DNA of 64,000 nt from Achromobacter deleyi (GTDB taxonomy: Bacteria > Pseudomonadota > Gammaproteobacteria > Burkholderiales > Burkholderiaceae_B): the NCBI RefSeq assembly GCF_016127315.1, contig NZ_CP065997.1:5084001-5148000 (forward strand), read 5' to 3'. The translations under genes and the position numbers were made by a program. The notes under the pieces are model-generated. The model did no database searches. It worked only from the letters and a program-made list of their open reading frames with translations, and was not told the origin of the DNA. How positions within the stretch are numbered: the stretch's first letter is position 1; each line of letters opens with the position of its first letter. This document shows, piece after piece, positions 1 through 64,000 of this stretch.

Positions 1-1011
1 GCGGTGTTCGTAGGACGCCACGATCTGCGTGTCCTGCCCGTACCAGGCCAGCGACGGCGCCACCAGCGTGTCGCGGCGGCGGCCGAAGTCGCGCCAGTAG
101 TCTTCATTCATGGTGTCGACCACCAGGCGGTAGGCCAGCCGCGAGTCGCCGATCGGCCCGGTGCTGTCGAGCGTGGCGCCGACGCCGTCGCGGCCCTGGG
201 CGTAGCTCGAACCCGTCAGCGTGAGGGCGTGGTACGGCGTCAGCTGCGGCCGCTTGCTGACGATGTTGATGACGCCGCCCGGGTCCATGATGCCGTACAG
301 TAGCGACGCCGGGCCCTTCAGGACTTCGACGCTGTCGGCGGCGGCGTTCAGGCCGCGGCCCTGCACCAGCGGCATGCCGTTGTGCATGATCGAGCCGTCG
401 CGGTTGGCGCCGAAGCCGCGCTTCATCAGCGTGTCCTGGGTGCCGGCGAGCGTGTTGCCCTGGGTAATGCCGCTGACGTTGGCCAGCGCGTCATCCAGGT
501 TGCGCGGGCGCTGGTCGCGCAGTACCTGGGCCGGCACCACGTTGACGGCTTGCGGCTGGTCCAGCACCGCCAGCGGCGAGCGTGTCACCGAGGCCACCGG
601 TTCCGGCTGGTAGGCGCCTTCGGCCGTCGACGCGCCCACGACGGTCACCGGCTCCAGCTGGGCGGCGCTGTCGCCGCTGGTCAACGGGCGCACCGTGTAG
701 ACGTTGTCCGAGCGCCGTTCGGCGCGCAGGCCGGTGCCGTCCAGCAGCCGGCCGAAGCCCTGGTCCACGCTGTAGGCGCCGGACAACCCGGGACTCTGCT
801 TGCCGGCGACCAGGCGGCCGTCCAGGGACAGCGTCACGCCGGCCTGGCTGGCGAACTGGCTGAGCGCCTGCGACAGCGGGCCGGGCGCGACCTGGAAGCC
901 GACGGGCGCCTGGGCCTGCGCCGGCGCGGCGGCCAGCAGGGCCGCGGGCGCGGTCAGTGCGGTGGCCAGCGCGCGGGCCAGGAGCGGATAACGGAAGGGA
1001 CGGACGTGCAT
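1..1011 (-). CDS. TonB-dependent siderophore receptor with signalling (STN) domain, C-terminus outside window
   Basis: Outer-membrane receptor for ferric siderophore uptake, of the FecA/FpvA transducer type. The first 337 residues are present; the barrel continues beyond the left edge. A signal peptide ends at about residue 34 (cleavage near AQA-QAP). Residues about 38-108 form the STN (secretin/TonB short N-terminal) domain, starting with FQVAPGPLSQAL, which in this family contacts a FecR anti-sigma protein. The plug domain follows from about residue 125, with typical stretches such as SPLAVLDQPQAVNVV, VLKGPASLLYG and DPGGVINIVSKRP. The gene lies 128 bp behind the fecR-like gene in the same direction, so it is probably the target and partner of that pair. 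The start is the ATG directly before the hydrophobic signal sequence. Ligand unknown. Confidence 0.93.
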   Translation of the reverse strand, partial: MHVRPFRYPLLARALATALTAPAALLAAAPAQAQAPVGFQVAPGPLSQALSQFASQAGVTLSLDGRLVAGKQSPGLSGAYSVDQGFGRLLDGTGLRAERRSDNVYTVRPLTSGDSAAQLEPVTVVGASTAEGAYQPEPVASVTRSPLAVLDQPQAVNVVPAQVLRDQRPRNLDDALANVSGITQGNTLAGTQDTLMKRGFGANRDGSIMHNGMPLVQGRGLNAAADSVEVLKGPASLLYGIMDPGGVINIVSKRPQLTPYHALTLTGSSYAQGRDGVGATLDSTGPIGDSRLAYRLVVDTMNEDYWRDFGRRRDTLVAPSLAWYGQDTQIVASYEHR

Positions 1012-1139
1012 GGGTTTCCTTGGCGGCGGACGCGCGAAACGCGTCGTACATCTGCCATGCCAAGCGAAAAGGAAAAAGGGGAACTGGAAATCCGCGGCTG
1101 TTACAAAATAGTCCTGACACATGCCCGCGCCGGGCGGCG

Positions 1140-2102
1140 CTAGGCGGCCTCCAGCCTGACCCAGCCGGGCAGCACGCGCCGCACGCGCACCGGCAGGGTG
1201 GCTTCAAGCGCGCGCAGGATGCGGTCGGTATCGGCCAGCGGAAATACGCCCACCAGCGGCAACTGCGCCACCTCCGGCGTACAGGTGACGAAGCCGCGGC
1301 GGTAGCGCGCCAGCTCGGCCGCAAAGCGCGCCAGCGGCTGGCCGTCGGCCACCAGTTCGCCGCGGGTCCAGGCATCGCGGGCGCGGTCGAGCGGTTCGGC
1401 CGCATCGATGGCGCCGCCGCTGAAGCCGGTGCGGGTGCCGGCCTGAGCGACACGGGCAGGCGCGGCGTCGGGGCGGATCTCGACCGCGCCGGCATAGACG
1501 TCGAGCCAGGCGCGGCCGCCGTCGCGCAGCACGGCAAAGCGGGTGCCCAGCGCCCGCAGTTGCGCATAGCCCACGTCCAGCAGGAACGGCCGGGCCGGCG
1601 CGCGGGAATCGGGATGGGTGTCGATCAGGGTTTCGCCGTCCACCAGCACGACCCGGCGGGCCTGCGCGTCGAACCGCAGGTTGACCGCGCTGGCGGTGTT
1701 CAGCCACAGCCGCGAGCCGTCCTCCAGCGTGGCCTGGCGAGTCTGGCCGACGTCGGTGCGCAAATCGGCCAGCTGGCGACGGGTGGCCGGCTGGTTCCAG
1801 GCGGCGGCGCCCAATCCGCCGGCGCCGGCCAGCAGCATCAGCGTGCGCAGCGCGCGGCGGCGGCCCTGTCCGGCGCCGGTCAGCGCTTCCAGCGCCGGCT
1901 GGCCGGCCACGGATTCGAAGCGCGCGCTGATGGCGGCCACGGCGTCCCAGGCGCGGCGGTGTTCCGGCCGGGCGTCGAGCCAGGCCTGCCATTGACGGGT
2001 GTCGTCGGCGCTGGCGCGTTCGTCGCCCAGGCGCGCGAACCAGTCGGCCGCGGCTTCCAGCACGCGGCGGTCGGGCAGGGCTGGCATCGCGGCCGGCCTC
2101 AC
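1140..2102 (-). CDS. FecR-family anti-sigma / signal-transducing protein
   Basis: Inner-membrane regulator that relays receptor occupancy to a FecI-type sigma factor. The N-terminal cytoplasmic part (DUF4880-like, PDRRVLEAAADWFARL, then W-x-AWLDARPEHRRAWDAV) is followed by one hydrophobic segment near residues 95-112 and a periplasmic FecR domain with the usual DGSRLWLNTASAV, LRALGTRFAV and PLARFAAELARYR stretches. Length about 320 aa is normal. The chosen GTG overlaps the TGA of the sigma gene (GTGA), exactly as in the second FecI/FecR pair of this window; an ATG at 2087 is the alternative. It probably pairs with the STN receptor just downstream. Confidence 0.9.
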   Translation of the reverse strand: MRPAAMPALPDRRVLEAAADWFARLGDERASADDTRQWQAWLDARPEHRRAWDAVAAISARFESVAGQPALEALTGAGQGRRRALRTLMLLAGAGGLGAAAWNQPATRRQLADLRTDVGQTRQATLEDGSRLWLNTASAVNLRFDAQARRVVLVDGETLIDTHPDSRAPARPFLLDVGYAQLRALGTRFAVLRDGGRAWLDVYAGAVEIRPDAAPARVAQAGTRTGFSGGAIDAAEPLDRARDAWTRGELVADGQPLARFAAELARYRRGFVTCTPEVAQLPLVGVFPLADTDRILRALEATLPVRVRRVLPGWVRLEAA

Positions 2103-2614
2103 CAGACGCCGTCCGCGATCAGCAGGCATTGCAGCATCACCTGCGCCATGTATTTCTTTACCATGCGCTCGGACACGTCCAGGCGCTGGCCGATCTCGGC
2201 ATAGGTGTAGCCGCCCAACTGCGCCAGCAGGAAGGCCTCGCGGGCGCGGGCCGGCAGGCGCTGCAGCATGGCATCGATCTCGACCAGCGCCTCCAGCACC
2301 AGCGCGCGCCGCTCGGGCGAGGGCGCGCAGGCCTCGGGGCGCTGGGCCAGGGCTTGCAGATAGGCGTGTTCGAGATCGCGGCGGCGCCACAGGTTGACCA
2401 CCAGGCCATGGGCGATGCGGGTCAGGAAGGCGCGCGGTTCGCGCAACCCCGGCGTGTCGCGGGCGGCGATCAGGCGCACGAAGGTGTCCTGGGCCAGGTC
2501 GGCGGCGTCATGGTCGTCGCGCAGGCGACGCCGCAGCCACGCCGTCAGCCAGGCGTGGTGCGAGCGGTAGAGCGTGTCGACGGCGTGGGGAGCCGGGATG
2601 TCGCCGGGCGGCAC
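2099..2614 (-). CDS. FecI-like ECF RNA polymerase sigma factor
   Basis: ECF sigma factor of the iron-starvation (FecI) group, expected to direct RNA polymerase to the downstream receptor gene. Region 2 is visible as HHAWLTAWLRRRLRDDHDAADLAQDTFVRL and region 4 as LPARAREAFLLAQLGGYTYAEIGQRLDVSERMVKKYM, the usual arrangement over about 171 residues. The reading frame is open further upstream, but family alignment puts the start at the GTG at 2614, because the first conserved residues lie a few codons inside it. It overlaps the fecR-like gene by four bases. A Fur-like dyad lies about 22 bp upstream, consistent with iron repression. Confidence 0.9.
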   Translation of the reverse strand: MPPGDIPAPHAVDTLYRSHHAWLTAWLRRRLRDDHDAADLAQDTFVRLIAARDTPGLREPRAFLTRIAHGLVVNLWRRRDLEHAYLQALAQRPEACAPSPERRALVLEALVEIDAMLQRLPARAREAFLLAQLGGYTYAEIGQRLDVSERMVKKYMAQVMLQCLLIADGVW

Positions 2615-2635
2615 GGAGAGTCCAAACCTGAAAGA

Positions 2636-2658
2636 ATAATGGGAATGGTTCCTATTAT
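2636..2658. promoter_or_regulatory. Candidate Fur-type operator (imperfect dyad)
   Basis: ATAATGGGAA and TTCCTATTAT form an inverted repeat with one mismatch around a three-base centre. It lies just upstream of the first FecI-like gene. Aligned with the 19-bp Fur consensus it matches at only about 11 positions, so the symmetry and the position are the main support. Confidence 0.45.
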
Positions 2659-2886
2659 AGCTATTCGGGCCTGGAGTTCCAGGGGGGAATGTGCTTAGCC
2701 GTTGTGTTGGGCGCAGGAACCGTCGCTGTTCCGCGCGCGGCGGAAGGCTGTCGACGCGCCTGGCCATTTCCTGAGTATTCGTCCGCTTTCGCCGAGCAGC
2801 TTCTTTCGCCGCCAGGATCATCCATATACGTTGTCGAACATTGCTCCGCTGCCTTGGCGGGCTTCTGAACGTATGCGGAAGCGACG

Positions 2887-4068
2887 ATGAAGCGAAATCG
2901 CGCGTGGATCTTCGTGGCAACGGTGGCGCTGATTTGCGCGCTGCCGTTGTGGTGGTCGCTATGGACTTCGGCCTCCCCGGTCGCGAACGAGAAAAGGGCG
3001 CCCGTCGCTGTGGTGGAAACGCCGACCACGCGGACGCCGTTTTCTCCTCCGAACGGTGGCAGGGATATCCGCTCGCTGAGCCTGCATCCGAATGGCGTGG
3101 ATTGGCTGTTCGTCGAATGCGCCCAAAGCGGCGATAACCGGTGCGACGTCATGCGCTACCAACTCGATTCCGGCCGGCTGTATCGCTATGGGCTGCCGCA
3201 AGCCTATTCCTATACCTACGCGCACTATTCACCCAAAGGCAATTTCATCGTGATGTCGCGCAGGCCTGTCTATGGCGGGTCGGAAGACGCCTTGGAGTGC
3301 TCGCTCCATGACAGTGAAATCGTGTTGATGCACCAGGACGGCCGCGGGCTGGAGGTCATCCCGACAGCGCCCGGCAACAAGCTGTGGCCGTTCATGTCAC
3401 TGGACGAGACGCGCATCGCGTTCTGGCGAGCCGCTCGTCTGGTGCCGCCTGGCAAGCGCATCCGCCTGTTCGATTTCGATATCCGGGAATTTGATCGACG
3501 CGACAGAGTGGAACGGCCCTTTGCCAGCGTCTTTCATTTTGTCGACGGTGGGCAGGCGCAATACATCTCGGACGACGAGATCTTGTTTGAATCTTATGGG
3601 CCGATAGATCATTTCTCGGAATACCACCGTCGCTATGACGGCAATGAAATCTATCGAATGAAGCGAGGGGTCGACACGGTGCCGACTCCTGATGTGTTCG
3701 ATGGAATCGAACATATCAGGATGCCGTCCATGGATCGTGCAGGCAGTCTGTGCCTGTGGGGCCAGACGCCCCGTTATGGCCTGACGATTATTCGTATTGC
3801 GGCCGACGGTGAGCGCAATGGATGGCTGCAAGAAGACGGGTCGGAGGCGTCGTTCGATCCCAGGGAAGTGGTCTGCGATCCGAACGGTAAATATATCGCG
3901 TCCATTTATCGGGATCATCCCCTACGTTTTGGTGGCGGGGCAGGGGGGCTCGCCATGCTCGACATTGCTGCCAACAAATGGGTCACATTGCCGTTGCCGC
4001 CACGGGCGGAGGCTGAGGAAATTCCGGTGGTCATCTCCAACGAGGAGATGCATCGAGTCGCAGAGTAG
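2887..4068 (+). CDS. Membrane-anchored beta-propeller-like protein (TolB/WD40-type), function unknown
   Basis: Not recognised as a named family. The protein of 393 aa starts with a short basic segment and one hydrophobic helix (about residues 5-25, AWIFVATVALICALPLWW), so it is probably anchored in the inner membrane and faces the periplasm. The rest is built of repeating beta-rich units such as DIRSLSLHPNGVDWLFVE, YAHYSPKGNFIVMSRRP, LWPFMSLDETRIAFWRA and VVCDPNGKYIASIYRD, which resemble TolB/PD40-type propeller blades. The start has a reasonable ribosome site (GGAAG five bases before ATG). GC content is clearly lower than in flanking genes, and it sits 36 bp upstream of the phospholipase-like gene. 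A partner or immunity role for that protein is possible but is inference. Confidence 0.7.
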   Translation: MKRNRAWIFVATVALICALPLWWSLWTSASPVANEKRAPVAVVETPTTRTPFSPPNGGRDIRSLSLHPNGVDWLFVECAQSGDNRCDVMRYQLDSGRLYRYGLPQAYSYTYAHYSPKGNFIVMSRRPVYGGSEDALECSLHDSEIVLMHQDGRGLEVIPTAPGNKLWPFMSLDETRIAFWRAARLVPPGKRIRLFDFDIREFDRRDRVERPFASVFHFVDGGQAQYISDDEILFESYGPIDHFSEYHRRYDGNEIYRMKRGVDTVPTPDVFDGIEHIRMPSMDRAGSLCLWGQTPRYGLTIIRIAADGERNGWLQEDGSEASFDPREVVCDPNGKYIASIYRDHPLRFGGGAGGLAMLDIAANKWVTLPLPPRAEAEEIPVVISNEEMHRVAE

Positions 4069-4104
4069 TTTTCAAAAGCAGTGCATTGACGAGTGGGAAA
4101 TGAC

Positions 4105-5580
4105 ATGGCAACAGATGATGGCAGCATCAGTGTGCAAAACCCGAGTTGGAATCCCTCCAGCTGGCTTCCGGTATACGGTCGATGGTGCGGGCCGGATTGG
4201 TCCGCGGGAGCGCGCGGAGTAACGAAGACTGTGGAAGAGCTTCTTCGAGAGCCCGTATTCAAGCGTGTCGGCCCCGGTGGAGGGGTGAAGGTGGACAGTC
4301 CGCTGGATGAGCTCTGCAGGGCGCATGATATTGCCTACGTTAAGGCCATGGATCATCCGGACCACGAGGCAGCGCAGAAATTTCATGCGGATCTGGATCT
4401 GTTAAACGACCTCGTGGCGCTGGACCAGACCAAGCTCACGAAAGATGAGAAAACCTACAGCAAACTGATGGCGGTCGCTTTCGCCGAGAAGATCTTCAAC
4501 GTCGATGTCCCTGCGCTTGGCTACGAGGTGGTCATGACGGCTATGAAAGATCTGATGCTATCGCTCGCAAGCCTCTTCGACAAGATTGAGGGGCTCTCCT
4601 ATATGGATCAGTTCGGCGCCATGATGTGGGGGGCGGTCAATGAAGGAGACCTCCACGGCGGATTCGGTGATCAGGAGTTCTGGGACATCCCGTTCACACG
4701 ATTCACGCTGATCGCGACCGATACGGCTGGGGCCGGTGCGGTAATTTCGTATTACAAAGATCCGTATCGGGAAGCGCACGGTATCGCAGCCGTTGTCGCG
4801 GGCGAAATAGTCGAAGAATCGTCCCGAATGATCACCATCTATGACGGGGGCTTTGTCACTGCGCAATCCGGTCTGCAGGACCCTGTCGTGCTGGCGGAGC
4901 CTCCAACCATGGCCTGGCCTGGGCTGTATCTCGACGATTTTCAGGTCTTCCCTGACCTGATCCCTGGCAGGCCGCCTGCGGCGGCATCGGCGCCTCCAGC
5001 AAGCCATCCGGATCCGGATATGGCGAGTATGCCGATACCTTCGATCATCGGCATCGGGCCGATAACCTCATATCCCTTGCCGTCGGTCCCGTTACCGTCT
5101 TTACCCGAACCCACCGCTCCTTCCGGGGAGCAGTCGGCGCCGCCCGGCAGCACTGATGGCGGTCCGTTTTACGCAGTGTTGGTGGACCCTCCGTTTCCCG
5201 ACGACGGAACGGGATTGAAGGGGCCTCCGTCGCCGCCCATCGTGGTCCAGGGCAGTCCCGTCAATGACTGGATCAACGCGACCTGGGATCTGTTCCAATG
5301 CAACAGCCCCGATTTTTTCACGAAGACTTTCTGCGATGGCCTGCTGCGCGACGCACATCCCATGGCGATCGACCGGGCCGCTGACCTCCTGATAAGGCAG
5401 GACCTCAATCAGCTCGTTACAGCCGATTCCGGTGTGACGGCGACGCTGGCGCAGGGAGATTTTCAGTCCAGTGCGCTGCTGTCCGATACGGGCAATGCGT
5501 GGCTGTTCGAAGAAGGTTGGGCGGTCGCGGATACCGGTTGCGCCTTGGTGGGCAATAACCTCGATGATGTGGGTTGGTGA
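4105..5580 (+). CDS. Phospholipase A2-like domain protein, possible effector toxin
   Basis: The first 130 residues carry the marks of a secreted-type phospholipase A2: a calcium-loop-like YGRWCGPDW at residues 24-32 and a catalytic C-x-x-H-D helix, LCRAHDIAY, with Cys71, His74 and Asp75, preceded by DSPLDE as in viral and bacterial PLA2 domains. A helix with FHADLDLLNDL could supply the second active-site Asp. Known members hydrolyse the sn-2 ester of phospholipids. There is no signal peptide. Residues about 285-375 are a proline-rich linker (PLPSVPLPSLPEPTAP and similar), followed by an unassigned 110-residue C-terminal part with four cysteines. An ATG at 4105 has GGGA seven bases upstream and is preferred over an in-frame GTG at 4093. 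GC is lower than in neighbours, suggesting transfer together with the preceding gene. Confidence 0.72.
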   Translation: MATDDGSISVQNPSWNPSSWLPVYGRWCGPDWSAGARGVTKTVEELLREPVFKRVGPGGGVKVDSPLDELCRAHDIAYVKAMDHPDHEAAQKFHADLDLLNDLVALDQTKLTKDEKTYSKLMAVAFAEKIFNVDVPALGYEVVMTAMKDLMLSLASLFDKIEGLSYMDQFGAMMWGAVNEGDLHGGFGDQEFWDIPFTRFTLIATDTAGAGAVISYYKDPYREAHGIAAVVAGEIVEESSRMITIYDGGFVTAQSGLQDPVVLAEPPTMAWPGLYLDDFQVFPDLIPGRPPAAASAPPASHPDPDMASMPIPSIIGIGPITSYPLPSVPLPSLPEPTAPSGEQSAPPGSTDGGPFYAVLVDPPFPDDGTGLKGPPSPPIVVQGSPVNDWINATWDLFQCNSPDFFTKTFCDGLLRDAHPMAIDRAADLLIRQDLNQLVTADSGVTATLAQGDFQSSALLSDTGNAWLFEEGWAVADTGCALVGNNLDDVGW

Positions 5581-5639
5581 TTCGCATTTGCGAGCCCCGC
5601 AGGCCGGCAAGCGCGGACAATCCACCTTTGAGTCAGAGC

Positions 5640-5694
5640 GCGGAGCCGGCCCTTGATTGGCCGATATGCGGCGGCAGTCAGAGGCCGGCTCCGC
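5640..5694. terminator. Long-loop inverted repeat between convergent genes
   Basis: A perfect 12-bp inverted repeat (GCGGAGCCGGCC ... GGCCGGCTCCGC) with a 31-base loop lies between the converging PLA2-like and HbpS-like genes. It could act as a bidirectional terminator, but no T-run follows, so this is tentative. Confidence 0.35.
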
Positions 5695-5701
5695 TCGCCG
5701 C

Positions 5702-6190
5702 TTACTTGAACAGCGCCGCGTTCTCTTCCAGCACCGCATCCGCGCACTGCGCGTCCAGGTTGCCGCCGGGCGCGCCGGCCACGCCGATGGCGCCGATGAC
5801 ACTGTTGCCGGCCTTGATCGGCACGCCGCCGCCCAGCAGCAGGTAGCCGGGGATGTCGGTCAGGTTGGCGGCGCCGGGGTTCTTCTGCGCGTTCTCCATG
5901 ATGGCCAGCGTCGGCGCCTTGGCGGAGGCCGAAGTGAAGGCCTTGGCGCGGCTCGCCTCGATGGTGTGCGGGCCGGCGTTGTCGGCGCGCACGAAGGCCT
6001 TGAGCAGGCCGGCGCGGTCGACCACCGAGGCGCTGACGTTGTAGCCCTTGGCCTGGCAGGCGGCGACGGCGGCGGTGGCCAGCTTCTGGGCGTCGGCGGT
6101 CGAGATATTGCTTTCGGTGAGCACGGCGGCGTGGGCGGCGCCGCTGACGGCGAGCGTGGCAACCAGGGCGGCGAGCGTGTGGCGGGTCAT
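5702..6190 (-). CDS. Secreted HbpS/GlcG-family haem-binding-type protein
   Basis: Protein of 162 aa with a clear signal peptide (cleavage near AAHA-AVL, residue 21) followed by one HbpS/GlcG (DUF336) domain. Typical sequence includes AVAACQAKGYNVSASVVDRAGL, ASRAKAFTSASA, IPGYLLLGGGVPI and VIGAIGVAGAPGG. In Streptomyces, extracellular HbpS binds haem and controls the SenS/SenR two-component system; other members have no proven function. Here the gene stands just downstream of, and in the same direction as, a histidine kinase and a LuxR-type regulator, and a 24-bp palindrome lies in the 123-bp gap. Two cysteines remain in the mature protein. A sensory accessory role is inferred from context only. 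Confidence 0.85.
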   Translation of the reverse strand: MTRHTLAALVATLAVSGAAHAAVLTESNISTADAQKLATAAVAACQAKGYNVSASVVDRAGLLKAFVRADNAGPHTIEASRAKAFTSASAKAPTLAIMENAQKNPGAANLTDIPGYLLLGGGVPIKAGNSVIGAIGVAGAPGGNLDAQCADAVLEENAALFK

Positions 6191-6276
6191 GGTCTGCGTC
6201 CTATTTTCGTGTGGGGATCAGGAGCAGTCAGTGTGGCCAAAAGGCCCGTGGCGCGGTATACGCCCGATTACCCACG

Positions 6277-6300
6277 CGCCTCCGTAGCGCTACGGAGGCG
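6277..6300. promoter_or_regulatory. Perfect 24-bp palindrome upstream of the HbpS-like gene
   Basis: CGCCTCCGTAGC is followed directly by its reverse complement GCTACGGAGGCG. The core half-site TCCGTAG with a 2-bp spacer occurs again upstream of the kinase gene at 8401. This suggests an operator for the neighbouring LuxR-type response regulator. It could instead be a hairpin at the end of the regulator gene, but there is no T-run. Confidence 0.55.
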
Positions 6301-6313
6301 GCCGGGCGATGCC

Positions 6314-6928
6314 TCAGTCGAGCAGCGTGGCGTACTGGCGGATCAGCTGCGCCAGCGAGTCGGCCTCGAGCTTGGCGAAGACGTTGGCGCGGTAGGTCTC
6401 GACGGTGCGGGGCGACAGGTCGAACTCGCGCGCGATCTCCTTGTTGCTCAGGCCCTGCACGATGCGTTCGAAGACCTCGTGTTCGCGCGTCGACAGGCGC
6501 GCCAGGCGTTCGGCGGCGGCCTGCGTCACGGCCAGCCGCTCGCGGCTGGCGATGTGGCCGCGCACGGCGGTCTGCACCGCGTCCAGGAAGATGTCGTCGT
6601 CCACCGGCTTTTGCAGGAATTCCATGGCGCCGCCCTTGAAGGCGCGCCGGCACAGGTCGACGTTGGCATGGCCGGTCAGCATCACCACCGGCAGGTCGGA
6701 CGCCTCGGCCAGCCGCGCCAGCACGTCGAGCCCGCTGATGCCGGGCATGCGGATGTCGAGCACCACGCAGCCGATGGTCTGCGGCGCCAGCTGCGCCAGG
6801 AACTGCTGGGGATCGCCGAAGCCCGCGCTGCGCAGGCCGACGCTGCGCAGCAGCAGCGCCAGCGCGTCGCGCACGGCGTCGTCGTCGTCCACCAGGTAGA
6901 CCAGCGGCGATTGGTCGGGCAGGTTCAT
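6314..6928 (-). CDS. LuxR/FixJ-type response regulator
   Basis: Two-domain transcriptional regulator of 204 aa. The receiver domain has the acidic pocket DDDD at residues 14-17, the phospho-acceptor Asp58 in CVVLDIRMPG, the switch Thr in VVMLTGHANV and Lys in FLQKPV. The C-terminal LuxR-type helix-turn-helix reads LSTREHEVFERIVQGLSNKE followed by IAREFDLSPRTVETYRANVF. It belongs to the FixJ/TtrR-like group. The start codon overlaps the kinase stop by four bases (ATGA), so kinase and regulator are translationally coupled and form one two-component system. Probable targets are the HbpS-like gene and its own operon, through the shared TCCGTAG palindromes. Confidence 0.93.
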   Translation of the reverse strand: MNLPDQSPLVYLVDDDDAVRDALALLLRSVGLRSAGFGDPQQFLAQLAPQTIGCVVLDIRMPGISGLDVLARLAEASDLPVVMLTGHANVDLCRRAFKGGAMEFLQKPVDDDIFLDAVQTAVRGHIASRERLAVTQAAAERLARLSTREHEVFERIVQGLSNKEIAREFDLSPRTVETYRANVFAKLEADSLAQLIRQYATLLD

Positions 6929-8364
6929 GCGGGGCCTCCAGCCAGGGGCAGGGTCAGGCTGAGGCAGGCGCCCGACGGTTGCAGGTTGCGCGCGGCCAGC
7001 CGGCCATCCATCGCGCCGGCCAGCGTCTCGCACAGCGCCAGTCCCAGGCCCATGCCCTGCGCGCGGGTGGTGTAGAACGGGGTGAACAGCCGTGGCAGCG
7101 CGTCGGCGGCGATGCCCGGCCCGTTGTCGCTGACGCTGAAGACGTAGTGGGCGCCGTCGGCGCGGCCTTCGAGGGTGATCTGGCGCGGCCCCGCGGTGTT
7201 GGCCAACGCGTCGGCGGCGTTCTGCACCAGGTTGTGCAGGATCTGTTCCAGCGCCACCCGCTCGGCCAGCGGCCGCGCCTGCGGGCTGGCGTTGTGCCAG
7301 TGCAGGCGGATGCCCAGGCGCGCCAGTTCGGGTTCGCGCAGGAAGCGCAGCGAGGCCGCCAGGGCGTCCGGGTCCAGCGCCTCGCGCCGGCCGGGCGCAC
7401 TGGGCTGCACCAGCGCCCGCATGCGGCTGATGATGTCGGCGGCGCGCTTGGCCTGTTCGGCGCTGGCCATCAGGGCGCGGCGCACGCTGGGGCGTTCCTC
7501 CTCGTCGTCCAGCAGCCGTTGGGCGGCGCGGGTCTGCGCCAGGATCGCGGTCAGCGGCTGGTTCAGTTCGTGGGCGATGCCGGCGGCCATTTCGCCCAGC
7601 GTGCTCAGCCGCGCCATGGCTGCCAGCCGCGCCTGTTCCTGCTGGCGCCGGGCTTCGGCGCGCGAGCGCCGCGTGGCGGCCACGCCGGCCACCAGCAGCG
7701 CGCTGGTCAGGCCCCACAGCCCCCACGTCAGCCACGGCCAGGACGCGGGCGTGAGGGTGCGGGTGCTGCGCAGCACGAACGGCTGGCTGGCCGCGCCCAA
7801 CGGTTTGGCGAGCGCGAGCGGCCATCCCGGCCCGGTCGGCGCCGGCTGCCGTTGCAGCAGGGCCAGCGGCTGCTGGCCGATGGCGAGGGTCAGGTTGGCC
7901 AGGCTGGCGGGGAAATCGGTGGCGGCGATGAAGTCGCGGGCGTCCACCAGCAGGCTCCAGCTGGAGGGCGCCACCAGCCAATAGCGGGCGGCGTCCAGCG
8001 GCAGCGCCACCGGGCGGCCGAGCGTGCGGGCCTGCTCGACCGCGGCGCGCAGGCCGGGCGGTTCGGCGGCGCTGCCGGCCCAGACGCCGTCGGGCAGGTA
8101 GCCGAGCGCCTGCAGTTGCGGCATGGCCGGCCGCAGGCTGGGAAACAGCCGTTCGGGCGCGGGCGGATGCGACAGCGCCGACAGCGTCGCCAGCACGGCT
8201 TCGTGCTGCACCGTCTTCTGGCTCAGCATGCGCTGCGCCACGCTGGTGTCCTGGAAGAAGCGGTCGTACTGGTCGACGTAATGCTGACGCCCGATCCAGA
8301 GGGCGCCCAGGCAGAACAGGACCAGCCAGGCGAGGAGGGCGCGGTGGCGCAGGGGCGGATTCAC
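6925..8364 (-). CDS. Membrane sensor histidine kinase
   Basis: Sensor kinase of 479 aa. A first membrane helix (about residues 9-25) and a second (about 208-230) enclose a periplasmic sensing domain of some 180 residues with no recognised fold. The dimerisation box GEMAAGIAHELNQPLTAIL contains phospho-acceptor His265. The ATPase part shows the N box (NLVQNAADA), G1 (DNGPGIA), F box (FTPFYTT) and G2 (GMGLGLALCE). The layout resembles DctB/TtrS-like kinases paired with FixJ-type regulators, and the partner gene overlaps the stop codon. Translation appears to start at a GTG. The TCCGTAG palindrome at 8401-8416 lies 37 bp upstream, suggesting autoregulation. Confidence 0.93.
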   Translation of the reverse strand: MNPPLRHRALLAWLVLFCLGALWIGRQHYVDQYDRFFQDTSVAQRMLSQKTVQHEAVLATLSALSHPPAPERLFPSLRPAMPQLQALGYLPDGVWAGSAAEPPGLRAAVEQARTLGRPVALPLDAARYWLVAPSSWSLLVDARDFIAATDFPASLANLTLAIGQQPLALLQRQPAPTGPGWPLALAKPLGAASQPFVLRSTRTLTPASWPWLTWGLWGLTSALLVAGVAATRRSRAEARRQQEQARLAAMARLSTLGEMAAGIAHELNQPLTAILAQTRAAQRLLDDEEERPSVRRALMASAEQAKRAADIISRMRALVQPSAPGRREALDPDALAASLRFLREPELARLGIRLHWHNASPQARPLAERVALEQILHNLVQNAADALANTAGPRQITLEGRADGAHYVFSVSDNGPGIAADALPRLFTPFYTTRAQGMGLGLALCETLAGAMDGRLAARNLQPSGACLSLTLPLAGGPA

Positions 8365-8400
8365 GCTGGGATTATGCCCCGCGGCCGCGCCCCGGCGGAA

Positions 8401-8416
8401 TCCGTAGGGCTACGGA
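8401..8416. promoter_or_regulatory. Palindrome TCCGTAG-N2-CTACGGA upstream of the kinase operon
   Basis: A perfect 7-bp inverted repeat with a GG spacer, identical in both half-sites and spacing to the core of the palindrome at 6277-6300. It lies 37 bp upstream of the kinase start, so both transcription units of this system carry the same element. Confidence 0.55.
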
Positions 8417-8427
8417 GGCGCCGCGGT

Positions 8428-9582
8428 TCACGCCGCCAGGCGGCTGTCGTGGCCGGGCGCGGCCTGCGCGGCGGCCGACAGCGCCATCTGGTGCAGGGCG
8501 GCCACCAGGTCCGACTGGGTCACCAGGCCGGCCAGCACGCGGCCTTCGGCCAGCACCGGCACGCAGTGCAGGCTGTCGGCCATGGGCCGCGCCAGCTCGA
8601 TCGCGGGCAGGTCGGGCGTGGCGAACGGCACCTCGGAACGCATGCAGTCGGCCACCAGCAGGTCGGCGGGCGCGCCGCCCGCGGCCGCCACCTGGGCGGG
8701 TCGGTTCCTGCGGGCCAGCGCGTCGGCCTGCGCCAGCATGCCGACATAGTGGCCGGAGGAATCGAGCACCGGCAGCCATTGCAGGCGGTGCTTGTCGAAC
8801 AGGCGCACGGCGTAGTCCAGCGGATCCTGCTGCTGCACCACGACCACGTCGCGCGACATGATGTCGGCGCAGCGCACGTCGCCGAAGCGCCGCCGGCTGG
8901 CGCGCAGTTCGGCGGCCAGCACGATTTCCTCGAGGTCATCCTTGCTGATGTCGAGCAGCTCGCCGCGCTGCGCCAGGGCCTCGTCCAGATCGGCGCGCGA
9001 GAAGCCCAGGCGGGCACTGGGCGCCGGGTCGCGGGTCTGGTGGCCGGGCGCGGCTTCGACGTGGCGGCGCGGATAGTTGCGCCGGAGCAGGCCATTGAAG
9101 ACCACGGCGATGCACAGCAGGATGGCGGAATTCAGCGCCACCGGCCACAGCACGAAGCCATAGCCCAGCGCCGCGACCTGCGGCCCGCCCAGCACCGCGG
9201 TCAGCGCCACCGCGCCACTGGGCGGATGCAGGCAGCGCAACGAGAACATGGCGGCGATGGCGAGCGCCGCCGCCGTGGCCGCGGCCACGCCGGGATCGTA
9301 TATCGCCTGCGCGCAGAACACGCCGATCAACGCCGACACCAGGTTGCCCGCCATGATCGACCAGGGTTGCGCCAGCGGGCTGGCCGGCGCGGCGAACAGC
9401 AGCACGGCGGATGCCCCCATCGGCGCGATGAACCAGGGATTGGCGTTGCCCAGCGCGTGGTGGCCGACCCATTCGGTGCAGAACAGCCCGACCAGCGCGC
9501 CCAATGCGCCATAGAGCTTTTCGCGCATGTTGACGCCGACCGGCGCCGGCGCGAACGCACCGAGCCAGCGCTTGATAGCCAC
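8428..9582 (-). CDS. HPP-family membrane protein with two CBS domains
   Basis: The first about 170 residues contain four hydrophobic segments and the family signature HPPSGAVAL in CLHPPSGAVALTAVLGG; this is the HPP domain found in nitrite-transport-related and other membrane proteins. The C-terminal half (about 235-375) is a pair of CBS domains, ADIMSRDVVVVQQQDPLDYAV and VADCMRSEVPFATPDLPAIEL, which normally bind adenine nucleotides and gate transport or activity. A GTG at 9582 is preferred; a TTG two codons upstream is also preceded by a ribosome-site-like GAGG. The substrate cannot be read from sequence. The gene is divided from the ClC-type channel gene, which also has CBS domains, by a MarR gene, and shares a 12-bp motif with that region. 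Confidence 0.88.
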   Translation of the reverse strand: MAIKRWLGAFAPAPVGVNMREKLYGALGALVGLFCTEWVGHHALGNANPWFIAPMGASAVLLFAAPASPLAQPWSIMAGNLVSALIGVFCAQAIYDPGVAAATAAALAIAAMFSLRCLHPPSGAVALTAVLGGPQVAALGYGFVLWPVALNSAILLCIAVVFNGLLRRNYPRRHVEAAPGHQTRDPAPSARLGFSRADLDEALAQRGELLDISKDDLEEIVLAAELRASRRRFGDVRCADIMSRDVVVVQQQDPLDYAVRLFDKHRLQWLPVLDSSGHYVGMLAQADALARRNRPAQVAAAGGAPADLLVADCMRSEVPFATPDLPAIELARPMADSLHCVPVLAEGRVLAGLVTQSDLVAALHQMALSAAAQAAPGHDSRLAA

Positions 9583-9606
9583 AGCCAAAACCTTTACCTC
9601 GCCGCT

Positions 9607-9618
9607 TCAAATATATCG
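9607..9618. promoter_or_regulatory. Possible MarR operator copy upstream of the HPP gene
   Basis: TCAAATATATCG is the exact reverse complement of CGATATATTTGA at 10177-10188 in the marR/ClC intergenic region. It lies 25 bp upstream of the HPP gene start, a plausible operator position. Confidence 0.4.
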
Positions 9619-9695
9619 GGGGACGACAATTTATCACGCGGCGCACCGGTTGGCGGCATGAGCTTATGCCCAGCGGTAATGAAGAGGGGGCCGGA

Positions 9696-10148
9696 TCAGC
9701 GCTCGCCGGCGTCGTCGTCGATGCGCGCCAGCAGCCGGGTCAGCAGCGGGCGCATGGCGCGCAGCTCTTCCAGGTGCGAGGCCGACAGGCTGGCCAGGAT
9801 GCGCTCGGCCTTGTCGGTCAGCACCACCTCGACGCGGCGGCCGTCTTCGGGATCGGGCTCGCGGCTGACGAGGTCGAGCCGCTCCAGGCGGTTGACCAGT
9901 TCGGCGGCGGTGTGCGGACGCACCAGCAGGCGCTCGGCGATCTCGCCGACGTACAGGCCGCGGCGGCCGGGTGCGCCGGGCCGGCTGCCCTTGATGGCCA
10001 GCAGCGCCTGGTGCTGTTGCGGCATCAGGTCGAGGCCGGCGGCGGCGTTTTCGCTGAAGGCGGCGAACTTGCGCAGCGCGTAGCGGAAATCGGCCAGCAG
10101 TTCGTAGTCGGTGGCGGACGGCAGGTCGGGGGCAGGGGAACGTTTCAC
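9696..10148 (-). CDS. MarR-family transcriptional regulator
   Basis: Winged-helix repressor of 150 aa. The recognition region reads LYVGEIAERLLVRPHTAAELVNRLERLDLVSRE followed by the wing DPEDGRRVEVVLTDKA, which is typical of MarR proteins. The frame is open further upstream; the GTG at 10148 fits the domain start and leaves an A/T-rich intergenic region with an inverted repeat. The gene is divergent from the ClC-type channel gene and upstream of the HPP gene in the same direction, and probably controls one or both. The effector is unknown. Confidence 0.88.
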   Translation of the reverse strand: MKRSPAPDLPSATDYELLADFRYALRKFAAFSENAAAGLDLMPQQHQALLAIKGSRPGAPGRRGLYVGEIAERLLVRPHTAAELVNRLERLDLVSREPDPEDGRRVEVVLTDKAERILASLSASHLEELRAMRPLLTRLLARIDDDAGER

Positions 10149-10160
10149 CCGGCCGATTCT

Positions 10161-10188
10161 AATATATGTCGTGATACGATATATTTGA
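10161..10188. promoter_or_regulatory. A/T-rich inverted repeat, candidate MarR operator
   Basis: Arms AATATAT (10161-10167) and ATATATT (10179-10185) frame an 11-base centre containing a nested CGT-GAT-ACG dyad. The site lies between the divergent marR-like and ClC-type genes. Its right part contains the 12-mer that recurs upstream of the HPP gene. Confidence 0.5.
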
Positions 10189-10269
10189 TTTTTCGCAAAC
10201 ACCGGCCTGTCGCCGTCCCCCGTGGACGCGTTGGCCGCGGGTTCCGTTCCCACCTTTTCTCCTCGTACC

Positions 10270-12051
10270 ATGCCTCCCGTTTCCTCTTCCGTGCGCGCCT
10301 TGCGGCTGGGCGACTTCACCACCGACAAGCGTGTCGTGCTGCTGATGGCGCTGGCCGTGCCGACCGGCCTGGCCAGCGTGGCCGCCGCCTGGGCCCTGTT
10401 GCGCCTGATCGCGCTGTGCACCAACCTGGCCTACCACGGCCTGTTCTCGTTCGCCGACCTGCCCATCACCACTGGCCGCCTCGGGCCGGCCTCGATCTTC
10501 ATTCCGGTCATCGGCTGCCTCATCATCGGCCTGATGGCACGCTACGGTTCCGAGAAGATCCGCGGCCACGGCATCCCGGAGGCAATGGAAGCCATCCTGA
10601 TCGGCAAGAGCCGCATCGCGCCCAAGGTGGCGGTGCTCAAGCCGGTGTCGTCGGCCATCTCGATCGGCACCGGCGGCCCCTTCGGCGCCGAAGGCCCGAT
10701 CATCATGACCGGCGGCGCCATCGGCTCGCTGCTGGCGCAGACCATCCACCTGAACGACGGCGAGCGCAAGACGCTGCTGGTGGCCGGCGCGGCCGCGGGC
10801 ATGACGGCGATCTTCGCCACGCCGTTGGCGGCGGTGCTGCTGGCGGTGGAACTGCTGCTGTTCGAATGGAAGCCGCGCAGCTTCCTGCCGGTGGCCACCG
10901 CGGCGCTGGTGGCGGCCGTGGCGCGCGCCTTCGCGCTCGATGCCGGGCCGGTCTTCAGCTACGCCGGCGTGATCTCATTCACCCCGTGGCACCTGCTGGC
11001 ATGCGCCGCCGTGGGGGTGCTGGCGGGGTTGGGCTCGGGCGTGCTGACGGCGCTGGTGTACGCGGCCGAGGACCTGTTCGAGAAACTGCCGCTGCACTGG
11101 ATGTGGTGGCCGGCGCTGGGCGGCCTGGCCATCGGCATCGGCGGCCTGATCGAGCCGGCCGCGCTGGGCGTGGGCTACGACAACATCCGCCATCTGCTGG
11201 CGGGCGACCTGGTCTTGCAGGCGGTGTTGCTGCTGCTGGTGGTCAAGGTGGCGATCTGGTCGATCGCGTTGGGCTCGGGCACCTCGGGCGGGGTGCTGGC
11301 GCCCTTGCTGATCTTCGGCGGCGCGCTGGGCGCGCTGGCCACGCCGCTGTTGCCGCCGGCCGCGCCGGGCTTCTGGGCGCTGGTGGGCATGGCGGCGATG
11401 ATGGGCGGCACCATGCGCGCGCCGCTGACGGCGACGCTGTTCGCGGTCGAGCTGACCGGCAACCTGGGGGCCTTGCTGCCGGTGCTGGCGGCCTGCGTGT
11501 TCGCCTACGGCGTCACGGTGCTGCTGCTGCGCCGCTCGATCCTGACCGAAAAGATCGCGCGCCGCGGCCACCACATCAGCCGCGAGTACCGCGTCGATCC
11601 GTTCGACTTGCTGCGCGCCAGCCAGGTGATGACCACGCCGGTGCAGACGCTGCCCGACAGCCTGACGGTGGCGCAGGCGATCGCGCATTTCACCACCGCG
11701 CAGCCGGTCCACACCAGCTATCCCGTGGTCGATGAGGCCGGCGTGGCGGTGGGCGAGGTGACGCGCGCCGACAGCCTGGCCTGGGCCCTGGAACCGGCGT
11801 TGCACGGGCAGACCCTGGCGCAGGCGCTGCAGGGGCGCGAGCTGGTCTACGGCTTTCCGGAGGAACTGGCCAGCCAGATCGCCGACCGCATGGCGCTGTC
11901 CGGCGCCGGCCGCGTGCCGATCCTGGACCGCGCCAGCGGCCGGGTGCTGGGCATCGTCGGCCGCAAGGACCTGTTCCGCAGCCGCGCCCGGCGCCTGCGC
12001 GAGGAAGCCGAGCGCGCGGCGTTCCTGCGGCGGGCGTCGTCTTCGAGGTGA
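10270..12051 (+). CDS. ClC-type chloride channel / transporter with C-terminal CBS domains
   Basis: Protein of 593 aa with about ten hydrophobic helices and the ClC anion-path motifs in order: GHGIPEAM near residue 99, GTGGPFGAEGPII near 133 and GSGTSGGVLAP near 335. Two CBS domains follow (ASQVMTTPVQTLPDSLTVAQ and a degenerate second copy ending AGRVPILDRASGRVLGIVGR). In the GxEGP motif the Glu of AEGP is retained at the position of the gating/proton glutamate of exchangers. The ATG at 10270 is used; an in-frame GTG at 10222 would add 16 residues. It is divergent from the MarR regulator and may be repressed by it through the A/T-rich dyad. Confidence 0.92.
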   Translation: MPPVSSSVRALRLGDFTTDKRVVLLMALAVPTGLASVAAAWALLRLIALCTNLAYHGLFSFADLPITTGRLGPASIFIPVIGCLIIGLMARYGSEKIRGHGIPEAMEAILIGKSRIAPKVAVLKPVSSAISIGTGGPFGAEGPIIMTGGAIGSLLAQTIHLNDGERKTLLVAGAAAGMTAIFATPLAAVLLAVELLLFEWKPRSFLPVATAALVAAVARAFALDAGPVFSYAGVISFTPWHLLACAAVGVLAGLGSGVLTALVYAAEDLFEKLPLHWMWWPALGGLAIGIGGLIEPAALGVGYDNIRHLLAGDLVLQAVLLLLVVKVAIWSIALGSGTSGGVLAPLLIFGGALGALATPLLPPAAPGFWALVGMAAMMGGTMRAPLTATLFAVELTGNLGALLPVLAACVFAYGVTVLLLRRSILTEKIARRGHHISREYRVDPFDLLRASQVMTTPVQTLPDSLTVAQAIAHFTTAQPVHTSYPVVDEAGVAVGEVTRADSLAWALEPALHGQTLAQALQGRELVYGFPEELASQIADRMALSGAGRVPILDRASGRVLGIVGRKDLFRSRARRLREEAERAAFLRRASSSR

Positions 12052-12145
12052 TGCGCGAAGGCCCGCGTCCGGCGCCGGGCGGCGTGCGGGGGGCTGGCCG
12101 CGGTCAGTCCCCGCGAGCGGGCCTGGCCTGGCGCGGTGGGCGGGA

Positions 12146-13042
12146 TCAGGCCTGTCCGCCGGCCGCGCGCAGCAGCCACAAGGCATCCAGCACGTGCTGG
12201 GTGGCGCGTTCGACCTGGCCGTCGCGATGGGCGATGCCCAGCGGCCGCCACAGCGCCGGGCGCAGCGGCCGCATGGCGATGCGCGGGTCGGCCTGCGGCG
12301 CTGTGGCTTCGTGCGGCAGGAGCGTGGCGCCATAGCCGGCCGCCACCAGGCTCTTGATGGCGTCGTTGTAGTTCAGCTGGATGCGCGGCCGCGGCTGCAG
12401 CCCGGCGGCGGCGAACCATTCGCCGGTCTGGCGCGACAGCCGCGTGCTGGCGTCGTTCAGGATCAGCGGCCGTTCGCCCAGCCAGGCCGGCGTGACGCGC
12501 GCCGGCGGATTCCAGGCGGCGGGCAAGAAGGCCATGATGGGGTCGCGCCGCCAGGGCCGCAGCACCAGGCCCGGCACGGGCGGCTGCGGCAGCGCGACCA
12601 GGCCCACGTCGAGCGTGCCGTCGCCCAGCTGTTGCAGGGTCTCCTGCGAGGTCAGCACGGCCACCTGGACGTCGATGCCCGGGTGTTCGCGGCCCAGCGC
12701 TTCCAGTGCCTGCGGCAGCAGGTGGGCGATGGCGCCGGTCGACGCCCCCAGCCGCACCCGGCCGGCCAGGCCCTGCACCTGCCGCTGCACGTCGTCCAGA
12801 GCCTGATCGGCCTCGGCCAGGAGGCGGCGCGCGCGTTCCAGCAGGGTGTCGCCGATGGGCGTGGGCCGGACCTGGCCGCGCTTGCGCGTCAGCAGCGGCG
12901 CGCCGACGCGCGCCTCCAGGTCGGCCACGTGCAGGCTGACGGTGGGCGGCGCCAGGTGCAGCGCGCGGGCGGCGTCGGCGAAGGAACCGAGGTCGGCGAT
13001 GGCGACCAGGGTGCGCAGGCGGTCGAGGTTGATTTCACGCAT
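12146..13042 (-). CDS. LysR-family transcriptional regulator
   Basis: Standard 298-aa LysR regulator. The N-terminal winged helix ([20 protein letters not shown], then [20 protein letters not shown]) is followed by the linker helix and a substrate-binding domain ([18 protein letters not shown] onwards, with DVGLVALP and a C-terminal [18 protein letters not shown]). It is divergent from the argC gene with a 143-bp gap, so it may control it, although ArgC is usually not under LysR control. The inducer is unknown. Confidence 0.92.
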
Positions 13043-13185
13043 GGCGGTTTCGTTCAGGATTTCTGAATCTCGTCGTCATGATATTCGACTTTTCGTATGT
13101 GGCGCGATGGGCAATGATGGACGCCTGGATCCACTTTCGATCCCATCCGCCGGCGCCGCGCCGGCTCTTTCGCAAGGCCACGCAC

Positions 13186-14130
13186 ATGACGCATCCCCTA
13201 GTATTCATCGACGGCGACCAGGGCACCACCGGTCTGCAGATCCACGAACGGCTGCGCGGCCGCGCCGACCTGCGCCTGCTGACGCTGGCCGAGGGCGACC
13301 GCAAGGACCCGCAACGGCGCGCCGAGGCCATCAACGCCAGCGACATCGCCATCCTGTGCCTGCCCGACGAGCCGGCGCGCCAGGTGGTGGCATCGATCGT
13401 CAATCCGGACGTGCGGGTGATCGACGCCAGTTCGGCGCACCGCACCACCGCGGGCTGGGTCTACGGCTTTCCGGAAATGGCGGCCGGGCAGGCCGAGCGC
13501 ATCGCCCAGGCCAAGCGCGTCAGCAATCCGGGCTGCTACCCCACGGGCGCCATCGCCTTGCTGCGCCCCCTGGTGCGGGCCGGCCTGGTGCCGGCCGACT
13601 ATCCGCTCAGCGTGCACGCGGTGTCCGGCTATTCGGGCGGCGGCCGCGCCAGCGTCGACGCCTACGAGGGCCCGGGCGCCACCGGCGGGCTGGCCTTCCA
13701 GGTCTACGGCCTGGGCCTGGCGCACAAGCACACCCCGGAAATCGAACGCCACGCGGGCCTGACGCAGCGGCCGGTGTTCGTGCCGTCGTACGGCGCGTTC
13801 CGCCAGGGCATCGTGCTGACCGTGCCGTTGCAGCTGCGCCTGTTGCCCGCCGGCGTCAGCGCCGCGCAACTGCAGGCATGCCTGGCCCGGCACTATGCCG
13901 GCGCCCGCCACGTGCAAGTGGTGGCCCCGCAGGACGCGGCGGCGCACACGTCGCTGGATCCGCAGGCGCTCAACGGCACCAATGACCTGCGGCTGGCCGT
14001 TTACGGCAACGCCGATCATGGCCAGGTGCTGCTGAGCGCGGTGTTCGACAACCTGGGCAAGGGCGCGTCGGGCGCGGCGGTGCAGAACCTGGACCTGATG
14101 CTGGAAGCGCTGGCCCTGGCCGAGGCCTGA
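13186..14130 (+). CDS. argC: N-acetyl-gamma-glutamyl-phosphate reductase, type 2 (arginine biosynthesis)
   Basis: Reduces N-acetylglutamyl phosphate to the semialdehyde with NADPH, the third step of arginine synthesis, in the cytoplasm. The N-terminal Rossmann loop is [15 protein letters not shown]. The catalytic cysteine is Cys117 in [11 protein letters not shown], and the [12 protein letters not shown] and [13 protein letters not shown] stretches mark the catalytic domain. The length of 314 aa and the short N-terminus fit the type 2 enzyme (AGPR2). The ATG before [10 protein letters not shown] is chosen by family alignment; the frame is open upstream without a good start. It is not next to other arg genes, which is common in this group. 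Confidence 0.93.
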
Positions 14131-14222
14131 ACCGCCAGCGATCTGTCAGGAGATTTCTGCTCAACTGGGCAGGCGCTGCCGTTCCGGTCGCGCCTGCCCG
14201 GAATCCCTTGCCTGGAATCTTC

Positions 14223-14741
14223 ATGAGCCTGGAAATCCTGCATCGCACGCCGCTTTGGGTATGGGCGCTGTTCGCGCTGTTGCTGTATCGCGGCATCCGC
14301 GCGCTGCGGCCGCGCCAGCTGTCGGTGTCGCGCACTTTCCTGTTGCCGGTGCTGTTCCTGGTCTGGGTGCTGGTGTCGATCCACGGCGAAGTCACCGACC
14401 TGCGCGCCGCCTACGAGGCGTTCGCCGCCAGCATGGTGGCGGGCGGCGTGCTGGGCTGGATGCTGTGGTCGCGGGCCGGCCGCGCCACCTATCACCCGCA
14501 GACGCGCATGATCGAGCGGCCGGGGTCGCCGATCACGCTCGTCCTGCTGGTGCTGGCCTTCGCGTCCAAGTTCGTGCTGATGACCATGTTGGCGCGCGAT
14601 CACGGGCTGGCCGCCGACGCGGCGTTCTCGGCGGCATTCGGCGGCGTGTCCGGGCTGATCGACGGCATGTTCTGGGGCGGCACGCTGTCGCAGGTGTGGC
14701 ACCTGCGGCATCTGGCGCTGCCGCCGCTGGCGCGGCGCTGA
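14223..14741 (+). CDS. Small integral membrane protein (DUF6622-like)
   Basis: A 172-aa hydrophobic protein with about five membrane segments, the first in TPLWVWALFALLLYRGIRAL directly after a short N-terminus. No catalytic motif was recognised; the appearance (LWVWALFALLLYRG, GWMLWSRAGRATYHPQTRMI) matches conserved membrane proteins of unknown function in proteobacteria. The ATG at 14223 is preferred over a TTG at 14208. The gene stands alone, 92 bp after argC. Confidence 0.75.
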   Translation: MSLEILHRTPLWVWALFALLLYRGIRALRPRQLSVSRTFLLPVLFLVWVLVSIHGEVTDLRAAYEAFAASMVAGGVLGWMLWSRAGRATYHPQTRMIERPGSPITLVLLVLAFASKFVLMTMLARDHGLAADAAFSAAFGGVSGLIDGMFWGGTLSQVWHLRHLALPPLARR

Positions 14742-14815
14742 CAGGGCGGGCGCCCGCCGAACGCGTTGTCCGGCGGGACCGGCCGTGATGCTTGTGCGCG
14801 GCGGCTACCGCCGCA

Positions 14816-15697
14816 TCACCACTTCATTTCACCCTTGGCGACCTTGGCGCTGATCTCCAGCGAGGCGGCCGCGCCGGCCTGCGGGTAGCGGGCGCGCATG
14901 GCCTGGATCAGCGCGGCGCTGTCCGGCGCGCGGGCGGCCTCGGCCTCGAAGGCGCGCAGGTAGCCCTGAGTGTAACGCACCGATTCCAGCGTCAGCGGCG
15001 CGCCGGGCGCGTAATGGCCGGGCACCACCGTGGCCGGCTTCAGGGCATCGATGCGGGCCAGCGTGGCGAGCCAGTCGGCGCGCGATTGCGGCGACTGCGT
15101 GTCGGCGGTCCAGACGTGCAGGTTGCCGAACACCACCACGCCGCCGACCACCGCCTGGCGCGACGGGATCCAGACGAAGGTGCGGTCGGGTTGCGGGCCG
15201 TCCAGGCCGGTGATTTTCAAGGCCTGGCCTTCGAGCGTCAGCGTGTCGCCTTCCAGCACTTGCGGCACGACGGCCTTGCGCGGCGCGTCGGCGCCCAGCT
15301 TGGGGCCCCAGAACGCCAGCTTGGCGTCGACCGTTTCGCGGATGTGGCGCACGGTGGGCGCGGTGGCCACGACCTTGGCGTCGGGGAACGCCGCCTGGAG
15401 GGTATCGAGGCCGAAGTAGAAATCGGGATCGCCGTGGCTGATATAGATGGTGGTCAGGCGCTTGCCGCTGGCGCGCACCATGGCCACGACCTGGTCGGCC
15501 TGGGACTTGCCGAATTGCGCGTCGACCAGGATGGCGTCGCGTTCGCCGCTGACCAGCACCGAGGCGACCTGGAAGATGGCGTCGTTGCCGGGGTTGTAGG
15601 GGGTGATCGTCAGTTCGGTGGCGGCGAGGGCGGGCGCGGCGGCCAGGGCCAGCGCGAGGGCGGGAATCAGGCGGCGCAGGGCGGGCAGGGTGGGCAT
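14816..15697 (-). CDS. Secreted MBL-fold hydrolase-like protein with altered metal motif
   Basis: A 293-aa protein with a signal peptide (cleavage near ALA-ATE, residue 26) and a metallo-beta-lactamase fold: a VSGERDAILVDAQF strand region, TTIYISHGDPDFYFGLDTL in place of the canonical HxHxDH box, then VVPGHYAPG and GGVVVFGNLHVW. In the box the first His and the Asp are kept, but the second and last His read Asp and Phe (HGDPDF). Relatives with this SHxDPDxYFG pattern form a separate subfamily, so metal content and activity may differ from classical lactamases. The start is the ATG before the signal peptide, with AGGA seven bases upstream. Substrate unknown. Confidence 0.82.
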   Translation of the reverse strand: MPTLPALRRLIPALALALAAAPALAATELTITPYNPGNDAIFQVASVLVSGERDAILVDAQFGKSQADQVVAMVRASGKRLTTIYISHGDPDFYFGLDTLQAAFPDAKVVATAPTVRHIRETVDAKLAFWGPKLGADAPRKAVVPQVLEGDTLTLEGQALKITGLDGPQPDRTFVWIPSRQAVVGGVVVFGNLHVWTADTQSPQSRADWLATLARIDALKPATVVPGHYAPGAPLTLESVRYTQGYLRAFEAEAARAPDSAALIQAMRARYPQAGAAASLEISAKVAKGEMKW

Positions 15698-15792
15698 GGC
15701 GGTGTCCTGGAAAAGAGGGAGTGACGGCAGTCTAGTTGCGTCATCCGGCCAGATAAACCGGCATCCATGCGTGAGTCTGTTGCTTGATTCGA

Positions 15793-16722
15793 TCAAATCA
15801 GGGCGCCAGCCGCCGTTCCGCCCGCGTCCCGGTCCGCCAGGGTGTCCACCACCAGCGTGCGCAGCCAGCGCGTGCCGGGGTCGCTCTCGAAGCGCGGATG
15901 CCAGTGCACCGTGACGCTCAGCGGCGGCAGCGTCAGCGGCAGCGGCCGGATCTCGAAGGCGTTGTCGCGGTTGAACCAGACCGCCGCGCGGTGCGGCAGG
16001 GTGACGGTCAGGTCGGTGCGCCGCACGATCTCGGCGGCGGCCGAGAAATGCGGCAGGGTCAGATACGGCTGGCGATGCAGCCCGGCCTCGCCGAGCACGT
16101 CGTCCAGCAGCCGGTGGGCACTGGCGCGCGAGGCCACCAGGATGTGGTCGAGCCGCTTGAACTGGCCGCGCGTCAGGCCGGCCGACAGCACCGGGTGGCC
16201 GCGCCGGCCCATGCAGGCATAGCGCTCGCTGAACAGATCGGCGTGGCGCGTGTGGCGGCCCAGGCCGGCCAGGTTGCCGATCGCCAGGTCGATGTCGCCG
16301 TCCTTGAGCGCCTGCGCCAGCTGTTCCAGCGGCACCTCCACCACCTCGACCTGCAGGCGCGGCGCCAGCGCGTGCACGCGTTCCATCAGGCTGGGCAGGA
16401 ACACCATTTCGCCGATATCCGACATCGACAGCCGGAACCGCCGCGTGCTGCTGGCCGGCTCGAAATGCTGCCGCAGGCTGACCGCCTCGGCGAAGCTGTT
16501 CATGCCGCGCTCGATCGGGCCGGCCAGGGCGAAGGCCACCGGCGTGGGCCGCATCCCCGACGGCGTGCGCACGAACAGCGGATCGTCGAATTTCTCGCGC
16601 AGCCGGGCCAGGGCATAGCTGACCGCGGGCTGCGTCAGCTGCAGCCGTTGCGCGGCGCGGGTGACGCTGCGCTCATGCAGCACGGTCAGGAAAACCCGCA
16701 TGAGATTCAAGTCGAAGTCCAC
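15793..16722 (-). CDS. LysR-family regulator of the acyl-CoA ligase operon
   Basis: A 309-aa LysR protein of the NodD/PcpR-like branch: FDLNLMRVFLTVLHERSVTR at the N-terminus, then LQLTQPAVSYALARLREKF and DPLFVRTPSGMRPTP, with an effector domain that contains LSMSDIGEMVFLPSLMERV. It is divergent from the acyl-CoA ligase/MHS transporter operon. The 139-bp gap holds a T-N11-A box just upstream of a strong sigma-70 promoter for that operon, so it is very likely the activator or repressor of the pathway and of its own gene. Confidence 0.92.
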   Translation of the reverse strand: MDFDLNLMRVFLTVLHERSVTRAAQRLQLTQPAVSYALARLREKFDDPLFVRTPSGMRPTPVAFALAGPIERGMNSFAEAVSLRQHFEPASSTRRFRLSMSDIGEMVFLPSLMERVHALAPRLQVEVVEVPLEQLAQALKDGDIDLAIGNLAGLGRHTRHADLFSERYACMGRRGHPVLSAGLTRGQFKRLDHILVASRASAHRLLDDVLGEAGLHRQPYLTLPHFSAAAEIVRRTDLTVTLPHRAAVWFNRDNAFEIRPLPLTLPPLSVTVHWHPRFESDPGTRWLRTLVVDTLADRDAGGTAAGALI

Positions 16723-16747
16723 GTCCGCCCTTGTTATCAGTCTGGTT

Positions 16748-16760
16748 TATGCAATGAATA
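16748..16760. promoter_or_regulatory. LysR-type T-N11-A box
   Basis: TAT-N7-ATA inside a wider TTAT/ATAA dyad lies 12 bp upstream of the -35 element, between the divergent LysR and ligase genes. This is the normal position for LysR binding. Confidence 0.5.
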
Positions 16761-16772
16761 ATACCCATAAAT

Positions 16773-16801
16773 TTGACACATAAATAGTTGATTCCTAGAC
16801 T
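16773..16801 (+). promoter_or_regulatory. Sigma-70 promoter for the ligase operon
   Basis: TTGACA (16773-16778), a 17-bp spacer, then TAGACT (16796-16801): a perfect -35 box and a -10 box matching 4 of 6 bases at ideal spacing. It lies 60 bp upstream of the ligase ATG, in an A/T-rich stretch of an otherwise GC-rich region. Confidence 0.75.
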
Positions 16802-16861
16802 AATTTTCACGAGCCGCGGCAGTGACCAGGCGGCCGCCGACAACAAGGGGAAGAGCACGTC

Positions 16862-18445
16862 ATGCATGCATTGACTTTGCCGTCGCTGTTGCGCGACCAG
16901 GCGGCACGCCAGGGAACGCGGCCGTGGATCCAGGCGCCGGGCGGCGCGTTGCGCTATGCCGAGGCGCCCGGCCAGGCGGCCCGCTGGGCGGCGCTGCTGG
17001 CGCAGGCCGGCGTGGCCCGCGGCGACCGCGTCGGCCTGATGGCGGGCAACCGCATCGAATTCATGTCGCTGGTGCTGGGCTGTGGCTGGCTGGGCGCGGT
17101 GGTGGTGCCGATCAACACCGCCTCGCGCGGCATGCAGTTGCAGCACATCCTGGCCAACAGCGGGTGCGTGCTGCTGGTGGCCGACCGGGCCTCCTGTCCG
17201 GCCCTGGCCGGGGTCGACGCCGCCGGCCTGGCGCTGCGGCAGATCTGGCTGCTGGAGGACGGCGCGAACGACACGGCCGCGGTCCCGTCCGGCCTGCCGG
17301 CGCCGGCCGCCGCGCTGCCGGCCTTGCCGGACACGCCCGCGCCCGAGGCCGACCTCGGCCCCGGCGATACGCTCGCGATCCTCTATACCTCTGGTACCTC
17401 GGGCCTGTCCAAGGGGGTGTGCTGCCCCCATGCACAGTTCCACTGGTGGGGCGTCATCGCCGCCCGCAATCTGGAGATCGGCGCCGACGACGTGCTCTAC
17501 ACCAGCCTGCCGCTGTTCCATACCAACGCCCTGAATGCCTGCTTCCAGGCGCTGGTGACCGGCGCGTCGATCGTGTGCGACGAACGCTTTTCCGTCAGCC
17601 GCTATTTCGAGCAGTTGCAGGCCACCGGCGCCACCGTCACTTACCTGCTGGGCGCGATGGTGCCGATGCTGCTGGCGCGCGAACCTGCGGCGGCCGAGCG
17701 CGGCCACCGCGCCCGCATCGCGCTGGCGCCGGGCGTGCCCGAACGTTTCCACGGAGTGTTCACCGAGCGCACCGGCATCGCGCTGCTGGAAGGCTACGGC
17801 TCCACGGAAACCAACTTCGCGCTCGGCGGCACGCTGGCCGAGCAGCGCCCCGGCAGCATGGGCCGCGTCGCGCCCGAGTTCGACGCCATCGTGGCCGACG
17901 CGGACGATGCGCCGCTGCCCGATGGCCAGGCCGGCGAGCTGCTGCTGCGCGCGCGGCCGCCGTTCGCCATCGCCACCGGCTACTTCGGCATGGCCGACAA
18001 GACGGTCGAGGCCTGGCGCAACCTGTGGTTCCACACCGGCGACCGCGTGGTGCGCGACGCCGACGGCTATTTCCGCTTCCTGGACCGCATGAAGGACGCG
18101 ATCCGCCGGCGGGGCGAGAACATCTCGTCATACGAGGTCGAGCAGGTGCTGCTGGCGCATCCCTCGGTGGCGGTCGCGGCGGTCTACGCGGTGCGGTCGG
18201 AACTGGCCGAGGACGAGGTCATGGCGGCGCTGGTCTACAAGCCGGGCTGCGTGCTCACGCCGCAGGCCCTGCTGGATTTCTGCCAGCCGCGCATGCCGTA
18301 TTTCGCCGTGCCGCGCTATCTGCGCGTGCTGGACGACCTGCCGCGCACCGAGAACGGCAAGGTCCGCAAGTTCCGGTTGCGCGATGAGGGCGTGACGGGC
18401 GACACCTGGGATCGCGACGCCGCCGGCTACCGCGTGGCGCGCTGA
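16862..18445 (+). CDS. ATP-dependent acyl-CoA synthetase (AMP-forming)
   Basis: Adenylate-forming ligase of 527 aa that activates a carboxylic acid to its CoA thioester. Visible core motifs are the phosphate loop LYTSGTSGLSKGV, the YGSTETNFAL region (A5), the TGDR box (WFHTGDRVVRDADGY) and the C-terminal PRTENGKVRK with the catalytic Lys. The sequence is closest in feel to crotonobetaine/carnitine-CoA ligase-like enzymes, but the substrate cannot be read. It leads a four-gene operon (ligase, MHS transporter, thiolase-like protein, DUF35 protein) behind a strong promoter and a LysR regulator, so it probably activates the compound imported by the transporter. Confidence 0.88.
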   Translation: MHALTLPSLLRDQAARQGTRPWIQAPGGALRYAEAPGQAARWAALLAQAGVARGDRVGLMAGNRIEFMSLVLGCGWLGAVVVPINTASRGMQLQHILANSGCVLLVADRASCPALAGVDAAGLALRQIWLLEDGANDTAAVPSGLPAPAAALPALPDTPAPEADLGPGDTLAILYTSGTSGLSKGVCCPHAQFHWWGVIAARNLEIGADDVLYTSLPLFHTNALNACFQALVTGASIVCDERFSVSRYFEQLQATGATVTYLLGAMVPMLLAREPAAAERGHRARIALAPGVPERFHGVFTERTGIALLEGYGSTETNFALGGTLAEQRPGSMGRVAPEFDAIVADADDAPLPDGQAGELLLRARPPFAIATGYFGMADKTVEAWRNLWFHTGDRVVRDADGYFRFLDRMKDAIRRRGENISSYEVEQVLLAHPSVAVAAVYAVRSELAEDEVMAALVYKPGCVLTPQALLDFCQPRMPYFAVPRYLRVLDDLPRTENGKVRKFRLRDEGVTGDTWDRDAAGYRVAR

Positions 18446-18476
18446 ATCCCGTCCATATAAAACAAGGGGCAAGAGC

Positions 18477-19790
18477 ATGACAATGGCATACCAGGGCGCG
18501 GCGCAGAGCGCCGACGAGCAGGCCCGGCGCAAGCGCACGCGGCGGGTGGTGATGGCGTCCGTCGCCGGCAACGCGATGGAGTGGTACGACTTTTTCATCT
18601 ACGGCACGGCGGCGGCGCTGGTGTTCGGCGAACTGTTCTTTCCCAAGGGCACCGATCCGCTGCTGGGCACCATGGGGGCCTTCGCCGGCTTTGCCGTGGG
18701 CTTCCTGGCGCGGCCGCTGGGCGGCGTGATCTTCGGCCATATCGGCGACCGCTATGGCCGCAAGCTGGCGCTGGAATGGACGCTGGGCATCATGGGCGCG
18801 GCCACCTTCCTGATCGGGCTGCTGCCAACCTATGAGCAGATCGGCATCTGGGCGCCGGTGGCGATGGTGGTGCTGCGCGTGATGCAGGGCGCGGCGGCCG
18901 GCGGCGAATGGGGCGGCGGCGTGCTGCTCATCAGCGAGGCGGTGGACGGCAAGCGCCGCGGCTATTTCTCGTCGTTCAGCCAGCTGGGCGTGGCCGGCGG
19001 CTTCGTGCTGTCGTCCGGCGTCTTCATGCTGGCGCAGCAACTGCCGCAGGAGGCCTTCATGAGCTGGGGCTGGCGCCTGCCGTTCCTCCTGAGCGTGCTG
19101 ATCTTCGGCATCGGCCTGTACATCCGCAAGCACATCCCGGAAAGCGACGAGTTCGTGCAGGCCAAGAAGACCGCCAAGCGCGGCATGCCGGCGGTGGAAG
19201 TGTTCCGCCGCTATCCGCGCCAGGTGTTCACCGCCATGGGGCTGCGGGTGGCGGAGAACGGCGGCTCGTACATCTTCCTGGCGTTCGCGCTGGCCTATGG
19301 CAAGTTCCTGGGCATTCCCAACGACGTGATGCTGGGCGGGGTGCTGGCCTCCATGTTCATCGAACTGGGCACGCTGGTGTGGTTCGGCCACCTGTCGGAC
19401 CGCATCGGCCGGCGCACCGTCTACCTGATCGGCTCGGCCGGATTGATGCTGGCGGCGTTTCCGTTCTTCTGGCTGGTGCAGACCAAGGACCCGATGTGGA
19501 TCTTCCTGGCGTTCTTCCTGGGCAACACGATCTGCCACGCCGCCATGATCGGCACGCAGCCGGCGTATTTCGCCGAGCTGTTCCCGGCCGAGGTGCGCTA
19601 CACCGGCCTGGCGCTGGGCCACGAGCTGGCCTCGGTGTTCGCCGGCGGCCTGTCGCCGCTGATCGCCATGGCGCTGCTGCGCAAGTATGAATCGGCCACG
19701 CCGGTGGCGTGGTTCCTGGTGGGGATGGCGGCGATCACGGTCATCACCTTGCTGCTGACGCGCGAGCCGCCGCGGCAGGAATCGGCATGA
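18477..19790 (+). CDS. MHS-family (major facilitator) organic-acid/proton symporter
   Basis: Protein of 437 aa with twelve predicted helices, of the metabolite:H+ symporter group. Signature stretches are NAMEWYDFFIYGTAAALVF in helix 1, GHIGDRYGRK in loop 2-3, GEWGGGVLLISE in helix 5 and GHLSDRIGRR in loop 8-9. Relatives carry shikimate, dicarboxylates, ketoglutarate or betaines. It lies 31 bp after the ligase, with AAGGGGCAAG as ribosome site, and overlaps the thiolase start by four bases. Import of the substrate of the ligase is the likely role. Confidence 0.9.
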   Translation: MTMAYQGAAQSADEQARRKRTRRVVMASVAGNAMEWYDFFIYGTAAALVFGELFFPKGTDPLLGTMGAFAGFAVGFLARPLGGVIFGHIGDRYGRKLALEWTLGIMGAATFLIGLLPTYEQIGIWAPVAMVVLRVMQGAAAGGEWGGGVLLISEAVDGKRRGYFSSFSQLGVAGGFVLSSGVFMLAQQLPQEAFMSWGWRLPFLLSVLIFGIGLYIRKHIPESDEFVQAKKTAKRGMPAVEVFRRYPRQVFTAMGLRVAENGGSYIFLAFALAYGKFLGIPNDVMLGGVLASMFIELGTLVWFGHLSDRIGRRTVYLIGSAGLMLAAFPFFWLVQTKDPMWIFLAFFLGNTICHAAMIGTQPAYFAELFPAEVRYTGLALGHELASVFAGGLSPLIAMALLRKYESATPVAWFLVGMAAITVITLLLTREPPRQESA

Positions 19791-20929
19791 GCGCCGGGCC
19801 CGGCATCGTCGGCGTGGGCGAGACGCCCGCGCTGCGCCATCCCGAGCCCGGCTGCGACACGGCCACGCTGATCGCCCAGGCGGTGCGCCTGGCGCTGGAT
19901 GACGCCGGGCTGCGGCCGGCGGACGTCGACGGCCTGGGCCTGGCCTCGTTCACGCTGCGCCCCGACCGCGCCATCGACATGGCGTGGCGGCTCGGCCTGA
20001 CGCTGGGCTGGTGCATGCAGGACGAGATGGGCGGCGCCAGCGCCATCAACCTGCTGCGCCACGCCTGGCTGGCGCTGCGGGCCGGGCAGGCGCGCACCAT
20101 CGTGCTGGTGGCCGGCGACCATTTCGCCGGCGCCGATTTCGCCGCGCTGGTGGGGCGCTACAACCGCAGCGCGCAGGATTACCTGAGCCCGCTGGGCTGC
20201 GTCGGGCCGAATCCGCTGTTCGCCATGCTGACGCAGCGGCAGATGGCGCGGACCGGCCTGCGACGCGAGGATTACGGCGCGCTGTGCGTGGCGCAGCGGG
20301 CCTGGGCCGGCGCCAATCCCAACGCCGCCTACCGCCAGCCGCTGACGCTGGCGCAATACCTGGACGCGCCGATGGTGGCCGAGCCGCTGGGCCGGCTCGA
20401 CTGCGTGCCGGTGGTCAGCGGCGCCTGCGCGCTGGTGCTGCAGGCGCGGCCGCAAGGCGTGCACGTCACGCTGCGGGCCAGCGGCGCGCGCTACAACTTC
20501 GATCATCAGGAGGGGGATGGCCTGGTGACGGGCATTGCCGGCTTCGCGTCCGCGCTGTGGGCCGAGGCCGGCCTGGGGCCCGACGATATGGACGTGGTCG
20601 GCGTGTACGACGATTATCCGGCGATGGCGGTGGCGCAGCTGTGCGACCTGGGCCTGGCGCCGGCAAATGACCTGCCGGGCTTCATCGCGCGCCGCATCGC
20701 CACCCGCGAGCTGCCGGTCAACACGGCGGGCGGGCAACTGTCGGCGGGGCAGGCGGGCACGGCCGGCGGCATGCACGGGCTGGCGGAAGTGGCGCGCCAG
20801 CTGCTGGGCCGGGCCGGCGCGCGCCAGGTGGCGCATGCGCGCCATGGCGTGGCGACCGGCTACGGCATGGTGCAGCTGCGCTACGGCATGTGCGCCAACG
20901 CCGCGGTGCTGGCCAGGGAGGACGCATGA
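19787..20929 (+). CDS. Thiolase-like (SCP2/lipid-transfer-type) protein
   Basis: A 380-aa thiolase-fold protein of the lipid-transfer/SCP2-thiolase group: GIVGVGETPALRHPEPGCD at the start, ALDDAGLRPADVDG, VYDDYPAMAVAQLCDLGL, the VNTAGGQLSAGQAGTAGGMHG loop split around GGQ and the C-terminal GYGMVQLRYG. Proteins of this type paired with DUF35 partners act as acyl-CoA acyltransferases or as side-chain aldolases (Ltp2-ChsH2 type). It is translationally coupled to the transporter upstream and the DUF35 gene downstream (both ATGA overlaps), which supports a complex with the latter and a role in breakdown of the CoA-activated substrate. Confidence 0.82.
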   Translation: MSAGPGIVGVGETPALRHPEPGCDTATLIAQAVRLALDDAGLRPADVDGLGLASFTLRPDRAIDMAWRLGLTLGWCMQDEMGGASAINLLRHAWLALRAGQARTIVLVAGDHFAGADFAALVGRYNRSAQDYLSPLGCVGPNPLFAMLTQRQMARTGLRREDYGALCVAQRAWAGANPNAAYRQPLTLAQYLDAPMVAEPLGRLDCVPVVSGACALVLQARPQGVHVTLRASGARYNFDHQEGDGLVTGIAGFASALWAEAGLGPDDMDVVGVYDDYPAMAVAQLCDLGLAPANDLPGFIARRIATRELPVNTAGGQLSAGQAGTAGGMHGLAEVARQLLGRAGARQVAHARHGVATGYGMVQLRYGMCANAAVLAREDA

Positions 20930-21276
20930 GTTTCAACGTGAGGGAATGCGCGCAGTGCGGGCATCGGGTCTATCCGGCGCGGCTGTGGTGCCCGGCCTGC
21001 GGCCACGACCGGGCCGTCGAGGCGCCTGTGGAGGAGGCCGAGCTGCTGGCGTGGACCCAGGTGCCCGGCAAGGCGGCCGGCGGCGGCAGCATCATCGCCA
21101 CCGTCAACGCGCTGCCGCGCGGACCGCTGCTGGTGGTGCGCCTGCCTGACGTGCCGCGGGCGGTGGGGCAGCGTCTGCGATTGCTGGCGCGAATGGAGCA
21201 GGAAACGGAACAAGGGGTGGCGCTGCCTTGGGCGCAAGCGCTGCCCGGCAGCGGCGGGGCTGGCGGCGAGGCTTGA
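20926..21276 (+). CDS. Zn-ribbon/OB-fold DUF35 protein, partner of the thiolase
   Basis: A 116-aa protein with a rubredoxin-like zinc ribbon CAQCGHRVYPARLWCPACG (four Cys at about residues 9, 12, 24 and 27) followed by an OB-fold (LLAWTQVPGKAAGGGSIIATV, LLVVRLPD). DUF35 proteins bind acyl-CoA and form complexes with thiolase-fold enzymes. The ATG at 20926 overlaps the thiolase stop codon by four bases; longer starts upstream would lie wholly inside the thiolase gene. Confidence 0.88.
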   Translation: MSFNVRECAQCGHRVYPARLWCPACGHDRAVEAPVEEAELLAWTQVPGKAAGGGSIIATVNALPRGPLLVVRLPDVPRAVGQRLRLLARMEQETEQGVALPWAQALPGSGGAGGEA

Positions 21277-21327
21277 GGGCCGCGGGCGCGGCGGGACGGC
21301 GCCGGTGACACCGTTCAGTTCCGCCGT

Positions 21328-22152
21328 TCAGCGCGGCGCGTCGGCCGCCCGGATCGATTCCAGCCGCTGCGCCAGCGTGGCGCTGGACAGTTCGCCGACG
21401 CGCACGTCGATCAACCGACCCTGGGCATCGAGGAACAGCGTCGCGGGCAAGCCTCGGTTGCTCATCTGGCGCGAGGCCTCGCCGGCCGGATCGAGCAGGG
21501 CGTTGGCCAGCGACGGCGCGTGCTCGTCCAGGTATTGACGGACGGTGGCCGCCGCCTCGCCCTGGTTGAGAAAGACGAAATGGATGTCGGGGTTGGCCGC
21601 CTGCGCCTGCTCGAACGCCGGCATCTCGCGGCGGCACGGCGGGCACCAGCTGGCCCACAGGTTCACCACCGTGGGTTTGCCGTGAAAGGCGGCCAGCGCG
21701 GCCGGCGCGCCATCCAGCTGTTGCAGCGACAGGCCCGCCAGTTGCGGCTGCGTCTGGGTCGAGGGCGCCAGCAGGCGGCCGCCGCCGAGCCAGACGGCCG
21801 TGCTCAGCGCCATCGCGACCAGCAGGGCGCGGCGCGGGGCGCGGTTGCGCAGCACGGCGTAGGCGCCATAGAGCAGCGCCGCGGCCAGCCCGGCAAGGCC
21901 GGTCCAGCCGCCGTCGCGCAGGTCCAGGATCTTGAGCGGATCCTGCAGGAAGTGATCGCGGTATTGCCAGACGAAGGCGAGCCGGGCCACCAGCAGGCCC
22001 AGCAGCAGGCAGCGCCACAGGACGCGGCCGGCGTCCTCGGCGCGCGTGCCGGCCAGCAGGCGGCCGGCGAGCAGGCCGACGGCGGCGGTGGCCACCAGCA
22101 GGGCGAGTTCGATGGGAAAGACCAGGGGGCCAAGACGCAAGGCTGGACTCAT
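21328..22152 (-). CDS. TlpA-like thioredoxin with Lgt-like membrane half
   Basis: Protein of 274 aa. Residues 1-125 hold about four membrane helices that resemble prolipoprotein diacylglyceryl transferase (Lgt), notably FPIELALL, then RLAFVWQYRDHFLQDPLKIL and the following DGGW. The catalytic HGG box of Lgt reads TGLAG, so transferase activity is unlikely. Residues 135-270 are a periplasmic thioredoxin domain with NLWASWCPPCRREMPAF, active-site Cys170 and Cys173, and the cis-Pro loop GLPATLFLDAQG. It probably reduces or exchanges disulfides of an exported protein. It is divergent from the nitronate monooxygenase gene. Confidence 0.85.
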   Translation of the reverse strand: MSPALRLGPLVFPIELALLVATAAVGLLAGRLLAGTRAEDAGRVLWRCLLLGLLVARLAFVWQYRDHFLQDPLKILDLRDGGWTGLAGLAAALLYGAYAVLRNRAPRRALLVAMALSTAVWLGGGRLLAPSTQTQPQLAGLSLQQLDGAPAALAAFHGKPTVVNLWASWCPPCRREMPAFEQAQAANPDIHFVFLNQGEAAATVRQYLDEHAPSLANALLDPAGEASRQMSNRGLPATLFLDAQGRLIDVRVGELSSATLAQRLESIRAADAPR

Positions 22153-22294
22153 GCGGCGCGCTCCCGGCGCGCGGCCAGATCGGGGCGGCCGTTGCTGCGA
22201 AATTCCATGGCGTGAGACGAGTAGGGGGAAGGCCCAAGCCTAGCATGCCGTTGCGATATGCTCGGGTGTCCTCCATTGCCGTCGTGTGCCCGAG

Positions 22295-23368
22295 ATGAAA
22301 TCGCTGCCTTCGCTGTTGCCCCTGATCCAAGCGCCGATGGTCGGCTCCTTCAGTCCGCTGGCGATTGCCGCCTGCCGCGCTGGCGCCCTCGGGTCGCTGG
22401 CTTGCGCCGCGCTTGGCCCGGACGCGCTGCGCGAACAGATTGCCGCGATCCGCGCCGAGACCGACGCGCCGTTCAACCTGAATTTCTTCAGTCACACGCC
22501 GCCCGCGCCCGACGAGGCGGCCCAGGCCCGCTGGCGCGAGACGCTGGCGCCGTACTACCGCGAGGCCGGGCTGAACCTGTCGGCCGCGGGCAGCGGCCCG
22601 GGCCGCGCGCCGTTCGACGAGGCCATGTGCCAGGTGGTCGAGGAATCGCGGCCGGCGGTGGTCAGCTTCCATTTCGGGCTGCCCGACGACGCGCTGCTGG
22701 AGCGCGTGCGCCGCGCCGGCGCCATGGTGCTGTCGTCCGCCACCACGGTCGAAGAGGCGCGCTGGCTCGACGCCCGCGGCGTGGATGCCATCATTGCCCA
22801 GGGGGTGGAGGCCGGCGGCCATCGCGGCATGTTCCTGACCGACGACATCGGCGCCCAGCCGGGCCTGTACGCCTTGCTGCCGCAGGTGGTGGACGCCGTG
22901 GGCGTGCCGGTGATCGCGGCCGGCGGCATTGCCGACGGGCGCGGGATCGCCGCGGCCTTCGCGCTGGGCGCGGCGGCCGCGCAACTGGGCACCGCTTATC
23001 TGCTGACGCCGCAGGCGGGGCGTTCTGCCATTCACCGGCAGGCGGTGCGCGCGGCGCGCGACGACGCCACGCGTCTGACCAATCTGTACACGGGCCGCCC
23101 GGCGCGCGGGCTGCTGACGCGCTTCATGCGCGAACAGGGCCCGATGAGCGCGGTGGCGCCCGCGTTTCCGCTGGCGACCGGCGCGGTCGATCCGTTGCGA
23201 GTCGCGGTGGAAAAGACCGGCAGCGGCGATTTCTCGCTGCTGTGGTCGGGCGAGGCCGCCGCGATGGCCCGCGAGACCGACGCCGAGGCGCTGACGCGCC
23301 AGCTGTGGGACGACGCGCTCGACTGCGCGGCCGGCCTGCGCGCGGGCATGGCGGCGCGGGCCGGCTAG
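22295..23368 (+). CDS. Nitronate monooxygenase (2-nitropropane dioxygenase family)
   Basis: FMN-dependent TIM-barrel enzyme of 357 aa that oxidises alkyl nitronates such as propionate 3-nitronate. Visible markers are the N-terminal LIQAPMVGSFSPLAIAAC, NLNFFSHTPP, VSFHFGLP, IIAQGVEAGGHRG containing the general-base His, IAAGGIADGRGIAAAFALGA for phosphate binding of FMN, and GTAYLLTPQ. The ATG at 22295 is used; a GTG three codons upstream is equally possible. It stands alone, with no operon partner. Confidence 0.88.
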   Translation: MKSLPSLLPLIQAPMVGSFSPLAIAACRAGALGSLACAALGPDALREQIAAIRAETDAPFNLNFFSHTPPAPDEAAQARWRETLAPYYREAGLNLSAAGSGPGRAPFDEAMCQVVEESRPAVVSFHFGLPDDALLERVRRAGAMVLSSATTVEEARWLDARGVDAIIAQGVEAGGHRGMFLTDDIGAQPGLYALLPQVVDAVGVPVIAAGGIADGRGIAAAFALGAAAAQLGTAYLLTPQAGRSAIHRQAVRAARDDATRLTNLYTGRPARGLLTRFMREQGPMSAVAPAFPLATGAVDPLRVAVEKTGSGDFSLLWSGEAAAMARETDAEALTRQLWDDALDCAAGLRAGMAARAG

Positions 23369-23503
23369 CGCGCGGCCCTGCTGTTGGCCCTATATATGTC
23401 CTTCATGAAACACATATTTCCAGGAACGCTAAAATAACCGGCTCGCGGCTTTCGTCGAGCCCTCCGGCCTTCTTCATTCCTGCGCCTCGCGCCCTCGATA
23501 AAT

Positions 23504-24295
23504 ATGAAAAAACTGACTGCTGTTCTTCTCGTGTCCGCAACCACGATGCTGACCGCTTGCGGCCCGTCCGACAACGCGCCCGCCGCCAGTGCGCAGGCGC
23601 CGGCCGCCGCCCGCAAGGTCGTCGTCGGCCTGGATGACAACTTCCCGCCCATGGGTTTCCGCGACGCCAACAACCAGATCGTCGGTTTCGACGTCGACAT
23701 GGCCAAGGAAGCCAGCAAGCGCCTGGGCCTGGAAGTCGAATTCAAGCCGATCGACTGGAGCGCCAAGGAAGCCGAGCTGAATGGCAAGCGCGTTGACGTG
23801 CTCTGGAACGGCCTGACCATCACCGAAGAACGCAAGAAGAACATCAGCTTCACCGCGCCCTACATGGCCAACCACCAGATCATCATCGTCGGCAACGCCT
23901 CGCCGGTGAAGGCCAAGGCCGATCTGGCCGGCAAGGTGGTCGGCGCCCAGGATGGCAGCAGCGCCACCGACGCCATCGCCAAGGACCCGGTCGCCGGCAG
24001 CATCAAGGAAGTCAAGAAGTTCGGCGACAACGTCACCGCGCTGATGGACCTGGCCGCCGGCCGCCTCGACGCCATCGTGGTCGACGAAGTGGTGGGCCGC
24101 TACCTGATCAGCAAGCGCGCCGGTGAATACCGCGTGCTGGACGACAACTTCGGCACCGAAGACTACGGCGTCGGCGTGCGCAAGGACGACACCGAGCTGC
24201 TGGGCAAGCTCGACAAGACGCTGGACTCGATGAAGCAGGACGGCACCGCCGGCCGCATCGCGACCCAGTGGTTCGGCGCCAACATCGTCAAGTAA
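23504..24295 (+). CDS. Amino-acid ABC transporter substrate-binding lipoprotein
   Basis: Periplasmic-face solute-binding protein of 263 aa, family 3. The signal peptide ends in the lipobox LTAC with Cys19. The mature domain starts KVVVGLDDNFPPMGFRDANN and includes VGFDVDMAKEASKRLG, LWNGLTITEERKKNISFTAP and the hinge region GAQDGSSATDAI. The motif LWNGLTIT and the Asp in VVDEVVGRYL are typical of proteins for polar or aromatic amino acids (cystine, glutamine and lysine/arginine-type transporters). It heads an ABC operon but is separated from the permease by a strong terminator. Confidence 0.93.
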   Translation: MKKLTAVLLVSATTMLTACGPSDNAPAASAQAPAAARKVVVGLDDNFPPMGFRDANNQIVGFDVDMAKEASKRLGLEVEFKPIDWSAKEAELNGKRVDVLWNGLTITEERKKNISFTAPYMANHQIIIVGNASPVKAKADLAGKVVGAQDGSSATDAIAKDPVAGSIKEVKKFGDNVTALMDLAAGRLDAIVVDEVVGRYLISKRAGEYRVLDDNFGTEDYGVGVRKDDTELLGKLDKTLDSMKQDGTAGRIATQWFGANIVK

Positions 24296-24305
24296 TCTCC
24301 CGGGA

Positions 24306-24339
24306 AACGCCCGGACCGCGGCGCGGTCCGGGCGTTTTT
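24306..24339 (+). terminator. Rho-independent terminator inside the ABC operon
   Basis: A perfect 14-bp stem (AACGCCCGGACCGC paired with GCGGTCCGGGCGTT), a three-base loop and a run of five T. It sits between the binding-protein gene and the permease gene, so it probably sets a higher yield of the binding protein with partial read-through. Confidence 0.85.
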
Positions 24340-24412
24340 CAGTCCGGCGATCCTTCGCGCCGGCGCCCCGGCCCCTGATTCCTCCCGCCACCCACGGCGC
24401 ACTCCCATCCGC

Positions 24413-25066
24413 ATGGACTACGTACTCTCCCTCCTGGGACCCCTGGCGCAAGGCGCGAAAGTGACCTTGACGCTGTTCTTCATCACGCTGGCGCTGGCCG
24501 TGCCGCTGGGCCTGGTGCTGGCGCTGCTGCGGATCTCCAAATGGGGCTTCGTCAGCCAGCTGGTCAATGGCTACATCTGGCTGATGCGCGGCACGCCGCT
24601 GATGCTGCAGATGCTGTTCATCTACTTCGCGCTGCCGTTCGTGCCGGTGGTGGGGGTCCGCCTGCCCGACTTCCCGGCGGCGGTGGTGGCCTTCGCGCTG
24701 AACTACGCGGCGTATTTCGCCGAGATCTTCCGCGCCGGCATCCAGTCGGTCGACCGCGGCCAGTACGAAGGCAGCAAGGTGCTGGGCATGACCTACCTGC
24801 AGACGCTGCGCCGCATCGTGCTGCCGCAGATGGTGCAGCGGGTGCTGCCGCCCATGAGCAACGAGACCATCACCCTGGTCAAGGACACTTCCCTGATCTA
24901 CGTGCTGGCGCTCAACGACATCCTGCGCACCGCGCGCGGCATCGTGCAGCGCGACTTCACGACCACGCCGTTCCTGGTCGCGGCCGCCTTCTATCTCCTC
25001 ATGACGCTGGTGTTGACGTGGTTCTTCCAGCGTATGGAAAAGCGCTATGCCAAATACGACCAGTAA
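24413..25066 (+). CDS. Amino-acid ABC transporter permease (HisM/GlnP type)
   Basis: Inner-membrane permease of 217 aa with five predicted helices. It has the EAA loop that contacts the ATPase, here [20 protein letters not shown] then [16 protein letters not shown], and the conserved [17 protein letters not shown]. Homodimers of such proteins form the pore for polar amino acids. Its 3' end overlaps the ATPase gene by 20 bases. Confidence 0.93.
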
Positions 25067-25844
25067 TCCGTCCGCCGGCGGTCGCGGCGCCATGATCTCG
25101 GCCCGCGGCATCGTCAAGTCGTTCGGCGCCAACCGGGTGCTGGACCAGGTCTCGCTGGAGCTGGGCAAGGGCGAAGTGGTGGCGGTCATCGGCCCGTCGG
25201 GCTCGGGTAAGAGCACCTTCCTGCGCTGCCTGAACCACCTGGAAACCATCGACGACGGCACCATCGAGATCGAGGGCGAAGCCCTGGCCACGGCGGTGCC
25301 GGGCGGCCAGAGCCGCTACGCCAGCGACGGCGACGTGCGCCGCATCTGCCGCAAGATGGGCATGGTGTTCCAGTCGTTCAACCTGTTCCCGCACATGACG
25401 GTGCTGCAGAACATCATCGAAGCGCCCATGATCGTCAAGGGCATGCCGCGCGCCGCCATCGTGCCCAAGGCCGAGGAACTGCTGCGCAAGGTCGGCCTGC
25501 TGAACAAGCGCGACAACTATCCGACGCGCCTGTCGGGCGGCCAGAAGCAGCGCGTGGCGATCGCCCGGGCGCTGGCGATGGAGCCGGACATCATGCTGTT
25601 CGACGAGCCGACCTCGGCGCTCGACCCGGAGCTGACCGGCGAAGTGCTGCGCACCATGCGCCAGCTGGCCGACGAGCACATGACCATGCTGGTGGTGACC
25701 CACGAAATGGGCTTCGCCCGCGAAGTGGCGCACCGCGTCATCTTCATGGACGAAGGCCGCATCGTCGAAGAGGCGCCGTCGGCGGACTTCTTCCGCGCGC
25801 CGCAGCATCCGCGCAGCCGCGAGTTCCTGGCGCACATGCTGTAA
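25047..25844 (+). CDS. Amino-acid ABC transporter ATP-binding protein
   Basis: ATPase subunit of 265 aa energising the transporter of this operon. Walker A is GPSGSGKST, the signature [15 protein letters not shown], Walker [13 protein letters not shown] and the H-loop VVTHEMGF. This is the standard PAAT-family protein with about 15 extra N-terminal residues; an ATG at 25092 would remove them and give the more common length. The start at 25047 is kept because GGA precedes it at good spacing and the overlap with the permease suggests coupling. Confidence 0.93.
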
Positions 25845-25850
25845 TGAAAA

Positions 25851-25880
25851 GGGCGGGGGCCGGCTCGGACCCGCCCGTTT
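25851..25880 (+). terminator. Weak GC hairpin after the ABC operon
   Basis: A 7-bp stem GGGCGGG/CCCGCCC with a 12-base loop, followed by GTTT, begins six bases after the ATPase stop. The T-run is short, so termination is uncertain. The rest of the 273-bp gap to the next gene shows only the Fur box. Confidence 0.4.
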
Positions 25881-26063
25881 GGGGCAGGGCGCTACCCGCT
25901 GTGCCTGCCTTGCCCGGGCCTGGTGGGCCCGCGGCAGGGCGGCATGAGAAACAAATAAGGGTTTTCCCTTGGTTTCATGACGCCGCGGATGTATCAGGCT
26001 TGGCGGTCACATCCTTGATGTAAACAAGAATTCAACTCGGATGTAGTCCTAGTCGGCAAAATA

Positions 26064-26082
26064 GATAATGGTTATCATTACC
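26064..26082. promoter_or_regulatory. Fur box upstream of the siderophore-locus FecI
   Basis: GATAATGGTTATCATTACC matches the 19-bp Fur consensus at 16 positions, by direct comparison. It lies 35 bp upstream of the FecI-like start, which predicts iron repression of the sigma factor and hence of the receptor and cluster. Confidence 0.82.
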
Positions 26083-26117
26083 GTCGATTGTCCGGGTCAA
26101 CATTGCGGGAGACGTCC

Positions 26118-26630
26118 ATGTCCAGCGAAGCGGGGTTACGAGAGCGTACGGCGGTGCTGTATGCCGAGCATCATTCGTGGCTCGCGCGCTGGCTGCGCTA
26201 TCGCACCGCCAACTCCGACTGCGCCGCCGACCTGGCGCACGACACCTTCATGCGGGTCCTGACCGCCAAGGAAATCCCGCCGCTGTCCGAGCCGCGCGCG
26301 TTTCTCGCCACCATCGCTCGCCGGCTGCTGTCCAACCACTATCGGCGCGAAATGATCGAGCGGGCCTATCTCGAGGCCCTGGCCAATCTGCCCGAGCCCG
26401 TGGAACCCAGCCCTGAATCACGGCACATCGTCATCGAGACGCTGCTCGCCATCGATCGCGCGCTCGATTCGTTGCCGGGAAAGGTGCGCGAGGCGTTCCT
26501 GCTGGCGCAACTCGAAGGGCTCAGGCATGAAGATATCGCGGCGCGGCTGGGGGTGACCACCCGCACGGTGAGCAACTACATGGTGCGCGCGGTCCAGGCC
26601 TGCTTCTTCGCGCAGGACGGTTTCGCGTGA
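26118..26630 (+). CDS. FecI-like ECF sigma factor of the siderophore locus
   Basis: ECF sigma factor of 170 aa, iron-starvation type. Region 2: HHSWLARWLRYRTANSDCAADLAHDTFMRVL; region 4: LPGKVREAFLLAQLEGLRHEDIAARLGVTTRTVSNYM. Preceded by GGGAG six bases before ATG and by a good Fur box. It overlaps the FecR-like gene by four bases. Expected to transcribe the TonB receptor gene at 27716 when the receptor is loaded with its siderophore. Confidence 0.92.
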   Translation: MSSEAGLRERTAVLYAEHHSWLARWLRYRTANSDCAADLAHDTFMRVLTAKEIPPLSEPRAFLATIARRLLSNHYRREMIERAYLEALANLPEPVEPSPESRHIVIETLLAIDRALDSLPGKVREAFLLAQLEGLRHEDIAARLGVTTRTVSNYMVRAVQACFFAQDGFA

Positions 26631-27616
26631 CGCGGGTGAATGCGACGCCCGCCGCCTACGCTGGCGGACTGCCGCTACCGGCGCATGTGGCCGAGCAGGC
26701 GTCGCGCTGGTACGTGCTGTTGACGAGTGGCGCCGACACCGTGCAGGACCGGCTGGCCTGGGAACGCTGGCGCCAGGCGGATCCCGACCATGAGCGGGCC
26801 TGGGCCCACCTGATGCGCGTCGATGGCCGCATGCGCGAACTGGGGGGCAGTCCCGCCTATCAGGCGCTGACGGTCGATCGGCGCAATGGCCGCCGCCGCG
26901 CGCTCATCGCCATGCTGGGGCTGGCCACCTGTACCGGCGGCCTGGTCTGGACGGCCGACCGCATGCGCTGGGTACGACTCTCGCCCGACTACGTGGCGGC
27001 AGTGGGGGAGCAACGGTCGGTGACCCTGGTCGACGGCACCGAGGTCCTGCTCAATACCGACAGCGCGATCGACGTGCTCTATGACGGACGGACACGCCGC
27101 CTGCGCCTGCGACGCGGCGAAATCCAGATCCGTACCGGGCACGCGGCCGGCTATGCCGGCCTGCCGTTCCGGGTCGACACCCCTTCCGGGGGCGTGCGCG
27201 CGCTGGGCACGCGCTTCATGGTGCGCCTGGACGGAGACCAGACCCGCGTGGCGCTGCTCGAGGGGCACGTGGAGATCGAGCCGGCGGCCGGCGGCAGCCC
27301 GCTGTTGCTGCAGCCGGGGCAGGCCACCCGCTACGGCGCGCACGGTATCGAGCCCGTCCGTCCGGTGGCGCTGGCCGATACGGCCTGGATCAATGCCGAG
27401 TTGGCGGCCGATGACATGCCGCTGGACCGGTTCCTGGCCGAACTGAGCCGTTACCGGCACGGGTTGATTTCCTGTGACGCGCCGGCGGCGAAGTTGCGGA
27501 TCTCTGGATTGTTTCCCTTGAACGACACCGACAGGGCGCTACAGGCGGTGGCCCGCCTGCTGCCTGTCACGGTGACCCGGCGCAGCCCTTATTGGGTTCG
27601 CGTTTCGGCTCGGTAA
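26627..27616 (+). CDS. FecR-family anti-sigma / signal-transducing protein
   Basis: A 329-aa partner of the preceding sigma factor. The N-terminal DUF4880-like cytoplasmic part (AEQASRWYVLLTSG, ERWRQADPDHERAWAHLMRV) is followed by a membrane helix near residues 90-107 and the periplasmic FecR domain (VTLVDGTEVLLNTDSAIDVL, VRALGTRFMVRL, LDRFLAELSRYRHGLI). It starts at a GTG overlapping the sigma stop codon (GTGA). The next gene encodes a TonB receptor with an STN domain, its expected signalling partner. Confidence 0.92.
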   Translation: MTRVNATPAAYAGGLPLPAHVAEQASRWYVLLTSGADTVQDRLAWERWRQADPDHERAWAHLMRVDGRMRELGGSPAYQALTVDRRNGRRRALIAMLGLATCTGGLVWTADRMRWVRLSPDYVAAVGEQRSVTLVDGTEVLLNTDSAIDVLYDGRTRRLRLRRGEIQIRTGHAAGYAGLPFRVDTPSGGVRALGTRFMVRLDGDQTRVALLEGHVEIEPAAGGSPLLLQPGQATRYGAHGIEPVRPVALADTAWINAELAADDMPLDRFLAELSRYRHGLISCDAPAAKLRISGLFPLNDTDRALQAVARLLPVTVTRRSPYWVRVSAR

Positions 27617-27637
27617 CAGCCCCGATTTCTCCATTCG

Positions 27638-27659
27638 CCCGGATTCCGGGTTTTTTTTT
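27638..27659 (+). terminator. Short hairpin with nine-T run between fecR and the receptor gene
   Basis: Stem CCCGG/CCGGG with a three-base ATT loop is followed by nine T. It could end the fecI-fecR transcript, so that the receptor gene depends on its own, sigma-dependent promoter. The short stem makes it only moderately strong. Confidence 0.6.
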
Positions 27660-27715
27660 GTCGATACCTTTCCGGTTTCCGGTTTTGGCGTGTCCTTTCA
27701 ATCAAGAGGACTCAA

Positions 27716-30124
27716 TTGCACGGAAAAAAGCCGGAATCCATGGTTATCGGAGCAGCCGATCAACGTCTCGTACGCGCCCCTGGCCCCATGGCGGGCGGGC
27801 GGCTGTGCGCGCGGATGCTGCTGCTGGGCGCGCTCGCGGCCATGCCGTTGGCCGGGGCTCAGCCCGGGCCGCAGGCGGCCACCACGCGCAGCTTTCACGT
27901 CGCGCCCGGGCCGCTGACCCAGGTGCTGCAGCAGATCGCCAGCCAGGCGCATGTGCTGGTCTACTTCGATCCCGCGGTCACCCGTGACCTGAGCAGCGAC
28001 GGCCTGGACGGCGCCTACGCGCCCGCGCTCGCCTTCGAGGCGGTCTTGCGCGGCCACGGCCTGGAAGTCTACGAAGACCTGTCGGGCGGTTTCCGCGTGC
28101 GTCGAACCTGGATGCCCGCCGTCGCGATCCTGCCGATCACACAGGTCGAAGGCATGGCGCGGGGCTTCACGCAGCTCGAGGATCGCGCCGCCACCAAGAC
28201 GCTGGCCCCCCTGGTCTCGGTGCCGCAGTCGGTGTCGGTGGTGACGGCCGCCGACATGCAGGCGCGGGGCGCCCGTTCGGTCACGCAGGCGCTGCAGTAC
28301 ACGCCGGGCGTGCAGATCGACAACTATGGCGGCACCGAGGTCCGCAATGACTGGGTCGTGTTGCGCGGTTTCGATGCCAAGCTGACCGGGGATTACCGCG
28401 ACGGCCTGAGCCAGATGCCCTATGACCAGATCCGGGCGCGGGTGCCGACCTATGCGCTGGAACAGATCGAGGTCGTGCGCGGGCCGGTATCGGCGCTGTA
28501 TGGGCAGGCCGCGCCCGGCGGGATCGTCAACCGCGTCACCAAGCGTCCCCCCGAGACGCCGCTGCGCGAAGCCGCGCTGCAGTTCGGGTCGTTCGAGCAC
28601 AAGCAGGCCTACCTGGACCTGGGAGGGCCTTTCAACGAAAGCGGGCAGGCCCGCTTCCGCCTGACCGCGACCGCCAAGGAATCCGGCACGCAGGACAAGT
28701 ACGACAGCGACCATCGCTACCGCGACAACCTGGCCTATGTGGCGCCCGCCTTCGGCTGGCGTGACGCGGACACCTCGTTCACGTTGCTGATGCACTACCA
28801 GCATGATCGCAACGACGGCGAATCGCGCGCCTACTATCCGACGCGGGTGCTGGTGGGCGACTACGACTACGACCGCAACGACCGCGATTTCTTCAGCCTG
28901 GGGTACCAGCTCGAGCATCGCCTGAACGCGCAATGGCGGGTGCGCCAGAATGCGCGCTACCAGCAAGGCGACATGCTGCTGCGCAATCTGTATGCGGGGG
29001 CGCTGGCCCGCGATGGCCGTACGCTGGCGCGCGCCCAGCTGCAGGCGCGCGAACGTGCCGAAGGGCTGGCGGTGGACAGCCAGATCGAAGGCGACCTCGA
29101 AGCGGGCGGCCTGCGCCATACGGTGCTGGCCGGGCTGGATGCCAGGCGCCTGTCGGGGCGCCAGCACTATCAGCAGGCGGCCGCGCCCAGCCTGGATCTG
29201 CTGGATCCGCGCTACGGGCAGGGCATCGCGCTGCCGTCCGGCGCGCCGTCGATCATCAAGGTGCGGCAGGTCAGCGAGCAGTGGGGGCTCTATCTCCAGG
29301 ACAAGGTGCAGGCGGGGGACTGGACCGTGCTGCTCGGCGTGCGGCGCGACGACTACCGCGACGTAACCGACAACCTGCTCGCCGGTACTCGTACGCGTGG
29401 CCGTGGCGATGTCTACACGGGACGAGTAGGGGTGTCGTATGCGGCGGGGGCGGGGGTCGCGCCCTATGTGGGCTATGCGACCTCGTTCGTGCCCCAGGCC
29501 GGCGCCTCGTACGAGGGCAAGCCGTTCGATCCGTCCCGGGCCGAGCAGTTCGAGGTGGGCGTGAAGTTCCAGCCGCCGCAATCGCAAAGCCTGTACACGC
29601 TGGCGCTGTTCGACCTGCGGCAGCGCAACGTGCTGACCGCCGATCCCGATCCGGCGCACCCCGGCTTCAGCGTCACCACCGGCCGCGTGCGCGCGCGCGG
29701 CGTCGAACTCGAGGCCAAGGTCAGCCTGGCGCGAGGGTGGGACGTGCTGGCCGCCTATACCTTCAACGATGTGAAGAATCAGCAGGCCAACGACGGCACG
29801 ACCGGAAAAATGCCCATCGTGACGCCGCGCCAGATGGCTTCTCTCTGGCTGAACCGCTCGCTTGAGGGCTGGTTGGCCGGATGGACCGCGGGCGTAGGGG
29901 TGCGCCATATCGGCTCCACCTACGTGGACGCCGCCAACACCATGAAGAACGAGGCCGCCACCGTCGTGGACGCCGCGCTCGCCTACGACGCAGGCGCCTG
30001 GCGCCTGGCGCTGGATGCCAGCAATGTTTTCAACCGGCAGACCGTGGTCTGCCGGGGAGATCGCAGCAATTGCCGCTATGGCGTGGACCGCACGGTACTC
30101 GCCACTGTCACTTACCGCTATTGA
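27716..30124 (+). CDS. TonB-dependent siderophore receptor with STN domain
   Basis: Outer-membrane receptor of 802 aa, probably for the siderophore made by this locus. The signal peptide region lies at about residues 28-48 (CARMLLLGALAAMPLAGAQ). The STN domain spans about 58-110 (FHVAPGPLTQVLQQIASQAH), the plug about 150-290 (VSVPQSVSVVTAADMQARG, VVRGPVSALYGQAAPGGIVN), and a 22-strand-type barrel ends in the aromatic YRY terminus. A TTG start with AGAGGA six bases upstream is used; the ATG at 27740 is an alternative. It follows FecI/FecR, so it is likely both transporter and signal transducer. Confidence 0.93.
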   Translation: MHGKKPESMVIGAADQRLVRAPGPMAGGRLCARMLLLGALAAMPLAGAQPGPQAATTRSFHVAPGPLTQVLQQIASQAHVLVYFDPAVTRDLSSDGLDGAYAPALAFEAVLRGHGLEVYEDLSGGFRVRRTWMPAVAILPITQVEGMARGFTQLEDRAATKTLAPLVSVPQSVSVVTAADMQARGARSVTQALQYTPGVQIDNYGGTEVRNDWVVLRGFDAKLTGDYRDGLSQMPYDQIRARVPTYALEQIEVVRGPVSALYGQAAPGGIVNRVTKRPPETPLREAALQFGSFEHKQAYLDLGGPFNESGQARFRLTATAKESGTQDKYDSDHRYRDNLAYVAPAFGWRDADTSFTLLMHYQHDRNDGESRAYYPTRVLVGDYDYDRNDRDFFSLGYQLEHRLNAQWRVRQNARYQQGDMLLRNLYAGALARDGRTLARAQLQARERAEGLAVDSQIEGDLEAGGLRHTVLAGLDARRLSGRQHYQQAAAPSLDLLDPRYGQGIALPSGAPSIIKVRQVSEQWGLYLQDKVQAGDWTVLLGVRRDDYRDVTDNLLAGTRTRGRGDVYTGRVGVSYAAGAGVAPYVGYATSFVPQAGASYEGKPFDPSRAEQFEVGVKFQPPQSQSLYTLALFDLRQRNVLTADPDPAHPGFSVTTGRVRARGVELEAKVSLARGWDVLAAYTFNDVKNQQANDGTTGKMPIVTPRQMASLWLNRSLEGWLAGWTAGVGVRHIGSTYVDAANTMKNEAATVVDAALAYDAGAWRLALDASNVFNRQTVVCRGDRSNCRYGVDRTVLATVTYRY

Positions 30125-30188
30125 CGCCGCGCCATCACGGGGCGGTGTCGGACTATGACGTGGGCGCCCGGCGCCCGAGGAGGTACAC

Positions 30189-30713
30189 ATGGTTACGAGC
30201 ACTGCGCCGACGATGGAAACACTGACCACGCTATACGAGGCGAACCGGCGGCAGCTGGTTCGCGCGGCGATGCGCATCCTCGATTCACGGGAGTTGGCTG
30301 ACGACGTGGTGCAGGATGCCTATGTCAAGCTGCTCGAGGGCGCGGTGCCGCAAGGCGTGCGCGAGCCGGCGGCCTATCTGTACCAGACCGTGCGCCATCT
30401 GGCGATCGATTGCCATCGGCGCCGCGCGCTGGAACAACGCCTTTTCGCGGACGAGGAGGCCGGCCGCCACGCGGTCTCGGCCTCGGTGGCCGAAGACGCC
30501 GCGGTGAGCAGCCAGGCGCTCAGGATGGCGACCACCGCGCTGACGCAGATGTCGGCCCGCACCCGCCGGGCGTTCGAACTGCATCGGTTCGAAGGCTGCA
30601 CGCAGCGCGACGTGGCGCGCGAACTGGGGGTCTCGACGGCGCTGGTCAATTTCATGATCCGCGATGCCCACCTGGCGCTCAGTTCCTGCCACGAATGCCT
30701 GCAGCCCGGTTGA
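30189..30713 (+). CDS. Second ECF sigma factor, no anti-sigma gene, probable regulator of the biosynthesis genes
   Basis: ECF sigma factor of 174 aa, distinct from the FecI copies. Region 2 includes LYEANRRQLVRAAMRILDSRELADDVVQDAYVKL; region 4 reads LTQMSARTRRAFELHRFEGC followed by TQRDVARELGVSTALVNFMIRDA. A strong ribosome site (GAGGAGG) precedes the ATG. No FecR-like gene adjoins it, as for PvdS/OrbS-type sigma factors that switch on siderophore NRPS genes under iron limitation; that role is inferred from family and position between the receptor and the MbtH gene. Confidence 0.85.
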   Translation: MVTSTAPTMETLTTLYEANRRQLVRAAMRILDSRELADDVVQDAYVKLLEGAVPQGVREPAAYLYQTVRHLAIDCHRRRALEQRLFADEEAGRHAVSASVAEDAAVSSQALRMATTALTQMSARTRRAFELHRFEGCTQRDVARELGVSTALVNFMIRDAHLALSSCHECLQPG

Positions 30714-30811
30714 GGCGGCCGCGCGGCGGCAAGCCGTCACCCATGCGGGTCGCGCCCCGAAAAAAGCGCGAATGAAATCCTGAATTTCCAACTGGCTGGT
30801 TCGTCATTCTA

Positions 30812-30827
30812 AATAAGAGTCAATCTC
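30812..30827. promoter_or_regulatory. Weak Fur-box-like element before the biosynthesis operon
   Basis: AATAAGAGTCAATCTC matches 12 of 16 positions of the Fur consensus core and lies 39 bp upstream of the MbtH-like gene. It is the only A/T-rich element in the 152-bp gap and could be part of the promoter. A PvdS-type pair (TAAAT and CGT) is present here but with a spacer of only 12 bp. Confidence 0.25.
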
Positions 30828-30865
30828 GTATCGGGATGACGTTTTCTTTTCAGGGATACGACACT

Positions 30866-31093
30866 ATGAACTGTTTCGACCGCGAGGACGCGGAGCTGCG
30901 CGTGTTGGTCAACGACGAAGACCAGTACTCCCTCTGGCCCGATTTCAAGCCGACCCCGGCGGGCTGGCGTGACACCGGCGTCAAGGGCGACAAGCAGACC
31001 TGCCTGGCGTTCGTGGAGCGCGTCTGGACCGACATGCGGCCGGCGTCGCTGCGCCGTTTCATGGAAAGCCAGACCGAGACCGCGCCGCAATGA
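30866..31093 (+). CDS. MbtH-like NRPS accessory protein
   Basis: A 75-aa MbtH-family protein that binds and activates or stabilises adenylation domains. The family signature NDEDQYSLWPDFKPTPAGW, followed by CLAFVERVWTDMRP, is intact. The ATG at 30866 gives the usual length; a longer frame upstream is not supported. It opens the biosynthetic operon and overlaps the thioesterase start by four bases. Confidence 0.95.
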   Translation: MNCFDREDAELRVLVNDEDQYSLWPDFKPTPAGWRDTGVKGDKQTCLAFVERVWTDMRPASLRRFMESQTETAPQ

Positions 31094-31830
31094 GTCTTGC
31101 GCCTGTCGCCCTGTTGTGCCTGCCATGCGCCGGCGCCAGCGCCACCATGTACTTGCGGTGGCGCCGCGCGCTGCCTGCATGGTTGCGGCTGGTGCCGGTG
31201 GAATTGCCGGGGCGCGGCGCACGCATCGGCGAGGCATACGCACAGGATTTCGACACCCTGGTGGCGCAATTGTGCGAGGCGCATGCCGCCGACCTGGCTT
31301 TGCCGCACGTGTTGTTCGGGCACAGCATGGGAGCCTTGCTGGCCTATGCCATGGCGGCCCGCCAACGGCAGGCCGGCGCCCGGTTGCCGGCGCTGTTGAT
31401 CGCGTCCGGCAGTCCGGCGCCGGCGCGCCGCGATCCGCATCGATTCGATGGCCTGGACAACGACGCCGCGCTGATCGACGACATGCGCAAGCAGGGCGGG
31501 ACGCCCGAGGCGGTCTTCGACAGCCCCGAGCTGCTGCGCCTGGCGCTGGGCACGCTGGCCGCCGACTATGCCCTGTGCCGGGGTTACCGGTATCAGCCCG
31601 TGCCGCGCCTGCCATTGCCGATCGAGGTGCTGGCGGGCAGGCAGGATGATATCGAGGCCCCGTTCATCGAGGCCTGGCGCGACGAGACGCTGGCGCCGGG
31701 GCGCACGACCTGGTTCGACGGCGGCCATTTCTTCATCCGCCACCACGAGGCCATCGTGGTGGACGCCGTGGTCAATCGCATCGCCGAACATTGCCGGCCG
31801 GAACACCATGCAGCGCTTGCGCCTATCTGA
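31090..31830 (+). CDS. Type II thioesterase (NRPS editing)
   Basis: An alpha/beta-hydrolase of 246 aa, GrsT-like. LLCLPCAGASATMYLRWRR at the start and ELPGRGAR are typical; the nucleophile is Ser79 in FGHSMGALLA, the Asp lies in LAGRQDDIEAP and the His in FDGGHFFIRHH. Such enzymes remove wrong acyl groups from carrier domains of NRPS. Its place directly behind the MbtH gene and the ATGA overlap tie it to the NRPS operon. Confidence 0.93.
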   Translation: MSLAPVALLCLPCAGASATMYLRWRRALPAWLRLVPVELPGRGARIGEAYAQDFDTLVAQLCEAHAADLALPHVLFGHSMGALLAYAMAARQRQAGARLPALLIASGSPAPARRDPHRFDGLDNDAALIDDMRKQGGTPEAVFDSPELLRLALGTLAADYALCRGYRYQPVPRLPLPIEVLAGRQDDIEAPFIEAWRDETLAPGRTTWFDGGHFFIRHHEAIVVDAVVNRIAEHCRPEHHAALAPI

Positions 31831-32023
31831 CCGGGTCCCGCCCGACATCGAGGCATGGCAGGCGATGTGGCCCGAATCGCCGGACTTGCCTGGCCTGGCG
31901 GGCCTGGGCACGCAGGTCGCCGATGGCGCCGCGCCACCCTCGGCCTGTGCGTTGCCGGCGCCGGCGGGCGGTCTCGCCGCGTTGGCGTGGTTCCGCACGG
32001 AAACGGCCGGTATGCCCGCCTGA
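31808..32023 (+). CDS. Small unknown ORF in the siderophore operon
   Basis: An ORF of 71 aa (MQRLRLSDRVPPDIEAWQAM at the start) that overlaps the thioesterase end by 23 bases, with GGAA just before the ATG. About 85 % of its third codon positions are G or C, as in true genes here, and it fills the otherwise empty space before the dioxygenase gene. No family was recognised: no signal peptide, no Cys pattern, and a Pro/Ala-rich second half. It might be a small accessory protein or the remnant of a larger gene. Confidence 0.4.
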   Translation: MQRLRLSDRVPPDIEAWQAMWPESPDLPGLAGLGTQVADGAAPPSACALPAPAGGLAALAWFRTETAGMPA

Positions 32024-32084
32024 GGCGCAGTTCCCCTGCGCCGCGCGGTGCGGTCCGGCACCCCTCATCTACGGATTTGAAGCT

Positions 32085-33101
32085 ATGGAACGATTCGAGC
32101 GTGTTGCACCGCCCGGCAGCGAGTTGCCGCTATTGTTGACGCCGGCTGCCGTGGGCGAGTCACTGTCCGCCGCCCAGGGCCGGCTGCGGGCGCAGATCGA
32201 TTCGGCGCTGCTGACCATCGGCGGCGTGCTGCTGCGAGGCTTCGAGGTGCCTTCGGTCGATGTATTCCGCGGCTTTGCCGCCGGCTTTGGCCATGAACTG
32301 CTGGCCTACGAGTTTGGCTCGACCCCGCGCAGCGCGGTCCAGTCAGGGGTGTACACCAGCACCGAATACCCCGCGCACCAGCACATCCCGCTGCACAACG
32401 AACAGGCCTACACCCGGGAATGGCCGATGCGCATCTGGTTCCACTGCGTGACCGCCGCGCAGTCGGGCGGGGAAACACCCATCGCGGACAGTCGCGCGGT
32501 CTATCGGCGGATGCCCGCGGCCATCCGTCGGCGCTTCGCGCGCGGCCTGGTCTACGTGCGCAATTTCGGCGATTTCGACCTGCCATGGCAGACGGTCTTC
32601 AATACCGACGACCGCGCCCGGGTCGAGGCCTATTGCCGCCAGGCCGGCATCGAATGGGAATGGCTGGAGGACGACGGCCTGCGCACGCGCCAGCGCTGCC
32701 AGGGCGTGGAGCGTCATCCGCACACCGGCGAGTTGGTGTGGTTCAACCAGGCGCATCTCTTCCACGTGTCGTCCCTGCAGGCCGACGTGCGCGAATCGCT
32801 GGAGGAGGCCTTCGGCATCGAGAACGTGCCGCGCAACGTGTACGACGCCGACGGCAGGACCATCGCCGACGAGGTCTTCGACGAGATCCGCGCGGTCCTT
32901 GACGAAGAGACGGTGCGCTTTGCCTGGCAGGCGGGCGACGTGATGATGCTGGACAACATGCTGGTGGCCCACGCCCGCACGCCGTTCGCCGGTCCGCGCA
33001 AGGTGGTGGTGGCCATGGCCGACCCCCATGGCAATGTCGAGGCGGCCGATCCCACGGCGCTGCGCCTGGCGGACGTCGACGACCTGTCGTGCGTGGGTTG
33101 A
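32085..33101 (+). CDS. Free-standing Fe(II)/2-oxoglutarate aspartyl beta-hydroxylase-like enzyme (SyrP/TauD type)
   Basis: Dioxygenase of 338 aa. The iron site is visible as His104 and Glu106 in PLHNEQAY, with distal His296 in NMLVAHARTPF; Arg305 in GPRKVVVAM would bind 2-oxoglutarate. SyrP-type enzymes hydroxylate the beta carbon of aspartate held on an NRPS carrier domain. In related siderophore pathways the stand-alone type works with an NRPS that carries an interface domain, and such a domain is found in the protein encoded at 37538. The ATG at 32085 matches the family start; the open frame upstream overlaps other genes. It ends 4 bp before the FAAL gene. Confidence 0.88.
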   Translation: MERFERVAPPGSELPLLLTPAAVGESLSAAQGRLRAQIDSALLTIGGVLLRGFEVPSVDVFRGFAAGFGHELLAYEFGSTPRSAVQSGVYTSTEYPAHQHIPLHNEQAYTREWPMRIWFHCVTAAQSGGETPIADSRAVYRRMPAAIRRRFARGLVYVRNFGDFDLPWQTVFNTDDRARVEAYCRQAGIEWEWLEDDGLRTRQRCQGVERHPHTGELVWFNQAHLFHVSSLQADVRESLEEAFGIENVPRNVYDADGRTIADEVFDEIRAVLDEETVRFAWQAGDVMMLDNMLVAHARTPFAGPRKVVVAMADPHGNVEAADPTALRLADVDDLSCVG

Positions 33102-33105
33102 TGTC

Positions 33106-37533
<4,428 letters not shown>

Positions 37534-37537
37534 GCGG

Positions 37538-40500
37538 ATGCAACCGAATCCCGTACTGCGGTCGGACAGCGCCCTGGCGCTGAGCATGGAACAGCGCGCG
37601 CACGAAGGCGCGGCGCAACCGGTGACATTGTTGGTTCGCCTGCCGGCGGGCTGGGACGAGCCGGCGTTACGCCGCGCGCACGCCACGGTCCTGGACCGGC
37701 TGCCGGCCGCGCGGCTGGTGTTCGGCGAGGTGGCGGGCTTTCACGGCCTGCGGCAGGCGAGCGGCGCCGCGCCGGAAGGTTCCTGGCGCACATACGAGGC
37801 GGATATGGCCGATCCGGACGCGCGTCCGCAAGCCTACGCAGCCTGGCAAGCCGACCTGGCGCTGGCGCTGCGTTCCGGTCGCCACGCCGGCCTGCATGCG
37901 GCCTGGTTCGATGCCCCCGAGGGAGGCTGGCTCGCGCTGGGGGCATCGCCGCTGGTGGCCGATGGCGGCTCGCTGCATGCCCTGGCCGAATCGCTGCTGG
38001 GCACGGCCCGCGGTCTCGCCACCGGGGACGACGAACCGTTCGACTACCTCAACTACGTGCTTTGGCGACAGGACATCGAGGCCGATGACGCCGCGCCGGC
38101 CCAGGCCTACTGGGCCGCCCATGCCACGGCAACGGCTGTCGTGCCGCGCCTGGCGTTGCGGCGCGACGAGGCTGTCGCGGACGAGGAATCCCCGGCCATT
38201 CAGGTTGCGCTGGATGAAGCGCTGGCGCGGGCCGTGGATGCGGTCGCGGCGCGGCTGGCGCGCTCGCACGAAGAAGTGCTGCATGCCGCATGGTTGGCAT
38301 TGCTCGGACGTCTGCAAGGGGATGGGCCGCTGGTATCGGGTTGGCAGCACGATTGCCGGGATGACTACGAGATGCTGGCGGGCGCGGTCGGAGCGTACGA
38401 GAAACGCCTGCCGCTGCATCTGTCCTGGAGCGGCGAACAGTCCTTCGAGGACTGGACACGGGCATTGGCGGATCTGCGGACGACGCATCGCGAAGTCCAG
38501 GAGCACTGGCACGGTTGCGGCCAGGCGGCGCACACGGCGTTCGGCTTTGCCAGCCGTCGTGCCGGCACAGGTTTTGAAGGGGTTACGGTGGCCGACGCGC
38601 CGCTGCCGACGGCATTCGAGCTGGGCTTGAGCGCCATTGGCGATGCCGCGGGACGGCCGGTTCAACTGTGGCTGAACGCTTGGCCCGGGGCGTACGAGGC
38701 CGCCGCGCTGCGGACACTGGCTGCCCACTATCGTGATGTCCTGACCGCCTTGGGCGCGGATCCGCGATTGCCGCTGGCGCGGGTATTGGAACCGGCCGAG
38801 CCTGCGTGCCTCCAAGGGCCGGCGCTCGATGTCGGCGCAAATTCGCTCTATGAACGCATTGCGCAATGGGCGCGCGATACCCCGCAGGCGCCGGCCGTGG
38901 TCGATGTCGAGCAAGGTATCACCCTGGATTACGCAACCTTGTTCGAGCGGGTGGAATCGTTGGCGGGCGCACTGCAGGCGCGCGGCGTGCGGCCGGGGAC
39001 GGTCGTGGCCTTGCACCTGCCGCGCAGTGCCACGCTGGTGGCGGCGATGCTGGCGGCATGGCGTTGCGGCGCGGCCTATCTTCCCCTGGATCCGGCCTGG
39101 CCGGCGGCCCGCACCGAGACCATCCTGCGTGACGCGAACGCCGCGGCCGTGGTGGCGCCGGCTGCCGGAACCTTGCGGTATCCCGTGCCGGCGGTGACGC
39201 CCGAGACGGACGCCACGCAGGCGCAAGCGGCCGCGTTCGACCCGGAGTCGGCGCGGGGCGGCCACGCCTACATCTTGTACACGTCGGGGTCGACGGGGAC
39301 GCCCAAAGGCGTGCCCGTCGGCCAGCGCCAGCTGCTCAATTACGTGGTGGCGGCGAGCCAGGCCATGGCGCTGGGGCGGTGGCGCCGCTGGGCCATGACG
39401 GCTACCATCGCCGCCGACCTCGGCAACACGGCGGTGTACGCCGCGTTGCTGCATGGCGCCGCGCTGGTGATCGCGCCGGAGCCGGCCCTGCACGACGCCA
39501 AGGCCTATGCCCGGTTCGTCCGGCAGCAGGGCATCGATGCCGTGAAAATGGTGCCTTCGCACCTGGCCGCATTGCTGGAGGACGAGGCGAGCGCCGTGCC
39601 GGCGTGCGTCGTGCTCGGTGGCGAGGCCACTTCGGGCGCGTTGTTGCGGCGCATCCTCGCCTTGGCGCCGGCGTGCGAAATCCATAACCACTATGGCCCG
39701 ACAGAGACCACGGTGGGGGTACTGGTGCACCGTGTCGCCGGCCCGGACGATACCCGGGGCGGCATCGTGCCGCTGAGCCAGCCGCTGGCCAATTGCCGCG
39801 TCTACCTGCTCGATGGCGAGGGCCGGCCGGCGCCGGTCGGGGCGCTGGGTGAACTGCATGTGGGCGGGGCCCAGGTCGTGGAGGGCTATCTCGGCCAGCC
39901 GGAACACCGCGCTTTCGTGGCCGATCCGCGGGTGCCGGGCCAACGCTGCTACCGCACGGGCGATCTGGCCTATTTGCTGCCCGGGGGCCGCTTGCGGCTG
40001 GCGGGGCGCGTCGATCACCAGTTGAAAGTGCGCGGATTCCGGGTCGAGCCCGCGGAGATCGAGGCGGCGTTGCTGGCGCAGCCCGGCGTCCTGCAGGCGG
40101 TGGTGCTTGCCCACGACGTCGCGCAGTCGGTGCAACTGGTCGCTTTCGTCGCGGCGCGGGTCGAACCGGCCGAGCTCGAGGCGCGACGCGAATCCCTGCT
40201 GCGGGCGTTGGCCGAGGCGCTGCCCGAGCCCATGGTGCCGGCCCGCATCGTTTTCCTGCCGGTGCTGCCTCGACTGGCCAACGGCAAGATCGACCGGCTG
40301 GCGCTGGCGCCGCAACTGGATCAGGCGGCCGAACCGCTCGACCTGCCGCGCGACGCGCTGGAGGCCGTCATCGCCGACAGCGTGGCGACCCTGCTGCAGC
40401 GCGACCGCATCGGCGTGCATGACGATTTCTTTGAACTGGGCGGGCATTCGCTGCTGGTCATCAAGCTGGTGACGCGCCTGCGCAAGCAATTGCGCGAGGA

Positions 40501-40678
40501 GGTGGAGCCGGGCCTGGTGTTCGATCATCCGACCGTGGCCCGGTTGGCCGCCGCGCTGCGCGCCCAGGCCGCCGATGCCGCCGCGCTGGATGAAGTGGCG
40601 GCGGCGCGTATGCAACTGGCGGCCCTGGCGCCGCAGGAACGGGCGGCCCTGGTCGCCACTCTCTCGGAGTCCGCATGA
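37538..40678 (+). CDS. NRPS: interface (inactive C-like) domain - A (Asp) - T
   Basis: Protein of 1046 aa. Residues about 1-430 look like a strongly diverged condensation domain; the place of HHxxxDG is taken by SPLVADG at 137-143, so peptide-bond formation is not expected. This fits the interface domain reported next to Asp-loading modules served by stand-alone beta-hydroxylases. The adenylation domain (phosphate loop YTSGSTGTPKG from residue 581) has pocket residues that read D-L-T-K-V-G-H-V-G, the aspartate code. The carrier Ser is 971 in LGGHSLLVIK. Starts 4 bases after the upstream stop and overlaps the next gene by four (ATGA). The missing condensation domain is supplied at the end of the preceding protein. 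Confidence 0.9.
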   Translation: MQPNPVLRSDSALALSMEQRAHEGAAQPVTLLVRLPAGWDEPALRRAHATVLDRLPAARLVFGEVAGFHGLRQASGAAPEGSWRTYEADMADPDARPQAYAAWQADLALALRSGRHAGLHAAWFDAPEGGWLALGASPLVADGGSLHALAESLLGTARGLATGDDEPFDYLNYVLWRQDIEADDAAPAQAYWAAHATATAVVPRLALRRDEAVADEESPAIQVALDEALARAVDAVAARLARSHEEVLHAAWLALLGRLQGDGPLVSGWQHDCRDDYEMLAGAVGAYEKRLPLHLSWSGEQSFEDWTRALADLRTTHREVQEHWHGCGQAAHTAFGFASRRAGTGFEGVTVADAPLPTAFELGLSAIGDAAGRPVQLWLNAWPGAYEAAALRTLAAHYRDVLTALGADPRLPLARVLEPAEPACLQGPALDVGANSLYERIAQWARDTPQAPAVVDVEQGITLDYATLFERVESLAGALQARGVRPGTVVALHLPRSATLVAAMLAAWRCGAAYLPLDPAWPAARTETILRDANAAAVVAPAAGTLRYPVPAVTPETDATQAQAAAFDPESARGGHAYILYTSGSTGTPKGVPVGQRQLLNYVVAASQAMALGRWRRWAMTATIAADLGNTAVYAALLHGAALVIAPEPALHDAKAYARFVRQQGIDAVKMVPSHLAALLEDEASAVPACVVLGGEATSGALLRRILALAPACEIHNHYGPTETTVGVLVHRVAGPDDTRGGIVPLSQPLANCRVYLLDGEGRPAPVGALGELHVGGAQVVEGYLGQPEHRAFVADPRVPGQRCYRTGDLAYLLPGGRLRLAGRVDHQLKVRGFRVEPAEIEAALLAQPGVLQAVVLAHDVAQSVQLVAFVAARVEPAELEARRESLLRALAEALPEPMVPARIVFLPVLPRLANGKIDRLALAPQLDQAAEPLDLPRDALEAVIADSVATLLQRDRIGVHDDFFELGGHSLLVIKLVTRLRKQLREEVEPGLVFDHPTVARLAAALRAQAADAAALDEVAAARMQLAALAPQERAALVATLSESA

Positions 40679-43600
40679 GTTCTGTCAATCCGTCCCTCCT
40701 GAAAGCGCTGCTCGACGAGGATCAGGACGATGCGCCTGCGGACCTGGACGTGCCCGCGTATCCGGACGACCTGGACGCGCCGTTGTCGTTCATGCAGGAA
40801 CAGTTGTGGTTCCTGGGCCGGCTGGACCCGACGTCGACCGCCTACCACCTGCCGCGGGCCGTGCGATTGAAGGGCCCGCTGGATGTCGCCGCGTTGCGCG
40901 AGGCGTTCGCGGCCCTGGTCGCGCGCCACGACATCCTGCGCACGACCTTCCATGACGACGACGGGCAGCCGCGCCAGCGCGTGCTGCCGGCCGGGCGCTT
41001 CGCGCTGCCGTTGCATGACCTGGGACCGCTCACCCCCGCGCTGCGGGAAGCCGCCGTGCGCGAAATGTGCGAGCGCCTGGCCGGACATGCCTTCCAGCTG
41101 GATCGCGAACCCGCGCTGGTCGCGTCGGTGGCGCGGCTGGGGCCGCGCGAGCACGTGCTGGCCTGGTGCATGCACCACATCGTCTCCGACGCCTGGTCCA
41201 ATCCCATCTTCATGCGCGACCTGGCGGACGCGTACCAGCAAGCGACGCAGGGCCAGCCCCCGGCGCTGCCGCCGTTGCGCCGCCAGTATCGTGATTTTGC
41301 CGCCTGGCAACGGGGCCAGGCCGAGGCCGGACGCTACGCGGCCAGGCTCGATCATTGGGATGCCCATCTTGGCGACGACCTGGTCGACCTGGACCTGCCG
41401 ACCGATCACGCCCGTCCCGCCGTGCTGGAGACGCGCGGCGCGACGCACTATTTCGAGGTGCCGGCCGGGCTGGCGGGCGAGATCAAGGCGCTGTGCGCGC
41501 AATTGCGCTGCACGCCTTTCGTGGCGCTGTTCGCGGCATGGCAGATCCTGCTGGCGCGCCTGAGCGGCCAGCGCGGTTTCGCCGTGGGCGTGCCCAGCGG
41601 CAATCGCACGCGGGCCGAATTGCAGGATGCGATCGGCTTTTTCGTCACCACGCAGGTGTTTCGCGTCGACGTGGCGGCGGATCAGACCTTGCGGCAGGTG
41701 TGCGAGCGCGTGCGCGCGGATGCGCGGGCCGCCCTGGCGCATGCCGATCTTCCCCTGGATCTGTTGATGGCGCGGCGCGGCGTGGCGCGCGATCCCGCGC
41801 GTACGCCGCTCTATCAAACCCTGTTTGGCCTCCAGGTTGGCAGCATCGGCCCCGGCCTGTCGCTGCCTGGCCTGGAAGTGGCGCGCGAGCCCATGCCGGA
41901 GGGCGGCGCGAAGATGGAGTGGTCGCTGGACATGCTGTGGGATGAGGCGAAGCAGGGGCCGGTGCTGCATGGACGTCTCGAGTTCAACACCGCGTTGTAT
42001 TCGGCCGACACGGCGGGTCGCATGGCCGAACGTTACCTGCGGGTGCTGCGCTGCCTGGCCAGCACGCCGGACACCCGCGTCGGCGCGCTCGATCTGGTGG
42101 CGCCGGACGAGCATGCCCGGCTCCAGGCCTGGAGCCAGGGCCCGCTGGGCGCCGCTTTCGACGAGCCGGTGCATGCGTGGATCGCCCGTCAGGCCGCGGC
42201 CACGCCCGCGGCCGTGGCGGTGGTCAGCGGCGCGGACAGCCTGACCTACGCGGAATTGATGGCGCGGGCCGACGATTGGGCCGCGGCGTTGCAGGCGTGC
42301 GAGGCCGGGCCGGACGCGCCGGTGGCCATCGCCATGGAACGCTCGCTGGAAATGGTGGTCGGGATCCTGGCCGTGCTGCGCGCCGGGGCGGCCTACGTGC
42401 CGCTGGATCTCGACTATCCGGCCGAGCGCCTGGGCTACACCCTGCGCAGCAGTGGCGCCCGCATCCTGCTGGTGGCGGGAGGCCTGCCCGAGGTATTGCG
42501 CCAGGCGGCGCCCGAACAGGTGCTGGACCTGCGCCAAGCTCCGCCCGCCGGCGGCGACTGGACGCCGGTTCCCATGCATGGGGAGCATATCGCCTACATC
42601 ATCTATACCTCGGGATCGACCGGCAGACCCAAGGGGGTGGCGAATCGGCACGCCGGGCTGGCGAACCGCCTGCGCTGGATGCAGGACGCCTACGGCCTGG
42701 AGCCGGGCGATGTGGTGCTGCAGAAGACGCCATTCGGCTTCGACGTGTCGGTCTGGGAATTCCTGTGGCCGCTCATGGTCGGCGCGCGCCTGGTCATGGC
42801 CGCGCCGGGCGACCACCGTGATCCGGAGAAGCTGGCGGATCTGATCGTGCGCCATGGCGTGACCACGCTGCACTTCGTGCCGTCGATGCTGCAGGCGTTC
42901 CTGGCCTGCGGCGAGGCGGCGCGCTGCGCGTCGCCGCGGCGCATCCTGTGCAGCGGCGAAGCCTTGCCCGCCGACGTGCGTGATGCCGCGCTGGAAGCCT
43001 GGCCCGGCGCGGGCCTGTACAACCTGTATGGGCCGACCGAGGCCGCGATCGACGTGACCGCGACGGCTTGCGCCCGGGAGGACGGCGGCCGCGTTCCGAT
43101 CGGCGCACCCATCCAGGCCACCCAGGCCTGGGTCCTGGATGCGGACCTGAACCTGACGCCGCCAGGCGCGGCGGGCGAACTGTATCTGGGCGGCGTGCAG
43201 CTGGCGCGCGGCTATGTGGGCGCGGCCGGTCTCACGGCGGACCGCTTCGTCGCGGACCCACGGGGCGACGGGGCGCGGCTGTACCGCACCGGCGACCTGG
43301 CCGCGTGGCGCGATGATGGCATGCTGCTGTACCTGGGGCGCACCGATCACCAGATCAAGATTCGCGGCTTCCGTGTCGAACTCGGCGAGATCGAGGCGCG
43401 TCTGGCCGCCCGGCCTGAAGTGGGCGCCGCCGTGGTGGTGGCCCAGTCCACGCCCCAGGGGGCAAGACTGGTGGCGTATGTGAGCGGCTCGGACGAGGCC
43501 GCCGGCGCGCCGGACGCGGCGGTATTGCGCGCCGCGCTGGGCATGGCGCTGCCGGACTACATGGTCCCGGCCGCGATCGTGGTGCTGCCGGCGCTGCCTC

Positions 43601-46600
43601 TGAGCGACAACGGCAAGATCGACCGCAAGGCCTTGCCCGCCGTGAACTTTGCGCAGGCGGGAGGGCAGGCGGCGCCCGAGGGCGCGATGGAGGTCATGCT
43701 CGCCGGCATCTGGCAGGAAGTGCTGGGCGTGGAGCGCGTGGGCCGCGACGACAACTTCTTCGAGCTTGGCGGCGATTCGATCCTGACGCTCAAGATCGTG
43801 GCCGCCGTGCGCAAGCAGGGCTGGCGCGTCTCGCCGCGCGATGTCATGGAGCGGCAGACGATCGCGGCGCTGGCCCGCGCGGCAAGCCCGCTGCGGGAAG
43901 CGACGGGCGCGCAGGCGCCGGCGCAGGGCGAGGCGCCTTTCACGCCGGCCCAGCGCGGCTTTTTCCAGCTCGATCCGGCGTCGCGCGATCATTGGAACCA
44001 GTCCGTCGTGTTGCGGCCGGAAGGCGCCGTCGATGCCGCGCGGCTGGAACGCGCGATGAATGCGGTGCTGGCGGCGCACGACGCGTTCCGCCTGCGCTTC
44101 GAGGCCTCGGGTGAGGGCTGGCGGCAACGGTACGAAGCGGCCCCTGTCGCGCCGAGGTTGGTCCGCACCGCGCTGCGTCCGGACGAAGACCGCGAGGCGC
44201 GGCTGGCCGCGCTGTCGCGGTCGATGCAGGGCGGCCTGGACCTGGCGCGTGGCCCGGTGGTGGCGGCAACCTGGCTGGACGAGGGCGAGGCGGGCGCCGG
44301 CACCCTGCTGTGGGTGGCGCATCACCTGGTGGTGGACGGCGTGTCGTGGCGGGTGCTGGTCGACGATCTGCAGCGCGCCTACCAGGATCCCGAGGCCGCG
44401 CTGCCCCAAGGGCCTTCCCTGAAGGCATGGGGCCAGGCGTTGCGCATCTACGGCGAACGTCCCGAAACCTTGGCGCAGCTCGACCATTGGAAGCAGGCCT
44501 GCGGCCAGGAGCCCGCGCGCTTGCCGCTGCGCCGTCCCGACGGCGCCAACCGTGTCAGCGATCAGCGCAGCGTGGTGCTGAGCCTGCCGGCCGCGCGGGC
44601 GCAGGCCTTGTTCGCCGCCGCCGCGCGCAGCTTGCGCGCCCAGGCGCACGAGGTGCTGTTGAGCGCGGTCGCGCATGCGCTGGGACAATGGATGGGCCAG
44701 GACAGCGTGCGGATCGAACTGGAAGGACACGGACGCGAGGAAGGCGCGACCCACCTGGCCGCCGACCGCATCGTGGGCTGGCTCACGGCGCTGTATCCGG
44801 CGTGCCTGCCGGCCGGCGCGGCCGATCCGGGCGAGGCGCTGGCGCAGGTCAAGGTCGCGCTGCGCGGCATACCGGACAAGGGCCTGGGGTACGGCGTGCT
44901 GCGCCATCTGGCGCCAGAGGGCGCGGTATTGGCGGATCTGCCGTACCCGGCGATCACCTTCAATTACCTCGGCCGGGTCGACATGGCCGGTAGCGGCTGG
45001 CGCTGGACCGGTGAAAGCGCCGGCGCGGACCGCGCCGGTGACGGCTGGCGCCGCAACCTCATCGACATCGGCGTATCCCTGCGGGAAGACGAGCTGCGCT
45101 TCGTCTGGACATACAGCGCGGCAATGCTGGACGAGGCCGATGTGCGCGCGCCGGCCCAGGCGTGCCTGGACCGCCTGCTTGCCCTGGCGCAAGCCCTCGA
45201 CCGGCCTGGGGCCGGCCGGATGGCGCCGGAGGATTTCCCGCTGGCCGCCGTGACGCAGGCGCAGCTGGACAGGCTCGCCGTGCGCGCGGATGACGTCCAG
45301 GACATCTATCCGCCCACGCCGTTGCAGGAAGGGCTGCTGCTGCATACCCTCATGACCCCGGGATCCGGCATGTACCTGATGCAGGATCGCTACCGCTACG
45401 GCGAACGGGTGGATCCGCCGGCGGTGGCGAACGCCTGGCAGGCCGTGGCGCGCCGCCACGAAGCCCTGCGCGCCGGCTTTGCCTGGCACAGCGGCGAGCG
45501 ACCGGTGCAGGTGATCCTGCGCGAGATCGAGGTGCCGGTATTGGTGCACGATTGGCGCGCGCTGCCACAGGCCGCGGGGCTGGCAAGCCTGGAGCGGTTG
45601 CTGGCCGAGGAACGCGACAGCGGCTTCGACATGGCGCGCGCCCCCTTGTGGCGGATTCACCTGGCCCGCACCGCCGAGGCCGACCTGATGATCGTGAGCT
45701 ATCACCACATCCTGATGGACGCGTGGTGCCGCTCGCTGTTGCTGGCGGATTTCTTCGCCGCCTGCGAAGCCCAGGCACGGGGCGTCGAACCGCCCCGGGC
45801 GGCCAGCGTGCCGTTCCGCGACTACATCGCCTGGCTCGGGCGTCAGGACCTGGCGGTGTCGCGCCAGTACTGGCGCGACACCCTGCGCGGTTTCAACGAC
45901 ATCACGCCACTGCCGCTCTCGATGCGTGCCGAGGTCCGCGCCGATGCCGCGCGGGCGGCGGATGCGGTGCTGGCGCTGACGCCCGCCCAGACCGCCGCGC
46001 TGCAACAGATGGCGCAGCGCCATCAGCTGACGATGAATACGTGCGCGCAGGGGGCCTGGGCCTTGTGGCTGGCGCGTTGCGCGGGTGTGGACGAGGTCGT
46101 GTTCGGCGTCACCGTGGCCGGCCGCCCGACCGAGCTGGATGGCATCCAGCAGACCATCGGCCTGTTCATCAACACCCTGCCGCTGCGAGTGGCGGTGCCT
46201 TGCGCCACCGGCGCCAGCCGGTTGGGCGTGGCGCAGTGGCTGCGCCAGGTGCAGGATCGCAACGCCGGGCTGCGCGAGCACGAGCAGGTCTCGCTGGCCG
46301 AGATCCAGGCCGATGCGGACGTCCCGCGTGGCTCGTCGCTGTTCGAAACGCTGTTCGTGTTCGAGAATGCGCCCGTCGAGGAGGCGTTGTTGGCGCAGGC
46401 GGCGCGGATCGGCGCGCGTGCCGACGGCGCCCGCACGCACACCAATTATCCGTTGACCGTGGTGGTCAAGCCGGGCGATGCGCTGGTGCTGCAGATCACC
46501 TACGATCCGGCCCGTTTCGAGGCCTCGGAGGTGCAGGCCGTCCTGACCGGCCTGCGGCACGTGCTGATGCAGTTTGCCAGCCAGCCCGACGCCGCGCTCG

Positions 46601-48540
46601 ACGGGATCGAACTGCTCGATCCCGAGCAGGGACGCCTGGCGCTGGCGGCGGGAGCCGGCCCCACGCCGGATTATCCGTTGGACGCGGGCTATGCCGTGCT
46701 GTTCGAAACGCAGGCGCGCCGGCATGCCGATCGCATCGCCGCGCGCGACGCGATCGGCGAGATCCGCTATGCGGCCCTGGACCGGCTGGCGAACCGGCAC
46801 GCGCATGCGTTGGCGCTGGCCGGCGTGCGCCGTGACGACGTGGTGGTCGTGCTGGCCGAGCGTGGCATTGCCATGCTTGCCGGCGTGCTGGGCGTTTTCA
46901 AGGTCAATGCGGCCTATCTGGCCCTCGACCCGTCGCAGCCGCCACAGCGCATTGCCCAGATCTTCGCCCTGAGCCGGGCGCGGGCGCTGGTGGTGGATCC
47001 GGTCGCCGCGCGCCAGCATGCGTCCTTGATCGACACGCTGCGCGGCACGGTGCCGGTGCTGGCATTGGCCGACGTGCCCGAGGCCGGCGCGGATCGTGGC
47101 CCGGCCGAGCCGGCCCGCCCGGGCCAGGCGGCCTACGTGATCTTCACTTCGGGGTCGACCGGCACGCCCAAGGGTGTCGTCGTGACCAGCGCGGGAATGC
47201 TCAACAACCAGTTGAGCAAAGTCCCGGCGCTGGCCCTGGGAACGGACGACGTGATCGGACAGACCGCGTCGCAGAGTTTCGACATCTCGGTGTGGCAATT
47301 GCTCGCGGGCCTGCTGTGCGGCGCGTGCGTGGACATCGTGCCGGACGCGGTCGCGCGCGATCCGCAGGCGCTGATACGCCATGCCAATGCGCGCGGCATC
47401 ACGGTGCTGGAGTGCGTGCCGGCGCTGATCCAGGGCATGTTGATGGGCCAGGCCGAGGACATGCCGCGGCTGCGCTGGATGCTGCCGACCGGCGAAGCCA
47501 GCCCGGCCGCGTTGGCCCGGACCTGGTTCGAGCGCTATCCGGGCGTGCCATTGATCAACGCGTACGGCCCCGCGGAGTGCGCAGACGACGTGGCCCTGCA
47601 CCGGCTCGATACGGCGCCGACGGATGCGGGCGCGGCGTTGCCCATCGGGCGGGCCACCGACCACACCCGCCTGTATGTGCTGGACGCGAATCTGGCGCCC
47701 ACGCCGGCCGGCGTGATCGGCGAGCTGTGCGTGGCCGGCGTCGGCGTGGGCCGCGGCTACCTGGCCCAACCGGGACTGAGCGCCGATCGCTTCGTGGCGG
47801 ACCCCTGGGCCCTGACGCCCGGCGCGCGCATGTACCGGACAGGCGATCTGGCGCGCTGGCGCTCGGATGGCGTCCTGGAATACGCGGGGCGCCGCGACCA
47901 TCAGGTCAAGGTGCATGGTTTTCGCATCGAGCTGACCGAGATCGACGCCGTGCTCGCTCGCCAGCCGGGCATCAGGCAGGCGATCACCACGGTGCGCGAC
48001 GACGGCCAGGGCCGGCGGCTGGTGGCCTACGTGGTGCCCGTCGATCCGGCGGCAGCCATGGAAGGCGGCCGCCAGGACTGGTGGCAGCCGGCACGCGAGG
48101 GGCTGGCGGCGGCGTTGCCCGCGTACATGGTGCCGACCGTCTGGATGACGCTCGACCGCCTGCCGCAGACGCCCAACGGCAAGATCGACCGCAAGGGCCT
48201 GCCGGCGCCCGATCCGCTGCGGACCGGACGCGAGCACGTGGCGCCCGAGGGGTCGTTGCAGCAGCAGCTGGCGCGGATCTGGGGCGACGTGCTGGGCGTG
48301 GCGCAGGTGGGCCGCCATGACAGCTTCTTCGAGCTGGGAGGGCATTCGTTGCTGGTGATGCGCGTCGTCGCCAGGATCCAGGTCGATCTGGGCCTGGAGG
48401 TGCCGCTGGTGGCGCTATTCGAATCGCCGACGCTGGCAGCCTTTGCCGAGGCCGTGGACCGTGCCGGCGCGCGGGCACAGTCGCAGGACCGGGCGCTTCA
48501 GGACATTGGCGCCTTTATCGATACGCTGGAGACACACTGA
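40675..48540 (+). CDS. NRPS: C - A (Ser) - T - E - C - A (basic residue?) - T
   Basis: Dimodular synthetase of 2621 aa. The first condensation domain has HHIVSDA at 167-173. The first A domain ([11 protein letters not shown] at 644) gives the pocket D-V-W-H-L-S-L-I-D, the serine code. The T domain carries Ser1035 in LGGDSILTL and precedes an epimerisation domain with HHLVVDG at 1216-1222, so D-Ser is expected. The second condensation domain is of the D-acceptor type (YPPTPLQEGLLLHT) with HHILMDA at 1677-1683. The second A domain (FTSGSTGTPKG at 2157) gives D-I-W-E-L-T-A-D-D, which I recall from diaminobutyrate-type modules of pyoverdine synthetases; certainty is limited. The final T domain has Ser2558. 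Overlaps both neighbours. Confidence 0.92.
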   Translation: MSSVNPSLLKALLDEDQDDAPADLDVPAYPDDLDAPLSFMQEQLWFLGRLDPTSTAYHLPRAVRLKGPLDVAALREAFAALVARHDILRTTFHDDDGQPRQRVLPAGRFALPLHDLGPLTPALREAAVREMCERLAGHAFQLDREPALVASVARLGPREHVLAWCMHHIVSDAWSNPIFMRDLADAYQQATQGQPPALPPLRRQYRDFAAWQRGQAEAGRYAARLDHWDAHLGDDLVDLDLPTDHARPAVLETRGATHYFEVPAGLAGEIKALCAQLRCTPFVALFAAWQILLARLSGQRGFAVGVPSGNRTRAELQDAIGFFVTTQVFRVDVAADQTLRQVCERVRADARAALAHADLPLDLLMARRGVARDPARTPLYQTLFGLQVGSIGPGLSLPGLEVAREPMPEGGAKMEWSLDMLWDEAKQGPVLHGRLEFNTALYSADTAGRMAERYLRVLRCLASTPDTRVGALDLVAPDEHARLQAWSQGPLGAAFDEPVHAWIARQAAATPAAVAVVSGADSLTYAELMARADDWAAALQACEAGPDAPVAIAMERSLEMVVGILAVLRAGAAYVPLDLDYPAERLGYTLRSSGARILLVAGGLPEVLRQAAPEQVLDLRQAPPAGGDWTPVPMHGEHIAYIIYTSGSTGRPKGVANRHAGLANRLRWMQDAYGLEPGDVVLQKTPFGFDVSVWEFLWPLMVGARLVMAAPGDHRDPEKLADLIVRHGVTTLHFVPSMLQAFLACGEAARCASPRRILCSGEALPADVRDAALEAWPGAGLYNLYGPTEAAIDVTATACAREDGGRVPIGAPIQATQAWVLDADLNLTPPGAAGELYLGGVQLARGYVGAAGLTADRFVADPRGDGARLYRTGDLAAWRDDGMLLYLGRTDHQIKIRGFRVELGEIEARLAARPEVGAAVVVAQSTPQGARLVAYVSGSDEAAGAPDAAVLRAALGMALPDYMVPAAIVVLPALPLSDNGKIDRKALPAVNFAQAGGQAAPEGAMEVMLAGIWQEVLGVERVGRDDNFFELGGDSILTLKIVAAVRKQGWRVSPRDVMERQTIAALARAASPLREATGAQAPAQGEAPFTPAQRGFFQLDPASRDHWNQSVVLRPEGAVDAARLERAMNAVLAAHDAFRLRFEASGEGWRQRYEAAPVAPRLVRTALRPDEDREARLAALSRSMQGGLDLARGPVVAATWLDEGEAGAGTLLWVAHHLVVDGVSWRVLVDDLQRAYQDPEAALPQGPSLKAWGQALRIYGERPETLAQLDHWKQACGQEPARLPLRRPDGANRVSDQRSVVLSLPAARAQALFAAAARSLRAQAHEVLLSAVAHALGQWMGQDSVRIELEGHGREEGATHLAADRIVGWLTALYPACLPAGAADPGEALAQVKVALRGIPDKGLGYGVLRHLAPEGAVLADLPYPAITFNYLGRVDMAGSGWRWTGESAGADRAGDGWRRNLIDIGVSLREDELRFVWTYSAAMLDEADVRAPAQACLDRLLALAQALDRPGAGRMAPEDFPLAAVTQAQLDRLAVRADDVQDIYPPTPLQEGLLLHTLMTPGSGMYLMQDRYRYGERVDPPAVANAWQAVARRHEALRAGFAWHSGERPVQVILREIEVPVLVHDWRALPQAAGLASLERLLAEERDSGFDMARAPLWRIHLARTAEADLMIVSYHHILMDAWCRSLLLADFFAACEAQARGVEPPRAASVPFRDYIAWLGRQDLAVSRQYWRDTLRGFNDITPLPLSMRAEVRADAARAADAVLALTPAQTAALQQMAQRHQLTMNTCAQGAWALWLARCAGVDEVVFGVTVAGRPTELDGIQQTIGLFINTLPLRVAVPCATGASRLGVAQWLRQVQDRNAGLREHEQVSLAEIQADADVPRGSSLFETLFVFENAPVEEALLAQAARIGARADGARTHTNYPLTVVVKPGDALVLQITYDPARFEASEVQAVLTGLRHVLMQFASQPDAALDGIELLDPEQGRLALAAGAGPTPDYPLDAGYAVLFETQARRHADRIAARDAIGEIRYAALDRLANRHAHALALAGVRRDDVVVVLAERGIAMLAGVLGVFKVNAAYLALDPSQPPQRIAQIFALSRARALVVDPVAARQHASLIDTLRGTVPVLALADVPEAGADRGPAEPARPGQAAYVIFTSGSTGTPKGVVVTSAGMLNNQLSKVPALALGTDDVIGQTASQSFDISVWQLLAGLLCGACVDIVPDAVARDPQALIRHANARGITVLECVPALIQGMLMGQAEDMPRLRWMLPTGEASPAALARTWFERYPGVPLINAYGPAECADDVALHRLDTAPTDAGAALPIGRATDHTRLYVLDANLAPTPAGVIGELCVAGVGVGRGYLAQPGLSADRFVADPWALTPGARMYRTGDLARWRSDGVLEYAGRRDHQVKVHGFRIELTEIDAVLARQPGIRQAITTVRDDGQGRRLVAYVVPVDPAAAMEGGRQDWWQPAREGLAAALPAYMVPTVWMTLDRLPQTPNGKIDRKGLPAPDPLRTGREHVAPEGSLQQQLARIWGDVLGVAQVGRHDSFFELGGHSLLVMRVVARIQVDLGLEVPLVALFESPTLAAFAEAVDRAGARAQSQDRALQDIGAFIDTLETH

Positions 48541-51500
48541 TGGACGACACGCTGGCCAGGCAGATCGCCGCCAAATTTGCCACGTTGGCCGCGCCGCAGC
48601 GCCGTGCCGTGTATGAAAAGATGCGCGAGCAGGGCCTGGATCCCGGCGCGCTGCCGATCCTGCCGCGCGACCGGCCGGCCGTCATGTCCCACGCCCAGGA
48701 GCGCCTGTGGTTCCTCTGGCGCCTGGCGCCGGAGGACGCCTCGTACCATCTGCCCGGGGTGTTGCGACTGCGCGGCGACCTGGATCCCGACGGCGTCCGG
48801 GCGGCCTTTGACCGGCTGTTGGAATCGCATGAGTCGCTGCGGACGCACTTCGACATGGACGAGCTGGGGATGGGCCGGCCGGTGGTTCAGGCGCAGGCCC
48901 GGGTGGCGCTCGTCCAGTCGGACCTGCGCGGCCTCGGCGCGAATGCGGAGCAGGGCGCGAAGGAACTGGCCGCGCAGTGGATCGCCGAGCCGTTCGACCT
49001 GTTGGCCGGGCCGCTGTTCCGGGTCGGACTGATCCGGATCGGCCCCCAGGATCATCTATTGGTCACCGCCATGCATCACATCGTGTCGGATGGCTGGTCC
49101 ATGGGCGTGTTGATCGAGGAATTCGTGCAGTCCTATGCGGATTGGCGCAGCGGCAAGCCGGGCGCGGTTGCCGCCGGGCGACTGCGCTATGCCGACTATG
49201 CGCACTGGCAGCGCGATCTGCTGGAGGCCGGAGAGCGCGAGCGGCAGGCAGGCTACTGGCGGTCGGCGCTCGACGCGGACCAGGCGCCGTTGGTGCTGCC
49301 GGGCGACGCCCGCAAGCGGACGGGCGCGCCGTATGCGGCCGACGCGGTGACGCGTCGGCTCCCCGCCACGCTTGCCGGCGCGCTGCGCGGCCTGGCGCCC
49401 GGCGGCTCCCTGTTCGTGACGCTGCTGGCGGCATTCCAGGCATTGCTGGCGCGCTACGCGGGCCAACATGACCTCAGTGTCGGCGTGCCCGTCGCGGGGC
49501 GTGGCCGGCCCGGGCTGCAAGACGTGGTCGGCCTGTTCGTGAACACGCAGGTCATGCGCGCCCGGCTGGCGCCCGCGACCTCGTGGCGCGACCTGCTGGA
49601 ACAGGTCCGGCGGGCCTGGCTCGAGGGGCAGGCCCACCAGGAGTTGCCGTTCGATCAATTGGTCGACGCGCTGCGACCGACCCGGGTGGCGGGCGAAACG
49701 CCGTTGTTCCAGGTGCTGTTCAATCATCAATCGCTGCCCGCGCGGCATGACTGGCGCGTGGCGGACCTGGTGTGTCAGCCCGTCGCGATGGCGGCGCCCA
49801 TGTTGCCTTTCGAGCTGCAGTGCGACAGCGTCGAGTACGACGATGGCAACGTGCAGTTCACGCTACGCTACGCCCGCGACGTGCTGCCGCGCGCGCTGGT
49901 CGAACGGATGGCAGACGCCTACGAGACCCTGCTGCGCGAGCTGGCGCGGGCGCCGGACGCGGCCGTGCTGGCGGTGCCGTTGATCGACGCCGAGGCCGGG
50001 CCGCGGCAAAAGGCTTGGGAGCGTGGCGCGGCCTTGCCGGTTGTGGAGGGGTCGGACGACCCGATGCCGGTGCGCATCGCGGCGCAGGCGCGGCGCACGC
50101 CGGACCGGGTGGGGCTGCGGGTGGGCGAGACTGCCTTGAGCTATGCCGAGCTGGACGGCCGCGCCAACGCGCTGGCCTGGCAACTGCGGCAGGCCGGGGC
50201 GGGGCCGGAGCAGGTGGTGGGCATCCTGGCCGAGCGCTCGGTGGAGATGGTGCTGGCCCTGCTGGCGGTGCTCAAGGCGGGCGCGGCCTACGTGCCGCTG
50301 GACCCGGACTATCCGGACGATCGATTGGCCTACATGATGGCCGACAGCGGCCTGGGGCTGCTGCTGGCACAGCCGGCGCTGGCCGCTCGCGCCGTCACGC
50401 TGGCGCCGTCGGCGCGGGTGCTGGCGCTGGACGAGGCCTTGATAGCCGGGCGTGCAGAGGCGCCGCCCGAGGTGGCGTGGCACCCGGAACAACTGGCCTA
50501 CGTGATCTACACGTCGGGCTCGACCGGTCGGCCCAAGGGCGCGGCCAACCGCCATTCGGCGCTGGGCAACCGACTGGCATGGATGCAGCAGGCGTATGAC
50601 CTGCAGGCCAGCGACACGGTGTTGCAGAAGACGCCGTTCAGCTTCGACGTATCGGTGTGGGAGTTCTTCTGGCCGCTGGCGCAGGGCGCGCAGTTGGTGC
50701 TGGCGGGGCCCGGCGAGCACCGGGAACCGGAACGGCTGGTGCAACTGATCGAGGCGCACGAGGTGAGCACGCTGCACTTCGTGCCGTCGATGCTGCACGC
50801 ATTCCTGAGCCATCTGGAGACGCAACCCACGCCGCGCTGCGCCAGCCTGAAGCGCATCGTGTGCAGCGGCGAGGCGTTGAGTCCGGAACTGTTGCAGCGG
50901 GCGCTGCGGTGCCTGCCGCAGGCCTCGGTAGAGAACCTGTACGGCCCGACGGAAGCGGCCATCGACGTGACGGCTTGGCATGGCGTATTGGATGAAGAGG
51001 GCCAGGCACCGGCCATTGTTCCGATCGGTCGTCCTATCGCCGGCGTACAGACGAAGGTGCTGGACGGGCAACTGAACCCGGTACCGGTCGGCGTTGCCGG
51101 CGAACTGTACCTGGGCGGCGCCGGGCTGGGTCGAGGTTACCTGGGCCGGCCAGGCATGACGGCCGACCGCTTCGTGGCCGATCCGGACGGCGGCGGTGCA
51201 CGTTTGTACCGCACGGGCGACCTGGCGCGCTGGCGCGAGGATGGCGAACTGGAATACCTGGGCCGGCTGGACCACCAGGTCAAGATCCGCGGCCTGCGCA
51301 TCGAGCTGGGCGAGATCGAGTCGGCGCTGCTGGCGCAGGATGGCGTGGAGCAGGCCGCGGTGCTGGCGCAGGACGGCCCCGCGGGTGCGCGGCTGGTGGC
51401 CTACGTGGTGCCGGCCTCGGCGCCGGTCACCGCCTTGCGCGAGGCGCTGGCAGCACGCTTGCCGGATTACATGGTGCCAGCAGCCTTCGTGACGCTGGAT

Positions 51501-54500
51501 GCGCTGCCGGTCAACGCCAACGGCAAGCTGGACCGCCGCGCACTGCCGCAGGCGAGCTTCACCGCACAGCAAGCCTACGAGGCGCCGCAAGGCGAGGTCG
51601 AGGCGGCGCTGGCGGCGATCTGGTCGCAGGTGCTGGGCGCCGAGACCGTGGGCCGCCACGACAATTTCTTCGAACTGGGCGGCGACTCGATCCTGAGCCT
51701 GCAGATCGTGGCGCGGCTGCGCCAGGCGGGTTGGCGCATCACGCCGCGCCAGGTGTTCGAGCGCCAGACGGTGGCGCAACTGGCGGCGGTGGCCGAGGCG
51801 GCGCGGACTGACGCGACGCCGCAAGGGCCGGCCCGCGGCGAGGTGGCGCTGCTGCCGATCCAGGCGCAGTTCCTGGCGCAACCGCTGGCCACGCACGATC
51901 ACTGGAACCAGGCGGTGCTGCTGCACAGCGACGCGCCGGTCGATGGCGATGCGCTGGCCCGGGCGTTGGCCGCGCTGGTGGCGCACCATGACGCGTTGCG
52001 GCTGCGATTCAGCCGCGAGGGCGACGGTTGGCGCCAGCGCTATACAGATGTGGACCAAGGCGATGGCGAGGGGCTGCTGTGGCGGCGGCCGGCCGCCGAC
52101 CGCGCGCAGATCGAAGCGATCTGCGACAGCGCGCAACGCAGTCTGTCCATCGGCGAGGGCCCGCTGCTGCGTGGCGTGCTGATCGAGGTGGCCGATGGCT
52201 CCTGGCGCGTGCTGCTGGCGATCCACCATTTGGCGGTGGACGGGGTGTCGTGGCGCATCCTGCTGGAAGATCTGCGCACGGCCTATGGCCAACTGCTCGC
52301 CGGTGAGCCGCTCCGCCTGCCGGCGCGTACCAGCAGCTACGGCGACTGGTCGGGCCACCTGTGGCAGGCGCATCGCCCGAACGCGGCAGAGTCGGCCTAC
52401 TGGCGTTCGTTGCCGGCCGGCGACGCGCTGCCGGTGGATTATCCGCAAGGCGCCAACCGGGTGGGCGACCTTCGCCAGGCCGTGTTGGCGCTGGACGAAG
52501 CCACGACCCAGGCGCTGCTGCGCCAGGCGCCCGCGGCGTATCGCACGCAGGTCAACGATCTGCTGCTGGCGGGCCTGGTGCGGGCGCTGCGGCGCTGGGG
52601 CGGCATGACGCAGGTCCGGATCGACCTGGAAGGCCACGGCCGCGAGACCGGTGACACGGCGCTGGATCTGTCGCGCACGGTGGGTTGGTTCACCAGCGTG
52701 TATCCGGTGGCGCTGACCGCCGAGGACGACGACGCGGCGTTGATTACGGGGATCAAGGAATATCTGCGCGCCGTGCCGGGACGGGGACTGGGCCACGGCC
52801 TGCTCGATGCCCAGGGGGTGGCGCGATCTTCGATCCTGTTCAACTATCTGGGCCAGTTCGAGGAGACGGCCGCGGGGCAAGGCTGGCGCATCGCGGCCGA
52901 AGGCGTGGGCGCGGGCCAGCTGGAGACGGCGCCGGCCTCGCATGCATTGACGATCAACGGCCAGGTGTACGCAGGCACGCTGCGCCTGACGCTGGGCTAC
53001 AGCGGCGAACGCCACGACGCGGCGCGCATGCAGGCGCTGGCTGACGCCTATGCGCAGGCGCTGCGCGAGCTGGTGGCGCACTGCGCCAGCGGCGCGCAGG
53101 GCGTGACGCCGTCGGACTTCCCGCTGGCCGGGCTGGACCAGGCCGCGCTGGCGGCGCTGCCGATCGACGCGCCGGTCTCGCAATGGGAGGATCTCTACCC
53201 GGTCACGCCGATGCAGGCGGGCATGCTGTTCCACAGCGCCTGGGCGCAGAGCGAAGGCGAGGCGGGCGAGCCGGCCTACGTGAACCAGCTGTGCGTGGAC
53301 GTGCAGGGGCTGGACGAGGCGCGCTTCGAGGCGGCCTGGGCGGCGGCGCTGGCGCGCCACGAGGTACTGCGCACGGGCTTCGTGCAAGGCGCCGGCGCGC
53401 CGCTGCAATGGGTGGCGCGCGAGGTGGCCGTACCGTTCGAGCGGTGCGAACGGCTGGGCGCGGACGCGGCGCAACTGCAGGCGCTGGCGCGCCAGGCGCG
53501 GCGCGGTGGCTTCGACCTGTCGCGGCCGCCGCTGATGCGGCTGCTGCTGGTGCGCACGGGCGCGGACCGGCACCACTTCATCTGGACGCACCACCACCTG
53601 CTGCTCGATGGCTGGAGCGTGTCGCAGTTGCTGGGAGAGGTGCTGCGGGCCTACGAAGGGCAGGCAGTGACGCGCGGCACCGGCCGCTACCGGGATTACC
53701 TGGCCTGGCTGGGCCAGCGCGATGGCGCCGCGATGCAGGCGTACTGGCAAGGCGTGACCCGGATGCTGGACGAACCCACGCTGCTGGCGCCGGTTCTGCC
53801 GCATGGCGCGCAGGACGGCTCCGACTCCTTGTCGCCGCCACTCGATGCCAGCGTGACGCTGGACGAAACGCAAACCCGGCGCCTGACCGAGGCCGCGCGG
53901 CGTCATCGCATCACATTGAACACGTTGCTGCAGGCGGCCTGGTCGCGCGTACTGGCGCAGACCACCGGCCATGACACCGTGGCTTTCGGCGTGACCACGT
54001 CGGGGCGTCCGGACAGCCTGGCCGATGCCGGACGCATTCTCGGCCTGTTCATCAATACGGTGGCATTGGTCGTCCCGAGCGCCGCGGATCAGGAACTGGG
54101 TGAATGGCTGCGGGCCATCCAGGCGCAGAACCTGGCGTCGCGCGAAGCGGAGCATGTGCCGCTGGCCGATGTGCAACGCTGGGCCGGCCACAATGGCCGG
54201 GCGCTGTTCGATACGCTGCTGGTGTTCGAGAACTATCCCGTGGACGCGGTGTTGCGGGGTACCGGCGGCAGTGTGCGATTCGGTGAACTGACCACCGAAG
54301 AAGACACCAACTTTGCATTGACCGTGCTGGCGTCGGGTGATCGCTGCCTGAGCCTGCGCCTGCGCCGCGATCCGGCCCGGGTGCCGGCGGCCGCGATGCG
54401 GGCCTTGGCGCAACGGTTGCTGGCGCAGTTGATGGGGATCGCGACGCACGACGGCGCCGTCGGCGCGCTGGCGACGCCCATCGCCGCCGAAGACAGCGAG

Positions 54501-56396
54501 CGCCTGGCGCATTGGGAGCGGGCCGTGGCCTTGCCGGCGGCGGACGGTTCGGACGACCCGATGCCGGTGCGCATCGCGGCGCAGGCGCGGCGTACGCCGG
54601 GCCGGGTGGCGCTGCGGGTGGGCGAGACTGCCCTGAGCTATGCCGAGCTGGACGGCCGCGCCAACGCGCTGGCCTGGCAACTGCGGCAGGCCGGGGCGGG
54701 GCCGGAGCAGGTGGTGGGCATCCTGGCCGAGCGCTCGGTGGAGATGGTGCTGGCCCTGCTGGCGGTGCTCAAGGCAGGCGCGGCCTACGTGCCGCTGGAC
54801 CCGAACTATCCGGACGATCGGTTGGCCTACATGATGGCCGACAGCGGCCTGGGGCTGCTGCTGGCGCAGCCGGCGCTGGCCGCTCGCGCCGCCACGCTGG
54901 CGCCGACGGCGCGCGTGCTGGCGCTAGACGAGGCCCTGGTCGCCGGCTCGGCCGAGGCGCCGCCGGAGGTGGCGTGGCACCCGGAACAACTGGCCTACGT
55001 GATCTACACGTCGGGCTCGACCGGTCGGCCCAAGGGCGCGGCCAATCGGCATTCGGCCCTGGGCAATCGGCTGGCGTGGATGCAGCAGGCGTATGACCTG
55101 CAGGCCAGCGACACAGTGCTGCAGAAGACCCCGTTCAGCTTCGACGTATCGGTGTGGGAGTTCTTCTGGCCGCTGGCGCAGGGCGCGCAGTTGGTGCTGG
55201 CCGGGCCGGGCGAGCACCGCGAGCCTGAGCGGCTGGTGCAACTGATCGAGGCGTACGAGGTGAGTACGCTGCACTTCGTGCCGTCGATGCTGCATGCCTT
55301 CCTGAGTCATCTGGAGACGCAACCCGCGCCGCGCTGCGCCAGCCTGAAGCGCATCGTGTGCAGCGGCGAGGCGTTGAGCCCGGAACTGTTGCAGCGGGCG
55401 CTGCGGCGCCTGCCACAGGCCTCGGTAGAGAACCTGTACGGCCCGACGGAAGCGGCCATCGACGTGACGGCTTGGCACGGCGTACTGGATGAAGATGGCC
55501 AGGCACCGGCCATTGTTCCAATTGGTCGTCCTATCGCCGGCGTACAGACTCGGGTGCTGGATGGAAACCTGAACCCGGTACCGGTCGGTGTGGCCGGCGA
55601 ACTGTACCTGGGCGGCGCCGGACTGGGTCGAGGTTACCTGGGCCGGCCCGGTCTGACGGCCGACCGCTTCGTGGCCGATCCGGACGGTGGCGGTGCACGT
55701 TTGTACCGCACGGGCGACCTGGCGCGCTGGCGCGAAGATGGCGAACTGGAATACCTGGGCCGGCTGGACCACCAGGTCAAGATCCGCGGCCTGCGCATCG
55801 AGCTGGGCGAGATCGAGTCGGCGTTGCTGGCGCAGGATGGCGTGGAGCAGGCCGCGGTGCTGGCGCAGGACGGCCCCGCGGGTGCGCGGCTGGTGGCCTA
55901 CGTGGTGCCGGCCTCGGTGCCGGTCACCGCCTTGCGCGAGGCGCTGGCAGCACGCTTGCCGGATTACATGGTGCCAGCAGCCTTCGTGACGCTGGATGCG
56001 CTGCCGGTCAACGCCAACGGCAAGCTGGACCGCCGCGCACTGCCGCAGGCGAGCTTCACCGCACAGCAAGCCTACGAGGCGCCGCAAGGCGAGGTCGAAA
56101 CCGCGCTGGCGGCGATCTGGTCGCAGGTGCTGGGCGCCGAGACCGTGGGCCGCCACGACAATTTCTTCGAACTGGGCGGCGACTCGATCGCCGTGATGAC
56201 GGCCACCGCCATGTTGCGGCAGCGCCATGGCGTGGAATTGTCGCTGCGGGCGGTGTTCGACACCCCGACACTCGCGGCCATCGCGGCCCAACCTGAACTC
56301 GCGCGGCTGTGCAATGGCGCCGGCGCGACTGGGCAAGACGAGCGACAGGCGGAACTTGCCGCCATCGACTCGCTGTTGAACGAATTGGAGATTTGA
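48540..56396 (+). CDS. NRPS: C - A (Ser) - T - E - C - A (Ser) - T
   Basis: Dimodular synthetase of 2618 aa; its ATG shares one base with the upstream stop (TGATG). Condensation domain 1 has HHIVSDG at 179-185. Both A domains ([11 protein letters not shown] at 657 and 2156) show D-V-W-H-V-S-L-I-D, a serine code, and are nearly identical in sequence. T1 has Ser1050; the epimerisation domain has HHLAVDG at 1229-1235; condensation domain 2 is of the D-donor type ([14 protein letters not shown]) with HHLLLDG at 1685-1691; T2 has Ser2549. Predicted to add D-Ser then Ser. T2 reads GGDSIAVM although no epimerisation domain follows, which fits a recombination joint just after the carrier serine. Confidence 0.93.
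50052..51692 (+). repeat. Direct repeat R1, copy 1 (Ser A domain plus start of T)
   Basis: Nearly identical by eye, without indels, to 54549-56189 (offset 4497). It covers the adenylation domain and runs to the carrier-domain GGDSI, where similarity stops sharply. Confidence 0.85.
51201..52935 (+). repeat. Direct repeat R2, copy 1 (A C-terminal part, T, E)
   Basis: Nearly identical, without indels, to 62266-64000 (offset 11065). It covers the C-terminal adenylation subdomain, the carrier and most of the epimerisation domain; the repeat continues past the window edge. Confidence 0.85.
54549..56189 (+). repeat. Direct repeat R1, copy 2
   Basis: Second copy of the Ser adenylation region, in module 2 of the same synthetase. 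It ends at the codons for GGDSI of the second carrier domain. Confidence 0.85.
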
Positions 56397-56400
56397 GCAC

Positions 56401-59400
56401 ATGGGACTGGATCCTCGCACGCTGGCCGAACGCATCGCAAAACTGGATTCCGTGCAGCGCCAGGCGCTGTTGGACAGGTTGCTGGAGCAGGGTATCGACC
56501 CCGCATCGCTGCCGGTCGTGCCGTTCCCTGGCAGGCAAACCTACCCCCTTTCGCACGCCCAGAACGCGCTTTGGCTGACCTGGCGCATGGCGCCGGACTC
56601 CGCGGCCTATAACCTGTCCGGCACGCTGGCGTTGTCCGGCCCCCTGGATGTGGACGCGCTGCGCCGCGCGGCGCGGCGGCTGGCCGCGCGCCATGCCGTA
56701 CTGCGGACCGTCTTCGAGGCGAGCGATGACGCGGCGCCGGTGCAGCGGGTGCTGGCCGATCCGGAAGTCGAATGGCGCCAGGTATCGGTGCGGGAAGTCG
56801 ATGCGGAGCAGCGCATGGAAGCCGCCCGACGGGCCAGCGTGGCGATGGTGGAGGCCGCATTCGACCTGACGCATGCGCCGGCCTGGCGGTTGGGCGTGGT
56901 CAGCCTGGATGCGGAGCAACACTGGCTGACGCTGTGCGTGCATCACATCGTGGCCGATGGTTGGTCGCAGGCGATCCTGGTACGCGAGCTGGCGGCCCTC
57001 TACGACGAGGAGGCGACCGGCGTGGCCGCGGCGCTGGCGCCGCTGCCGGTACAGTTTGGCGACTATGCATCGTGGTTGCGTGAGTGGCATGCGCTGCGGC
57101 GCCTGCCGGCGCAGATGGAATACTGGAAGGCCCGCCTGGCCGGCTTGCCCGAGAACCTGCGGCTGCCGCTGGACCGGCCGCGTCCGGCGCACCGCGACGC
57201 GGTCGCCGGCTCGCACACGTTGCGGCTGGACGCCGCCGCCAGTGACGCCGTGCGCCAATTGGCGCGCGCCAGTGGCGCCTCGGTGTTCATGGTGATGCTG
57301 GCGGCATTCAAGTACACGCTGTCCCGCTATTGCGGCGCGGACGACGTCGTGGTGGGCACGCCGCTGGCCAATCGCGACCAGGCGGAAACACATGGCCTGA
57401 TCGGCTATTTCACCAACACCGCGGTGCTGCGCACCCGTGTGAACCGCGACGCGAGCCTGCGGGAACTGGTGGCTGACGTGCGCGATACGGTGCTGCAGGC
57501 GCAGTCCCATGCCGATTGCCCCTTCGATGTGCTGGTGTCCGAACTCGCCGGCGAGCGGGTGCCCGGCTTGAACCCGTTGTTCCAGGTCAAGTGCACGGAG
57601 CAGGCGCAGGGCGATGCCATTGGCGCCGGTTTCGGTTCCCTGGGGATGCGGCCCATGTCGCTGCACGCGCAACAGGCGCACTTCGACCTGAGCCTGGACG
57701 TGACCAATGGCCGCGATGCCATCCAGTGCCAGTTCGACTACGCCGCCGATGTGTTCGACGCCGCGACGATCATGGCGTTGGCCGAGGCGTTTGGCCAATG
57801 GCTGCGCCAAGGCGTGGCCGACGCGGATATCCCCCTGGTCGAGCTGCCGTTGGCGCAGGCCTCGGGCGAAGCGGGCGGCGAGACGGTGGCGTGGGCGGCG
57901 ACGGATGTGCTGACGCTGTGGGATGCCTGGGTCGCGCATGCGCCGACGGCGACCGCCGCGGTGCAGGAAGACCGCAGCCTGTCCCGCGAGGCGCTGGACG
58001 GCATCGCCACCACGCTGGCCGGCAGATTGCGCGGATTGGGCGTGTCTTCGGAGACGCGCGTCGCCGTGCACGCCGGACGCGGCCTGGCCTTCGTCGCCGG
58101 CCTGCTTGCCGTGTTGCGTGCAGGCGGCGCCTATGTGCCGCTGGATCCCGCGTTGCCCGAGGCGCGCCGCCGCCAGTTGATCGATGACAGCGGCGCGATT
58201 TGCGTGCTCAGCGAAACGGAATGGGAGCCGGCGGGCGTGCCTTGCCTGGATATCGACCTGAGCGCATGCGCGGCGGTCGAGAAGCCGGTGGCGGTGGCTG
58301 TCCATCCGGCTCAGACGGCCTATCTGATCTACACGTCGGGCTCGACAGGCCAGCCCAAGGGCGTGGCGGTCAGCCGGGGCGCGTTGGCCAACTATGTGCA
58401 GGGCGTGCTGGCGCGCCTGGACTTGCCGGGGACGGCGCGCAGCATGGCCATGGTTTCGACGGTTGCGGCCGACCTGGGGCACACCACCCTGTATGGCGCC
58501 CTGTGCGGCGGCTGCGCCTTGCATCTGATTGCGCCGGAGCGGGTCTTCGATCCGGACCGGTTCGCCGAATACATGCGGCAGCATGAGGTTGACGTGTTGA
58601 AGATCGTGCCCAGCCATCTGCAGGCGTTGCTGCAGGCCGCGCGGGCCGCGGACGCATTGCCGCGCCATACGCTGGTGTTGGGCGGCGAACGCACGCCGGG
58701 CGCGCTGCTGGATACCATCCGCGAACTGGCGCCGGCGTGCCGGATCTACAACCACTATGGCCCCACCGAAACGACGGTCGGCGCGCTGGTGCAAGCCGCG
58801 GCGGACACGGGCCGGGAAGAGGGCAGGAACCTGCCCATCGGGCGGCCGTTGCCCAATCTGCGCGCCTATGTCCTGGACGCCTATCTCGACCCGGCGCCAG
58901 CCGGCGCCGAGGGCGAACTGTACCTTGCCGGCGCCGGCCTGGCGCGCGGCTACCAGGGACGGCCGGGCCAGACGGCCGAACGTTTCGTGGCCAGCCCCTT
59001 CGGGACGGGTGAGCGGCTGTATCGCACCGGCGATCGCGTCCGTATGAATGCGCAGGGCGCCCTGGTCTACCTGGGGCGCGGCGACGACCAGGTCAAGGTG
59101 CGCGGCTACCGGGTCGAACCGGGCGAGATCGCCGCCCTGTTGCGCGCGCAGTCCGGCGTGGCGGCCGCGGCGGTGGTCGCGCGGCACGACGACGGGCGGA
59201 CAGCGCTGCACGCCTACGCGGTGGCGGCGGGCGAGGCGGTGGCGGATGCATTGGCGGTGCTCGCCGAAAAACTGCCGGATTACATGGTGCCGGCCACGCT
59301 GACCTGGCTGGACAGCCTGCCACTGACGGCCAACGGCAAGCTCGACATCCGTGCCTTGCCGGCGCCCGCCGTTCAGGCGCAGGCCGATGGCGAAACGCCG

Positions 59401-62400
59401 CAAGGCGAGGTCGAGGTGGCGTTGGCGGGCATCTGGCAGGAAGTGCTGGGCGTGCCGGCGGTCAAGCGGCAGGACAATTTCTTCCAGCTGGGTGGCGACT
59501 CCATCCTGAGCCTGAAGGTCATGGCGCGCGCGCGTCGCCTCAAGCTGCCGATCAAGCCCCGCCAGATCTTCGAATGCCAGACCCTGCAGGCGCTGGCCCG
59601 GGCGATCAGTCCCCAGGCGCAGGCCGAGCCGCCAGCCGCGGCCGCCGGCGGCCTGGCGGCCCCGGCGCAGGAACCCGTGGCAACGGTCGCGGCCCCTGCC
59701 CAACAGGACGAGCCGGCGCCGCAGCGCCCCGGGCATCGCATGGCGGTGCTCTCGCATGCGCAGCAGCGGCAATGGTTCCTGTGGCGCATGGATCCCCAGA
59801 GTTCGGCGTATCACATCAGCGGCGCGCTGCGCTTGTCGGGTGCGCTGGACGAGGCCGCGCTGGCCGCCGCGTTCGAGGCGCTGGTGGCGCGCCATGCCAG
59901 CCTGCGTACGCGATTTGTCGCGACCGACGACGGCCAGGCCGAGCCGGTGGTGCAGCCGCCGGCGCCTTTCACCTTGCTGCGTCAGGCCGCCAGCGATCCC
60001 ATGCGGGCGCAACGGGCGGTGCAGGCCTGGACGCAGGAACCCTTCGACCTGGAGGTGGGGCCGCTGCTGCGCGTGGGGTTGCTGCGCCAGGCGCAAGACG
60101 ATCATGTGCTGGTCGTGGTCATGCACCACATCATTTCCGACGGCTGGTCCATGCAGGTGATCGTGGAGGAGTTCGCGGAACTGTACCGGGCCCGCGTCGA
60201 GGGCCGGGCCGCCGCGCTCGCGGCCGTGGGCCTGGCCTATGAAGACTACGCGGCCTGGCAGCGCGGCTGGCTGGCGCGGGGCGAGGGCGAGCGCCAGCGC
60301 GAGTACTGGCTCCGCACCCTGGGCGGCGAGCAGCCGGTATTGCAATTGCCGACGGCGGCGCCGCGCCAGCCCAACGCTTCGTACCAGGCGGCGCGCCACA
60401 CCTTGTATTTGCCCGCCGGGCTCGTCACCCGGCTGCGCGCGACGGCGCAGGCTCGAAGCGCCACGCTCTTCAGCGCGCTGCTCGCGGGTTTCCAGGCCGT
60501 GCTGTACCGCTATAGTGGCCAGACGGACGTGCGCGTCGGCGTTCCCATCGCCAACCGCCATCTCGGCGACACCGAACGCGTGGTGGGTTTCTTCGTCAAT
60601 ACGCAGGTCCTGCGTGGGCGCTGCGATCCGGGCGAGACGCTGGGCGGGCTGCTGGCCCAGTCGCGCGACCGCGCGCGCGAGGCCCAGGAGCACCAGGATC
60701 TGCCCTTCGAGCAACTGGTCGATGCGCTGCAGCCCGGACGCGATGGCCATACGCCCTTGTTCCAGGTGCTCTTCAATCACCAGCGTCCCGACTACCGCGC
60801 CTTGCGCGACCTGGGCGGCTTGCGCACCAGTGACTACGGCATGCCCGAACAGCAGGCGCAGTTCGAGCTCAGTTGCAATACGGCGGAACTGCCGGACGGC
60901 CGGGTCCAGGTCGCGTTGTTGTATGCGCGCGAGCTGTTCGACCCGCGCTTGATCGTCCGTTTGGGAAGCCATCTCGAACGGATGCTGGAAGCGTTGATCG
61001 ACATGCCGGAGCAGCGCCTGGACCGCGTGGCGTTGCTTTCCGACGCCGAAGCGGCCCAGGTGATGGCATGGGGCCGCGCCACCGAGGCAGACCCGACCGC
61101 TGCCCATGACACGCTGCACGGCCTGATCGAAGCGCAGGCGCTGCGCCAGCCCGGCGCCATCGCCTTGAGCTGCGATGGCGCGCAGATGGACTATGCCGCG
61201 CTCAACGCGGCGGCAAACCGTATCGCGCATCGGCTGATTGCGCTGGGCGTGGGGCCGGAAACCAAAGTGGGCGTGGCCTTGCCGCGCTCCATGGCGCTGG
61301 TCCAGGCCCTGCTGGGCGTGTTGAAGGCGGGCGCGGCCTATGTGCCGCTGGATCCGGCCTATCCGGAGGACCGCCTGCGCTACATGGCCGCGGACAGCGG
61401 TTTGCGGGTGGTGCTGACGGGGCAGGCCCAGGCCGATGGCCTGGCGTGGCTGCGTGAAGACCTGCCCGGCGTCACGCTGGCGTGCGTCGACGGGGACGAG
61501 GTGTCGCGAGCGCCGGCGCACAATCCCGCGCTGCCCGTGCATACCGACAACCTTGCGTACGTCATCTACACATCGGGCTCGACTGGCCGGCCCAAGGGCG
61601 CACTGTTGGCGCATCGCCAGGTGTGCCGGCTGTTGTCGCGCACCGCGCATTGGTTCGGCTTTGGCCCCCAGGACACCTGGACGCTGTTCCATTCCTACGC
61701 TTTCGACTTCTCGGTGTGGGAGCTGTTCGGCGCGCTCTGCACCGGCGGGAAGCTGGTTGTGGTGCCCTACGAGCAGAGCCGTGAGCCGGAGGCGATGCTG
61801 GCGTTGCTGCGACGCGAGCAGGTCACCGTGTTGAACCAGACGCCGTCGGCGTTCCTGCAACTGATGCAGGTGCCCGGGCTGCTGGGCGGACCGACGCCCA
61901 CCGGCCTGGCGTTGCGGACCGTGATCTTTGGCGGCGAAGCCCTGGATCCGCGCAAATTGAAACCCTGGTTCGACCATGTCGGCGACGCAATGCCGGCCTT
62001 GGTCAATATGTATGGCATCACCGAGACCACGGTGCATGTCACGCACCGCCTGTTGCGGCACGACGATCTGGCGGCGGGCGGCAGCCCCATCGGGGTGGGC
62101 ATTCCCGATCTCGGCCTGCACGTCTACGACAACGAGCTCAACACCGTGCCGCCGGGTGTCAGCGGCGAGCTGTATGTCAGCGGGCCGGGCCTGGCGCGCG
62201 GCTATCTGGGCCGCGGCGGGCTGAGCGCCGAACGTTTCATCGCCGATCCGGCGGGCAGCGGCGGCCGTTTGTACCGCACGGGCGACCTGGCGCGCTGGCG
62301 CGAGGATGGCGAACTGGAGTACCTGGGACGCGCGGACCAGCAGGTCAAGATCCGCGGCTTCCGCATCGAGCTGGGCGAGATCGAGTCGGCGTTGCTAGCG

Positions 62401-64000
62401 CAGGACGGCGTGGAGCAGGCGGCGGTGCTGGCGCAGGACGGCCCCGCGGGCGCGCGGCTGGTGGCCTACGTAGTCCCGGCGAATCTGGCCGTCACCACGC
62501 TGCGCGAAGCGCTGGCGGCACGCTTGCCGGACTATATGGTGCCAGCAGCCTTCGTGACGCTGGATGCGCTGCCGGTCAACGCCAACGGCAAGCTGGACCG
62601 CCGCGCGTTGCCGCAGGCGAGCTTCACCGCACAGCAAGCCTACGAGGCGCCGCAAGGCGAGGTCGAGATCGCGCTGGCCGCGATCTGGTCGCGGGTGCTG
62701 GGTGCCGAGACCGTGGGCCGCCACGACAACTTCTTCGAGCTGGGCGGCGACTCGATCCTGAGCCTGCAGATCGTGGCGCGGCTGCGCCAGGCGGGTTGGC
62801 GCATCACGCCGCGCCAGGTGTTCGAGCGCCAGACGGTGGCGCAACTGGCGGCGGTGGCCGAGGCGGCGCGGGTCGAGGCGGTGGCGCAAGGGCCGGCCCG
62901 CGGCGAGGTAGCGCTGCTGCCGATCCAGGCGCAGTTCCTGGCGCAACCGCTGGCCACGCACGATCACTGGAACCAGGCGGTGCTGCTGCACAGTGACGCG
63001 CCGGTCGATGGCGATGCGCTGGCCCGGGCGTTGGCCGCGCTGGTGGCGCACCATGACGCGTTGCGGCTGCGATTCAGCCGCGAGGGCGACGGTTGGCGCC
63101 AGCGCTATACAGATGTGGACCAAGGCGATGGCGAGGGGCTGCTGTGGCGGCGGCCGGCCGCCGACCGCGCGCAGATCGAAGCGATCTGCGACAGCGCGCA
63201 ACGCAGTCTGTCCATCGGCGAGGGCCCGCTGCTGCGTGGCGTGCTGATCGAGGTGGCCGATGGCTCCTGGCGCGTGCTGCTGGCGATCCACCATTTGGCG
63301 GTGGACGGGGTGTCGTGGCGCATCCTGCTGGAAGATCTGCGCACGGCCTATGGCCAACTGCTCGCCGGTGAGCCGCTCCGCCTGCCGGCGCGTACCAGCA
63401 GCTACGGCGACTGGTCGGGCCACCTGTGGCAGGCGCATCGCCCGAACGCGGCAGAGTCGGCCTACTGGCGTTCGTTGCCGGCCGGCGACGCGCTGCCGGT
63501 GGATTATCCGCAAGGCGCCAACCGGGTGGGCGACCTTCGCCAGGCCGTGTTGGCGCTGGACGAAGCCACGACCCAGGCGCTGCTGCGCCAGGCGCCCGCG
63601 GCGTATCGCACGCAGGTCAACGATCTGCTGCTGGCGGGCCTGGTGCGGGCGCTGCGGCGCTGGGGCGGCATGACGCAGGTCCGGATCGACCTGGAAGGCC
63701 ACGGCCGCGAGACCGGTGACACGGCGCTGGATCTGTCGCGCACGGTGGGTTGGTTCACCAGCGTGTATCCGGTGGCGCTGACCGCCGAGGACGACGACGC
63801 GGCGTTGATTACGGGGATCAAGGAATATCTGCGCGCCGTGCCGGGACGGGGACTGGGCCACGGCCTGCTCGATGCCCAGGGGGTGGCGCGATCTTCGATC
63901 CTGTTCAACTATCTGGGCCAGTTCGAGGAGACGGCCGCGGGGCAAGGCTGGCGCATCGCGGCCGAAGGCGTGGGCGCGGGCCAGCTGGAGACGGCGCCGG
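56401..64000 (+). CDS. NRPS: C - A (Asp) - T - C - A (Thr) - T - E (continues beyond window)
   Basis: Open frame from the ATG at 56401 (4 bases after the previous stop) to the window edge, 2533 codons. Condensation domain 1: HHIVADG at 181-187. A1 ([11 protein letters not shown] at 644) gives D-L-T-K-V-G-H-V-G, aspartate, and has no interface domain before it. T1: Ser1034 in [11 protein letters not shown]. Condensation domain 2: HHIISDG at 1242-1248. A2 ([11 protein letters not shown] at 1723) gives D-F-W-N-I-G-M-V-H, the threonine code. T2: Ser2118. The epimerisation domain has HHLAVDG at 2297-2303 and is cut by the window edge. Predicted to add Asp then D-Thr; later modules and the release domain lie outside. 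Confidence 0.92.
62266..64000 (+). repeat. Direct repeat R2, copy 2
   Basis: Second copy of the A C-terminal/T/E block, here joined to a Thr-specific adenylation core. Only scattered single-base changes from 51201-52935 are visible, mostly around 62870-62910. Confidence 0.85.

What the first reader, a model, noticed from the sequence alone, without database searches (positions are those of the whole stretch)
32085..64000. Acylated beta-hydroxyaspartate lipopeptide siderophore assembly line with two different Asp hydroxylases
Seen: a FAAL-T-C starter with a fused 2OG dioxygenase, a second free-standing dioxygenase with the same HxE...H site, two Asp-coding modules, only one of which has an interface-like domain, and FecI/FecR/TonB receptor genes with a Fur box. 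Known: siderophore Asp beta-hydroxylases fall into stand-alone (interface-dependent) and fused types. Inference: the stand-alone enzyme serves the module at 37538 and the fused domain serves the Asp module at 56401, giving two hydroxyaspartates in a lipopeptide siderophore.
Basis: partly seen in the sequence, partly recalled or inferred. Interest (0 to 1): 0.85.

Follow-up and report, generated by a model that had tools for sequence, protein, structure and literature searches.

The report
Lipopeptide siderophore assembly line, potashchelin-like

Summary
The window carries an iron-regulated NRPS cluster whose last gene runs past the window to base 71493. It has a stand-alone TauD dioxygenase, a FAAL-T-C-TauD starter, and nine modules predicted to code Asp-Ser-Dab-Ser-Ser-Asp-Thr-Ser-OHOrn, with epimerases after residues 2, 4 and 7 and a terminal thioesterase. 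That is the potashchelin order except residue 3: the A3 code equals that of a solved PvdL domain, probably its Dab module, and a Dab transaminase gene is in the cluster. In relatives, the domain after the fused TauD lacks HHxxxD[G/A] in 41 of 41 fully readable cases of 48. Two Asp modules were found in 14 of 14 clusters with a stand-alone enzyme and in 1 of 10 without. So the fused enzyme most likely serves Asp1 and the stand-alone one Asp6, as published for potashchelin. Four of 43 genomes of the genus hold it. A new member of a known kind; its chemistry is untested.

The parts
26064..26082 (.). Fur box upstream of fecI
   Evidence: 3 mismatches (+) and 2 mismatches (-) to the 19-bp consensus; mean 0.00 in 100 shuffles
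26088..26630 (+). FecI-type ECF sigma factor
26627..27616 (+). FecR-type regulator
27698..30124 (+). TonB-dependent siderophore receptor (TIGR01783, over cut-off); the frame is open from 27698, the true start may lie later
30189..30713 (+). second ECF sigma factor
30866..31093 (+). MbtH-like protein
   Evidence: PF03621, 78 bits
31090..31830 (+). type II thioesterase
   Evidence: PF00975, 130 bits
31809..32023 (+). 71-codon ORF, probably the remnant of a phosphopantetheinyl transferase gene that is full length at this place in Achromobacter sp. MYb9
   Evidence: the relative has 244 aa with PF01648; this ORF matches no Pfam family, but its two ends resemble the relative's ends by eye
32085..33101 (+). 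stand-alone Fe(II)/2OG dioxygenase (TauD), predicted Asp beta-hydroxylase for module 6
33028..37533 (+). FAAL-T-C-TauD starter NRPS (likely start 33106); fused TauD about 36628-37479, predicted beta-hydroxylase for module 1
37538..40678 (+). module 1: interface-type domain (no HHxxxDG) - A(Asp, DLTKVGHVG) - T
40675..48540 (+). modules 2-3: C-A(Ser)-T-E, C-A(DIWELTADD, predicted Dab)-T
48540..56396 (+). modules 4-5: C-A(Ser)-T-E, C-A(Ser)-T
56401..64000 (+). start of the gene for modules 6-9: C-A(Asp)-T, C-A(Thr)-T-E, C-A(Ser)-T, C-A(DGEAVGGVT, predicted OH-Orn)-T-TE; it continues beyond the window to 71493

Best explanation
[quoted passage not shown] The FAAL loads a fatty acid and the starter C domain joins it to Asp1. 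The TauD domain fused to the starter protein hydroxylates Asp1 on the neighbouring carrier, positioned by the non-catalytic interface domain at the N-terminus of module 1 (expected L-threo). The stand-alone TauD hydroxylates Asp6 on a module with an ordinary C domain (expected L-erythro). Two beta-OH-Asp and one hydroxamate would give six donors for Fe(III); export would be by the ABC transporter, re-uptake by the TonB receptors and iron release by FhuF. Shown by sequence: domain order, codes, TauD groups, genomic pairing. Inferred: residue identities, stereochemistry, hydroxylation, iron binding, acyl chain, ring closure.
For: Domain order. Codes. Same residue order and same epimerised positions as potashchelin except residue 3 (PMC7100376 section 18). 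A3 code identical to that of a solved PvdL A domain, DIWELTADD; P. fulva PvdL is predicted to code Glu-D-Tyr-Dab (PMC12195549 passage). Dab transaminase family NF005393, 746 bits against cut-off 671; strong matches in 5 of 7 clusters with DIW[EQ]LTADD and 1 of 17 without. Domain after the fused TauD lacks HHxxxD[G/A] in 41 of 41 fully readable cases of 48. One interface-type domain in 23 of 24 clusters (328-617 bits; next best C domain 203). Asp-module census 14 of 14 against 1 of 10. TauD tree: stand-alone and fused rows split by one branch at 100/100 with 62 rows. A stand-alone enzyme (DlcD) is proposed to give (2S,3R) beta-OH-Asp in delftichelin (PMC13122642 passage). Ornithine monooxygenase, FhuF, exporter and FecCD genes. 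Fur box.
Against: No product is known here. Code-to-residue calls are predictions: DLTKVGHVGK is also listed for Asn domains, and DGEAVGGVT is one residue from a listed modified-Orn code, not identical. Mitsuaria (G004) has two Asp-coded modules with no stand-alone-type match in its genome, and Paraburkholderia (G031) has a fused-clade TauD with no interface domain in 60 kb and probably its own start codon. My A-domain detector missed at least one module (Thr7 of G068), so Asp counts are of modules detected. In two loci (L035, L036) the next NRPS frame starts 0.8-1.0 kb after the fused TauD, not at once. The tree with all 64 rows gave only 44/0 for the split. Halomonas CUBES01 has a DIWQLTADD module but no Dab transaminase in the 60 kb read, and the window's genome has a second transaminase over the TIGR00709 cut-off elsewhere. 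The GNAT acyltransferase is unexplained if the only OH-Orn is cyclised. The cluster's phosphopantetheinyl transferase gene is a remnant; two other ACPS-family matches exist in the genome. The peptide order assumes colinearity.
Confidence: 0.85

Rival explanations
1. One reading: the stand-alone enzyme uses the interface domain and serves the module at 37538, and the fused domain serves the Asp module at 56401.
For: Both enzymes are present and only one module has an interface domain, so either pairing is possible from the window alone.
Against: Clusters without a stand-alone enzyme keep the interface domain next to the fused TauD: 9 of the 10 fetched, and 14 of 14 fully readable among the 18 such genomes. 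The non-interface Asp module tracks the stand-alone enzyme, 14 of 14 against 1 of 10. The published assignment for potashchelin is the opposite.
Confidence: 0.05
2. Only one aspartate is hydroxylated in the real product, one TauD being inactive or acting on another residue.
For: Hydroxylation cannot be read from sequence; G004 shows that an Asp-coded module can exist without a second enzyme.
Against: Both TauDs keep HNE and the distal His and group with the TauDs of other two-Asp clusters.
Confidence: 0.08
3. Residue 3 is acylated N5-hydroxyornithine rather than Dab, giving a fourth iron-binding group.
For: An ornithine monooxygenase and a GNAT acyltransferase (PF13523) lie in the cluster.
Against: The A3 code equals that of a PvdL domain that is probably the Dab module, a Dab transaminase is in the cluster, and potashchelin's cluster also has an acyltransferase although its only OH-Orn is cyclic.
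Confidence: 0.06

Closest known systems
Potashchelin cluster ptcA-F, Halomonas sp. MG34 (PMC7100376; abstract, passages and section 18 seen)
   Same: Stand-alone TauD plus FAAL-ACP-C-TauD starter; nine modules with Asp at 1 and 6, Ser at 2, 4, 5 and 8, Thr at 7, OH-Orn with TE at 9; epimerised positions 2, 4 and 7; MbtH, type II TE, ornithine monooxygenase and acyltransferase genes.
   Different: Residue 3 is predicted Dab, not Gly; separate E domains instead of dual C domains; phosphopantetheinyl transferase reduced to a remnant; a Dab transaminase gene and FecI/FecR, which the section read does not mention for ptc. The ptc DNA itself was not compared.
Cupriachelin (Cupriavidus necator; PMC10484230, passages)
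   Different: From the passages seen it has Gly and an acylated OH-Orn, assigned D; its gene cluster was not compared here.
Formomarinobactin / marinobactin (PMC13037486, passages)
   Same: Lipopeptide siderophore with Asp(OH) and Dab; cluster with Dab transaminase, TauD, MbtH and FhuF genes.
   Different: Six-residue backbone with formyl- or acetyl-OH-Orn residues.
Pyoverdine synthetase PvdL
   Same: FAAL starter; one solved A domain has the same nine-residue code as A3.
   Different: Makes part of a chromophore siderophore; whether it has a TauD domain was not looked for.

Membership tests
Lipopeptide siderophores with fused and stand-alone Asp beta-hydroxylases (cupriachelin/potashchelin kind) | FAAL-carrier-C starter with C-terminal TauD | tested here: met
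Lipopeptide siderophores with fused and stand-alone Asp beta-hydroxylases (cupriachelin/potashchelin kind) | Non-catalytic interface domain before the Asp A domain next to the fused TauD | tested here: met
Lipopeptide siderophores with fused and stand-alone Asp beta-hydroxylases (cupriachelin/potashchelin kind) | Separate stand-alone TauD grouping with other stand-alone ones | tested here: met
   (100/100 with two long rows left out; 44/0 with all 64 rows)
Lipopeptide siderophores with fused and stand-alone Asp beta-hydroxylases (cupriachelin/potashchelin kind) | Two Asp-coded modules | tested here: met
   the code is also listed for Asn
Lipopeptide siderophores with fused and stand-alone Asp beta-hydroxylases (cupriachelin/potashchelin kind) | Iron regulation, ornithine N-hydroxylation and ferric-siderophore uptake genes | tested here: met
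[quoted passage not shown]
   needs culture and chemistry
Potashchelin itself | Glycine at residue 3 | tested here: not met
   A3 code DIWELTADD, as in a PvdL A domain
Potashchelin itself | No E domains, dual C domains instead (as reported) | tested here: not met
   three HHLxVDGVSW epimerase-type motifs; for the reported state

The most novel reading that the evidence does not exclude
The cluster makes a lipopeptide siderophore that I did not find described for Achromobacter: a potashchelin congener with a cationic Dab at position 3, whose module-1 protein is shared by four of 43 genomes of the genus. Its three serine modules (4, 5, 8) are kept near-identical within each genome by repeated gene conversion while diverging between species.
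Probability: 0.75. Interest if true: 0.35.

Novelty: new member of a known kind. Interest (0 to 1): 0.27.

Why it matters
It gives a concrete structure to look for in iron-starved Achromobacter. The census of 24 clusters adds comparative support for which hydroxylase serves which aspartate, where the potashchelin paper's abstract and introduction disagree on which enzyme makes which diastereomer. It adds nothing categorically new to siderophore biosynthesis.

Tried and rejected
Searching papers for the A3 code as text gave nothing; the solved-structure alignment gave a match instead. Reitz et al. 2019, where as I recall the interface domain and the two hydroxylase subtypes were defined, is not held, so its content is recalled only. 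In passages of PMC11574851 the name TbetaHAsp is used for the product of a gene bkaM with the R outcome, and in passages of PMC13122642 a stand-alone enzyme is said to give (2S,3R). Searches naming Achromobacter with lipopeptide siderophores, or with potashchelin, cupriachelin, taiwachelin or variochelin, listed no paper whose title or abstract start tells of such a product from Achromobacter; three listed papers hold the word Achromobacter once each and were not opened, and subscription journals are mostly not held. I considered a non-siderophore hydroxyaspartate lipopeptide of the antibiotic kind (recalled examples) and dropped it because of the Fur box, FecI/FecR, receptors, FhuF and ornithine monooxygenase. 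Structure prediction, fold search and the large protein search were not run.

Rows dropped: four short TauD matches under 260 residues from both trees (68 to 64), and two long rows more from the second (62). Of 48 fused cases, 6 had no readable downstream frame and one (L050) only a partial one. With the window, G064 and G068 that makes 24 clusters. Several clusters without the stand-alone enzyme (G006, G019, G024, G026, G032) may reach beyond the stretches fetched.

Full report
What is there. The window is bases 5084001-5148000 of a single-contig 6.99-Mb genome. One of the same-genus genomes, G058, has a contig of the same number and length (123107) and the match at the same place as the Achromobacter sp. 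MYb9 contig of L008, so I take the window's genus to be Achromobacter. I fetched the next 45 kb. The last NRPS gene, cut by the window end, runs from 56401 to 71493 and codes 5030 residues.

Genes. Reading from the Fur box at 26064-26082: FecI, FecR and a TonB siderophore receptor, a second ECF sigma factor, an MbtH-like protein and a type II thioesterase, the stand-alone TauD (ATG at 32085), then five NRPS genes. Beyond the window, on the minus strand unless said: an alpha/beta hydrolase, a second TonB receptor, a Dab transaminase (NF005393, 746 bits, cut-off 671), an ornithine N-monooxygenase (PF13434), a GNAT acyltransferase (PF13523), FhuF, a cyclic-peptide-type ABC exporter on the plus strand, and ATPase, FecCD and binding-protein genes. 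The genome has a second transaminase over the TIGR00709 cut-off elsewhere.

Assembly line. Domains by Pfam and motifs: FAAL-T-C-TauD | I-A1-T | C-A2-T-E-C-A3-T | C-A4-T-E-C-A5-T | C-A6-T-C-A7-T-E-C-A8-T-C-A9-T-TE. Codes: A1 and A6 DLTKVGHVG (with the final K listed for Asp and Asn domains in PMC12283262, passage); A2 DVWHLSLID and A4, A5, A8 DVWHVSLID (Ser, recalled code); A3 DIWELTADD; A7 DFWNIGMVH (Thr, recalled code); A9 DGEAVGGVT (one residue from DGEACGGVTK, listed among modified-Orn codes). The three E motifs put D residues at 2, 4 and 7. An earlier automatic pass read A9 as DGEVVGGVT because it took the wrong proline as anchor; the alignment-based pass gives A at that place.

Residue 3. 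No held paper has the A3 code as text. The best solved relative of A3 is PvdL (505 bits), whose aligned residues give the same nine letters. PvdL of P. fulva is predicted to make Glu-D-Tyr-Dab (PMC12195549 passage), and Dab is named among the pyoverdine NRPS substrates in a legend of PMC11855355. That the solved domain is the Dab module is my inference: about 870 residues precede it in the construct, and its code is neither a Glu nor a Tyr code as I recall them. In 24 clusters, a strong Dab transaminase match (630 bits or more) occurs in 5 of 7 with DIW[EQ]LTADD (misses: MYb9, whose 3' end is not in the contigs read, and Halomonas CUBES01) and in 1 of 17 without it (Caldimonas; a 120-bit match in Paraburkholderia was not counted).

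Which hydroxylase serves which aspartate. In the 80 related loci kept by a capped search, phmmer found 66 TauD matches of about 230 residues or more, plus two in the window. All 47 C-terminally fused ones matched the window's fused domain best. The 19 in short frames matched the window's stand-alone enzyme best, except five distant cyanobacterial ones at 41-48 bits. Of 48 fused cases including the window, 41 had a full N-terminal domain readable in the next A-domain-bearing frame, and none of the 41 contained HHxxxD[G/A]; one was partial and six had no readable frame. In L035 and L036 that next frame begins 0.8-1.0 kb downstream. A profile of the 41 domains found one strong match (328-617 bits) in each of 23 of 24 clusters, in the protein following the fused TauD, while other C domains reached at most 203 bits. 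The profile was built partly from the same sequences, so the gap, not the membership, is the evidence. The exception is Paraburkholderia G031.

Census. I searched 32 genomes for the stand-alone enzyme: 14 have a stand-alone-type match (58-77% identity) and 18 do not. I fetched 23 clusters and, with the window, coded the A domains of 24. In all 14 clusters with a stand-alone enzyme, the window included, two Asp-coded modules were detected (MYb9 across two contigs). In 13 of the 14 the non-interface one has an ordinary HHxxxD C domain in the same frame; in G068 a stop codon separates that C domain from the A domain. Of 10 clusters without it, nine have one Asp-coded module detected and one (Mitsuaria, G004) has two. 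Fisher's test gives 8e-6, but the clusters are related, some are incomplete, and the detector missed at least one module (Thr7 of G068), so the number overstates the case. The simplest reading is that the interface module belongs to the fused enzyme and the extra Asp module to the stand-alone one. The potashchelin paper reaches the same assignment from stereochemistry and a tree (section 18 read whole), though a sentence in its introduction reverses the diastereomers.

Tree. With 64 TauD rows the fused/stand-alone split needed one change but had 44/0 support, with very long rows flagged. Leaving out two of them gave 100/100. I had no characterised enzymes to anchor stereochemistry, so L-threo and L-erythro here rest on the papers.

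Comparison. The residue order equals potashchelin (beta-OH-Asp, Ser, Gly, Ser, Ser, beta-OH-Asp, Thr, Ser, cyclic OH-Orn) except position 3, and the D positions agree. The domain means differ: E domains here, dual C domains there. It is therefore not potashchelin, but is predicted to work the same way and belongs to the same kind.

Distribution. Six of 43 genomes of the genus matched the module-1 protein at E <= 1e-100: the window's own, three over nearly the full length at 53% identity (G058, G064, G068), and two at 38-39% over residues 97-1008 and 386-1024 only. The three close relatives have the same A3 code and the same hydroxylase pair.

Verdict. Observation confirmed, interpretation half right, chemistry predictable by analogy; a new member of a known kind.

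Noticed in passing
window 48540-64000 and on to 71493 (A4, A5, A8), and the same modules in G064 and G068: The A domains of Ser modules 4, 5 and 8 are 94-96% identical within this genome but only 66-71% identical to their counterparts in two congeners, which are 92-97% alike within each genome and 85-86% between them. Six consecutive 300-base steps of modules 5 and 8 are 98-100% identical; other A domains are 62-76% identical between this genome and G064. This looks like repeated intra-cluster gene conversion.
   Followed up: partly
window 31809-32023: A 71-codon ORF lies where Achromobacter sp. MYb9 has a 244-aa phosphopantetheinyl transferase; the window's genome has two ACPS-family matches elsewhere.
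   Followed up: partly
L097 (genome G068), last NRPS gene: In one congener the last NRPS frame is interrupted by a single stop codon between the C and A domains of module 6; it could be a real lesion or a sequencing error.
   Followed up: no
L057 and L151-L153 (genome G031, Paraburkholderia): A fused-clade TauD appears to be its own gene after an NRPS ending in a C domain, with no interface domain found in the 60 kb read: an exception to the pairing rule.
   Followed up: partly
L054 (Pseudomonas sp. UBA4617): A third, distant TauD (43% identity) lies near a module with code DSALIAEVW, a His code that PMC12283262 says can take a beta-OH group (passage).
   Followed up: no
window 16862-25844: The upstream flank holds ordinary metabolic and transport genes: AMP-binding enzyme, MFS transporter, thiolase-like protein and a family-3 solute-binding ABC transporter.
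   Followed up: no
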